The position numbers were made by a program, and so were the translations under genes. Under the pieces are notes generated by a model. The model was not told the origin of the DNA, searched no databases, and saw only the letters and a program-made list of their open reading frames with translations. From the NCBI GenBank assembly GCA_946699065.1, contig CAMPDV010001586.1, forward strand, positions 1-64,000: DNA of 64,000 nt. The letters run 5' to 3'. Shown piece after piece: positions 1-64,000 of the stretch. The stretch is from Loxodes magnus. Taxonomy: Eukaryota; Ciliophora; Karyorelictea; Loxodida; Loxodidae. The first letter of the stretch is position 1, and each line of letters begins with the position of its first letter.

Positions 1-1804
1 GTATTTTAAAAGAATACAGTTAGGAGTTAAATGATAGCAATCAAGATATTTTATCAATTCATAAATTTTTTGTAAAAATCCTACATTGCGGCTGGCACCT
101 AATCCATCAAGATAAGACTGAAAAAGGCTGAGTATAAAGCAAGATAATGCAGTCAAGTTCATTCATACCTTTGAAAATAAACTCAATTGAAACTTCCTTG
201 GCCTCTAATCTCCATTAGGCCTGTTATTAATTCAGTTTTTCTAATACACCAAGCAATTTTAATTCCCCTTCTAATTTTAAAAACTTAAATATTTTCTAAG
301 AAAACTTAAATAGAAAAATAAAGCTATGCAAGACCTAAATTTATAAAATAAAGCCACCAAAAAAATTTTATATACAAGCTCAAGTAAAAATAATTTGAGC
401 CTACTTAACCCCTATTTAATTAACATTTTACCATCTAGAAATTAATTTAAAGCTATTAAGCATTTATTAAGTATGCTACTCATTTAATCTCATAAATATA
501 TCCGTCACTTTATTAGTAGTAAACTTTAGAATTACTTAGATATAGTTGTTCTAGTAAAATATGCTAGTTAAAAAAGTATAATGAATTAGATTTTTTATCA
601 TAATTAGTCAGGTAAAATATATAAGAGAATATATAAAATGACTTATTGACTAACATAAAAAGACATAAATTAAGAAATATAATAATAGAGTTTTAAAGAT
701 AAAATAGCATTAATATTCATAACTTTAAACTAAAGATTTATATTAAATCTAGTCTGCTATTTAAAAATTAAGTTTAGTAAGCTAGAAAATAAATGCTTAG
801 CTTTATTTTTTAATGTAACTTTAAATTATTTTAAATTAAATAGTAGCTAGAGCAAATTTATTTATAGGCATCAGTTCTCAAATTCGTATAGATGGTATAT
901 TGACTATTTATTTCCCTAAAAATAAAAAAATGAATTTCCTTCTATTTCTAGATCATGCGTAAATTGACTTATCTGAACTTGTTAAGAAGAGGCAGGAAAA
1001 ATAGCAAATTTAGGATTTTATAGATGTAAATATTAAGTGGAAGGAAAATATTACTAAAAGAGGTGAGATGAATAAAACGCTTAAATGGATAAAGATGATG
1101 ATTTAATAAAATTTGGCGAGGAAAGAAAATAGTAATGTAAGTGGAAGTATTTAATTATTAGGGTTATTGAACTACCTTTTATAGGAACATTACAAGGTAT
1201 TTTTATCTTTAAAGTTTACTATTTTTTATGAGTGTAATGATTTGTTAAGATTGTATTTAATAATTTGCTAGCTTTATGCTATAGAATACCTTTAATAGCA
1301 TTTTATAATATACTCTTACCTTCAAATAAATAAATGTTCTATCTCATTTATTAATGAACTAATGAAGCACTTCTAATAAACATATATTTAAAAGCATAGA
1401 TATCAGCTAATAGATATTATATTTCTATAAATTATTAAATTAATAAAGTTGAACATTTTTAAAAGGAAAACTAACTCTTCTAGTCAAAAATAAATATTTC
1501 TGCTATCTCATCATTTCAACAAAATGAGACATAAAGTAAATTGATGCTACTTTTAAGAGACGAATATATAAAGTTGATATTTTTTAGAATAAAATCATTT
1601 TGCTATTCAAGGAAGTTAGATTAATTTTGAGAATATTTATATATGATTCGTTAATTATATAATAAATTCTGCATTAAATAATTGGATAAGCTTTAATTAT
1701 TTAAGTGAATTTAACATCCTCTTAAATAAATAATTGATAAGACTCTACCATCTTTGAAAAATTTATATTCTGATCATTTTCAAGAAAGCTGCTTTAAATT
1801 TCAG
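1..1804. other. AT-rich left flank, no recognised gene
   Basis: Strongly AT-rich sequence left of the tandem array. Bases 1-240 are less AT-rich and one minus-strand frame reads with some coding character (leucine-rich, no homology recognised), possibly a gene end running off the window. Bases 843-1199 hold a coding-like plus-strand segment listed separately. I see no RNA gene, repeat or regulatory motif in the remainder. Confidence 0.5.
843..1199 (+). CDS. Coding-like open segment, unrecognised
   Basis: A 119-codon plus-strand stretch without any in-frame TGA when UAR is read as glutamine. It has a mixed charged/hydrophobic composition (for example DHAQIDLSELVKKRQEK) unlike the surrounding AT-rich sequence. 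No start codon, stop or family is recognised. It could be an exon or a relic of a gene. The call rests only on composition and absence of TGA, so it is weak. Confidence 0.25.
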
Positions 1805-2020
1805 GCATTTAGGTCATAAATATGTTTTAATTAAAAATTTGAACGGAAAGATATTTTCCAGAGTTCAACTTTATTTTTTTACATATCATTTTAATTATCA
1901 TCAACTACATAAAACAAAGAATTACGTAATATAAAATATAAATGCTAAAGTATATGTCACTATTATTTATGGGCCCCATTACTAAAATAGTTTAGATACA
2001 ATTATTTAAGTTGATAGTTT

Positions 2021-3398
2021 TTAAATTTCGATACAATCAAAAGTTAGCTCATCATGTGTTCCAAACTCTCTGAAATGAAATCCATTAGTTACCTGCTTAG
2101 ACATATCTATTTCAACTTTGATGAAAGTTGCATCATTGGAATTATTTCTTTTGGTATAATTGTTGCAAAATACCTTGAATATATTTTTCCATTATGATGT
2201 CTCGCAATTGGATTATCATATCCATCGTAAAAACCATCCACTTCAACGTCGTTTACCCTCACCTGGGTACAACAATTATCATTCCAACTGTTATTATGGC
2301 TCACCCAATAAAGCATCTTATTATTTTTAGAAGGGATTACCGGAACATACAACACCCCAACTGTGTTTACAGCAACATATGCTAATTGATCTTAGTTCCA
2401 AAGATTATGTGCTATCACTCCACTTCCACCATTTAAGTTCAATGAGTATGCACCTGCAGGATTGTAGGCAATCTTCCAAATGTTCAATCCAAAGGCAATC
2501 CCTGATATCCAAAATCCTGAGGTAGTATTTGCTTTTGAGACCATCGCAACTTTTCCATTTCTTTTGACTGGGATTGGCATCCATAAATGAGTGGCATATC
2601 CTCCATCTGCTGATGTTCCTTTTGGGGATATTCCATTTAAATGTCTATTCCCAGCGTAAAACCTGCCGATTTTTTCTTTAACTCCATCTAAAAAGTAAAT
2701 TGAGACATCAGTAAATCTGTCATTCAACACTCTGATCCAAAGCAAGTCAAATCCCTCAGGTATACTCACCTCAGCTCCATTACCATCACTCTCATTTCCC
2801 CCAAAATTAATTATAGTAGTATAGTTCCATTTATTTTTGGTCCATAAGAAGTTGCGTCATATGCCCCTCCTCCAATTCTTCTCAATACAGACTCATCCCC
2901 TGCTGTAAAAACGTCCTGGTAAATTTTACAATTTTTCCTGCAAAACATATTCTGACTATAAAATGTAAAATATTTCTCAATTTTCTGAACTTTGCGTTAT
3001 AAATTGAAAAGTTTCATGCCTAATTCTTCAATGACAATATTAGGCTTTACTGTTTCTTTTGATAGAGTTGCATTGAAATGCAATGTAATATATTCATTCA
3101 GTGTCCAGCTTATTGCCAATGTAATGCTTTCTTCGTTTTCGACAAGGTTAAAACTTGTTTGATTAATATTGAGACTAAGAAAGTCATACACTGTGCTCAG
3201 TTCTTTTATGGCCATCCAACTTGGATCTTTATCCAACAAAAAAGTTTTGTCAAACTTCTTTTCGAATGTAATTGTAAAAAATTTGACCAGACGAACCGTA
3301 AATTGTTCACCCTTTAAAATACAATGATAATGGTAAGTTCTCCCATTTGTGTTAATTTCTGTTTCTCTTCTCAGTTCAGGTTCCATATTTATTTGCAT
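2021..3398 (-). pseudogene. Gene A, array unit 1, two frameshifts
   Basis: Copy of gene A (described at 7057-8436) with two one-base deletions: one T near 2138 (CATTGG where other units have CATTTGG) and one C near 2842 (GGTCCAT for GGTCCCAT). Both are in homopolymers, so they may be assembly errors rather than real lesions. The N-terminal 133 codons are intact. Confidence 0.75.
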
Positions 3399-3438
3399 AT
3401 TTTAATGTTATTTTATAATAAATTATTTTATATTATGA

Positions 3439-4146
3439 TCAAGATTGATTAGATTGGTTATATTTATGGTAATAGTTAATTTTATTTAGTTATTATGTTG
3501 AATTTCCAAATTATTTTTTACTTTTATGTTACCAATAAGTTCTTCTTCTGCCATCAGCTTTTTGCTTATTTCAAAATCTTTGGTTCCCAGAAACATCTCT
3601 TAACACCAATTTACCTTCACACAGATTTAGGAGATCATGTGTCTTTGTCACTTGAGGTATTTTCGGATCACTCTTCCAAAGATGGAATTACATCAAGTTC
3701 TCTATATACGGTCAGCTACTCTGACATATATAGTCTGAATCCTCATCTTTCTTTTGCTTTACACTCTTCTTCGAACCTTCTCTCTTTCTCATCTTCTTCA
3801 ATTCTGCTTAGTTTCACATCTTTTTAAAGTAATCTAACTTTCTTGTTTTTTTGGAATTCTTTCTCGGATAAAATATCAAGAGGGTAACAACAGGCTCTTT
3901 TTTAACAATCAGCTTAATATTAAACTTTTTTTTATCTTCTTCATCAAATTCTACTAAATCTATAAATTTGTAATGAGCCTTACTCAGAAATTGATTTATG
4001 TAATTAGGAATTATACATTTGCTCTAACAAGATAAATGTATTCTAATTCCTAATTTCTCAAGCGAGATTATCATAGAAGAAATCGAACAATTAGAGGAAG
4101 AATAGTAGTACAAGATTAGTAGATTTCCAAGACTGTTGATATACAT
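3439..4146 (-). CDS. Gene B, array unit 1 (intact): small basic protein with three in-frame TGA
   Basis: 235 codons plus stop from ATG 4146 to TGA 3439. Three further in-frame TGA codons read best as Trp (KKM-W-NQAE, QSS-W-PYIE, QRF-W-NKQK) and are kept in all units. The N-terminal half carries hydrophobic and acidic stretches (FIDLVEFDEEDKKK), and the middle is basic (KKMRKREGSKK). The C-terminal part ends GRRRTYWQHKSKK, followed by TAA and low-complexity codons, so the true end may be that TAA. The last part loosely recalls small DNA-binding modules, but I recognise no family. It lies 40 bp upstream of gene A on the same strand. The opposite strand is open in the standard code but is a shadow. 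Confidence 0.55.
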
Positions 4147-4542
4147 TTTTTAAACATTATTAATATGTGGCAAACCAAATAAGGCCACGTTAATAAATTA
4201 TGTAATGTTATATCACCTGACAGTAGATTTTATTAGGTTATAATTATTTAATTTGATATGTTCCACACTTTCTAAATGATTTTCGTATTAAAATGATAAT
4301 ATCCATCATATGCATGAATTATTCTAAAGCATTTAGGTCATAAATATGTTTTAATTAAAAATTTGAACGGAAAGATATTTTCCAGAGTTCAACTTTATTT
4401 TTTTACATATCATTTTAATTATCATCAACTACATAAAACAAAGAATTACGTAATATAAAATATAAATGCTAAATTATATGTCATTATTTTATGGGCCCCA
4501 TTACTAAAATAGTTTAGATACAATTATTTAAGTTGATAGTTT

Positions 4543-5922
4543 TTAAATTTCGATACAATCAAAAGTTAACTCATCATGTGTTCCAAACTCTCTGAAATGA
4601 AATCCATTAGTTACCTGCTTAGACATATCTATTTCAACTTTGATGAAAGTTGCATCATTTGGAATTATTTCTTTTGGTATAATTGTTGCAAAATACCTTG
4701 AATATATTTTTCCATTATGATGTCTCGCAATTGGATTATCATATCCATCGTAAAAACCATCCACTTCAACGTCGTTTACCCTCACCTGGGTACAACAATT
4801 ATCATTCCAACTGTTATTATGGCTCACCCAATAAAGCATCTTATTATTTTTAGAAGGGATTACCGGAACATACAACACCCCAACTGTGTTTACAGCAACA
4901 TATGCTAATTGATCTTAGTTCCAAAGATTATGTGCTATCACTCCACTTCCACCATTTAAGTTCAATGAGTATGCACCTGCAGGATTGTAGGCAATCTTCC
5001 AAATGTTCAATCCAAAGGCAATCCCTGATATCCAAAATCCTGAGGTAGTATTTGCTTTTGAGATCATCGCAACTTTTCCATTTCTTTTGACTGGGATTGG
5101 CATCCATAAATGAGTGGCATATCCTCCATCTGCTGATGTTCCTTTTGGGGATATTCCATTTAAATGTCTATTCCCAGCGTAAAACCTGCCGATTTTTTTC
5201 TTTAACTCCATCTAAAAAGTAAATTGAGACATCAGTAAATCTGTCATTCAACACTCTGATCCAAAGCAAGTCAAATCCCTCAGGTATACTCACCTCAGCT
5301 CCATTACCATCACTCTCATTTCCCCCAAAATTAATTATAGTAGTATAGTTCCATTTATTTTTGGTCCCATAAGAAGTTGCGTCATATGCCCCTCCTCCAA
5401 TTCTTCTCAATACAGACTCATCCCCTGCTGTAAAAACGTCCTGGTAAATTTTACAATTTTTCCTGCAAAACATATTCTGACTATAAAATGTAAAATATTT
5501 CTCAATTTTCTGAACTTTGCGTTATAAATTGAAAAGTTTCATGCCTAATTCTTCAATGACAATATTAGGCTTTACTGTTTCTTTTGATAGAGTTGCATTG
5601 AAATGCAATGTAATATATTCATTCAGTGTCCAGCTTATTGCCAATGTAATGCTTTCTTCGTTTCGACAAGGTTAAAACTTGTTTGATTAATATTGAGACT
5701 AAGAACGTCATACACTGTGCTCAGTTCTTTTATGGCCATCCAACTTGGATCCTTTATCCAACAAAAAAGTTTTGTCAAACTTCTTTTCGAATGTAATTGT
5801 AAAAATTTGACCAGACGAACCGTAAATTGTTCACCCTTTAAAATACAATGATAATGGTAAGTTCTCCCATTTGTGTTAATTTCTGTTTCTCTTCTCAGTT
5901 CAGGTTCCATATTTATTTGCAT
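4543..5922 (-). pseudogene. Gene A, array unit 2, several balanced frameshifts
   Basis: Copy of gene A with an extra T near 5197, a missing T near 5660, an extra C near 5752 and a missing A near 5803. These cancel in length (1380 bp) but scramble short stretches of the frame. All are in homopolymer runs. The C-terminal 111 codons before the TAA at 4543 are intact. Confidence 0.75.
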
Positions 5923-5962
5923 ATTTTAATGTTATTTTATAATAAATTATTTTATATTATGA

Positions 5963-6666
5963 TCAAGATTGATTAGATTGGTTATATTTATGGTAATAGT
6001 TAATTTTATTTAGTTATTATGTTGAATTTCAAAATTATTTTTTACTTTTATGCTACCAATAAGTTCTTCTTCTGCCATCAGCTTTTTGCTTGTTTCAAAA
6101 TCTTTGGTTCCCAGAAACATCTCTTAACACCAATTTACCTTCACACAGATTTAGGAGATCATGTGCCTTTGTCACTTGAGGTATTTTCGGATCACTCAAA
6201 GATGGAATTACATCAAGTTCTCTATATACGGTCAGCTACTCTGACATATATAGTCTGAATCCTCGTCTTTCTTTTGCTTTACACTCTTCTTCGAACCTTC
6301 TCTCTTTCTCATCTTCTTCAATTCTGCTTAGTTTCACATCTTTTTAAAGTAATCTAACTTTCTTGTTTTTTTGGAATTCTTTCTCGGATAAAATATCAAG
6401 AGGGTAACAACAGGCTCTTTTTTAACAATCAGCTTAATATTAAACTTTTTTTTATCTTCTTCATCAAATTCTACTAAATCTATAAATTTGTAATGAGCCT
6501 TACTCAGAAATTGATTTATGTAATTAGGAATTATACATTTGCTCTAACAAGATAAATGTATTCTAATTCCTAATTTCTCAAGCGAGATTATCATAGAAGA
6601 AATCGAACAATTAGAGGAAGAATAGTAGTACAAGATTAGTAGATTTCCAAGACTGTTGATATACAT
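5963..6666 (-). pseudogene. Gene B, array unit 2, 4-bp deletion
   Basis: Same frame as unit 1 except for loss of 4 bp at about 6196 (CACTCAAAG for CACTCTTCCAAAG), which shifts the C-terminal ~80 codons. Because it is not in a homopolymer and recurs in unit 5, it is probably a real shared lesion. Confidence 0.5.
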
Positions 6667-7056
6667 TTTTTAAACATTATTAATATGTGGCAAACCAAAT
6701 AAGGCCACGTTAATAAATTATGTATCACCTGACAGTAGATTTTATTAGGTTATAATTATTTAATTTGATATGTTCCACACTTTCTAAATGATTTTCGTAT
6801 TAAAATGATAATATCCATCATATGCATGAATTATTCTAAAGCATTTGGATCATAAATATGTTTTAATTAAAAATTTGAACGGAAAGATATTTTCCAGAGT
6901 TCAACTTTATTTTTTTACATATCATTTTAATTATCATCAACTACATAAAACAAAGAATTACGTAATATAAAATATAAATGCTAAAGTATATGTCACTATT
7001 ATTTATGGGCCCCATTACTAAAATAGTTTAGATATAATTATTTAAGTTGATAGTTT

Positions 7057-8436
7057 TTAAATTTCGATACAATCAAAAGTTAGCTCATCATGTGTTCCAA
7101 ACTCTCTGAAATAAAATCCATTAGTTACCTGCTTAGACATATCTATTTCAACTTTGATGAAAGTTGCATCATTTGGAATTATTTCTTTTGGTATAATTGT
7201 TGCAAAATACCTTGAATATATTTTTCCATTATGATGTCTCGCAATTGGATTATCATATCCATCGTAAAAACCATCCACTTCAACGTCGTTTACCCTCACC
7301 TGGGTACAACAATTATCATTCCAACTGTTATTATAGCTCACCCAATAAAGCATCTTATTATTTTTAGAAGGGATTACCGGAACATACAACACCCCAACTG
7401 TGTTTACAGCAACATATGCTAATTGATCTTAGTTCCAAAGATTATGTGCTATCACTCCACTTCCACCATTTAAGTTCAATGAGTATGCACCTGCAGGATT
7501 GTAGGCAATCTTCCAAATGTTCAATCCAAAGGCAATCCCTGATATCCAAAATCCTGAGGTAGTATTTGCTTTTGAGATCATCGCAACTTTTCCATTTCTT
7601 TTGACTGGGATTGGCATCCATAAATGAGTGGCATATCCTCCATCTGCTGATGTTCCTTTTGGGGATATTCCATTTAAATGTCTATTCCCAGCGTAAAACC
7701 CGCCGATTTTTTCTTTAACTCCATCTAAAAAGTAAATTGAGACATCAGTAAATCTGTCATTCAACACTCTGATCCAAAGCAAGTCAAATCCCTCAGGTAT
7801 ACTCACCTCAGCTCCATTACCATCACTCTCATTTCCCCCAAAATTAATTATAGTAGTATAGTTCCATTTATTTTTGGTCCCATAAGAAGTTGCGTCATAT
7901 GCCCCTCCTCCAATTCTTCTCAATACAGACTCATCCCCTGCTGTAAAAACGTCCTGGTAAATTTTACAATTTTTCCTGCAAAACATATTCTGACTATAAA
8001 ATGTAAAATATTTCTCAATTTTCTGAACTTTGCGTTATAAATTTAAAAATTTCATGCCTAATTCTTCAACGACAATATTAGGCTTTACTGTTTCTTTTGA
8101 TAGAGTTGCATTGAAATGCAATGTAATATATTCATTCAGTGTCCAGCTTATTACCAATGTAATGCTTTCTTCGTTTTCGACAAGGTTAAAACTTGTTTGA
8201 TTAATATTGAGACTAAGAAAGTCATACACTGTGCTCAGTTCTTTTATGGCCATCCAACTTGGATCTTTATCCAACAAAAAAGTTTTGTCAAACTTCTTTT
8301 CGAATGTAATTGTAAAAAATTTGACCAGACGAACCGTAAATTGTTCACCCTTTAAAATACAATGATAATGGTAAGTTCTCCCATTTGTGTTAATTTCTGT
8401 TTCTCTTCTCAGTTCAGGTTCCATATTTATTTGCAT
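7057..8436 (-). CDS. Gene A, array unit 3 (intact): predicted beta-rich protein of unknown function
   Basis: Reference copy: 459 residues from ATG 8436 to a TAA at 7057, or 499 residues if that TAA is Gln and the TGA at 6937 is the stop. Two TAA codons (at 8035 and 7429) lie inside the frame and the same protein continues on both sides, showing TAA=Gln. Residues ~1-133 form a region with YHYHCILKGEQF and FTITFEKKF. Residues ~155-459 are rich in G, N, W and aromatic residues with alternating strands (GGGAYDATSYG, RIGRFYAGNRHLNG, RYFATIIPKE), suggesting a beta-sandwich or lectin-like fold. There is no signal peptide or membrane segment, and I recognise no family. All tryptophans are TGG, unlike gene B next to it. 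The start is the first ATG; a second in-frame ATG lies 4 codons later. Confidence 0.8.
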
Positions 8437-8476
8437 ATTTTAATGTTATTTTATAATAAATTATTTTATATTATGA

Positions 8477-9183
8477 TCAAGATTGATTAGATTGGTTATA
8501 TTTATGGTAATAGTTAATTTTATTTAGTTATTATGTTGAATTTCAAAATTATTTTTTACTTTTATGCTACCAATAAGTTCTTCTTCTGCCATCAGCTTTT
8601 TGCTTGTTTCAAAATCTTTGGTTCCCAGAAACATCTCTTAACACCAATTTACCTTCACACAGATTTAGGAGATCATGTGCCTTTGTCACTTGAGGTATTT
8701 TCGGATCACTCTCCAAAGATGGAATTACATCAAGTTCTCTATATACGGTCAGCTACTCTGACATATATAGTCTGAATCCTCATCTTTCTTTTGCTTTACA
8801 CTCTTCTTCGAACCTTCTCTCTTTCTCATCTTCTTCAATTCTGCTTAGTTTCACATCTTTTTAAAGTAATCTAACTTTCTTGTTTTTTTGGAATTCTTTC
8901 TCGGATAAAATATCAAGAGGGTAACAACAGGCTCTTTTTTAACAATCAGCTTAATATTAAACTTTTTTTTATCTTCTTCATCAAATTCTACTAAATCTAT
9001 AAATTTGTAATGAGCCTTACTCAGAAATTGATTTATGTAATTAGGAATTATACATTTGCTCTAACAAGATAAATGTATTCTAATTCCTAATTTCTCAAGC
9101 GAGATTATCATAGAAGAAATCGAACAATTAGAGGAAGAATAGTAGTACAAGATTAGTAGATTTCCAAGACTGTTGATATACAT
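8477..9183 (-). pseudogene. Gene B, array unit 3, 1-bp deletion
   Basis: One base missing at the same hot spot (CACTCTCCAAAG, about 8711), shifting the frame. Otherwise as unit 1. Confidence 0.45.
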
Positions 9184-9573
9184 TTTTTAAACATTATTAA
9201 TATGTGGCAAACCAAATAAGGCCACGTTAATAAATTATGTATCACCTGACAGTAGATTTTATTAGGTTATAATTATTTAATTTGATATGTTCCACACTTT
9301 CTAAATGATTTTCGTATTAAAATGATAATATCCATCATATGCATGAATTATTCTTCGGCATTTGGTCATAAATATGTTTTAATTAAAAATTTGAACGGAA
9401 AGATATTTTCCAGAGTTCAACTTTATTTTTTTACATATCATTTTAATTATCATCAACTACATAAAACAAAGAATTACGTAATATAAAATATAAATGCTAA
9501 AGTATATGTCACTATTATTTATGGGCCCCATTACTAAAATAGTTTTAGATACAATTATTTAAGTTGATAGTTT

Positions 9574-10960
9574 TTAAATTTCGATACAATCAAAAGTTAG
9601 CTCATCATGTGTTCCAAACTCTCTGAAATGAAATCCATTAGTTACCTGCTTAGACATATCTATTTCAACTTTGATGAAAGTTTGCATCATTTGGAATTAT
9701 TTCTTTTGGTATAATTGTTGCAAAAATACCTTGAATATATTTTTCCATTATGATGTCTCGCAATTGGATTATCATATCCATCGTAAAAACCATCCACTTC
9801 AACGTCGTTTTACCCTCACCTGGGTACAACAATTATCATTCCAACTGTTATTATGGCTCACCCAATAAAGCATCTTATTATTTTTAGAAGGGATTACCGG
9901 AACATACAACACCCCAACTGTGTTTACAGCAACATATGCTAATTGATCTTAGTTCCAAAGATTATGTGCTATCACTCCACTTCCACCATTTAAGTTCAAT
10001 GAGTATGCACCTGCAGGATTGTAGGCAATCTTCCAAATGTTCAATCCAAAGGCAATCCCTGATATCCAAAAATCCTGAGGTAGTATTTGCTTTTGAGATC
10101 ATCGCAACTTTTCCATTTCTTTTGACTGGGATTGGCATCCATAAATGAGTGGCATATCCTCCATCTGCTGATGTTCCTTTTGGGGATATTCCATTTAAAT
10201 GTCTATTCCCAGCGTAAAACCTACCGATTTTTTCTTTAACTCCATCTAAAAAAGTAAATTGAGACATCAGTAAATCTGTCATTCAACACTCTGATCCAAA
10301 GCAAGTCAAATCCCTCAGGTATACTCACCTCAGCTCCATTACCATCACTCTCATTTCCCCCAAAATTAATTATAGTAGTATAGTTCCATTTATTTTTGGT
10401 CCCATAAGAAGTTGCGTCATATGCCCCTCCTCCCAATTCTTCTCAATACAGACTCATCCCCTGCTGTAAAAACGTCCTGGTAAATTTTACAATTTTTCCT
10501 GCAAAACATATTCTGACTATAAAATGTAAAATATTTCTCAATTTTCTGAACTTTGCGTTATAAATTTAAAAAGTTTCATGCCTAATTCTTCAATGACAAT
10601 ATTAGGCTTTACTGTTTCTTTTGATAGAGTTGCATTGAAATGCAATTGTAATATATTCATTCAGTGTCCAGCTTATTGCCAATGTAATGCTTTCTTCGTT
10701 TTCGACAAGGTTAAAACTTGTTTGATTAATATTGAGACTAAGAAAGTCATACACTGTGCTCAGTTCTTTTATGGCCATCCAACTTGGATCTTTATCCAAC
10801 AAAAAAGTTTTGTCAAACTTCTTTTCGAATGTAATTGTAAAAAATTTGACCAGACGAACCGTAAATTGTTCACCCTTTAAAATACAATGATAATGGTAAG
10901 TTCTCCATTTGTGCTAATTTCTGTTTCTCTTCTCAGTTCAGGTTCCATATTTATTTGCAT
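9574..10960 (-). pseudogene. Gene A, array unit 4, eight +1 and one -1 shifts
   Basis: The net length is +7 bp against the intact copies. The insertions are in GTTTGC (9681), CAAAAATACC (9725), CGTTTTACC (9808), CCAAAAATCC (10070), AAAAAAGT (10252), CCTCCCAATT (10430), TTAAAAAG (10567) and CAATTG (10645), with one deletion in CTCCATTT (10905). Almost every change is the same sign, an error signature more than a mutation signature. Confidence 0.75.
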
Positions 10961-11000
10961 ATTTTAATGTTATTTTATAATAAATTATTTTATATTATGA

Positions 11001-11714
11001 TCAAGATTGATTAGATTGGTTATATTTATGGTAATAGTTAATTTTATTTAGTTATTATGTTGAATTTTCAAAATTATTTTTTACTTTTATGCTACCAATA
11101 AGTTCTTCTTCTGCCATCAACTTTTTGCTTGTTTCAAAATCTTTGGTTCCCAGAAACATCTCTTAACACCAATTTACCTTCACACAGATTTAGGAGATCA
11201 TGTGCCTTTGACTTTGTCACTTGAGGTATTTTCGAATCACTCTTCCAAAGATGGAATTACATCAAGTTCTCTATATATGGTCAGCTGCTCTGACATATAT
11301 AGTCTGAATCCTCATCTTTCTTTTGCTTTACACTCTTCTTCGAACCTTCTCTCTTTCTCATCTTCTTCAATTCTGCTTAGTTTCACATCTTTTTAAAGTA
11401 ATCTAACTTTCTTGTTTTTTGTAATTCTTTCTCGGATAAAATATCAAGAGGGTAACAACAGGCTCTTTTTTAACAATCAGCTTAATATTAAACTTTTTTT
11501 TATCTTCTTCATCAAATTCTACTAAATCTATAAATTTGTAATGAGCCTTACTCAGAAATTGATTTATGTAATTAGGAATTATACATTTGCTCTAACAAGA
11601 TAAATGTATTCTAATTCCTAATTTCTCAAGCAAGATGATCATAGAAGAAATCGAACAATTAGAGGAAGAATAGTAGTACAAGATTAGTAGATTTCCAAGA
11701 CTGTTGATATACAT
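11001..11714 (-). pseudogene. Gene B, array unit 4, in-frame 6-bp insertion plus small shifts
   Basis: Carries the 6-bp ACTTTG insertion (about 11208, in frame) found in units 6-8, plus a one-base gain near 11066 and a one-base loss with substitution near 11417 that briefly shift the frame. Confidence 0.45.
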
Positions 11715-12103
11715 TTTTTAAACATTATTAATATGTGGCAAACCAAATAAGGCCACGTTAATAAATTATGTATCACCTGACAGTAGATTTTATTAGGTTA
11801 TAATTATTTAATTTGATATGTTCCACACTTTCTAAATGATTTTCGTATTAAAATGATAATATCCATCATATGCATGAATTATTCTTCGGCATTTGGTCAT
11901 AAATATGTTTTAATTAAAAATTTGAACGGAAAGATATTTTCCAGAGTTCAACTTTATTTTTTTACATATCATTTTAATTATCATCAACTACATAAAACAA
12001 AGAATTACGTAATATAAAATATAAATGCTAAATTATATGTCACTATTATTTATGGGCCCCATTACTAAAATAGTTTAGATACAATTATTTAAGTTGATAG
12101 TTT

Positions 12104-13482
12104 TTAAATTTCGATACAATCAAAAGTTAACTCATCATGTGTTCCAAACTCTCTGAAATGAAATCCATTAGTTACCTGCTTAGACATATCTATTTCAACT
12201 TTGATGAAAGTTGCATCATTTGGAATTATTTCTTTTGGTATAATTGTTGCAAAATACCTTGAATATATTTTTCCATTATGATGTCTCGCAATTGGATTAT
12301 CATATCCATCGTAAAAACCATCCACTTCAACGTCGTTTACCCTCACCTGGGTACAACAATTATCATTCCAACTGTTATTATGGCTCACCCAATAAAGCAT
12401 CTTATTATTTTTAGAAGGGATTACCGGAACATACAACACCCCAACTGTGTTTACAGCAACATATGCTAATTGATCTTAGTTCCAAAGATTATGTGCTATC
12501 ACTCCACTTCCACCATTTAAGTTCAATGAGTATGCACCTGCAGGATTGTAGGCAATCTTCCAAATGTTCAATCCAAAGGCAATCCCTGATATCCAAAATC
12601 CTGAGGTAGTATTTGCTTTGAGACCATCGCAACTTTTCCATTTCTTTTGACTGGGATTGGCATCCATAAATGAGTGGCATATCCTCCATCTGCTGATGTT
12701 CCTTTTGGGGATATTCCATTTAAATGTCTATTCCCAGCGTAAAACCTACCGATTTTTTCTTTAACTCCATCTAAAAAGTAAATTGAGACATCAGTAAATC
12801 TGTCATTCAACACTCTGATCCAAAGCAAGTCAAATCCCTCAGGTATACTCACTTCAGCTCCATTACCCATCACTCTCATTTCCCCCAAAATTAATTATAG
12901 TAGTATAGTTCCATTTATTTTGGTCCCATAAGAAGTTGCGTCATATGCCCCTCCTCCAATTCTTCTCAATACAGACTCATCCCCTGCTGTAAAAACGTCC
13001 TGGTAAATTTTACAATTTTTCCTGCAAAACATATTCTGACTATAAAATGTAAATTATTTCTCAATTTTCTGAACTTTGCGTTATAAATGAAAAGTTTCAT
13101 GCCTAATTCTTCAACGACAATATTAGGCTTTACTGTTTCTTTTGATAGAGTTGCATTGAAATGCAATGTAATATATTCATTCAGTGTCCAGCTTATTGCC
13201 AATGTAATGCTTTCTTCGTTTTCGACAAGGTTTAAAACTTGTTTGATTAATATTGAGACTAAGAAAGTCATACACTGTGCTCAGTTCTTTTATGGCCATC
13301 CAACTTGGATCTTTATCCAACAAAAAAGTTTTGTCAAACTTCTTTTCGAATGTAATTGTAAAAAATTTGACCAGACGAACCGTAAATTGTTCACCCTTTA
13401 AAATACAATGATAATGGTAAGTTCTCCCATTTGTGTTAATTTCTGTTTCTCTTCTCAGTTCAGGTTCCATATTTATTTGCAT
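12104..13482 (-). pseudogene. Gene A, array unit 5, mixed frameshifts
   Basis: Missing T near 12617, extra C near 12867, missing T near 12920, missing T near 13087 and extra T near 13231 relative to units 3, 7 and 8. The flanking coding blocks are intact and near-identical to the other units. Confidence 0.75.
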
Positions 13483-13522
13483 ATTTTAATGTTATTTTAT
13501 AATAAATTATTTTATATTATGA

Positions 13523-14225
13523 TCAAGATTGATTAGATTGGTTATATTTATGGTAATAGTTAATTTTATTTAGTTATTATGTTGAATTTCAAAATTATTT
13601 TTTACTTTTATGCTACCAATAAGTTCTTCTTCTGCCATCAGCTTTTTGCTTGTTTCAAAATCTTTGGTTCCCAGAAACATCTCTTAACACCAATTTACCT
13701 TCACACAGATTTAGGAGATCATGTGTCTTTGTCACTTGAGGTATTTTCGAATCACTCAAAGATGGAATTACATCAAGTTCTCTATATACGGTCAGCTGCT
13801 CTGACATATATAGTCTGAATCCTCATCTTTCTTTTGCTTTACACTCTTCTTCGAACCTTCTCTCTTTCTCATCTTCTTCAATTCTGCTTAGTTTCACATC
13901 TTTTTAAAGTAATCTAACTTTCTTGTTTTTTTGGAATTCTTTCTCGGATAAAATATCAAGAGGGTAACAACAGGCTCTTTTTAACAATCAGCTTAATATT
14001 AAACTTTTTTTTATCTTCTTCATCAAATTCTACTAAATCTATAAATTTGTAATGAGCCTTACTCAGAAATTGATTTATGTAATTAGGAATTATACATTTG
14101 CTCTAACAAGATAAATGTATTCTAATTCCTAATTTCTCAAGCGAGATTATCATAGAAGAAATCGAACAATTAGAGGAAGAATAGTAGTACAAGATTAGTA
14201 GATTTCCAAGACTGTTGATATACAT
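13523..14225 (-). pseudogene. Gene B, array unit 5, 4-bp deletion
   Basis: Shares the 4-bp loss of unit 2 (about 13758) and has a one-base loss in the T-run near 13981. Confidence 0.45.
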
Positions 14226-14623
14226 TTTTTTAAACATTATTAATATGTGGCAAACCAAATAAGGCCACGTTAATAAATTATGTAATGTTATATCACCTGA
14301 CAGTAGATTTTATTAGGTTATAATTATTTAATTTGATATGTTCCACACTTTCTAAATGATTTTCGTATTAAAATGATAATATCCATCATATGCATGAATT
14401 ATTCTAAAGCATTTAGGTCATAAATATGTTTTAATTAAAAATTTGAACGGAAAGATATTTTCCAGAGTTCAACTTTATTTTTTTACATATCATTTTAATT
14501 ATCATCAACTACATAAAACAAAGAATTACGTAATATAAAATATAAATGCTAAATTATATGTCATTATTTTATGGGCCCCATTACTAAAATAGTTTAGATA
14601 CAATTATTTAAGTTGATAGTTTT

Positions 14624-15998
14624 TTAAATTTCGATACAATCAAAAGTTAACTCATCATGTGTTCCAAACTCTCTGAAATGAAATCCATTAGTTACCTGCT
14701 TAGACATATCTATTTCAACTTTGATGAAAGTTGCATCATTTGGAATTATTTCTTTTGGTATAATTGTTGCAAAATACCTTGAATATATTTTTCCATTATG
14801 ATGTCTCGCAATTGGATTATCATATCCATCGTAAAAACCATCCACTTCAACGTCGTTTACCCTCACCTGGGTACAACAATTATCATTCCAACTGTTATTA
14901 TGGCTCACCCAATAAAGCATCTTATTATTTTTAGAAGGGATTACCGGAACATACAACACCCCAACTGTGTTTACAGCAACATATGCTAATTGATCTTAGT
15001 TCCAAAGATTATGTGCTATCACTCCACTTCCACCATTTAAGTTCAATGAGTATGCACCTGCAGGATTGTAGCAATCTTCAAATGTTCAATCCAAAGGCAA
15101 TCCTGATATCCAAAATCTGAGGTAGTATTTGCTTTTGAGATCATCGCAACTTTTCCATTTCTTTTGACTGGGATTGGCATCCATAAATGAGTGGCATATC
15201 CTCCATCTGCTGATGTTCCTTTTGGGGATATTCCATTTAAATGTCTATTCCAGCGTAAAACCTGCCGATTTTTTCTTTAACTCCATCTAAAAAGTAAATT
15301 GAGACATCAGTAAATCTGTCATTCAACACTCTGATCCAAAGCAAGTCAAATCCCTCAGGTATACTCACCTCAGCTCCATTACCATCACTCTCATTTCCCC
15401 AAAATTAATTATAGTAGTATAGTTCCATTTATTTTTGGTCCCATAAGAAGTTGCGTCATATGCCCCTCCTCCAATTCTTCTCAATACAGACTCATCCCCT
15501 GCTGTAAAAAACGTCCTGGTAAATTTTACAATTTTTCCTGCAAAACATATTCTGACTATAAAATGTAAAATATTTCTCAATTTTCTGAACTTTGCGTTAT
15601 AAATTGAAAAGTTTCATGCCTAATTCTTCAATGACAATATTAGGCTTTACTGTTTCTTTTGATAGAGTTGCATTGAAATGCAATGTAATATATTCATTCA
15701 GTGTCCAGCTTATTGCCAATGTAATGCTTTCTTCGTTTTCGACAAGGTTAAAACTTGTTTGATTAATATTGAGACTAAGAAAGTCATACACTGTGCTCAG
15801 TTCTTTTATGGCCATCCAACTTGGATCTTTATCCAACAAAAAAGTTTTGTCAAACTTCTTTTCGAATGTAATTGTAAAAAATTTGACCAGACGAACCGTA
15901 AATTGTTCACCCTTTAAAATACAATGATAATGGTAAGTTCTCCCATTTGTGTTAATTTCTGTTTCTCTTCTCAGTTCAGGTTCCATATTTATTTGCAT
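14624..15998 (-). pseudogene. Gene A, array unit 6, clustered deletions
   Basis: Six one-base deletions and one insertion. The deletions are at TTGTAGCAATC, CTTCAAATG, CAATCCTG and AAATCTGAGG (15067-15120), ATTCCAGCG (15248) and TTTCCCCAAA (15395); the insertion is in TAAAAAACGT (15507). Net -5 bp. The N-terminal 133 codons and C-terminal 111 codons are intact. The 50-base cluster of deletions looks like a low-quality patch. Confidence 0.75.
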
Positions 15999-16038
15999 AT
16001 TTTAATGTTATTTTATAATAAATTATTTTATATTATGA

Positions 16039-16752
16039 TCAAGATTGATTAGATTGGTTATATTTATGGTAATAGTTAATTTTATTTAGTTATTATGTTG
16101 AATTTCAAAATTATTTTTTACTTTTATGTTACCAATAAGTTCTTCTTCTGCCATCAGCTTTTTGCTTGTTTCAAAATCTTTGGTTCCCAGAAACATCTCT
16201 TAACACCAATTTACCTTCACACAGATTTAGGAGATCATGTGTCTTTGACTTTGTCACTTGAGGTATTTTCGAATCACTCTTCCAAAGATGGAATTACATC
16301 AAGTTCTCTATATACGGTCAGCTGCTCTGACATATATAGTCTGAATCCTCATCTTTCTTTTGCTTTACACTCTTCTTCGAACCTTCTCTCTTTCTCATCT
16401 TCTTCAATTCTGCTTAGTTTCACATCTTTTTAAAGTAATCTAACTTTCTTGTTTTTTTGGAATTCTTTCTCGGATAAAATATCAAGAGGGTAACAACAGG
16501 CTCTTTTTTAACAATCAGCTTAATATTAAACTTTTTTTTATCTTCTTCATCAAATTCTACTAAATCTATAAATTTGTAATGAGCCTTACTCAGAAATTGA
16601 TTTATGTAATTAGGAATTATACATTTGCTCTAACAAGATAAATGTATTCTAATTCCTAATTTCTCAAGCGAGATTATCATAGAAGAAATCGAACAATTAG
16701 AGGAAGAATAGTAGTACAAGATTAGTAGATTTCCAAGACTGTTGATATACAT
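16039..16752 (-). CDS. Gene B, array unit 6 (intact, +2 codons)
   Basis: 238 codons including the stop, in one frame, with the in-frame 6-bp insertion and the same three internal TGA codons as unit 1. Frame conservation across units 1, 6 and 7 despite internal TGA supports both the gene and the UGA=Trp reading. Confidence 0.55.
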
Positions 16753-17140
16753 TTTTTAAACATTATTAATATGTGGCAAACCAAATAAGGCCACGTTAAT
16801 AAATTATGTATCACCTGACAGTAGATTTTATTAGGTTATAATTATTTAATTTGATATGTTCCACACTTTCTAAATGATTTTCGTATTAAAATGATAATAT
16901 CCATCATATGCATGAATTATTCTAAAGCATTTAGGTCATAAATATGTTTTAATTAAAAATTTGAACGGAAAGATATTTTCCAGAGTTCAACTTTATTTTT
17001 TTACATATCATTTTAATTATCATCAACTACATAAAACAAAGAATTACGTAATATAAAATATAAATGCTAAATTATATGTCATTATTTTATGGGCCCCATT
17101 ACTAAAATAGTTTAGATACAATTATTTAAGTTGATAGTTT

Positions 17141-18520
17141 TTAAATTTCGATACAATCAAAAGTTAACTCATCATGTGTTCCAAACTCTCTGAAATGAAA
17201 TCCATTAGTTACCTGCTTAGACATATCTATTTCAACTTTGATGAAAGTTGCATCATTTGGAATTATTTCTTTTGGTATAATTGTTGCAAAATACCTTGAA
17301 TATATTTTTCCATTATGATGTCTCGCAATTGGATTATCATATCCATCGTAAAAACCATCCACTTCAACGTCGTTTACCCTCACCTGGGTACAACAATTAT
17401 CATTCCAACTGTTATTATGGCTCACCCAATAAAGCATCTTATTATTTTTAGAAGGGATTACCGGAACATACAACACCCCAACTGTGTTTACAGCAACATA
17501 TGCTAATTGATCTTAGTTCCAAAGATTATGTGCTATCACTCCACTTCCACCATTTAAGTTCAATGAGTATGCACCTGCAGGATTGTAGGCAATCTTCCAA
17601 ATGTTCAATCCAAAGGCAATCCCTGATATCCAAAATCCTGAGGTAGTATTTGCTTTTGAGATCATCGCAACTTTTCCATTTCTTTTGACTGGGATTGGCA
17701 TCCATAAATGAGTGGCATATCCTCCATCTGCTGATGTTCCTTTTGGGGATATTCCATTTAAATGTCTATTCCCAGCGTAAAACCTGCCGATTTTTTCTTT
17801 AACTCCATCTAAAAAGTAAATTGAGACATCAGTAAATCTGTCATTCAACACTCTGATCCAAAGCAAGTCAAATCCCTCAGGTATACTCACCTCAGCTCCA
17901 TTACCATCACTCTCATTTCCCCCAAAATTAATTATAGTAGTATAGTTCCATTTATTTTTGGTCCCATAAGAAGTTGCGTCATATGCCCCTCCTCCAATTC
18001 TTCTCAATACAGACTCATCCCCTGCTGTAAAAACGTCCTGGTAAATTTTACAATTTTTCCTGCAAAACATATTCTGACTATAAAATGTAAAATATTTCTC
18101 AATTTTCTGAACTTTGCGTTATAAATTGAAAAGTTTCATGCCTAATTCTTCAATGACAATATTAGGCTTTACTGTTTCTTTTGATAGAGTTGCATTGAAA
18201 TGCAATGTAATATATTCATTCAGTGTCCAGCTTATTGCCAATGTAATGCTTTCTTCGTTTTCGACAAGGTTAAAACTTGTTTGATTAATATTGAGACTAA
18301 GAAAGTCATACACTGTGCTCAGTTCTTTTATGGCCATCCAACTTGGATCTTTATCCAACAAAAAAGTTTTGTCAAACTTCTTTTCGAATGTAATTGTAAA
18401 AAATTTGACCAGACGAACCGTAAATTGTTCACCCTTTAAAATACAATGATAATGGTAAGTTCTCCCATTTGTGTTAATTTCTGTTTCTCTTCTCAGTTCA
18501 GGTTCCATATTTATTTGCAT
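17141..18520 (-). CDS. Gene A, array unit 7 (intact)
   Basis: Full-length copy, 459 residues to the TAA at 17141. It differs from unit 3 by a few substitutions only. Past that TAA the sequence differs from unit 3 by a 2-bp deletion (TATGTCATTATTTTATG), so a UAA-readthrough tail would be in another frame here and would run on into the neighbouring unit. This suggests the conserved protein ends at or near the TAA. Confidence 0.8.
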
Positions 18521-18560
18521 ATTTTAATGTTATTTTATAATAAATTATTTTATATTATGA

Positions 18561-19274
18561 TCAAGATTGATTAGATTGGTTATATTTATGGTAATAGTTA
18601 ATTTTATTTAGTTATTATGTTGAATTTCAAAATTATTTTTTACTTTTATGTTACCAATAAGTTCTTCTTCTGCCATCAGCTTTTTGCTTGTTTCAAAATC
18701 TTTGGTTCCCAGAAACATCTCTTAACACCAATTTACCTTCACACAGATTTAGGAGATCATGTGTCTTTGACTTTGTCACTTGAGGTATTTTCGAATCACT
18801 CTTCCAAAGATGGAATTACATCAAGTTCTCTATATACGGTCAGCTGCTCTGACATATATAGTCTGAATCCTCATCTTTCTTTTGCTTTACACTCTTCTTC
18901 GAACCTTCTCTCTTTCTCATCTTCTTCAATTCTGCTTAGTTTCACATCTTTTTAAAGTAATCTAACTTTCTTGTTTTTTTGGAATTCTTTCTCGGATAAA
19001 ATATCAAGAGGGTAACAACAGGCTCTTTTTTAACAATCAGCTTAATATTAAACTTTTTTTTATCTTCTTCATCAAATTCTACTAAATCTATAAATTTGTA
19101 ATGAGCCTTACTCAGAAATTGATTTATGTAATTAGGAATTATACATTTGCTCTAACAAGATAAATGTATTCTAATTCCTAATTTCTCAAGCGAGATTATC
19201 ATAGAAGAAATCGAACAATTAGAGGAAGAATAGTAGTACAAGATTAGTAGATTTCCAAGACTGTTGATATACAT
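18561..19274 (-). CDS. Gene B, array unit 7 (intact, +2 codons)
   Basis: Same as unit 6, 238 codons including the stop, ending 41 bp before the start of gene A in this unit. Confidence 0.55.
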
Positions 19275-19662
19275 TTTTTAAACATTATTAATATGTGGCA
19301 AACCAAATAAGGCCACGTTAATAAATTATGTATCACCTGACAGTAGATTTTATTAGGTTATAATTATTTAATTTGATATGTTCCACACTTTCTAAATGAT
19401 TTTCGTATTAAAATGATAATATCCATCATATGCATGAATTATTCTAAAGCATTTAGGTCATAAATATGTTTTAATTAAAAATTTGAACGGAAAGATATTT
19501 TCCAGAGTTCAACTTTATTTTTTTACATATCATTTTAATTATCATCAACTACATAAAACAAAGAATTACGTAATATAAAATATAAATGCTAAATTATATG
19601 TCATTATTTTATGGGCCCCATTACTAAAATAGTTTAGATACAATTATTTAAGTTGATAGTTT

Positions 19663-21042
19663 TTAAATTTCGATACAATCAAAAGTTAACTCATCATGTG
19701 TTCCAAACTCTCTGAAATGAAATCCATTAGTTACCTGCTTAGACATATCTATTTCAACTTTGATGAAAGTTGCATCATTTGGAATTATTTCTTTTGGTAT
19801 AATTGTTGCAAAATACCTTGAATATATTTTTCCATTATGATGTCTCGCAATTGGATTATCATATCCATCGTAAAAACCATCCACTTCAACGTCGTTTACC
19901 CTCACCTGGGTACAACAATTATCATTCCAACTGTTATTATGGCTCACCCAATAAAGCATCTTATTATTTTTAGAAGGGATTACCGGAACATACAACACCC
20001 CAACTGTGTTTACAGCAACATATGCTAATTGATCTTAGTTCCAAAGATTATGTGCTATCACTCCACTTCCACCATTTAAGTTCAATGAGTATGCACCTGC
20101 AGGATTGTAGGCAATCTTCCAAATGTTCAATCCAAAGGCAATCCCTGATATCCAAAATCCTGAGGTAGTATTTGCTTTTGAGATCATCGCAACTTTTCCA
20201 TTTCTTTTGACTGGGATTGGCATCCATAAATGAGTGGCATATCCTCCATCTGCTGATGTTCCTTTTGGGGATATTCCATTTAAATGTCTATTCCCAGCGT
20301 AAAACCTGCCGATTTTTTCTTTAACTCCATCTAAAAAGTAAATTGAGACATCAGTAAATCTGTCATTCAACACTCTGATCCAAAGCAAGTCAAATCCCTC
20401 AGGTATACTCACCTCAGCTCCATTACCATCACTCTCATTTCCCCCAAAATTAATTATAGTAGTATAGTTCCATTTATTGTTGGTCCCATAAGAAGTTGCG
20501 TCATATGCCCCTCCTCCAATTCTTCTCAATACAGACTCATCCCCTGCTGTAAAAACGTCCTGGTAAATTTTACAATTTTTCCTGCAAAACATATTCTGAC
20601 TATAAAATGTAAAATATTTCTCAATTTTCTGAACTTTGCGTTATAAATTGAAAAGTTTCATGCCTAATTCTTCAATGACAATATTAGGCTTTACTGTTTC
20701 TTTTGATAGAGTTGCATTGAAATGCAATGTAATATATTCATTCAGTGTCCAGCTTATTGCCAATGTAATGCTTTCTTCGTTTTCGACAAGGTTAAAACTT
20801 GTTTGATTAATATTGAGACTAAGAAAGTCATACACTGTGCTCAGTTCTTTTATGGCCATCCAACTTGGATCTTTATCCAACAAAAAAGTTTTGTCAAACT
20901 TCTTTTCGAATGTAATTGTAAAAAATTTGATCAGACGAACCGTAAATTGTTCACCCTTTAAAATACAATGATAATGGTAAGTTCTCCCATTTGTGTTAAT
21001 TTCTGTTTCTCTTCTCAGTTCAGGTTCCATATTTATTTGCAT
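19663..21042 (-). CDS. Gene A, array unit 8 (intact)
   Basis: Full-length 459-residue copy in the 3'-most unit. It is almost identical to unit 7, with a few substitutions (a Val to Ile near codon 38, a Lys to Asn in the SYGT(K/N)NKW segment). Its upstream partner, gene B, is truncated by the array end. Confidence 0.8.
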
Positions 21043-21082
21043 ATTTTAATGTTATTTTATAATAAATTATTTTATATTATGA

Positions 21083-21636
21083 TCAAGATTGATTAGATTG
21101 GTTATATTTATGGTAATAGTTAATTTTATTTAGTTATTATGTTGAATTTCAAAATTATTTTTTACTTTTATGTTACCAATAAGTTCTTCTTCTGCCATCA
21201 GCTTTTTGCTTGTTTCAAAATCTTTGGTTCCCAGAAACATCTCTTAACACCAATTTACCTTCACACAGATTTAGGAGATCATGTGTCTTTGACTTTGTCA
21301 CTTGAGGTATTTTCGAATCACTCTTCCAAAGATGGAATTACATCAAGTTCTCTATATACGGTCAGCTGCTCTGACATATATAGTCTGAATCCTCATCTTT
21401 CTTTTGCTTTACACTCTTCTTCGAACCTTCTCTCTTTCTCATCTTCTTCAATTCTGCTTAGTTTCACATCTTTTTAAAGTAATCTAACTTTCTTGTTTTT
21501 TTGGAATTCTTTCTCGGATAAAATATCAAGAGGGTAACAACAGGCTCTTTTTTAACAATCAGCTTAATATTAAACTTTTTTTTATCTTCTTCATCAAATT
21601 CTACTAAATCTATAAATTTGTAATGAGCCTTACTCA
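21083..21636 (-). pseudogene. Gene B, array unit 8, 5'-truncated at the array edge
   Basis: The array breaks at 21636, removing the start codon and roughly the first 50 codons of gene B together with its upstream region. The remaining frame to TGA 21083 is intact. Gene A of this unit therefore lacks the full spacing and any promoter that lies upstream of gene B. Confidence 0.6.
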
Positions 21637-24600
21637 AGCTTTTAATCTCGCTTCTATATTTTATATTCTAACATAATCTCAAAGCTATTTAATTTTTAAA
21701 TATCTGCTGTTTATTTGCAGAATTAAAATTTGCATGACATCCGTAACATTTATTTCTGATTAAGGCGAATAAATCTCAATTAAGTATCTTATTTTGTTAG
21801 AAGATGGAAAAAGGTGAATTGTTTCATAAGCACCATTTTATTTTTATCATAATATGATAATGAAATGAAGCTAAATTCTTTTTATTTAAGTGCTACAGTT
21901 GCTTTCTTTTTTATCCACTTCAAGCGTCGAAATAGAAACTTAAAAAGTTAGATTTTTATTATTTAGATTTATAATTCAAATGAAATAAAATATTTTTTGC
22001 TAGTCGGATCTAAATTTTAAAGCCAAGCTTTTTCTTTCATTCTTTTGTCACAACACTAAATAAATAGATCAGCATAAATACCCTTTTTATTTGTGAAATT
22101 TAATTATCAAACTATGGTGATTAGAAAAATCCTTCAAAGTCATTTTATTTTTTAAGATAGCTAAAATTTTAAGAAATTAATTTAAGTTTAGATAGTTTTA
22201 AGAAAAAGCATTTTCAAATGTTTGAATATTATCTGATTTGCTTAACCGAAAAACATCAACATTTTTAAAATTTTATATTATAAAATTGATAAAGTTTAAA
22301 TAAAAATTTCGGGCATAATTTGTATAAAATTAATTTAATCCTATAGTTCATAAATACACTTAAGTTTCGTAATTAGATGGGAATGGAAATATAATTGAAT
22401 TGCAAGTTATCAAAAATCCACTGAAAATAGATAAAAGCTTTGAGGTTTTTGCTTAAAAATAAACAATAAATGTCTCTTATAAAAAGTAAAATATAAATCC
22501 ATTTATTCAAATCTTTGAGACAATTAAAATGCATAAATATAGCGATTTGAGGTTAAGTTTCTTTAATAAAAATGTTGCTACTTGGTTGGAATTAGCTATA
22601 AAGGCATAATAAATCAAAGCAATTTAATTTCAAGAGTAACAAATCAGTCTATTTTATTTTTACTTTAGATAGCCTTAGTATATCTAGTAAAAAGCTATTA
22701 TCCTTAAAAATTTTTAAGCTACGAAATATTTTATAAAGTTTATGAGATAAATGAAATTAATAAATTTAAAGAATAAATAGGTTTTTAATAATAAAATACT
22801 CTTAGATCTTAAGAACAATTCTGTTTTGAAATTAAATCCTAAATTTTTATCGAGAGTAAAAGAGGAAAAGTATATAAAATTATAAAAAGATAAGGTGGAA
22901 TACGAAGATAAATGTATTTTTAGTTGCAAAACTTGTTGTGCTGTCGTTAGAAAATTCTAAAAAAATAAATTTAAAGTTGAATTAAAAAAATAGATATCAT
23001 ATTAATGATAATAATAATGGATTAATGCTAAAAGAATTATATTTAAGAAGCAAGTTAAATTCATAAGCCATTCAAGATATAATATTTAAGTTATCTTTGA
23101 CTAATATCGTATTTATTTGTCTTTTTTTTGGAGAATTTTAATTCTTTAAAATCCAAATAATAGGTATAAGCAAAAACTACAGTCATGAGTTTATAAGTGT
23201 AAAATTCATATTGCTAAAAGGAAAACTTATTTCCTTAAAATTTAAGATAGTGTGATTATACTCAAAAAGGATATTAGCTAAATAACTATTTATTTAGATA
23301 TTGATCACAGTTGTAAAACCAAGTAGAAAAATAGGATTTGCTTAAGATATATATCTTTAAATATTTTACAATAAAAATGATTGTAACTAATAGAGCGAAG
23401 CACTATAAATAATGTATATACATTAGAGTAATTGCCTTTCTATAAATTACATAATTGAAACAAAGTTTTATGTTTTCCAGTTTAAAATAATCGATTATAA
23501 GAGATAATTCAGATTGATGAAAAGATTTTTAGAGTTAAAATAAAAAATTGAAATAATAGATATGCATAGATAATTATCAAATCTAAGAGCTCTTTATTTA
23601 GATTATAATAAGATTAAATTGTGAACGTAGTTAAGATAATTAAAAATGAAAAGTTTACGAGCATACCAGAAAGAAAGCAACATGAATAAAAATAAAAAAT
23701 TTAAATTTGAAATATGTTTATTCCTTGATTTAAATTGATTTAGGAATAAAGTAAAGCATACGTTTAAGAAAATTAAATTATTTAAAAAGAATCCTATTAA
23801 AATTCTAAAAAAGTGAGATACAATCAACAAAGAATAGAATAAAAGCAATAAACAATAAATTACTTATATAGATAACTATTATAGTTTAAGTTATAAATTT
23901 AACTTTAGTTAATTAACAATAAAATTTGGAAAAAGCAGCTAAATTTAAATAATTGTAGGTTATTTAGAAAGTTAGAAAATATTTGTTTGCTTTGATTATA
24001 TTTGGTGTATTTAATTGAAATAATTCATTTTTTGGATGCTTTGAATAGAATAACAACTTTTGGAGAGATAAAAAGCTTATAAATATTGCTTGGAAATATG
24101 TTTAGAAAAGTTTAGCGAAATTTAATTTTTTAGATCTAATCAAAGTTAGTTTCCTCGTTAAAATAATAGAGATTTGGTGAATAAATCCTAAATTTAATTT
24201 ATAAAATAAATTTTAATTTGGTTTATTTGCAAACCGATCGAATTTATAAATTATAAAGAACAAAAGAATTTCAATTTAGTGCTTATAAATGAAGAAAAAT
24301 AAAATAACTAGGAAAGTAAATTATAAAATAGTGGTATATCAAAAATAATTAGTCATAGTTAATTATTCTAAAGAAGTTTATTTTATAATAACTTTTACTA
24401 AACATGAATACCATTTTAAAAGTTGTTGATTTGTTACTCCTTATAAAAATAATAAAATTTTAGCTATAAAAATATTAATGAAATATTTTAATAATTATTA
24501 ATCTAGTCTCTGAATAGAAATTTATGCAGTTTGGAACTAAAGTAGATGAGTAACCAATAATAATAGATTTTATATGATGAATTTTCTACCAAATTTATAA

Positions 24601-25259
24601 AATTTAAATTACTAAATTTCTATTACATTTTCATTAAAATCAATTCTTATTTTATAGAACCTTTCATTAATACTATCAAATCAAAATCTTAAGTCTATCT
24701 ATTAACTAATTTTAAAAGATAAATAGCTTAGTTCTGATATAATACTTACTTATTTAGACAATATTTTTGATTTAGATTCTAAATATAAAACTATAAGCCT
24801 TTTTATTTATTCTCACTATTTTAGATTTTTATTTGAGTTTTAAATTGAGGATTTTCTAGCTTGAAAATTAAGATTTTTTTTTATCTAAAAATATTAGATT
24901 GAATGAGACTAATTTCACTATCTGATCTCCTAAATATAATCAAATATTTTCAGAAGCTTATTTAGACTTTTAAAGTTATTAGAATTTAAAATAGCCTTAG
25001 ATTTAATTTGGCATAATAGTTATAAAAGCTTATTCAAATGCAAAATCTATTTTAGTGTCTTTAAAATTATTTGATGAAGTAAGCGATTCTTTTGCCAAAA
25101 TGAGAACAAGTTTTTAGTTAACTGATCCTGCTAAATAAGCAGTTTTTCTTAAATAATAATAATAATAAATTTAAGATTTGAACTTGAAGAAATCTTAGTA
25201 AAGCAAGATTTTTAATCTATTTAATAATTCCTTTGAAGTTAAAAATAAGTTTATTTTTC
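21637..25259. other. AT-rich region, no recognised gene
   Basis: 3.6 kb of AT-rich sequence between the array and the kinase cluster. One plus-strand frame can be read without interruption from 21637 to beyond 24480 if all three stops are sense. It contains about the number of TGA codons expected by chance and no recognisable motif, so I do not call it a gene; the best-looking part is 22751-23188 (ATG, 145 codons to TGA, with CIFSCKTCC). A run of TAA/TAT repeats lies near 25153-25168. No RNA gene or repeat element seen. Confidence 0.5.
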
Positions 25260-26501
25260 TCACTAATTCTTCTATTCTTCTTGATAGATTATAGAAATGT
25301 CAGTTCGTCTTACGGAAGAGATATTATTTTAACTATTTAAGCGAGGATCTTCAGTTTTTTATTTTGAGCTAATTAATGATTATCTTCTGGTGGTTCTCTT
25401 TAGTCAATTAGTTTTTAGGTCTTTTGACTAATTATTATTTGTAGTTTTTTTATTTGTCTTTTCAAAGGGATTAAATTTTGTCTTCAACTCATTAAAGCCA
25501 TCTTTTAATTATTTTATATTAGGTCTTTAGTTATAGTCTAGATTGAAGCAGCTTTCCAAAAGTTTCTTCAAATCTTCATTTAAAAAAATTTCAGTTTAGA
25601 ATAGTGTGCTTAAATCCTGTTTTTGTATAAGTTAAATCAATTTTTAATTGCCTTTTATTTGATTTTCTAGAATGCTCTCGTTAAATAATTCTACGGCAAC
25701 ACAAGCAAATGCTCAAATATCACTCGCTTAATTTTCTTAATTTTAAAGTACTTCAGGAGCAGCTAAAGTTTTCTTTTTAACGTTAAATAAAGAAATCTGA
25801 AATTAAAAACTTACATAAGCTGTTTTTTAAATCTTAATGTTATAATTATCATTCAGCAAAATGTTATGGGAATCTATATTGCTATGAATAATACCAGCGT
25901 TATGAATGGAAAGGATTCTTTCAGCTATTTGGAAGAGTAAATTTAATTTCATGCTAATTCTCAATTTAGGCTAGTTCACTAAATTGGGAAATAAATTTTT
26001 GGATTTAATAAGATCGAATAAGCTTTACTTCATTTAGTAATCAGTAATTAGACAAAAGCAGTATTCATCTTCTTATTCAGTATCTATAGAAACTCCTATT
26101 AAGCTCGTAAGTTTATCGTTTATTAGACATAAATGTGAGTAACAGTAGTTATAAAACTCCTATATTATTTAATGCTGAGAAATTTAAGGACTTTAAGTAA
26201 AAATCTTAATAGCATATTCAACATTATTTATTTCTATAACAAAAACACTCTTTAAATTGTCTTTATAGAGCCTTTTCAAACTATCTAAAAATTTGTTGTT
26301 TGGAATTAACTCTTTGTATTTTCAAATTCTGATTCTTGCTCTTTCATCTTCACTTGCCCCATTTTTTCTTAAAAGTTGCCAAATATCTTCCAAAGATTTA
26401 TTTTATTGTTATAGTTATTAAATTTAATTGGTTTAATATTCATTTTTACTTTGCCTACTTTGTTTTGTATATTAAGAAATATTTTAATTAGTATTTATCA
26501 T
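25260..26501 (-). CDS. TKL-like pseudokinase (cluster member K1)
   Basis: 413 residues from ATG 26501 to TGA 25260. The N-terminal module shared by the cluster is present (SLEDIWQLLRKNGA, RIRIWKYKELIP), then a kinase fold. The glycine loop is lost (RLYKDNLKSVFV), the VAIK lysine is kept (YAIKIF), the HRD loop is degraded to IIHSNIDSHN (Asp to Asn) and DFG is missing (KIQKTAYVSF). The structural SDIWAFACVAVELFNE segment is kept, with TGA as its Trp. The C-terminal tail is Ser/Arg-rich (LKRTTRRQSLISSK). It is predicted to bind partners rather than phosphorylate. It lies directly downstream of K2 in the same frame with no TGA between, so it could also be the second half of a fused protein. Confidence 0.75.
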
Positions 26502-26531
26502 TTTAATTTTAGAATTTTCGATATCCCATTT

Positions 26532-27526
26532 TTACAATATTAATTGAAGTCTCTCTCTAAACTACTGGATATCAGGCCTTAAAAGTGGGTTATAATTGAA
26601 GCAGTCCTTCAATAAATTCTCTAATTCCTTTTCTTATTTAATTTCATCTGAAAAGTCTGGAATCTTTTGATTTCTATAGATAGAATCTTTGATTTATTTA
26701 AGTGTTTTGATGTTTGGATAAGGCAAATCCTCATTAAAGATCTCAGTTGCAACACATGCAAGAGATCAAATATCACTTTTAAATACTATTTTATGTTGAA
26801 ACATCTTTGGAGCCATTCATTATCATGATTCTTAGTCTATTAGATCTATTAAAACATAAGCTATATTTTTTACATTTATCAAGCTTAAATCTTGTAATTT
26901 AGGTTTATTATTTTCGTCTAATAAAATATTAAGGGAGCTTAAATTCTTATAAATCAGTCTTTAGATGTGAATTGCATGAACTCCTTCGGCTATTTAATTT
27001 AATAATTTAAGCTTTCTTAAAAATCTTTATTAAGATCCTTTATCGATTTTATTAAACAATCGCTAGTTTTAAATTAAATGATAAAGATTATCTTCCTACA
27101 TATAGTTAGTATAGTAGCAAAAGCAATATTAGTTTTCGTTTTTAATGTCAAATGCTACTCCTAATATTTATGAAATCATTGGATTATTTATTGATAAAAG
27201 TGCCTTGCACTCGTTATAAAATTTTTCAATTATAAGATCTTGAGATTCATAATCTTTTTATCTTAGTATTCTTAGAGTATACTCAATTTCATTTATACTT
27301 ATTATATAGGCTTCATAGTGGCCAATTTAAATTCTTTTTTACTCTTATAATCATTACTCATTAGGAATCAATTCTTCATATTCATAAATTCTTATTCTAC
27401 CTCCCTATTATTTTCTTGCTCCGTTTTCCTTCAAAAGTTGCAAAATATCTTCAATTGTAATTTTTTGATTATTTTACTATTTAGTTTAATGCAAGTCTGG
27501 CCGTTTTTGTTTAATTCAGTCTCCAT
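26532..27526 (-). CDS. TKL-like pseudokinase (cluster member K2), one homopolymer shift
   Basis: About 331 residues from ATG 27526 to a TAA at 26532. One A appears to be missing in AGTAAAATAAT near 27473, where the frame steps by one. It has the shared N-terminal module (TIEDILQLLKENGA, GGRIRIYEYEELIPNE) followed by a kinase fold. All catalytic signatures are altered: glycine loop IQIGHYEAYI, VAIK to TLRILRQK (Lys to Arg), HRD to LIYKNLSSLN, DFG to LQDLSLIN. Scaffold motifs persist (WMAPKM, SDIWSLACVATEIFNED), with both tryptophans TGA. The domain end is LQLILQ then TAA. No TGA separates it from K1, so the end is ambiguous. Confidence 0.75.
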
Positions 27527-27593
27527 AAGTTAATGTTTAATTCTTATTTTCTTGATTTTTTAAATTTTATTTACTTTATTAATTATTTGGCTA

Positions 27594-29344
27594 TCACTTT
27601 TTTTATATTTAGAGTATTTATTCTCTGAATTACTAAATATTTGGTCTTTCTTCTGGATCAAAACTAAAGGATTTTTATAGCAATTCAACTAATTAAAGTT
27701 CTTTTTTAATTTCGTTAGAGAAATCTGGGTTTTTTTTTTATTTGTATACTCAATCTTTTATTTATTCATGACCTTTAAGGTTTGGAAAAGGAATTGTTTC
27801 GTTGAATATTTCAATGGCTATGCATGCAATAGATCAAATATCGTTTTTAAGGCTTACTTTTTAATCGATAACTCTGGAGCCATTCATTAGGGTGTTCCTC
27901 TTATTTATTCAGTTTAAGTAACATCTGACTCGCAAGATAAACCAAGATCTGATATTTTTGGTTCGTCATTTTCATCCATCAAAATGTTTAGTGATTTGAC
28001 ATCTCTATGAATCAAACCTGCAGCGTGTATAACTTATATTCCCTCTGCTATTTAACCTAGCAATTTTATCTTTTTGAAAAACCTTTCTTACGAGTCTCTT
28101 TGCAAGTCTTGAAACAATTATTATTCCTTGACTATTTTGTATAAGCTATTTTTCTGCTAATAAATGGTATAATGACAAAAGATGTAATCGTCTTTTTCTG
28201 AAGTATCTATCGCAATTCCTATAATTTTTAAAATTCTGGAATGATTAATAGATAAAAGAGCCTTGCATTCATTATAAAAATCTTAAATTAGTTCCTTTTA
28301 AGTTTTTCCTTTTCTTTATTTCATTATTTTTAGAGCATAGTCAAGTCCTTCAATGTTTATTTTATAAACCTGACCATATGTTCCTTTACCTAATTCTTCT
28401 AAATATTAAAGTTCATTTTCATTTGGAACTAAGCTTTTATAATCTTTCTATAGAATACAATTTTTATATTCTTCAATAAGTTGCTGAATATCTTCCAGCG
28501 TAATTCCTTCTTTTTTTCTAATTTTTATTTTCTTTTGGTTACTTATATCAGTGACTAGTTAGTTTTATTATTATAAACATTACTAATCTTCTTCAGTCTT
28601 TTAAGTCAATTTTATTTCCCAAGACTTACCAATGCTATCATATATATTGATTTTTTCTCCGTCATATTAATATATTTTTTCTTCGAAAAATATAGGATTT
28701 TAATACGAATTTTGTCCAGGATATTTACTTTCAGAAATTAACTCAAAATAGGGATCGTCTTAATTTATTTTTAACTAATAAACTCCCTCTAGGTTTACTC
28801 CAAATAAATAGACTTCTCCTTACTGATTTCTTGCTATTTTGATTTAAGAACTATAAGGCTAATCCTTAAAAGCGATTTTTAAAACATCAAAGTTAAATCT
28901 GAGAACTTGCTGTGTGCTAATATCATTTTAAGTTAAACCGATTGCGCCTATAATTAAAAGTTGAGATTGGTTTTGAGATTCTTAAATTTAATACTTGAAT
29001 AACCTTTTTTGGCTTGATCTTAAAGTCTTTTCACTTACATCAAAATACTCAATTGTTTATTCTACTTAGTCATAAGAAAGATCTTTTGAAACTATATAAA
29101 TTAGCTCTTTATTTTGTCTTACTACTTATACCATTTCGTGACATCTTTTAGGCTCTAACATTTCCAAAGTTTAAATTACCTTTAAACTTTTTCCATCTAT
29201 CAACTAAAAGTTTCTACTGCATTATCCATTTTTTTTCCCTCCAGATAAGAAAATAAAATCTTGCGTATATAGGACAGAGCTCTCTTCATCCATCTTTATT
29301 TGGGAATTTTGCAAATGTGATTCTTCAAAAGTATTGTTTAACAT
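27594..29344 (-). CDS. Kelch-like/TKL-like protein kinase (cluster member K3), one homopolymer shift
   Basis: About 583 residues from ATG 29344 to TGA 27594. Residues ~25-250 look like kelch or beta-propeller blades (FIFLSGGKKNG, LEPKRCHEMVQV, TIEYFDVSEK, EVYLFGVNLEGVYQL). The shared linker (GITLEDIQQLIEEY, LVPNENEL) and a complete kinase domain follow: ELGKGTYGQVY, YALKIMKQ, LIHRDVKSLNILMD, KISDLGLS, RGTPQWMAPE, NDIWSIACIAIEIFNE. WMAPE and NDIW use TGA for Trp. The HRDVKS signature is typical of TKL/RLK-type kinases. One A seems missing in ATTAAAAAG near 27865. The propeller probably recruits substrates or partners; that is inference. Confidence 0.85.
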
Positions 29345-29389
29345 TATTATGCAAGTATTTTAGCTTTTTAAAAGAGATACTTATGAATT

Positions 29390-30520
29390 TCATTAATTTT
29401 TGTCTATTTGATAACTTTACTAGCTAGTAAGTGATATATATGTATTCAATCTAGTCATTAAGTATTTCGATTATCCTTAAGTATCTTCTCTTCTACTAGA
29501 GAAATTCATTCCCTCATTAAGGTTTTATGGTAAGTCATTGTTAACTGCATTGAAATGCTTTTCTTTTATTTGGTCAATTACTTATCTGAATTCTTATATT
29601 TCAGGTCTTTCCGCTGGATCGTAACTAAAGGATTATAATAATAGATTTGCTAACTGCTAATCTTATTTTATCTCTTCTGAAAACTATGGAATTTTCTTTT
29701 AAACACAAATTTAATTTACGAAATCTCCAAAATCTACATTTTAAGATTCTAATTAAGGAAAAGGAACATTCTCATTAAAGATTTCTACAGCTACACAGGC
29801 AAGTGCTCATATATCACTTTTTATGCTTATTTTATGCTAATATACTTCAGGCGCCATTCACTAAGGAGTTCCTCTTGCGTTCAAAGTAGCAGAATAATCT
29901 AAATCATTAGCTAAACCTAAATCAGCAATTTTAGGAGTATCGTTTTCATCTAATAAGATATTATAAGATTTAATGTCTCTATGAATTAGTCCAGCATTAT
30001 GAATTGCATGTACTCCTTCAGCAATTTAGCTTAATAATCTAATTTTTTTATAAAATCTTTGTGGAGAACCTGGTGGAGAATCTGGAAACAATGATTACCT
30101 TTTAATCAAGTTATATAAATTTCCTTTTTATTGATAATTCGTATAATGGCAGAAACAAAACTTTCCTTCTTCAGTAGTTTTAGTTGCAACTCCAACTATT
30201 CTTAAAACTCTGTTGTGGTTAACTGATAAAAGAGACTTGCATTCATTATAGAAATTATTAATCAACTATTGCTAAGTTTATCCTTTTTTTTGTGTCATTA
30301 TTTTAATTGCATAATCAAGCCCTTCTATATTTATTACAAACACAGCCCCATAACCCCCTTAGCCTATCTTTTTGAGCTTGTTTTAATCTCCTTCATTTAG
30401 AAATAATTAATCATAATCCCAAATCCTTATTGGACATCTTGAATCTTCACCAGCTCCATTATTTTTCAAAAGTTAAAAAATGTCTTAAACCGTGTAATCA
30501 CTTTTAACTTCTGAGTTCAT
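29390..30520 (-). CDS. TKL-like Ser/Thr protein kinase (cluster member K4), intact
   Basis: 376 residues from ATG 30520 to TGA 29390, uninterrupted. N-terminal module DYTVQDIFQLLKNNGAGE and RIWDYDQLF, then a kinase domain with all key residues: KIGQGGYGAVF, YAIKIM (Lys), LIHRDIKSYNILLD, KIADLGLA, RGTPQWMAPEVY, SDIWALACVAVEIFNE. The end of lobe C is YDPAERPEIQEF. The Trp of WMAPE (29858-29860) and of SDIW (29807-29809) are both TGA, while RIWDY uses TGG. A Ser/Thr-rich tail of about 50 codons follows. It is the most upstream gene of four tandem paralogues, which probably arose by duplication. Confidence 0.9.
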
Positions 30521-32478
30521 TTATTATAAAAATTTATATTTCTTTGAATTTAAATCAGTCTATTCAAAAAATTTTATTTGAGCTAATTCAAATTTATTGT
30601 TTATTCCTATCTTTATTATTTATAAAGCATTCTAACTTAGAAATTTAGTTTTTAAAGTCTTTATTTACATATATCTTTCATTTTAATTTCTTCGCTTTAT
30701 GATAATGCTTCTTATGCATGATATAGTAAAAGCTTAAGAAGTTTATCTTTTTTCTACATAGCTCTTAGCGTTAATTTATTGCTATATTTTAGAAATTTAG
30801 TGTCTTAGCTAACTTTTTATGCTTTCTCCCTAATCTGAGCTTATCTACTAGATTTTTATTATTTGATGTATAAAACTTTGTTTATCTAGTTTGCCATTTC
30901 TAGATACTGAGAAGAAGATGATTTCAACTAAAATGCAAGATATGATTATATTATATTAGCCTTACAACCTTCCCATAATGTATATTTAATCTCAGATGGC
31001 TCTCATAATAACATCTGACTAGCTTTTAATAATTGCTTGGTAAGTATGTAAAACTTATCTAAAATACCAGATAATAAATAGGTTCTAGTGATAGTTAATT
31101 ATCAGCAAATCTTAATTCTTAATTATCTTAAATTAACTAGTTAATATATCCTTATGAGTTAACTAAATAAGGCTTGATAACCTTCAGCTGCTTTATTAGA
31201 CTCTATTTAATATATTCTTAAATAAGTGTATCTGAAATATTTTTTTTGAGTTTATAGCGAGAAAGAAAGAGAGGAGAATTAGGCTTTAAACTAGAGTGGT
31301 AAATAAGGAAATTAAATGAATCAAAACGATATAAAATTGACAGGATCTTAAGCCTTTAATTTTGATAAATTGCATAAAATAAAGAGATTTTTTTTCAAAT
31401 TGTAAGTCTAAAATATTATATAATAATTTTACTTAAAACCAAGGATAAAAAAGAAATTAAAAGCATTAAGTACTATTATAATAATATAAGTCAAACTAAA
31501 TTTATTCAGATCTAAAATAATAAACTTTAAATCTAATTGATTGATAAATCCTTTTTGCTAATTTTCTATGGATTGGATGATTATTTAGTTTATAATAGAA
31601 CAAGAAATAAAATTAATTGGTAGAAAGATCAGCATATTAAGGTGCTGTGAAATGAAAGTGTTAATATTAAGATATTGCAATTGCTTAAATAGTTACAATG
31701 AGCAATGCTTAATCTTAGTTAGGTCTTTAAATTTAAACTAAAGAAAAGTATAAAAAGGTGCAGAAAAGAAGAGGAATAAAGTTATTTTACATTAGATAAA
31801 TTATTCCTAATTGGCTTGATTTAATTTCTATTGAAATAAATAATTAAAAGGTAAGATAATTCTACAAACCTATTAATAAAATCATCTTATTTTACGAGTT
31901 TGCTATTAAGTATTTTATAAGTCTAGAAAATCAAATAGCATCATAACTAAAAGTTTCTGATTTTTCTTGTTTATTTGAGAAAATTTTTAGTGAAAAAGGG
32001 TAAATAAAAATAAAATTTTAATCAAATCTGGATGAAATCTAGAAAATAGCTTTAATCTTCAAATACAAATAAAAAAAGTTTGGATAATGTTGTTCCATAT
32101 TAGATATTTTCATGATTAGAAGATTGCTTGAAGAAAGATATATTACTTCTAAATTAGTTCTTAAAAGAGAAAATAAAAAGAGAGTAATTAAGTATATAAC
32201 ATGTAGGAGAAAGTTTAGAAAATTTGTATAATAAGCTGGTTCTCTAATATTTTGATTTTAGAAGCGAATATGTTTGTACAAATCTATTTTCGTTTAAGGT
32301 TTTAATTGAATTACAATCTAATATAAAGACATAGTATAAATATATAAATGTAATTATATTGCTAAAAGTTAACCTATTAGAAATAACTAAGAAAGCATTA
32401 ACTCAGCAAATTTTATCCTTAACTAAATACTTTTTCATATAAGTAGATTGTTTTACTATTGCTGCACAAAAGTTTAAT
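30521..32478. other. AT-rich intergenic region
   Basis: About 2 kb upstream of the kinase cluster, presumably including its promoter. T-rich to about 31000 then A-rich. A short plus-strand frame at 31651 onward (MKVLILRYCNCLNSYN) is the only coding-looking patch and is too short to support. No RNA gene or repeat seen. Confidence 0.45.
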
Positions 32479-32503
32479 TTAAAATATAAATTTAATTAAA
32501 AAA

Positions 32504-33432
32504 ATGGTTGAAGGTTTCAAGTCAGGCTTCTATACCACCTCTTCCTAAGCCAAAAAGGAAGGGAGGAAGCAAGAAGCCAAGTCTTAATAATCTTAACAAT
32601 CTTCTCTATCACAACCTTAACCAACACTGAACTAACAACTTGGAATCTAACAAAACGAACGAAAGCCAACCTTGAAGAATATACACACGGAAACTCCAAC
32701 CTCAAGCGAGAAACAGAGGAAACAGATGAAGTCTGTTCTCCACCAGGAGGTATCAGAATTCAACCCTTCTGGCCAGATGAGCATGGAATAGCTCATCAAA
32801 GTGGTACTGAACCTCCAGGAAGAGGTCAAGAGTTTGAAGAAGGACAATGATATGCTGATGGCAAAGCTAGACCTAGCAGAAGGAATTAAGTCAAGACTTA
32901 TGTCCTAGGAAAGAAATCTTAATGCCTTTTGGAATATCTTTAAAGTCAGACTAACGAATCCTAAAATTAGCTTTAGAAACAGACTGAAATGGATAACAGA
33001 CTCAGAAAAGTAGAAGAGAAATTGTAAACTTTTAAGAAAGAGTAAAGCGAAACTGGAGCTATACAAATGGAAATCGAAGCCTATAAAGTGCAAACAAATC
33101 AAGGAAAATAATTCAAAATAAAAAAGAAATGTTTCTGCTGTGGAAGCGTATGACATTTTTATCGGAAGTGTTAGAAATTCTAATAGAAATAAAGAAACTA
33201 TTAGATAAAAGAACAACAAAAGAAGAAAAAAGAAGAAGCAAGAATTAAAGGATGTATTGCAATCCGGATGGTTCAATATACAAGATTAAGATGGAACCGA
33301 GGCAAGTTAAAGGAGGGAAAACCTGGAAAAATCCGAGTTCCCAATCTCGCTAAAATTGGGCGACTCGAACTTTTATATTTAACAGCAGGGAGCATGAACT
33401 GCTGTATTCCTGACGGGGTTGGAAATCCCTAA
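32504..33432 (+). CDS. Coiled-coil CCHC zinc-knuckle (ORF1/gag-like) protein, one homopolymer shift
   Basis: About 309 residues if one T is restored in CCTTTTGG near 32924, ending at a TAA at 33430. The N-terminal part is polar with many Q and K. The middle is a coiled coil (MSMEQLIKVVLNLQEEVKSL, then KVEEKLQTFKKEQSE). A single zinc knuckle follows, C-x2-C-x4-H-x4-C at about 33133-33174 (CFCCGSVWHFYRKC), whose Trp before His is TGA. The tail is basic (KKKKEEARIK). This layout is that of retroelement nucleic-acid chaperones (LINE ORF1p, gag). The likely role is binding element RNA. The stop assignment is uncertain because no TGA occurs in frame before the element ends. Confidence 0.7.
33334..33403 (+). 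other. Two stem-loops in the retroposon 3' part
   Basis: The first stem is CGAGTTCCCAAT (33334-33345) with ATTGGGCGACTCG (33355-33367), one mismatch and a 9-base loop. The second is ACAGCAG (33380-33386) with CTGCTGT (33397-33403). They overlap the end of the ORF and may be structures recognised by a reverse transcriptase, as in LINE 3' hairpins. Function is inferred. Confidence 0.45.
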
Positions 33433-33472
33433 AACAGAAAGCTTAAAATTAATATTATTATTAAAATATAAA

Positions 33473-34887
33473 AATCCAAATTCATTGACTTGTCTTTAAT
33501 CTAGTGATAATAAATAATAAGTTCTTAGACTAAACAACTTTTTTTGATTTAATTTCTAAAGTGATTTTTGTTGTTAAATTTGAAGAAAGAAAATAGCATA
33601 TAAAAAAAGGAAATAATACTTATAATGGATAAAAATAATAAAAAGGTAAAAGCATCTAAGATCCTTGAAATAAAGGTTTATAGTCAAATATTCTAAAATA
33701 AATATCCTTTTTTTAAAGTCAACAATTAATTTATTTATAATAATACACTATGCTTGATTTTCAATTGTGTTTTAAAATGGTAGAAATGAGAATTAATAGA
33801 TGAGATAATAATCTTTATAGATATAAATTTTCTTTTAGCTGAAATAAGTTAGATTTGAAGGAAGATAATATAGAGTAATTTTACTCTTTAGACTCTGAAT
33901 TATTAATATAGGTAATTAATTAAAAATAAATTAGTTTTTAGTCTAAGTTTAATATCTTATGCTTTTAACTAATATTAATACTCTTATCAGATAAGAAATA
34001 TTCAATTATAAAAGCTGCTGCTATAAATAACTTTAGATCTATGAAAACAATAATTAAGGCTTTATTAACTTTAGCAGCTACTAAAAAGAGATTAATGCTT
34101 AAATAAGATGAATTAAAATTATTAAGATTATAGATTAAGATATTCATATAATAAAGGCATAATAAGTTTCAAGCATCTACATTCAAATAGTTTTAAGAAT
34201 AATATGTAAGTTATCGCTAGTTATTTTTTACATAACTATTAATTCTAAATTCGATTTAGTTGTATCGCCTCTTTTTTAATCTTTATAATAAGTTAAGCAA
34301 TATAAATTTATTTATTTTATTAATAATTAATAATATATTCTAATTGGTATTTTTAGATATTTTTAAAGTTATTATTTAACCTACTTTAGATATAAACTAA
34401 TTAAGAACTTAATTATTTCATAATAAGTTAAATTTTTTATTCTAAAAGACTTAAAAATGCTTTGGTAGGTTTTATGCATAGAAGTTCTATGAAAGCATTC
34501 ATTAATAAAGTGTTTCATTTTAAGAAGATTGAACTAATGCTAGTATTTTCTCTACAATATAGCGAGTTATATATTTATTTAATTCACAATCTTTTCCTCA
34601 GTAATAGTTTCTTTTTAAAGGATATATTTATATTTAGACTATTAAAAGTAAATGAAAGGAAAAGTTAAACTTTAAGATAAGAATAATAATTAACTTAAGT
34701 TTGTTTCATATAAATTAATATTAAGCATATTTTATTTAAAAAAGGATAGAATCTTAACTATTTTGCACATTCGCTTAATCTTTTCTTCTGAATTCTAAAG
34801 GCGAAAGTTAATAGATTTTGCTTACTTTGTTAAACTTCCAATTTAAGCCTTAATTGTATGGCTTTATATGGTAAAGATAAAATTAAT
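33473..34887. other. AT-rich region, nothing recognised
   Basis: 1.4 kb of AT-rich sequence. A plus-strand patch at 34460-34680 has weak coding character in more than one frame and is not supportable. No RNA gene, repeat or element seen. Confidence 0.4.
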
Positions 34888-35252
34888 GTTTTAAATATAA
34901 TTTTTTGGTAAAGTCTCTAGAAGCGCTAGCAAGTAAAGCTCCATTTGGGCTGAAATAAATACAGTTAATAGATGATTCATGTTCTTCTAGAGTTACTATT
35001 TCTGTTAAATCTTAACTTTAATTTTAATAGCTAAGTTGTTAGATGCACAAGCAAGAAAGATCCATCGAAGTTGAAAGAAATACAGTTTATAGTCAATTAA
35101 TGTCCTTTTTGAATTTCTATTTCTGCATAATCTTTAAAATTTTATATTTTAATAGTTGAATCTTTCAAAGAACTAGCAATAAAAAAATCATCAGAACTAA
35201 AAATCACTCTAACTACTTCATCATACTTTTAAATTGTTCTTTCCTTAGATCT
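34888..35252 (-). pseudogene. WD40-repeat gene fragment with frameshifts
   Basis: The minus strand reads as about three WD40-type blades in three frames: EVVRVIFSSDDFFIASSL and DSTIKIQNF, then GHQLTINCISFNFDGSFLA and NNLAIKI, then EEHESSINCIYFSPNGALLA and SASRDFTKKLY. Spacing and signature residues (the GH dipeptide, S-P-N/D-G, LASAS) fit WD40. Two frame changes within ~350 bp and no flanking blades (a propeller needs about seven) indicate a truncated relic of a WD40 gene, not a working gene. Confidence 0.65.
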
Positions 35253-35446
35253 TATTTATTTTTAGTTTTAGGTATTTATAAGTTAATTTATTTCTTTAAA
35301 TTAATATTTTTCTTTTTTTAATGTTTATTCTTATTCTAGTATTTTAACTTCTTTTTAATAAGAATATTTGTTATTTGTACTATTAAACTTTTTTAAAGAT
35401 TAGTTTTCATTAATCTAAAAAAATTAAAATATTTCAACTATAAAAG

Positions 35447-35740
35447 TTTTTGGACCGGAAACTCCTTTCCGATTGCACAACCCGACGCTATCTTTTTATG
35501 GAATAACGGGGATATCATGCTGTGCTCCAGGCACAGCTGCTAGGGAGCTCCATCGCTATGAGTAGCCAGGCTTCAAGCCCCTACCAAGAGCGGATAATCT
35601 CAAAGACAGCGTTCCCTTCAGAAAATGACTCTGACCAGGGACTTTCTCAGCGACAGGAAAGGAACTTATTCCTAGCCATAAAACCAGAAAGTGTTGTCAC
35701 GAAGGTCATTCTCAGCTCCCACCATCTTTTAAATTATTAA
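35447..35740. other. GC-rich island with two hairpins
   Basis: About 290 bp far richer in G+C than its surroundings. It has a perfect stem CGGAAA/TTTCCG (35456-35471) and a perfect stem CTGTGC/GCACAG (35520-35536). A plus-strand frame opens at ATG 35522 (LGSSIAMSSQASSPYQERII). It may be a small structured retroposon or a GC-rich exon; it lies in the same frame as the large ORF at 37382-40792. Similar short GC-rich patches occur at 36154-36185 and 37035-37200. Confidence 0.4.
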
Positions 35741-37381
35741 TTTAAGTTTAATAAAAATTAGTTTCTTAATAATTAGTTTAAATAAAATATGAAAAGCATT
35801 AAATTATTAAAAGCAAACTATTTATCTTTCTAATTTATAAGATAAAGTAATTAAGTTATTCATTTTCTTACTACTATTTCAATTATATTTTTTATTTATA
35901 AAGATCCCACTTAAAATAATTAACTAATATCATCTATTGCTTATTTTAGTAATTATAAAAAATAAATTGATAAAAAGTATCCTAAACTATAGGTAACTTG
36001 AATTTATAGTAAACTATAAAATTTTAACAGTATTAGAATTTAAATGAAACTATAAAAGCAAAAGAAGGCTAGTTAGCAAATGAAAAATTTATAGTATAAA
36101 TAGTAAAAATACCAATAATCTGAAATAATTATGAAATATAGAGCTTATTTTACCTCAGCCCCGGGAATTCAGCTGCTATGTTTAAGAGCTGTTAGATTTT
36201 ATTTTACTTTAAGAATATTTTAGAATAAAAAGAAAGAACAAAGCTTAGATAATTAAAGAATGGATGAATAATAAAATTAAGCTTGAAACTAGCTATTTAG
36301 TACTCTATAATACAAGTAAAGAGAAATTGAACATATAAGCTTTAATCTTAAGGTAATTATTCAATAAAATGAAAGCTTAAATAATATAACAAGAACTGAC
36401 TTTTCGAACAAAAAGCAAAACAAAAAAAATTAAATTAAAATTAGAACTTTTGTAAAACAATTTCTAACAAAGCTATCTACGCAAGTTGAAAATACTTAAA
36501 AAACTAATCAATAAAAAAAGGTTAGCTTATGTAAGTATAAACTGCAAATTAATTAAACAATCTCTATATAGTTATGATAAGAAGGTAGTTTCTTCTTTCT
36601 TAAGAAAAAATGAAACTGTAATTTGATGAAAATAGGAATCTGATCAAATATCTAACTTCACTTTAAGACTAAAATAATAGATAAAAGAAAATAAGAACTT
36701 AAAGAAAAGTTGAACAGAATCTTAATAATGAAAAAGGGGATAGTAAATTTAATTTGCTAAGTTTCATATAAAATTCTAAGGTTCCACTCCTGTTTAACTA
36801 AAAATATAATTAATTAAAATAGAAAGAAGTAGTATAAAGTAGTTCAAGCGAAGATAGGTAGGTTGGAAGTGATACATTATTATAATGCTAAAGAAGAAGC
36901 TCAATTATAAAAATCTACCATCAAGGGATATGAGCTAATTTAATAATTAGCCATCTATTAAAGTTAAGTGATTTAAAGAATCCAGGAAAATTTAAGATTA
37001 AGATTAAGATTAAATGAGAGTTAACAGTTATGCTAAAAAGCCGGTTAACGTCGGTGTTACTTCTGGACGGGTTTTTTTGACGGTTTTCCTTCCGCCGTGA
37101 CACTCTTCTAGGCTGTATGTCACTCTGAGATCAGTCATTAAGAAAATCTTGAATATAAATGTGCGCCCTTGGGTCTTTCTAGTTCATTTCTTCTGGCGTC
37201 AATTTCCTATCCAGGAAAATAAAATTTAAACTTAAAGAGAGAAAAAGAATTGTTTTAAAAAATTGAAGAATATAAATTGAAGTTCAAGATTAGCTGCTAA
37301 TAATTTATTTACAGTTTAAAATAAAAGATAACTAAAAATCTGAATGAAAGGCAATAGAGATTTTTTAGTTTAAGAATATTT

Positions 37382-40300
37382 ATGCTGCTATTTTTAAAAT
37401 ATCCGCATAAAGCCAAAATTTATGCGGTAGGAGGATTTATATACGGTGTAGGCAAAATTTTACTTAGATTATGGTACTGGAGAATGTTTAAATCAAATTT
37501 AAAGAGTAAGAAAGAGCTTTTAGTTATTTCATTAGGATCTACCCCAAACGAAGGTTCAGAAAGTCTCTTTAAGCATCTCGAGTGTTGGATACTTAACTGT
37601 TCTTAAGCAAAAAATAAAGATACATTAATACTCCACAATTACTAAATCCACACAAAGAGAAGATTATTAAGAAGAATTAAGGAAACGCAAAACTTTAAAA
37701 CCTTACAAAAATCCTTGTATCTCGCTATAAAGACATAAAGCAAAGCATCGGAAATTATAATAAGCATTTCTCTACTGAGTAGACAACAGGTACCTCTTCT
37801 TAATTTAAAAGCTGCTTTGGCTTTTTTAACAAGTTTATGTAATATATTCTTTTTTCAGATTTTAAATTGTATATAATTTACTCATCCTACTTTCTACCTG
37901 TAATAGTTCTAGAAAATCTTAAAGTATTAATTCTAGAACTAAACATTATTAAATTTAAAATCTGCTACGCATTTCTCTTATCCCTGGCTGTATTTTTTGC
38001 TTTTATTTCCATTTTCTTTGACAAGGTGTCTTAATTTCCTTTCCTTAAAAGCTACTTTATAATCATTTTCTTCAGTAGTTTTAGCTTTCCTTAGTACTTT
38101 CTGTATAGGTTCTTATTTTTATAACTGAAGTAATATTCTTTCAAATTCTAATAATAATTTGGAACTGCTTGAATCCCTTTTATTCGGCGATGCAACAGGT
38201 TTTTAAAAGCTTAAAATTTAATCTAGTCACTCATTAACTTTATTGATAAGAACTTAAATAGCATTAAATTAAACTAAATTTATGAGTTTTATTTCTGAGA
38301 AATTAAAGAGTATTCTAATTATTTTTATTCTTTAGCTTACTTTGCTTTCCTAATTTTTATCATTACTAATTTTACTTTTCAATCTATCACTTATATCTTA
38401 ATTATTCTTATCTTTTCGACAGCATTTATATTTTTACTTTAGTTATTATCTATGAGTTGATTAAAGTTTAGCTAGTCAGATAAAATTATATGGATTTATT
38501 CTCAAGAAACTATTAATTACTTACAGTAGTTTTATTATTTTTCTTTTATTACTCTTGCAAGTTTTATTTTGAGACTCGTTAGATTAAAAAAATGTAAAGG
38601 ATTTCACTTAGTTACTTCACCAAGGATAGCAAAATCCGTCTTCCTTAATTAGTCATTTTAATTCATAAAATTGCTATATATATTCATTTGCTTAACTTTA
38701 GCCTTCATAGTTGGAAAGACTGCTGTATACTCTTAACTTTTATTTTTTTCTAACTTTAGTAAATTCATTTTTGTTTATTGGTTATTATAATGATAAAACT
38801 TTTCATCGTATGGAGCTTTTAGATCCTAATGTTTTTTTTAAGAAGAGAGGAGATGAAGATTTTCATAGACTAAATGGATCCTAGCTAACCTGTAGAGAAT
38901 TACTAAGAGATCTGCATATCTCTAGAAACTGATCCTGATTTTCTGCTCTAAGAGGTAAATATAATTATTTTTTAAGCTACAAGCAAATATACTTAAGTAT
39001 TTAAATCTCTTTAAATAAGCCTTCTTATCGGTTTGCTATTTCATTTTGTCACCTAAAGATGAACATTCTATCCAGTCAGCTAACTTAAAAAGTAGTTTTT
39101 CTCTTTTATCTACTTAAATACAAACTATCAATTTAATTCTTCTATCTATTTTATAATTTTCTTCTGTAGTTTGTTCTTAAGCTAGCTGGCATAAAGCTCT
39201 TCTTTTTACTGTTACTTTTATTTTTCTAAAAGATATAATATTTAATCTTAGTTCGAGTAATATTTAAGATTAAAGTGTTCTATCACATGTCTATCTTTTC
39301 AAGACTAATCGAGCTTTAAAACTGAACTGGCATTTTCTTTTAAGACTTATTTTCATTATACGAAGTCTTAAGTGTAACCAGTTACGACTATCTTTTCCTT
39401 CCTTTCAGATTTAAATTTTTTTTAATGGATAGCTTTGATATCTCCAAGAGTACAGAAATTCAAGAAATTTCCAAGATTTAGTTATGAACAGCTATCAACT
39501 TTTTCGGTTAACTTTAAGGGATTTTAACTTAAGTTGAGATTCTGTAAAGATTGAAATCAGAAATATTTGATATATTTCCTTGATATTATTTTAGTGATAG
39601 TATTAATGTTGCTTCCTACTAAAATAATCAGTTATCATCTAGCTATTCTATTCATTTACTTTCCTAGTTTAGATTTACAAGGTTCGTGAAACTCTTAAGT
39701 TAGCTTTATTACTTTTATAATTTTGCTTCTCTGATAGGTCTGTCAGATATTAAGTCTTTCCTAGAAAAAAAGTTGGCTTATTTTTTCTATCCTGTGAATG
39801 AAATTCCTTAATTTAAAAATTACGGCAGTATAGCTTAGACAAGAAATTTCCACTTGTAACAAAAATTCTTGACTAACTAATCTCGGTAATAACTAGATTC
39901 TATTCTCAATACTTCTTAAGAATCGTAACTCACATCGATTGGTTCCTTTTGACTCAATTATTTTAACAGTTCATATAATCAGCATTCAAAAAGTTATAAC
40001 CAAGATACAGCACTTTCAACTTTTGGTATTCCTAGACTTCATCTCGAAAGATAAATCGACTATACTAATGTCTAGCTCAATAAGTTAGTCTGAAGTCAAA
40101 CTCTTTTAAGGATTCAAAGCTAACTTGGTGTTTCTAGGTTAAATTATCTCAAGATCTTAAGAAATCTCAGTAGTAATAGAAGAAATGTTGTTACTCTGTA
40201 GCAAAAGTGCTCTAATGATACTAAGGAATGAAAGAATAGTCTGTTAGAATTAATAGGATAAATATACAGTTAAATATTTTTAATTATTGATGCTCTAAGA

Positions 40301-40792
40301 AGAATTATCTGACATTTAAGATCTATAGATACTACAAAATAAAAATAGTGTAAGATTAGTCTAAATGATTAAAGTAAAAGGGATTGCTATTTTGTATGTA
40401 TATAGAAAATAATAATCAATAAGAATGGTTTAGATTATAATGAATAATATACTAAGAAGTTTATTGGATTTAGTATTTATAAGTATAAGATTATGCTAGT
40501 TGCTAACTATAAATCATTATTATTAAACTTATTATAAAAGGATATAGTTAAAGTGTTTACTATTTAGTAACGGTAAAATAAATAGGAAGAAGTATGTATT
40601 CTAGATAATTTATTTATAATGTACGTTTGTTGTAGTCATAAAGGGTTGATGTTGAGTTAATGGATTAAATCAGATACTTGATTTATTTAGAAAATTTCTA
40701 GGTAAAAAAATTGTAAACTTAGTATCTAAATAAGATGGAAAAATTATAAATATATAGTTGATGGTAGAAATAAGATAATATGGGTTAGTTGA
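37382..40792 (+). CDS. Putative polytopic membrane protein, unrecognised
   Basis: One frame of 1137 codons from ATG 37382 to TGA 40790-40792. The same frame is open upstream to 35522, so the start is unsure. About 5-8 hydrophobic segments are seen, for example YPWLYFLLLFPFSL, VVLAFLSTFCIGSYFY, LIILLFN-type runs near 38340, FIIFLLLLLQVLF, LNFYFFLTLVNSFLFIG and LKLAGIKLFFLLLLLFF. They are separated by polar parts with clear coding character (DPNVFFKKRGDEDFHRLNG, LTCRELLRDLHISRNW), and a long hydrophilic C-terminal region follows from about 39425. In-frame TGA (about 13) occur at roughly a Trp frequency. A degenerate copy of part of it lies at 41560-41800. No family recognised; a transporter or channel is possible. 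The GC content of the three codon positions looks flat, which lowers confidence. Confidence 0.4.
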
Positions 40793-41998
40793 TAAATAAT
40801 ATAAGTAAGAGAATAAGTAGATACGTATTAGAGTTATAATGCTGATGTAATAGAATTAATAAAGGTAATTAGTTATTTCTAGATGTTTATTAACTTTAAT
40901 TTAAAGCTTTCATCTATCATGTAACCATTACATATTCATATTATATCATACAGATATGCATTACTATCTTTCTCTTTATTATTCGTTATACTATTCCTCG
41001 CTAAATTAATTAAGATGCTAAGTATGTGGAGAGATCTTACTGTATTAAATTGCCAGAAAATTTAAATAAATTATTTAGTGAATAATAGATTTAAGATTTT
41101 TGGGACCATTAAATCAGCAAGAAGTCAAAGATAAAAAAGGAAACTTGCTTAGGAGACAAAACTAGATCCAAAGAAGAGAAAAACTAAAAAACAAACCTCA
41201 TTAATCTGAACAGTATTAAGATAATTAAAGAAGTTTAGGATTGCTAATAAATAATTTTAAATATTAAAATCATTATGCACTAAAATAAATTTAGGCGGAA
41301 TTTTACAAAGCTTAAGTTAGGTTATTTGTATAACTTTATTTTTTAAATATTAAAGAAAAAGTTATTTAAACTTAATAGAGTAAACCAATAACTTATATAG
41401 CTTAATTGCATAGCATATCTTATGTATTTATTACATTTCACTTTTAAAATAATCAAGATAAAATGGCTGAAAAATCAGAATTTTTTTCATTTCTAAGTTT
41501 GATTTTTGTCTTTAAGTATTAATATCTCATAATATACCTCTTTCTTTCAGGTTTGTATAGTTAAGACTAATTATTAGCTTTTTCAGTTATTTTTAGTTGA
41601 TAAGTGAGAAGTCTTGGATGTGATTATAACTTAAGTTAAGATTTTGTAATGATTAGAAATATTTGTTATTTTTCTTTGATATTCTATCACGCGTATTAAT
41701 TTAGTTTTCTACTAGAGGCTAGTATAGGTATCATGTAGCTATTATACTAAATTTTTATTTAAGGCTTACTAATTTCGCGATATTTTCCTAAAATTATCTT
41801 ATCCCTTGGCTATGTAACAAAATATTCTATCTAAAATATTTTAGAGGGAAAATTCTTCCATTTTATATATTAATTTTAATAGTAATTATTCTTCTATTTA
41901 CTAAGTATTAAGTTAATAAAATAATACTATTAATATCTAAGTATCTCTTAAGCCAAAAATTTAGTTTCTTTTAATTTTTAGTTTATTCAAAAAATAAA
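40793..41998. other. Intergenic region with a degenerate duplicate
   Basis: AT-rich. It contains the degenerate duplicate at 41560-41800 (separate entry) and a short coding-like plus-strand patch at 41105-41270 (PLNQQEVKDKKGNLLRRQN) of unknown origin. Otherwise nothing recognised. Confidence 0.4.
41560..41800 (+). pseudogene. Degenerate partial duplicate of 39470-39690
   Basis: The two stretches align by eye with many substitutions and small indels. Shared blocks include AACTTAAGTTRAGATTYTGTAA, then GATTRAAAT..ATATTTG, TTGATATT, TAGT/TTTTCTACTA, and ATCATSTAGCTATT. The second copy is broken in every frame, so it looks like an old segmental duplication of part of the putative membrane protein gene that has decayed. 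Confidence 0.5.
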
Positions 41999-43783
41999 AT
42001 GCAAGCATCTTAATGTATAGCTTGTGAAGAAGAGTTCAACTAAGAGCTTAAAAAGCCTAGAAGATGTGATTGTGGATGTATTCTTTGTGAGACATATTTG
42101 AAAGGTTTCTACAAAGTTTAAATGAATTTCATATGCAACAATCATAACATTATCACTGATAAACCAATTGAAGAATTAGAAATACTAAATTTACATCTTT
42201 AAGAGGAGTCCAAATAAAACTAATTGAGTATATGTTAGTAGCATAATGAGATTCTATCATTGTATTGTCTGAGTGACAGTGCATTAATATGTGAAAAATG
42301 TCAATAGGAATCTCATAAGAATCATCAATGTGGTAGATAAGAGGAGATCGTTCTTATATGTAAGTTCGTATGTAAATGACTTTGAGTGCTATAAAGGAGA
42401 GGTTGAAGCAATATTCTTCTGTTTTAGGTCAATGATAAAAGTAGTTGGCTGATGATTATGCGATAAATAGAGATAAGATAATGTAGATCTATGATAAAAT
42501 CAAGAGAAGTTTAGAGTAAGCATATGAGGAGGTGGTAATAAGAGTATAGGACTAAGGTGAATAGTGTAGGTAGGAAATGGGTTAAAATAATCTTTTTGAA
42601 AGACTAAAGAGTATTGGACTAATGTAATAGGTTACTATATAGTAATGTGAGAAAAAGAAGGTGGAGATAGAGAGATTGGAGGTATAGTTGTAAGAGAAGT
42701 GAATAAAGGATGAGTAGAAATATTCTAAGTATAAGGCTATTCTTAGTTTATAGAATATGGAAGTTTAAGTCTTTGAGAAAATGATAAAGGAGATTCAGCC
42801 ACTATAGGAGTTGCGAGTTAGAGAATAGAAATCATTTTTTTAGAGAACTATATAGCATTTATGAAAGGAGTTATAGTTGTAGGCTAAATCATATGAGAGT
42901 GTAAAAAAGGAAAGTGAAGAATAAATATAAAAGTTGCTTTAGGTAATAAGAGATAAGGAAATGTTGTTGACTGACTTGAAGTAATAAATATCTCGTAACT
43001 AGAAAGTAATAGAGGATCAATAATTATAAATAAAGAGTTTGATCTAGTAGTAGAATGCTATCTTATAGTAAAAAGATTTCGAGTTATAAGGATATAAAGA
43101 TAAGTTAGAGGAATAATCTAAGAGTTTGAGTGAGTAAATAAAAAGTTTATCGAGTGAGTGTGTTTAATATAAATTGCGAATAAGTGATTTGTTGTAGGTT
43201 GTTTAAGAGAAGGATTAGAGGAATATATCTTAATAGTAGTAGTATGAAAAGCAAGATTTATAGAAAGACTAAAGGATAAGAGAGTTGTAGAATGAGCTTG
43301 ATCTTTAGAGAGAGGACAATGATAATTTAAGGGTTTAAATCAATAAATTGAGTGAGTAAAATAGTTAGAGAGAGTGATTTGAGTGAGCTTGTTGAGGCTA
43401 ATAATAATAATATTTTATAGAATCGTGAGTTGGGTTAGTAGATAGAGAGTTTGCGATAGGAGAGATCTAATTTGGAGAACTAGATATAAAGTTTATCGGA
43501 GGAAAGAAAATAGTTAACGAGTTAGTTGAATGAGTTACGAGCAAGGATAATGAAATATGAAACCATAATATCGATAGTATCTCCGAATAATAAATCTGTG
43601 AAGCTTGTGGTTAAGCAAGACACTACTATCGGATAACTAAAGGACATGATAGAATAATAAACTAAGTTATACGAATGGTCATTGGACATCTATAAGAATG
43701 GCAATAAGTTAGAGAAATATTAGACAATGGAATCTTTAAAGATAATGGATGGGGAATAGTTAAAAGGTTATACTTGCATTTGA
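41999..43783 (+). CDS. RING/B-box/coiled-coil (TRIM-like) protein with C-terminal ubiquitin-like domain
   Basis: About 586 residues, TGA 43781-43783. The N-terminal RING-like finger reads CIAC..CDCGCILC..CNNH (42014-42150). A B-box-type finger follows, C-x2-H..C-x2-D..C-x2-C..H-x2-H (about 42233-42325: CQQHNEILSLYC, ICEKCQQESHKNHQ). A ~380-residue Q-rich coiled coil comes next (QKVIEDQQLQIKSLIQQQ), then a C-terminal ubiquitin-like fold (VKLVVKQDTTIGQLKDMIE, WSLDIYKNGNKL, LKIMDGEQLKGY). The RING suggests E3 ubiquitin ligase activity. In-frame TGA are read as Trp (GQWQKQL, QHLWKEL). Two frame changes exist: one near 42355-42390, which a 23-nt GT-AG intron (GTTCGTATG...TTTGAG) would exactly repair, and a one-base shift near 43340. 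UBL at the C-terminus of a TRIM layout is unusual. Confidence 0.75.
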
Positions 43784-44848
43784 TTACCTTGATGGGGATT
43801 TATCTATGATGATTTGTGGAAATTTGGTTCTAAATATGATTTAAAAGGTTTAGGTAGAAAATCTAATGAATGGGAATGTAAGGTAATAGTAATAGATAAT
43901 TGGTAGTTAATTTGAAGTTTGAAGCATATGAAAAATAAGATAGGTTTAAATAAAGCAGAAAGAATTAAAATTAGAAGCTAAGTAAAATAATAGATAGTTA
44001 GTAACTTAAACATGTTTTGCATCTATTATTACATTTCCAGAATATACTAATAAAGATTTAGAAAAGCTTAATTTAAATTATAATTAACTTAATCTTGCAA
44101 CTTCAAACACATTTTTCTCATAGCAGCATAGATCTTTACTCAATTTAAGCTATAAATTCATAAACTTTTGTGATTGTTTTTAAAAATATGACTAGCTACG
44201 AACTATAAGGTAAAACTAAGAAAAAATAAAAAAGAAAAGTAAATTGAAGTAATTTAATAAGTGCTAATATCATTTGGTAATTAAGACAGCTTATTCTTTT
44301 TAATATGCTTCGTCATTTCTTTAAAAAAGAATGGATTAGTAAAAGAGATGATTAAGCACTAAATAAAAGCTTAATTAAAAGCTAATAAAGTATATAAATT
44401 TAATAGATAGTAAAATTAAACCTAAAATAATCCTTAATATTAAAATAATCCTTAGTGTTGAGAGGCACACAAATATATTTCCATTTTTCTTAAACAACAA
44501 GATAGATTTATTATAAGTAAAGAACTTCTATTTTATTTCTAAAAATTAAAAGAAAGCCCATATATAAAAAGTCTTTAGTGCTAAAATAATAATCTTAATA
44601 GGTTTTTTAATAACTATCTGATTAAATAGTTTGAAATATGCTTCAAATATTAAATAGAGATATGAATAAAGAAAGCATATCTATTTATACTTTTAGTTAT
44701 AGTTATATAATCTCAAACTTATTTAATAACTAAAGCTATTAATTCACTAATCCCTTCATAGTTAACTATAATCCTTTTATTTATAATACTGACTAACTTT
44801 CTTTTTATGCTTTAGAGTATAAAATGCAGGAGTAATATAGCTTCTTAT
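43784..44848. other. AT-rich intergenic region
   Basis: Nothing recognised in about 1 kb; low-complexity AT with no domain-bearing frame on either strand. Confidence 0.45.
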
Positions 44849-45830
44849 TCATTAAATTGGAAAATAAAGGATTATTTATTAGTATTAATAGATGTAAATT
44901 GTCTATCTAACTTGTTAGCCTAAGAGTAACTTAGAGCTTCATTCTTTAATACTCTTCTCTATTTTTAATCTAACTTAAGCAAGTCTAAAAAGGCTTACTT
45001 CACTTCTTGAAGCATTAATTTTTACTTGATATTGAAATAAGCTTTTGTATAGTTATTGCATTTTCTACTCTTCTTCATTTGGTTGATTTTATTCATTTAC
45101 TTAGACTAAATATATCTTCCTTCACTCTACAACTAAGCTTCTTAATCTCAAGTCCTAATTTGGTAAAATATCAAAAACTTCTAAAATATCTTCAGTATTA
45201 CTAACTCTCAACAGATCTGCTTTATTTTTCATCCATGAACTAAATAACTCCTTGCTTGAACTACCAGTTTTCAGACTTTTTTCCCTTTCAGCATAACTTA
45301 TAATTATTAAGCTTTTATACCTTAGACATTTCTTCTTTAATACTCTAATATTTGAGCACTTTCTGTTCATTCTTAGGAATTTGCTGATGCTTTTGCTTTT
45401 GAACTTAGTTCAGAAACTTGAATATTTCTAGCTAAATCTAAGAAATTAAGTAGCTGATGTAGCTATATCAATTAGACTGCGTTTATTGATAAGTTTTTAT
45501 TTAGCTTTTTGATATTCACGCATTTCTTGCTCCATCAAAAGCTTAAATTAAAAGAGTAAGGCATTCACTTATATCTCATAACTGTAGCTTTATTGTCATG
45601 CTGATGTATACCAACAACAGACTATTAGAAGGATTTTCCCATTTAAATTCTTTCTTACACATTACCTGAACTGGAAAAATATCTTAGCCTAACCTCTTAA
45701 TTGCTATTTACACTATCAATTCTAGAATAATCTAACACTCTTTTCCATACCAAAGCTATATAATTTTTCCTTTAACTAAAAAGATTATACCCTTTACCCT
45801 GTAATCAACAAAGAATGAAAAATGAATGAA
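44849..45830 (-). CDS. Unrecognised protein gene, one frameshift, 5' end uncertain
   Basis: From ATG 45535 to TGA 44849 the frame gives 228 residues with strong coding character (MEQEMREYQKAKQKLINKRS, SSKELFSSWMKNKADLLRVS, TEDILEVFDILPNQDLRLRS, QPNEEEQKMQQLYKSL). Upstream, in the next frame, 45545-45830 reads equally well (NYIALVWKRVLDYSRIDS, VVGIHQHDNKATVMRYKWMP), so the gene probably extends to about 45830 with a one-base error in the T-run AGCTTTTGATGG near 45537. A possible splice acceptor (TTCTTTGTTGATTACAG) lies at the 5' side. Mostly helical and charged; no family recognised and no membrane segment. Confidence 0.5.
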
Positions 45831-45969
45831 GTAATAAGCAAGCTAAAAGGATTAAAACCTTAAACTAGTAAAGTATTAGACATAAATAAGTGTATTTAAT
45901 GCTTAGATTATTAAACTTAACTTTATTTTACTAGTTAGCCAATTAATAATACCTAATTTAATAAATTCA

Positions 45970-46999
45970 ATGCCTTCTACCAAGCTAATTAGTAAATTAT
46001 TGCCTGTCCTAAACAGTTTAGTCGCTTTAGTGATGCTTGCAGCAAAAAATAACGGAAGAGCTTTGATGGGAAAATTTTAGTTTCAAGAAAGTGCTGAAGA
46101 ATCATAGATTTAATTCCAAGCCTTCGATAAGAAATCCAACAAGACTTATAGTTCTTTCTAAGAGATATAGCAAAGATACAATATTTTCCATGACAACTAT
46201 TACTGGATTAAAGTCTAGAACTAGAGAAACATGATCACAAGATTCGCAGTTAACTACTTCGCTGATTTGACTAACGAAGAATTCTGAAAGACTTGCTTAG
46301 GATACAAGGATACTTAAACAGGGCATAGAACTACATATATGAATATATATAAAATGTTGTTGATTCTCTTGATTGGGAATTGAAGGGAGCTTTAACATCT
46401 GTCAAAGATTAAAACCAATTCATAAGCTGCTGTGCTTTCAGTGCTGTAGAAGTTGGGAAGGAGCTTACTTCCAAAAGACTGGACAATTGATATCCTTCTC
46501 TGAATAAGAATTAGTTGACTGCTCTATTTCATTTTGCAACCAAGGAGGCAACGGTGGATGATGGACTCTGCCTTCCAATATTGGCAATAGAATAGTGAAG
46601 AGACTGAACCAGATTATCCATACACTGGTTTAGAGGGAAGCTGCAAATATGATTCGTCCAAGATTATTATCTGAATAGCAAACTTTGTAGAAGTTATCTC
46701 TAATGAAGCTGCTTTGAAAAATGCAGTAAATGGACATATTGTCTCAGTTGCCGTTGATATTTCAAATAGGTCATTCTATTCTCGAGACTTTTATAATGGA
46801 TAATGCTCATCTTAACCATGGTGTAAATCTTGTTAGTTAAGGTGCTAAAAATGGACAAAACTACTTGAGAATCAATAATTCGTGTGGTACATAATGAGAA
46901 GAGAAAGGATATAATAAATAGAAGAGAACCGATTCAAGCGCTTTAGTTGGACAATATCAAGTTGCCTCAACTGATGAAGCCAATGAGCATGTAGACTAA
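45970..46999 (+). pseudogene. Papain-family (cathepsin L-like) cysteine protease, decayed
   Basis: The plus strand reads as a preproprotease in pieces. There is a signal-like N-terminus (LLPVLNSLVALVMLAA), an I29 inhibitor propeptide (RFAVNYFADLTNEEF), then the mature part: VDSLDWELKGALTSVKDQNQ, active-site region FISCCAFSAVE, ISFSEQELVDCS, NQGGNGG, DYPYTGLEGSCKYD, NHGVNLVSQGAKNGQNYLRI and NNSCGTQWGEKGY. The Gln, Cys, His and Asn catalytic positions are present. However, the neighbouring Trp (SCW) and the Trp of NSW are both Cys, a disulphide Cys is Phe, and at least four frame changes occur (about 46340, 46475, 46560, 46820). This is far worse than neighbouring genes, so I call a pseudogene. 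GTQWGEKGY and EEFW use TGA. Confidence 0.75.
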
Positions 47000-47320
47000 A
47001 TTGTTGTTTTTTTTCAATTAAATAATAATAAATAAAGTGGTAAGCCAACTTAGGTATAGCCACTTAATTAAACTACTATATCTCTTCAATTTCTTCGTTT
47101 TAGACATAGCTAACATAATACTTTACATTCTGTATCGCAATCATTTTTTTCGAAGTTATATCTCTAATATTTCATCAGCAAATTTTATTTATCTATATAT
47201 AGCAAATAATAAATTTACCATTTTATGTCTTTATAATTAGGTTTTTACTAAGATTAAACATTCTTTCTAGTCTCTTGTTTAGTTTCTATTTAAAGAGTTC
47301 TAATTTACATAGGCACAATA

Positions 47321-47750
47321 TCATTGAATTTGAGCTTGATATATGATGATTATATAGCATTATTATGGATAAGGAGGTAGTTTAACTTTATAGATTTGCT
47401 TTCAGCTTATTTTTAGTTGACTTTTTATATTTACTTGAACTTCTTCTCTGCTTTGGATGTTCTAATTCACTCTTTTTATTTAATCGAAAGTCTTAGCATC
47501 ATCGATAAAATTTTAAATTGGTTTAGCTTCAGCACTAGAATTGATTATTTAAGACTAAATAGCAAACTTTAAGCTGATAAAGTAAAAGCTTAACTTTCTT
47601 CCTGTCTTCAGAGATTGAGTTTGTCATAATTCTCTTAGAGCCTTTAAAGGAAGCATTTATCACATCCAGTCTATTCTTCTAAAAGGTCTAAATAAAGCTA
47701 ATTTTTATTCCTAATCTTAACTATATTTCTTAGTCTAAAAGCTGTTATCA
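47321..47750 (-). CDS. Coding-like fragment, unrecognised
   Basis: The minus-strand frame ending at TGA 47321 reads with coding character over about 140 codons (LPLKALRELWQTQSLKTGRK, NSSAEAKPIQNFIDDAKTFD, NQNIQSREEVQVNIKSQLKI). No start, domain or family is recognised, and other frames look partly coding in its upstream half. It may be the end of a small gene or a relic. Confidence 0.25.
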
Positions 47751-48149
47751 TGTAACTCTATTCTAAGGCAACATTTCATATGATAGATTGGTCTCTTAAG
47801 GAAGGATAGCGAAGAGACAGTAAAAGGTAGTAATTAGATGGGAATAAGTTAGTAAGGGATTTTGAAGTAAAGGGTAGATAGGAATAGAATAAAGGTAGGT
47901 GGGTAACTTAATAGTATCTAAAGTAGAGAAATAGATAGTAAGTAGATATAGGTAAGAGTATAAAGTAGAGATGTATATAGTAGTTAATTAAGAAGAATAG
48001 AAGTAACTGATTTAGTAATAGTTAAATATAAAGTATTAGTGTCTTTATAACTATACTTTACTTTAGAATTTACTCTACAATTCTCTTTAGAATTATCTAA
48101 TTACAATGTAAATACCTTATTTCAACCACACTACCTTTTACTATATAAA
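47751..48149. other. Purine-rich spacer before the LRR gene
   Basis: The plus strand is unusually rich in A and G (repeated AGTAG, GATAG, GGTAG) from 47800 to 48000, then pyrimidine-rich to the ATG at 48150. Probably the 5' flank of the LRR gene. No motif recognised. Confidence 0.4.
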
Positions 48150-50402
48150 ATGGGATCTTGTTGTGTTAATAACAAAAACCTAACCAGCTAGAAGCAATAA
48201 ACCTAGATATATCGAACTGAACATCAGTAAAACTAGGCTACGTCTTTATCTCAACCTTAGAAGGATAAAGAATTAGGACGAAACGAAGAAGCAAAGCTTC
48301 AAAATAGTTTTAAAGCAGAAAATCAAAGAACAGAATTGAAGCAAGATATAAACTAAGATTTCAATCAGTAACTAAATACACTGGGTAACTAAGAAGATAC
48401 TATTGGGATAAATAAAATAGAGCTTTAAGTATAAAACTAAAAAGTTAAAGAGAGCTAAATATAAAAAGTTTGGATGAATTAAAATATTATAAATTACACT
48501 ATTTAGTTCTTAGAAAATAAAGAAATTGCTATTCTGCAATAAGTCAATAGATATTTCAACTAATATAGGTACATTTATAGCTCTCTAGTAATTGGTAGTT
48601 ATTAAGAAGATAAGTAAATTACCAAAAACTAAGTTAAATGAACATTAAAGTAATTATCTAAATCTGATGTAGAGATTTTAACAATAAACACTTATAAATT
48701 TCCTGAAAGATTGAAAAATTAGATTTCTGATATATTGGTAGTTAGTATCTAATAAAGACTGCAAGGCTTAAGAAACAATTAATAACTATAAATTAAATAT
48801 TTAGATTTAAGAGAGATAAACTTAAATAATAACTTATGCTTTATTATTTCTCATTTTAGCTAGCTAAAATACCTAAGAATCGACGGAGATTTAAATGATT
48901 AATCTTTATGGTTTTTACAATAATTACCTAAGCTAGAATTAATTAGTTTTTTAAAAGCTAAATAATTAACAGGATAATTCTTGCTAGATTATTGCTAAAA
49001 CTTGAATTTGAAAGGTCTAAATTTATAAAGTACTAAATTAGAATACGAAAAGATAAAGAGTTTTCTATAATTAAAGGGATAAAATTTACAAGATATTAAA
49101 ATTTACTCTACCTTTGATATATAAAGTATAATAGAATTTTGTCCTAATTTAATTACTATTCTATTTATAAAACTTGAAATATTAAACAAATGATTAAATA
49201 AATTTGGGGGTTCTTAACTATAAAATCTAGATATAGAATATAAAAATACTTCAGTGTAAGAAACTTAAGAATTCTTTTATAGAAAAAACAGTTTATAAAC
49301 TATTAGCATTTATAATCTAATATTTTATAATTCTTATTGGTTTATTCTTTTAGTTTGTAGATCTAAAAGTTTGAAAAAGCTCAGGTTATACAATTTTAAT
49401 ATTTAAGAGAATGAATAAGAAAATGTATAAATATAAGAAAAAGAATAGCAGCTAATGAGTAATATTAACTTCTAGATTTAGGAATAATTTAAGTTATAGT
49501 AATTATACTTATCTGGACCTGTATAAATAAGTAATCAATTTATCAAGTTAGTACTATATAACTCTCCCTTCTTAGTATCATTATCCTTGGATAATATCAC
49601 TGTTATAGATGATTAACATTTAAAGTATTCCAGTTTAGCTTAGTGAATTTAAGCAGTAGAATAAGATTAAAGCTCTTAAATTAAAAAGTTACTTTAACTT
49701 GTGGATGTTAGCATTTAGAGGTGTAATAATTTAAGAGATGACATTTTATAACTAATCCTGATAAACTCTCCTAATTTAAAGAAATTGTATCTTGAAAATT
49801 AAGATAATATTTAAGATTAGACATTTCATTAAATAGGAATTTATAATAAGAACATTTAATATTTATAATTAAAGAAACTTAAGTCTTAAACTATTAATTT
49901 TATATTACAAAGTTGCTAGAAATTAAAAGAAATTTAACTAAATTAAATGCAAGGATTATAAAAAGATACTTTCAAGATATTAAATACTTATTGCTAATAA
50001 ATACAGAGTATTAAACTTTAATTTTGTGAAATAAACCAGAAAAATTTAGTTAGTGAAATAGTAAAAATACCTACTATAAAAAAATTAGAATTTAGTTATT
50101 GCAATTTAAGTAACGAAGATGTTATTTAAATAATAAAAAACTGTAACTAGCTTGATTACTTAGATTTAAGTTATAATAGAGAAATAAACTAAGAAGCGTT
50201 TCCTTTATAAGATGAATAAGGATTTTAATATTCAATTTGGAATAGTTTAAAAAAATTAAATTTATCTGGTTGTTCTAAAATAAAAGAAGAATATATCGTT
50301 AAGTTAAGCCAAAAATTTAAAAAAATAATAATTGAATATAGCATTTTTATTAAGTTAAACAAATTAGAAGAAATGGATTTAGAATAGGAAGACTTTAGTT
50401 GA
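48150..50402 (+). CDS. F-box-like leucine-rich-repeat protein with N-terminal lipidation signal, intact
   Basis: 750 residues in a single uninterrupted frame from ATG 48150 to TGA 50400. It begins MGSCC, a classic N-myristoylation site (Gly2) followed by two cysteines that could be palmitoylated, then a polar Q/N-rich stretch. Around residue 110 a short F-box-like helix region is seen (VWMNQNIINYTIQFLENKEI). From about residue 220 to the end run cysteine-containing-type LRRs (LKYLRIDGDLND, LDYLDLSYN, LKKLNLSGCSKIKEEYI, LEFSYCNLSNEDVI, LVDVSIQRCNNLRDD), as in FBXL/AMN1 proteins. Trp codons include three TGA (QVKWTLKQL, LNKWLNKF, SLAQWIQAVEQ). The likely role is a membrane-tethered substrate receptor of an SCF-type ubiquitin ligase; the F-box assignment is tentative. 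Confidence 0.8.
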
Positions 50403-50611
50403 AGACTTAAAAAGAATTGATAGACTTAATATTTAATAATTAAATGATATAACTAAATAAAATAATAGGATAGCATTATTACATGGTTTAAAATATTATT
50501 CTTATAAATCTTTATTTCTTATTATTATCATTTCCATATTTATTTATAATCAAACTTTTAAATTTACCTTTTCTTTTTTATATTTGCATATTCATTATCT
50601 AAGTAAGCTAT

Positions 50612-51226
50612 ACAGAAACATAACAACTATTAGAAACATTATTTAGCTTTTATTTTAGAAAGACAAGGATCAGAATAGTAGAATATAGTGTTTATTCTAA
50701 TTTTTATCAATTTTAATATAGGAAAAGCCAATAAATTAGGGCAGAGTAAACTAGTACTAAGACTTTACATTCAAGAACTAATGCCTTCTTAATTGATTTA
50801 TTTTCTAAGGAATTCCAGCAGAGAGTAAAAATGTTCCTTCAGGCAATTCTAGATTGCTAAAGAAGAACAGATTCTAATACTCGCGTTAAATAGCAAACAC
50901 TAGAACATTTTAAATATAAAAGGTTTATCAGCATATTAGATATATATTAAGAAAAAAGCAATCCAGTTACTTTCTAGCAATTAAGTCTTTTAATTTAAAA
51001 TAGTGAAAAATGTAATTAAACAGAACTGACAGTTTACTTAGTATAAATCTGAATTTTGGTTAAAAAGTAAAGTTGTTAGGTTGTTCTCAACTTATAAGAG
51101 ACTGTAGTAATAAGTTAAAGTTTATAATGCGAAATGGAAAAGAATTGTATTAAAATGAATATCTGTGATAATTTGGTTGCAGTTATACTTGAATGGAGGT
51201 AGGTGCATAGAAAATTTGAAGATATT
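50612..51226 (+). CDS. Unrecognised gene, 3' end interrupted by a LINE
   Basis: A plus-strand frame with clear coding character (RTNAFLIDLFSKEFQQRVKM, NTRVKQQTLEHFKYKRFISI, NICDNLVAVILEWR) running into the LINE target site, ending HRKFEDI at 51226. If the LINE and one copy of the 16-bp duplication are removed, the frame reads on for LQYF and a TGA at 57890-57892. The element has therefore landed about five codons before the natural stop and replaced the last residues. The start is not found (no ATG near 50612); an upstream exon is likely. No family recognised. Confidence 0.5.
51211..51226 (+). repeat. LINE target-site duplication, left copy
   Basis: AAAATTTGAAGATATT, identical over 16 bp to 57862-57877, with mismatching bases immediately outside on both sides. 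Confidence 0.9.
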
Positions 51227-51260
51227 AAATTAAATTAAATTTAACTAAAAAAATTTGTGG

Positions 51261-51300
51261 TACCTTCAATTTTCAGAATATGTTCCTCCAATTGAAGGTA
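51261..51300 (-). other. Perfect 11-bp stem-loop in the LINE 3' UTR
   Basis: TACCTTCAATT (51261-51271) pairs with AATTGAAGGTA (51290-51300) around an 18-base loop. It lies between the ORF end and the 3' tail, where some LINEs carry a hairpin recognised by their reverse transcriptase. Role inferred from position. Confidence 0.7.
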
Positions 51301-51344
51301 TTATATTGTTTTTAAATGTTATTATATATCAAGTTTATTGCTCT

Positions 51345-54300
51345 TCAGAACTAATTTTCTAGTTTAGGTTTTTTTTTTCTTCTAAGTATTTCCTTTCTTG
51401 TTCATTTTCAAGCTAACTTTCCTTTTTTTCTATTTTCTATTGTCAATCTTCTTCTTCTTCATCTTCGCTATCGTTTTCCTCTTCGTTCCAATCTTCTTCT
51501 TCCTCATCATTTTACATCTAATTTTGTTGGACATCTTATTCTTTGTTTTCTTGTTTTTATTATTCTTCATTCTCTTCATTAAAATTTTCTATTCTTAGAT
51601 TTGCTTCTTTTTATTATTTCTCGTATTGCTCTTCTTCTTTCTCTTGTTATAGAATTTCTCGCCTCCTTTTAATAAACATTTGAATGAATATTTTTATTTA
51701 TTCATCCACCATTTCTATTTTTTTCTTAGGAAAAGAGTTTATATATAGTTAATCGTAACTTATTAGTTTCAAAATATCACATTAACCAATTTTGGAGATC
51801 AATCATTCTCTTATATCAATGTAATATATACATTCCATTACATGTTGGAGAGTGTCATATTCTCCGCATATACAAAAAGGGTTTTCAATAATATAATTTC
51901 GATCTTTCAGAGTCTTTCGAAATGCATAAGACTGGCTTCTAATCTTATAGATACAAATTATTTCTTTCAAATATTTTTTGTTTAATTTCGTGTATGTTAT
52001 TTTGGGGAATTATCTTAGGTTTTAAAATTGTTCTGTATATATTTATGCAGTAGGCATTTTGCTGAATCTTGAAAGAGCTAATTCAAAATATGTCTTTTAT
52101 ATTTATGTCTACACATATTTACTGAATTAAATTAAGTTGTTATTGTGCTCTTTATTATCAATTTCTATTTTATAAAATGAGGCCAGTTTCTAAACTTCAT
52201 CATAATATTGATATCCCTCTTTATAATTATTCTCAAACAATATTCCAATAGATGATTAAGGTTGATTTTAGCTTTCATTTCTAATCTTAAAGAAAAACCT
52301 GAAATACTTAAGAGCCATCATGTGTTTGAATGGCATCCAGTTGAGGTCTACAAAGCATGATTCATTAAACGTATTTCCTGCTGATTAAAAGGCTTTTCTG
52401 GCTATTAATCTCATGCTCTTTTCAATTCTGTTCAAGATTCCATTTATTCCATATTGCACAGTCCAAGGTATTAAGTCCCCACCGTATTCTGCTTTAGGAA
52501 GCGTGAACAGTCTACAAAGCATTTTGAAATTTCAAGGTGTTACATTTCTATATCTTGATAATGCAAATACTGCCTTTTTAATTGCTGAAAGATAGTTTGC
52601 AGCAACATATTTGCAATGGTTAATTAGATTCTTCTTTTGGTGAAGGATCACCCCTAAATATGTGACTTGCTGTTTCTAAATTATTGCTTGGTCTCCTATT
52701 TTTAAGTCTAGTTTTGTTTCTTTGCTTTTCTTTTTTAAAAACTATAAGGTTTCACATTTGGAGACATTTATTTTAAGAAATGTCTAATTGAAAATGGAGT
52801 TTGCTTCATTAATAAGTGACTACATATTTTTTTATGAGTTCGATAATAGGATTAAATCGTCAGCTCAACCTCTACAAGTGAACCTATTCTTAAAATTAGC
52901 ACATCTGAATCCTAATATTTCTCCTTTGTTTTCTATATGTCTAATGACAATGTCATAGTATAATAATGCAAGCACAGGTCCATGCGAACTTCCTTACATC
53001 ACTCCATTGCTAAATTTCAATTTCTTAGAATTTGTTCCGTCTATAATAAAGGAAGTAGTTAAGTTATTATAAAAAGATTCTAAAGCCAAAATGAGACCTA
53101 GTGGTAATTTGACTCTTCTTAGTTATTTAAAAAGAATTCTTCTTTCAATAGAATCAAACATTTTCTCTACGTCAATTAAAGTTGCAATCAGTTTAGTTTT
53201 TCCTTTCGCTTGTTTTCGATAAAGATCTATGATTTATTGGATCACTCATATTTATTAGGTGGTTTATTTGTTCTTCATAAACCCCATTTAGCTTGAGTGG
53301 ATTAACTGTCTTTCATAAATTATTGAGTAGAGTCTCTTCGTAAGGGCCTTATCATATAATTTCAAAATAGTATTGATAAGGGAAATAGGGCGTCAGTTTT
53401 TTCAATCGTCTTTACTTCCTTTTTTGAAAATGGGGATTATGATAGAAGTATTAAGCTCTTCAGGAATCCTTCCAATTCTAAGCATGTTATTTATAAAAGA
53501 ATGAAGCATCAACGCTAGATAATATCCTGCATATTTTAGCAGTTCTCCTTTTATTCCATCTGGCCCTGCTGCTTTACCATTAGGAATTAGACTTATAAGT
53601 TAGATAATCTCTTCTATTGTAAAAGGATCGAAATTTTATAAGTAAGAAAAGGGTTAATTTTGAATTTCTATGTTATTTTCATAAATTGCATCTATTTTCT
53701 AGTTACTTAGTTCAATCTATTGGTTAGTTAAATTCGAATGCTTACTAAATACCTAATTTTCCCATGCTTCTACAAATTAGTCCTTCAATTCCTTATTAAA
53801 GTTCATCAAATTTCTTTGTCTAGGGTTAAGTATTTTCTTTGCTTAAGAAAACATATCTTTTGTGGTTTCATTGAGGAGTAGGAATCTGTTTTTGGCCTTT
53901 TGTTTTTTAAATTTTCATAAATGATGCTAAAAGCTTTTTCATAATGTGTTCGCTCTTTAGTGAAGATCAATGATTTCTTAGTTATTCCTCCCTATATATG
54001 CTAAAGTTTCTTTGTACAATTAATTTGCTCTCTTTGCTTCGATATATTTTTATGTGAGGTCCTTAGGAAGTCTATTATACTTCGGGTCTGGGATAAATGA
54101 GCCTAAAACTTAATCTGCATTGTTCTAAATGCAGTCTCTAATATAAGTGTATTAATCTTCTAAGTTATCTCTATCAATTAGGAAGAATACTTCTACTTAA
54201 TCTTTGAAGGAATTCTAATAGATAAATCTATCAATAGGATCCTACAGTCTACTTATTTTGTACTTTCTCACTTTTATTTTTTCAGTTTGAAGATGAGTAT

Positions 54301-57300
54301 GGTATACAAATTCAACTGTGAATGGAATATGATCTGAAAATAAGCTATAATTATGAACCTGAAAATTTCTAAATTAATTCATATTCAAGTGATTACTGAT
54401 GACAATATAATCGTTGCAATACATATTTTTATTCCCTTTATGTAAGCATGTGTTCATATTTGCATCGTTTATTATTTCTAAATCGTTTTAGAGAATGAAT
54501 TCTTAGAATCTATTTGTATTGTCATAGTTGTTAATAGGGTTATCCCCAAAGTCTTATAGTAGAGCGTTAAAATCTCCTAATAATATATGTGAGTTGTCAG
54601 GAAAAGAATTAAGGAATACATTTATATATTCATATGCTTCGTCTTTTATATTTTCACTCTTGCTGTTATCTGGCATGTAACAAGATGTTATGAATATATT
54701 ATCTAGTTTGATTGTAACGAACCTCTCTTGAGCTAATTGTTATATGCTATTCTATTCCGTGCTATTAAGTTAATCTCTAACAATTAAGCAAACTCCTCCT
54801 CCTTTTCCTGAGTTCTTGAAATAGGTCCTATATCCATTAATAAGTATTGGAGGATAGTCTTATTTTTATCACGTTTCATTAATTGAGAAAATGTCTAAGT
54901 CATTATTTCGTATAAATTCTTCCACGTTTAATTGCTTGCTTCCAATTCCATTTATGTTAATATGTCCAAGCTTTATTATGCCTATCTCTCTTTGCTTATC
55001 GATTGGCATCTTTATTTCTTAATTCCCAAATTCTTGTTCGCATTAATATGGCTATTCTACATTGTTCTCTACACCTCCTTTGAGTCTTAGTTATTTTTAA
55101 AGGACAATATAGTTAATTCTAAAATCAGTTTATAGCAGCGTTTTAACTATATAATTTCCGTTTTTTATAAATCGATGAATTTCTTATGATGAAGTCAAAA
55201 CTCCTCCTTTTATTCCTGGCTCATAAATACAGAGAATCTTCTCATTTTGATGAATTTATATGTTAAGCAATTTGGGGCAATTTTTGATATATTACCTGTA
55301 ACTTATTATAATGAATAATGTTAATGAATCGTACTTTTCGCTCAATTTATTATCGATTTTTATATTTATTTCATTTCCATCACACGTAGCATGGTTTAGT
55401 TTGCAAGATAAAGTTATAAATCTATTGCCTACTAAAGTGAAAAGATTCTAATTTCATCATTTATTGGACCTTATAAATTGAATTAGTTAGGCGTCTTTAA
55501 ATTCGTATTTATTTAAAATCTCTTCAATATTTATTTCATTAAACCCAAATTTTGACTATTTTAAGTTTAAAGTGTCTTGGTTAAATTTGGCATCTCTTCA
55601 ACTTCTCTTTCCAAATTTTGTTTGGCTATCCCAATTCATCACATATGATGTCTAGATATTTGAATTTTCTAAAATTTCAATCTGCTAATATTCTTAAATT
55701 TAATCAATTAAAAGTGTTTATGTTGAAGCGTTTCATTTTATTTCTTTCAAGTAAGATTGAGTTTTAACATCTTATTATTTTCTCTATATTTCTGAAATTT
55801 ATGCATAAACATTTAGCTTCAATTCTACTTGATGCTCATAATCCTGCATGAGTTAAACATATAATCCGTTTAATTCATTATATTACTCTTACAGTTTTCC
55901 ATTATTCTATTTTGTGATTTATAGTTCTTGTTAAGAAGCAACTAGCTAATGATTGGTAACTACTGTTATTGTTCCTTCATCCTTAGCCTTGATAGAATTT
56001 TAAGCTTAAATAACCTAATTCTTTAACTCCATGATTCTTGTCTAACTATAATTGTTTATTAATTTCCCTTTTTCTGTTCATGTTCAAGCATCTTTGCTAT
56101 TAATTTTTAAACAGGTTTGTGTTTCCTTTTCTCAAAATTATTTTTATTAACACGAGACAAGCCTTTAGTAGACACTCTATATATCTTAATTGATAAATTA
56201 TTTGTTTAATTTATCATATAAATTCTACAACTTTGTATACTTCAATTCAACGAAGTCGTACTAGGTAGATTGATCTAAGAATAATAAGTCTGTACCAGTA
56301 GTTGAATCTAAAGTCGATATAGTTGCTTGAGAAATTTAGTTGCTGAATTGAATTTCAATTTATGTTTGTTCATTCTATGCCTGAGGAGTGATTGTTTATG
56401 TAAAAATGCTTTTGACTGATTTGGCATATTTATTTTTTTGAAAGCTCAGTTCCTATGATATTTAATAATTCTCATTTTGTAATAATTAACACTAAGCCTG
56501 CTGTTACTGGCAATTGACTGTGAGTGAATGTACCTTTTAGTCGATCTGATCTATTTTGCTTAATAAATGAAAATTTTCACCTTTGAGATTTTAGTTAAGA
56601 GTTTCTACCTCCCTAAGATGTTATTATACTTCATTATGTCTCAAATTACATTTACTCAATTCAGCTTGAATGAATTAAATTTGAGTAACCAAGTTGTTTA
56701 TATTATTTTGGGCTTCTTACTTGGAAGCAAGTATTGCCTCATCTTGTAATTTAAATGATTGTGTCATGTTCATTAGCTCCTCACTAAGCATAGCTTGTTT
56801 TACTATACTTTGCTATTAAGTCTAAGTGAGAAGTTAACTCTAAGTTTCCAATTCTTATATTTAAGTTAAGGAAAGATCAGTATTCGTTTATATTGATTAT
56901 TATTTATTTGTAGCATTATTTACAAATTATTTGGACTAAAGCATTAACTATTTCTACTAATTATCAAACCTTAAGATTTAATTTTTATTCTAGGTTTTCT
57001 TAATTTACTTTTGAGCTTTAAATAAATAATTTTGGTATTATTCTAAGTGTATTTTATATTGTGATTTAATGTTTAAAGTTTCTTTATTGTGTTACTCATA
57101 TATATTTATTATCTTTTCTTACAGAGAATTATTTTTAGTTATGAGTTTTTAAATTCGAAATTTAAGATTTTTGCTTTCACTTAGCCTTTAATTTTCAAAA
57201 GTATTTGCCTCTTCTATCTTGCCTTAAATTTTATATTTTAATTTTGCAATTTTTTCTTAAAGTTACGCATTTTAAATCTCAAGATCAGTTAAGTATGTAA

Positions 57301-57847
57301 TATCAAACTTCTCTTAGTAATCAGTTTAAATGTCTATTGAAATCTGCTATTGAATTTTAATGTTATTTTGTGTATTGAATTGTTGAATTTTTATAGTCTC
57401 TTATTAATTTTGTATTTAAATTTAATTTTAGTTTTTAATTAAAGAAATATCTTAAATATCCTAAGTATCTAAAGTATCTTACTGTATATTGGATATTTTA
57501 GATACCATCGTAGAGGTTGAAGTAACAAGCTAGTCTTTTTACCTATAAGTATATTTCCTATATTTGAGATTAGTCTTCAATTAATGTCCACGTTTTAAAG
57601 AATTGCCAAGCTGTCTTAGTGGAATTCGAAGATATCTATTAATTTGGCATTAACTGCAGCTCTTTAGCAAATTTCTTAGTAATTTCATGATATTATCAAC
57701 AGATTTAAGTTGCAGCGATTCCATATCTATTTCATAAAAGTAGTTGAGCATCTGCCTATGCTCATCGTTTTAGAAAGCAGCTTCTTTATTTTTAGATAAA
57801 GAAGAGTCGCTAAGAAAGAAATCTTGCGAATTTTTGTACATGTCCAT
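51345..57847 (-). CDS. LINE polyprotein: long coiled-coil N-terminus, APE-type endonuclease, reverse transcriptase
   Basis: One frame from ATG 57847; TGA at 51443-51445 ends it after an acidic tail (NDSEDEEEED). Alternatively that TGA is Trp and, after a slip in an A-run near 51370, TGA 51345 is the end (about 2135-2167 residues). Residues 1-~700 are Q-rich coiled coil, and ~700-940 an extra folded region. The endonuclease spans ~955-1185 (LGHININGIGSKQ, FSINETW, SCYMPDNS, LLGDFNALL, FSDHIPF). The RT spans ~1410-1680 (AAGPDGIKGELLK, KKGSKDDWKNWRPISL, IDVEKMFDSIERR, NGVMQGSSHGPVL, WADDLILLSNS). A C-terminal CxC..HxxxC motif (CICGEYDTLQHVMEC) lies at ~1990. Catalytic D, E, H and the ADD residues are all present. 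INETW, NWRPIS and WADD use TGA for Trp. Confidence 0.92.
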
Positions 57848-57861
57848 TTTTTTATTTTTTT

Positions 57862-57877
57862 AAAATTTGAAGATATT
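57862..57877 (+). repeat. LINE target-site duplication, right copy
   Basis: AAAATTTGAAGATATT, the 5'-side partner of 51211-51226. It is followed by the remaining host codons TTG TAG TAT TTT TGA. Confidence 0.9.
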
Positions 57878-57892
57878 TTGTAGTATTTTTGA

Positions 57893-58389
57893 GATTAAAT
57901 AGTGATTCTAAATTTGTTAATTATAAAATATGATTTATAAGCAGATGCTCAAATGAATTAATTTATATAAAACTTAATTATAAAAATATTTTGGAACTTA
58001 TGACTCAATAATACATAATGAAGGAAAAATGATTGCTGATGCTTATAAAAATTGAAAAGATTGATTAAATGAATTTGAATAAAAATAAAATAAAAGCTTA
58101 ATTAAAAGCTAAATATTTAATTATAAACATTGCAGTTCATTCAAATAATAAAAAGTATAATAATAAAAATAATGAAACCATTATATTATCTTAGAGCACC
58201 ACAATCATAATATAGATTTTACAATTACATAGCAATATAGCTATTAAGCAAATAATGAAACTATTTTAAAACTCATAATAAATAATTAAAATATAGCTAA
58301 ATAAATAAATTATAATCCTTTATTAATCTATAATACTAATTATAATCCCTCTTTTATGTATTTAAGAAAACCAAATCTATATTTATCAA
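57893..58389. other. AT-rich spacer between host gene end and tRNAs
   Basis: About 500 bp of AT-rich sequence after the restored stop of the interrupted gene. Nothing recognised. Confidence 0.4.
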
Positions 58390-58462
58390 GGGGAACTAGC
58401 TCAAATGCAAGACCGCTCGCTTTGCATGCGAGAGGCAACGGGATCGATACCCGTGTTCTCCA
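58390..58462 (+). tRNA. tRNA-Ala (UGC)
   Basis: 73 bases. The acceptor stem GGGGAAC pairs with GTTCTCC (one G-T pair). The anticodon stem CTCGC/GCGAG encloses TTTGCAT, anticodon TGC. The T arm ACGGG/CCCGT with loop ATCGATA matches the usual eukaryotic tRNA-Ala B box, and TTTT follows at 58463-58466 as Pol III terminator. The D arm is odd: the D loop lacks the usual GG (ATGCAA instead of ATGGTA) and the D stem has one mismatch (GCTC/GACC), so this copy could be mutated, or the bases miscalled. Confidence 0.8.
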
Positions 58463-58519
58463 TTTTGATTATTTTAATTTGTTATAATGATAATATTTAA
58501 TAAATATAAGATATATTAA

Positions 58520-58591
58520 ATAAGCCAGCTCAGTCGGTAGAGCGCCAGCCTTTTAAGCTGGTGGTAAAGGGTTGAAGTCCCTTAGGCGTTT
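58520..58591 (+). tRNA. tRNA-Lys (UUU)-like, degenerate acceptor and T loop
   Basis: D arm AGCTCAGTCGGTAGAGC, anticodon stem CCAGC/GCTGG with loop CTTTTAA (anticodon TTT) and T stem AAGGG/CCCTT are all canonical for tRNA-Lys. The 3' acceptor AGGCGTT has no partner, because the 5' side reads TAAGCC directly before AGCTC and seems to lack about three bases. The T loop reads TTGAAGT instead of TTCRANT. No T-run terminator follows closely. Either a decayed gene or sequencing loss. Confidence 0.6.
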
Positions 58592-58882
58592 GATTAAGTA
58601 TTTTAGAATGTTAGTAAATATTAAATGAATATTACTGAGATAGATATAAATTGAGGATATTAATTACATTATTTAATTTTAATCTACTTTATATAATAAA
58701 TCCTTTTTAGTGATAGTAATATTTATTTGTATTCTAATTACTATATTTATATTCTTTCTCTTTTTAGTTTTATTTATAAATTTTTCATATTACAATAAAT
58801 AATTTTTAAGAAAGCTTTTATATTTTTAAATATTTAAAGATAGTTTAATTACCATTCTCAAGTTTAGCTTTAATTATATCTT
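58592..58882. other. AT-rich spacer
   Basis: No gene or motif recognised; 3' flank of the RING gene. Confidence 0.4.
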
Positions 58883-59815
58883 TCATTTTTACTATACATT
58901 TATCCAAATAGTTTTTGTGTTAAGCTTATAATTTTGTGATTATTTAATTTTAAACTGCTAGCTTTAAGATATTATATTCTTAAAATTTCTATTTTTCTAT
59001 ATTTTTTAATTTAACTAACTTTAATTTTTATCATTATATTTACCCACAAACCATAAGTCTCTTTTGAACTACCTATTTTAATGAATCTTCTTAAACTTTT
59101 TACTTTAGTGTAAATTTATGAGCATCTAATTGCTCTCCAGAATTTTTTACCTAGCCTCATCTAACTCCTTTTACAGTCTCTAGTTCTTCTCCTTATATTC
59201 GACTTGCTGCTCCTGAATTAAGCATGTTCTTGCATTAAGCTTTAATAGTTATTTTTATAGGTTTAGTGGTCTTACTTCTATATACCAATGCTAAATTAAA
59301 CTTACATATCACTCTATTAGCTTCTCCTTTTCGTGCTGGTAGTTTTGCTAGTTCTCCTTTTTTTCATTCATCTGCTCTATTAAATCCATATACTACTAGT
59401 TCTGGTTATAAAGCTCCTAGTAATCCTAAGTCTGCTTGTCTAACTTAGTCTCTATGAATTCAATTTCCTAATCCTTTCTCTAGCATTGCTAGCAGATCAT
59501 AGGTGCTTATCTATACTCAGCTCCTTAGGTAGATACAAATTCACTTTTCCCTTAGAAAGGTATTTTATCTCTGGCTAGTCTGGCTAGGAGTATACTTATC
59601 AACTCTGAGTCTGTAATTTCTGATTTCTACTCACAAACCTGACACAAAAAGTCCAACTCCTAGAGTTTCTACTAACTCTACCTACTCTTCACATAAACCT
59701 CCAAGAAGCAGTCCTTACAATATCCATGCTTACATATCAAAACCTAAGCTTCATATACAGTCTTACTCCTACAATAGCAGCACACTCCTTAAATTTAAGC
59801 TTAATTAGTTTACAT
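58883..59815 (-). CDS. RING-finger coiled-coil protein
   Basis: 310 residues in one frame from ATG 59815 to TGA 58883. Residues ~10-60 form a complete C3HC4-type RING: VCCYCRS (Cys pair 1), LICKHGYCKDCF (Cys, His, Cys pair), FLCQVCEQ (last Cys pair). After a linker and a further MICQQC pair, residues ~110-260 are a Q/E/K-rich coiled coil (KDQEIEFIETKLDKQTQDYQ, NQRLQKELDEARQKILESNQ). One internal TGA (KLIEWYVS) reads as Trp. It is probably an E3 ubiquitin ligase that dimerises by its coiled coil, in layout a small relative of the TRIM-like protein at 41999-43783. It starts 66 bp after the upstream gene ends on the same strand. Confidence 0.75.
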
Positions 59816-59881
59816 TTTTAAGGGTATAAAAGTAAGGCAAATTTATAGTGTACCTTTATTAAAGAAACTAAGCTTGTTAGA

Positions 59882-60898
59882 TCAGAAATCAATTGAATTC
59901 CAATATAAATCTAGGAATTCTAGTCTTAAGGTTTGAAAGCTGGATGTTAGATGGTTTGATACCCTTGAAGGAGCTTTTAGATGGTATATGAAGCATGTGG
60001 AGTTTAGCTGGTGTTTGGCTATCTCTTTAAGACGTGCTCTGTCCTTTTTTACCTCACCTTAGGGGTTTATTTTATCAAGGTTAATATATTTAAGCTTAAG
60101 GTGGAAGAAGTTTGAATGGTTTAAGTATAAAGCTGAGATTTTATGCTTTAGCTGAAGAGAAGTAGATGAAGATAGAGTCATTCTGGAGATTTGCTGATCC
60201 TCATACTCCTTAAAAGGTTTAGCTTATAGCTCCATTAGCTGATTTACTATTAAATAAGAATGATGTGTTTAAGAAGGGCTAAAAGAGAAGACTCTTGAGC
60301 TATCCTTCTTTTATTTACTCCTAAGATGTTTAGAATATAAACTAGAACTTAGTTTTAAGCTTTGTTGTATTGTAGCTTGTAAAAATTGTAGCTTTACAAT
60401 ATTTTCGCTTTTATATCTAGCAATGAAAGCTACTGCCTGGGATATTTTTCTAGATATTATCCCAGTCTCTTTATAACTCTCTTGAACCTTTAAGATGATC
60501 GTATAAGCTTCCTTAATCTTCCATTAAAATCGATATTTTGATATGAGAGTTACTCCAGTTTTTCCAATGCAACTCCTTCTTTTGGCTTCTTTTTACTAGC
60601 TTAGTATCCTTGATCTCCTTACTAAATCTTCATACCATTAAGCATAAAATCTAAGCATCTTGCATTCCTTTATCTTTAGCTCTTTAACGATTTTCTTGCC
60701 TAGTTTTTTAGCCTAGGATTATGAGTTTACCTCAAAGAGTCCTATTGGGATCTATTTCCCTCTCCTTTCCTTATCTCCCGTAACTCTACTTTATTGTCTT
60801 GCTAGTCCTGAAAAAAGTTAGCTAAGAAGAAAGACAAGAAATAACAATTTAAGCAGCTTTTAGCAAAGCCTGATAAGCCTTTCTTAAAGAGAGTGCAT
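59882..60898 (-). CDS. Signal-anchor protein of unknown function
   Basis: 338 residues in one frame from ATG 60898 to TGA 59882, with no internal TGA at all, which supports coding. Residues ~12-33 are a hydrophobic signal peptide or anchor (KLLKLLFLVFLLSQLFSG), preceded by basic residues. The rest is basic and helical (GDKERRGKQIPIGLFEVN, EAYTIILKVQESYKETGI, NPQGEVKKDRARLKEIAKHQ) with a Ser-rich patch (SSSLYSKHLRSKQKKDSSR). No family recognised. The opposite strand can also be read as a hydrophobic protein, but its composition is that of an antisense shadow. Confidence 0.55.
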
Positions 60899-61191
60899 AG
60901 TGTTTGGTGTTTAATACCTGGATTTGGAACGAAACGGTATGACATAAAATAAAGTTCCTGATATCAAGTCTCATTCTTGCTGCTTTCCTCATAGGATAGT
61001 TTAGGCCAAAGCCTATTATAAGTTTAAACTGAAGCCATAATTACTCACTTCAATTCACTTAAGCTAACAGGTTAGCTCTTACTACCTGTTATTTAGGTTG
61101 CTCTTACATACTGATAATAGATACTTAAACCAATTTTAAAAGCTTGAAGATAAATAGACTTATAGAAATAAGGATAATCAATAATTTAAGT

Positions 61192-63720
61192 TCAAATAGA
61201 GATTTCATTTTTACTATTGGCCATTTTTCAATGAGTCTAAGTTGATTCTTCCATTATAGTCTTCTACATCCATAGATTTAAATTAAAGTATATTTTTTTT
61301 TCTTCATCTTGAGGGTTCTAGACTTCCTTTTTAGAATGAGGATTTTTAGGTGAAGAACTAGAGTAAGAAGGAATGATTACTTCTTCTTAGTTTTGCATAC
61401 AGGTTTATGCGTCTTCAGACTGATTTAAAATTTCCTGTTTAGTCTCCGGTTTTTCCTTTTCAATGGTCTGTCCCTCTATCTGCTTTATCCTTTATCTGTC
61501 CACCATTATTGATATGAATACTATCCAAATATTGACCTTTAATTTTCTGATGCAAATAAGATTCATTAGCATCACGTTGGGTAGTAATTTATGTTTGCTA
61601 TAGTGTGTCTTTATTCAAGTAGGAAGTGCTATCTTCAACCATAACATCGATCTAGAAGTTACTTATCAGGTTAGCTATGTCGCTCTTTTTCTCCTTCTAA
61701 CCCTCATTCATCTACTTACCATCTTAAGATGGATGCACTGGCTATGACACTTAGGATTTGCTTTATTCACTTGTAGATCTAAATATCTTATTGGAGCATA
61801 ATGTCATAATCAAAAGACCAGAATTGGATTAGATAGGAGATAGTAGAAAAAGTAGCTGATAAAGAGACAAGGTATTCAAGGAAGAGTTTCTGCTGTGTTA
61901 AAAGCAGCGCAAACGCAAGAAATGACAATTAAGCATGAAACGCAGTAGATGAAAATAAGGACTTACTAGATTTTCTAACACTAGATTAGGATCTTTATGC
62001 ATATCTACTTTCATACAGACATTCCTAAACCTATTAAAACCGCAACTCCAAAATTTTAACCTTTAAATTACCCTAATCTTGTCTATTAAGTAGCAGTTAT
62101 AAGATTTATCAGTAAGTATCAGATGGTAATAGTAAAGTCTATATATAAAAATGAAGTTTTTCTTAGAGTTTGGGATTGAACTCTTACTCAAGGGCTTATT
62201 ATGGAAGCATAAGATGCTCATTGGAATAGTTTTGGTAGATTTATAGAACTAAAATCTAAAGCTTAATCTAAATTTTCTTTTGTCTTTTGACACTACAATC
62301 AGAATTATAAGCATCTAAGTTGAAAAAATATGAAACATAAGATTACTAATAAGTAAGCAGTAACTGGATGCTTATAGCTTGATTAATTTTCATGCTTTCT
62401 TTTTTCATCTAAATTAAGGTCTAAGTTTGATTCTTCTTCATTTTACGTTTCTTCATTTTCTTCTTCCTAAACTTATTCCTCTTAATCTTGCTCTTCTCCA
62501 CTCTCTTCCTCCTATTGTTCCTCTTGCTCCTCATTTTCTTATTCTTCTACCTCTTATACAATTGAAGCGAGTCTAATAAGTCCTGACTAGCTACATTTAC
62601 ACCTGTAATAGTTAGTTAGCTGGGCTTTTTCAATAGAGCATGAAGTTCCATTATCTCACTTATATTCGTTAATATCTCACATTTGGCATACTACGTTTGA
62701 AGATGTCTAAGTTTGGGTATAGTTCAGAACATACTCAACTTAGATGTTCACTTTCTTCAGACTATCCTTCTTGATATAGAATCCTTCTTACGTCTTTTCA
62801 GATATTTAGTATACTTCAAGACTTAAATAATTGATATAGCTCAAATCATCCATCTCACATGGATTGTTTCTTCAAATAGTAAAGATTACATCAAAGCTTC
62901 CTTAGAGATCATTAGAGTAGCTTAGTACTTAGGCAGAGAAATTCCAATACTATCATTACTTCTCCTTTAGAGTTTCAACAGTTTAGATCATAAAAAAGAA
63001 AAGACTCTAGTCTCATAGCTCTATTTCTTAAGTAGGGATTTCCTTCTCCTTTGTATAGGATAGAAGAATTACTTGCAAGATTTATCAAATTTAGACTTTA
63101 GAAGTTTGATAGGTTAAAGTATGATCGTTTGTATAGTTAAAGGTACTTCTTCTAGTTATTAGACTAGCTTATACTTCTTGTTCGATGTTAAGCTTTATAT
63201 AGTAGAACTGTTTAATGATCTGCATAAGCTAAGACATCTAATTTTAGGATATCTGGTACTTTGTTTACTAGTTAAGACATTGGTAGATGCTGTCTATATA
63301 GTTCTGCAGGTTTTCAGATGTTACGTTTAGTCTTACTTCATAGTAGCTTGAAACTGCTATTGTTATCTATTCTTGGTTCTCTATTTTTTAGGATAGATAT
63401 CATAAGAACTGTTTCATATCTAGAGGAGAAAGATTAGGAGCACTGGTACTTATTTGAATAGCTAAGTCATGCATAAAATTCTAAGAAATATAGAGTTTTG
63501 GAAAAGAGATCATCATTCTTTAGTTCTTTTAAAAAAATAGATTGAAGATGATTAACGCATCCTTTATAGGTATTCAGAAAATATAATAATTTATTCTCTG
63601 AAGAAGGATACAAATTTAGCTTTAATTTTATCAGCTACTTAGTCTTTAACAATTAATCCTAGTATTGAGGTCAAGCCAATCTAAAATCTTGTCGATGAAA
63701 CTAAGACTCCTATTTAAATA
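61192..63720 (-). CDS. GPS-domain multi-pass receptor (REJ/polycystin/adhesion-GPCR-like), 5' end not found
   Basis: About 840 residues, TGA 61192. The extracellular part (63720-62690) is N/S/T-rich and REJ/GAIN-like (SAPNLSPLDMKQFLWYLS, SYYEVRLNVTSENLQNYIDS). A GPS motif lies at 62688-62560: CQMWDINEYKWDNGTSC..RCKC, matching C-x2-W..W-x3-G..C..C-x-C, with both Trp TGA (62677-62679, 62656-62658). There follow a ~50-residue Glu-rich insert, then at least five membrane helices (VTAYLLVILCFIFFQL, IDFTITIWYLLINLIT, FGVAVLIGLGMSVW, VLIFIYCVSCLIVISCVC, CLFISYFFYYLLSNPIL) and a ~190-residue acidic cytoplasmic tail. One-base shifts appear near 63470, at TTTT 61813 (last helix to tail) and at GGG near 61490. 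No signal peptide is found, so the N-terminus is probably upstream or beyond the window. Confidence 0.75.
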
Positions 63721-64000
63721 AAATAAGTAAATAGAAAATTAAATGAAAGGAAGAAGTAAAAATATAAAATAAATTTGAATCTTAGTTGAAACAAATCTTC
63801 AAGTTATACTCCCTTATAGCAATAATAACAACATATAATCATCATGTAATAAAGTTATAATTCAATAATATCATATCTAGGGATATTATAACTCATTTCA
63901 ATCTTAAATAATAGCTAAGACAAGAGATTAAGAAAGAAAGTTTAATCTAATTCAAAACTTAATAATAAAGAAATAGAATAGCAACTTAATTATTTACTAA
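63721..64000. other. A-rich sequence at the right edge
   Basis: Low-complexity, purine-rich on the plus strand. It may be an intron or 5' flank of the GPS receptor gene: on the minus strand TTTATTTAAATAG before 63715 resembles a splice acceptor. No domain seen. Confidence 0.35.

Follow-up and report, generated by a model that had tools for sequence, protein, structure and literature searches.

Genes and repeats in the window

The window analysed here, 64,000 nucleotides of Loxodes magnus DNA (contig CAMPDV010001586.1), carries four kinase domains, a LINE, a long tandem array and several further candidate genes. Kinase domain K1 (PF00069; 29506..30499, reverse strand) scores 158.5 bits in Pfam with TGA read as Trp, 156.2 bits with Tyr and 145.0 bits with Cys, and contains numerous TAA and TAG triplets as well as in-frame TGA at 29858-29860 (xMAPE, x marking the TGA) and 29807-29809 (DIx). 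Domain K2 (27594..28699, reverse strand; K3 in the original prediction) consists of two pieces in different frames, 28699-27880 and 27848-27594, each matched separately by Pfam, with TGA triplets starting at 27886, 27836 and 27752 and a putative stop at 27596-27594. Its frame changes inside the domain, between 27886 and 27845, so either decay of this copy or a sequencing error may be involved. Both K3 (26500..27458, reverse strand; PF07714, 94.3 bits with Trp, 87.9 with Tyr, 79.8 with Cys) and K4 (25448..26426, reverse strand; Pfam and paralogue alignment) lack a canonical HRD; K3 has four in-frame TGA and one TGG, and K4 has TGA at 25715 (DIx) and at 26324, the latter aligned with TGG at 30421 in K1 and with TAT in K3. 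The LINE frame (51329..55018, reverse strand), which encodes an endonuclease and a reverse transcriptase (PF00078, PF03372, PF14529), contains TGA at 54871 (INETx), 53404 and 53395 (xKNxRPIS), 52867 (xADD) and other positions, and likely ends at the TGA at 51331-51329.

The TRIM-like gene that had been proposed at 41861..43800 (forward strand) has a genuine B-box (PF00643, E 3.1e-9) and a putative stop TGA at 43781. For the proposed RING domain (58883..59860, reverse strand; TGA in frame at 59311, putative stop at 58883), the Pfam match fell under the cut-off (RING_XB3, E 0.0078), and the proposed GPS domain (62445..62724, reverse strand) has the expected TGA triplets at 62677 and 62656 but no Pfam GPS match, either at 62445-62724 or at 61447-63279. 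Self-BLAST delineated a tandem array at 1800..21636 (reverse strand) with a 2522-bp unit in about 7.9 copies, including seven copies of a gene (e.g. 19713-21030) that contains 10 TGG and 0 TGA; this gene had no Pfam match and no solved relative, with the best PHROGs match reaching only E 0.019.

TAA, TAG and TGA within the reading frames of the window

TAA and TAG occur in frame throughout the kinases and the LINE, at positions described beforehand as glutamine-like, a description that profile log-odds and Pfam scores both bear out. With homologues retrieved using X for every stop triplet, the 80 TAA columns gave a log-odds of 23.6 for Gln, with Glu the runner-up at 7.1, and no set of random columns of equal number matched the Gln score (0/5000 draws); the 21 TAG columns gave 4.2 for Gln, a value attained in 14 of 5000 random draws. 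Summed over 15 domain scores (leaving aside sub-threshold matches, PF14529, Hydrolase_3, zf-RVT and any second model for a kinase), Gln was ahead of Glu by 49.3 bits, and we therefore rejected a Blastocrithidia-type code in which UAR is Glu, although three of the 15 scores point the other way (two E2 domains by 2.3 and 2.5 bits, and one PMCA domain by 0.2 bits).

As for TGA, all nine triplets that we tested from the original prediction are indeed TGA (29858, 54869, 53393, 62677, 62656, 27594, 58883 and 59882 on the reverse strand, and 43781 on the forward strand), but to call these positions invariant tryptophans was an overstatement, with homologues of the kinases and the LINE having mostly Tyr or Phe at xMAPE, DIx and RPIS, and mostly Tyr at the TGA columns. 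Across 16 TGA columns in the window, the profile log-odds were 15.4 for Tyr, 13.5 for Trp and 12.7 for Phe, each attained in none of 5000 random draws, and collapsing these to 12 distinct columns brought Trp level with Tyr (4.9 versus 4.5). Trp-type codons in the window kinases and LINE comprise 20 TGA and 8 TGG, and TGG and TGA replace one another at two columns among the paralogous kinases. TGA in the window thus fits an aromatic residue, the class that is enriched among the aligned residues, and the window alone leaves Trp, Tyr and Phe unseparated, with Trp singled out only once other genes are included.

Tryptophan and termination in other genes of the assembly

Other genes of the assembly (705,730,643 bp in 7843 contigs; the L. 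magnus macronuclear assembly is described as 706 Mbp, PMC11441545) settle the choice of Trp over Tyr at the level of sequence. TGA falls on Trp columns in an aromatic amino acid hydroxylase (AAAH), a BCKDH-type E2 and CK2-beta. When codons of AAAH, E2, PMCA and CK2-beta were tabulated against the residues of solved structures (PMCA columns 356 and 723 being counted twice, once per target, and the table omitting PMCA TGA at 2977, where the Trp of 9gsd is adjacent, PMCA TGA at 826, the kelch gene, the DUF155 gene and additional targets matched in those searches), the 13 Trp cells comprised 4 TGA, 5 TGG and 4 other codons, whereas TGA occupied none of the 49 Tyr cells. The residues at the eight TGA cells were Trp in four cases and Arg, Phe, Met and Val in one each, the Arg column being that of one AAAH TGA. 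TGG itself lies on Tyr columns in 3 of 10 cells, so finding Trp at such columns is common in these genes.

Reading UGA as Tyr or another aromatic residue would agree with the small lead of Tyr in the uncollapsed window profile and with the prevalence of Tyr in kinase and LINE homologues; set against this are the tabulated cells, the behaviour of TGG, the loss of that lead among distinct columns and the Pfam totals, in which Trp is ahead of Tyr by 23.8 bits, and together they render such a reading vanishingly improbable. Individual domains do favour Tyr over Trp (the reverse transcriptases of LINE1 and LINE2 by 3.6 and 1.7 bits, and the PMCA nucleotide-binding domain by 3.2 bits). Cysteine was rejected as the meaning of UGA, with Trp ahead by 59.7 bits overall and Cys ahead in the LINE2 reverse transcriptase (2.2 bits) and two PMCA domains (1.2 and 0.1 bits). 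For the DUF155 gene, an in-frame protein search scored 0 of 251 candidates and no solved relative was identified, and thus its TGA counts through Pfam alone.

Under the ordinary ciliate code (NCBI table 6), UAA and UAG would be Gln, UGA would be a stop only, and in-frame TGA would mark pseudogenes or errors, a view to which the frame change within K2 and the one-nucleotide indels in several array copies, both signs of decay or sequencing error, lend something. Yet TGA lies inside five otherwise open genes (AAAH, E2, PMCA, CK2-beta and DUF155), three of which have it at a Trp column, it makes up 40 of the 61 Trp-type codons across 11 gene pieces (40 of 5239 codons, or 0.76%, with two LINEs included), and the codon signal persists beyond most in-frame TGAs, leaving the table 6 explanation highly improbable.

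Evidence that TGA also terminates translation comes from the E2 gene, in which the TGA at codon 17 is aligned to a Trp of 3duf and the alignment to 2ihw reaches its final residue (262/262) before two consecutive TGA codons; as TGA TGA directly follows the last residue of this solved homologue, TGA is a stop as well. The eRF1 frame closes with PDEDFL followed by TGA, and in AAAH and CK2-beta a TGA occurs 1 and 36 codons past the end of the alignment, respectively. Only TGA was observed at homology-anchored ends, of which few were examined; the handful of genes whose ends are clear conform to a rule of stopping at UGA only. For the array gene, the apparent end is a TAA, which this rule does not predict, no in-frame TGA being met until 19428. 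Within the window, the TGA triplets at which genes had been said to end (27594, 58883, 59882 and 43781) are all present, but a stop role at 27594 is doubtful, and on current evidence we reject it, because the K2 triplet at 27596 corresponds to TGG in the paralogue K3 and no later in-frame ATG occurs down to 27300.

A code of the kind used by the heterotrich Condylostoma magnum (table 28), under which any of UAA, UAG and UGA can act as stop as well as sense, gives the three triplets identical sense meanings and would accommodate the apparent TAA end of the array gene; the E2, eRF1, AAAH and CK2-beta termini, and the length of an intron candidate (20 nt, heterotrich introns having 15-16 nt), weigh on the other side, and we allow it only a very slight chance. 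We consider it very probable, judging from sequence, that the window is macronuclear DNA of L. magnus (Karyorelictea) obeying the already known code of NCBI table 27, in which UAA and UAG encode only Gln and UGA encodes Trp inside the message and stop near its 3' end. The original prediction, which had read UAA and UAG as Gln and UGA as either Trp or stop, is supported by the double meaning of TGA inside the E2 gene, and its placement of the source in or near the karyorelicteans was right.

tRNA-Trp forms and comparison with known codes

Whether UGA is sense or stop has been described as depending on how far it lies from the poly(A) tail (PMC11441545), and UGA readthrough as mediated by a tRNA-Trp(CCA) with a 4-bp anticodon stem (PMC13092985). 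Mechanistically, the likeliest arrangement in L. magnus would be an altered eRF1 that terminates at UGA only, with tRNA-Trp(CCA) forms acting as putative UGA decoders and eRF1 prevailing where a UGA lies near the poly(A) tail and the 3' UTR, which is short. An initial tRNA-Trp pattern found 3 sites against 14 for its reversed control, with only the C110 site carried forward; the assembly contains 128 tRNA-Trp(CCA)-like sites, where the reversed pattern gave 0, although tandem arrays can be misjudged in long-read assemblies. Among the 100 sites listed, the top anticodon-stem pair (27-43) is unpaired, as A.C or U.C, in 97, so that this form can account for no more than 125 of all 128, and the stem is full in 3. 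By Rfam, this top pair alone is non-standard in the two copies retrieved, and none is non-standard in the one C110 copy. We tentatively posit, with slightly less than even confidence, that tRNA-Trp(CCA) is split into two populations, full-stem copies, few in number, for UGG and an arrayed form with an unpaired top pair that would read UGA, whose dosage would allow most Trp codons to be UGA and UGA yet to remain a stop, and that genes using TGG as their only Trp codon, such as eRF1 (L028) and the array gene, would escape this competition.

When a single gene gives one codon two opposite meanings, the rule of one codon, one meaning is truly breached, but this instance has already been published. 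The analysis itself established the dual meaning of TGA in one gene, TAA and TAG as Gln, the presence of an eRF1 gene and the existence of tRNA-Trp(CCA) in two forms; its value lies in checking the code independently on raw genomic DNA, where E2 is one clean gene containing both meanings, and in tRNA-Trp arrays that make directly testable the proposition that more 4-bp-stem tRNA leads to more UGA read as Trp.

Compared with the karyorelict nuclear code reported for Loxodes and Parduzcia (table 27; PMC4967479, PMC11441545), the window does not differ at the code level, and the assembly resembles those genomes in a very short intron candidate, many LINEs and a large size with abundant tandem repeats. 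The lone intron candidate here (GTA...TAG, a single case) fits Loxodes introns of mean 19.3 and mode 17 nt, mostly 16-25 nt, and is longer than those of heterotrichs (PMC11441545). Condylostoma magnum shares the sense meanings of the three triplets and context-dependent termination, and differs in that other triplets can also stop, whereas the homology-anchored stops of L. magnus are TGA. TGA use in the gene pieces exceeds the 0.120% and 0.042% reported for Parduzcia sp. and Condylostoma, respectively. Structurally, the unpaired top pair matches the 4-bp-stem tRNA-Trp(CCA) of Blastocrithidia, Condylostoma, Blepharisma and Loxodes, as described in PMC13092985, and in L. magnus this form, which accounts for 97 of the 100 listed sites, is confined among them to two contigs, almost entirely in tandem arrays, beside the three full-stem sites.

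Domains and triplet meanings within the window

At a GC content of 27%, the window holds only four stop-to-stop frames of at least 150 aa under the standard code; with TAA and TAG read as Gln and TGA as Trp, its kinases and LINE are open. Pfam bears out the predicted kinases, LINE and TRIM-like gene, with four kinase domains (one split in two pieces), RVT_1 plus endonuclease, and a B-box. A RING also named in the original prediction has a Pfam match, but under the cut-off, and the proposed GPS tryptophans lie in a region where the Pfam search returned no GPS domain. Each of the nine TGA coordinates tested proved to be TGA, one of them on the plus strand and the others on the minus strand. Separately, the plus strand carries a tRNA-Ala(TGC) at 58390-58462 and, at 58524-58588, a tRNA-Lys-like sequence (TTT) that is missing several acceptor-stem bases and is probably not functional.

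Homologues were fetched with X at all three triplets in the query, so that no reading was favoured by it (35 for kinase K1, 29506..30499 on the minus strand; for the LINE, the top 120 of 123). Across the profile columns of kinases and LINE, TAA (80 columns) scored 23.6 for Q vs 7.1 for E, TAG (21 columns) scored 4.2 for Q, and TGA (16 columns) scored 15.4 for Y, 13.5 for W and 12.7 for F, the W score being matched by equal-sized random column sets in 0 of 5000 draws. The four paralogous kinases have columns in common among these 16, and the 12 distinct columns are level (W 4.9, Y 4.5, F 4.5). Since these scores are close, the window shows "aromatic", not yet "Trp": comparison with homologue residues upholds an aromatic residue at TGA but does not separate Trp from Tyr or Phe here, and the statement that nearly every invariant Trp is TGA was too strong, as the TGA columns fit Y, W and F alike.

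The stop placed at 27594, closing kinase K2 (27594..28699, minus strand), is a TGA, but its role as a stop is doubtful, with TGG at the aligned position of K3 (26500..27458). The second piece of K2, K3 and K4 (25448..26426) share one reading frame, with no in-frame ATG between 27640 and 27300, and may form one multi-kinase protein; the frame change within K2 could be decay or sequencing error. K3 and K4 (25448-27458), whose frame also contains a piece of a kinase domain, lack the typical HRD and resemble pseudokinases.

TGA as Trp and as stop in other genes of the assembly

Further stretches were taken from the Loxodes magnus assembly (705,730,643 bp, 7843 contigs), with reading frames chosen by codon bias. 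TGA fell on Trp columns of solved relatives in three genes, namely an aromatic amino acid hydroxylase (AAAH), a BCKDH-type E2 and CK2-beta. Counting cells in the alignment rows used for AAAH, E2, PMCA and CK2-beta, 4/13 Trp cells and 0/49 Tyr cells were TGA, and the eight TGA cells aligned to W (4), R, F, M and V (1 each). TGG fell on Tyr in 3/10 cells, so Trp at Tyr columns is usual in these genes, which would explain the aromatic mix at TGA in the kinases.

The predicted code (UAA/UAG as Gln, UGA as both Trp and stop) is real. Ten proteins were submitted to Pfam and nine had scored domains; over the 15 scores, Q exceeded E by 49.3 bits, and W exceeded Y by 23.8 and C by 59.7; in DUF155, W was ahead of Y by 7.5 bits. 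Individual scores ran in the opposite direction. Y scored above W in the LINE1 and LINE2 reverse transcriptases (3.6 and 1.7 bits) and in a single PMCA domain (3.2). C scored above W in the LINE2 reverse transcriptase (2.2) and two PMCA domains (1.2 and 0.1), and E scored above Q in a pair of E2 domains (2.3 and 2.5) and a PMCA domain (0.2).

Both meanings of TGA occur in the E2 gene (L019 4501-6030), where codon 17 is a TGA aligned to a Trp of 3duf and the alignment runs to the last residue of 2ihw (262/262), followed by TGA TGA. In AAAH, a TGA stands one codon past the end of the TPH2 alignment, though the TPH2 chain continues (325 of 349); in CK2-beta, TGA is reached 36 codons past the alignment end. 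The E2 also has TAA (Gln) at the His of the 2ihw motif SADHR, and the next motif, IIDG, reads VLST; the enzyme is possibly inactive.

PF03463 matched three places in the assembly. Two, both on C196 (L028 and L029), were read as eRF1-like gene copies, and the third (L027, C2) looks by eye like pelota/Dom34. Both copies carry RAQNIKS and FFLCENTF, which differ from the human eRF1 motifs. The eRF1-like frame ends in PDEDFL-TGA, with two more in-frame TGAs within five codons; ahead of its end, the L028 copy has four TGG and no TGA.

A tandem-array gene and other repeats

The gene in the 2522-bp array at window 1800-21636 uses TGG 10 times and TGA never; over 11 further gene pieces the totals are 21 TGG and 40 TGA (Fisher p 9.6e-5). 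It also has 2 TAA alongside 8 CAA/CAG (p 5.3e-4). The gene apparently ends at TAA, the first in-frame TGA coming only at 19428. No relatives were found in Pfam or among solved structures. The gene may be highly expressed or foreign. Its avoidance of reassigned codons deserves a second look.

Elsewhere, L006 holds a second reverse-transcriptase gene in three tandem copies with a 2532-bp spacing, at the end of a contig. C100 carries repeated PMCA and guanylate-cyclase genes (L017, L025, L026) at a distance of about 18 kb, either as a large tandem duplication or as an assembly repeat.

tRNA-Trp(CCA) arrays and the published code

A tRNA-Trp pattern with two mismatches allowed, which detects only near relatives of these tRNAs, matched 128 sites in the assembly, and its reverse none. 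Among the 100 sites listed, the top of the anticodon stem is A.C in 48 (C67:482309-491188, L031) and U.C in 49 (C148:155450-168712, L032), nearly all in tandem arrays spaced about 187 bp and 241 bp, respectively; three sites on C110 have a U-A pair and a full stem. Rfam marks this top pair alone as non-standard in a single copy each from C67 and C148, and no pair in a C110 copy; ARAGORN calls all three tRNA-Trp(CCA). No report of such arrays appeared among the titles and abstract openings listed for Loxodes and related terms, a scope that leaves out an eLife critique cited in PMC13092985, so novelty cannot be claimed for the arrays, which deserve a second look.

The organism and its code table are already published, and the finding is thus already known: PMC11441545 gives a 706 Mbp MAC assembly with table 27, CDS GC of 33.5% and about 2,700 RVT_1 copies. 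An intron candidate of 20 nt in the PMCA gene agrees with the mean L. magnus intron length of 19.3 nt stated there. According to PMC13092985, a 4-bp anticodon stem of tRNA-Trp raises UGA readthrough and Loxodes has such a tRNA; the C67 and C148 copies have the same unpaired top pair.
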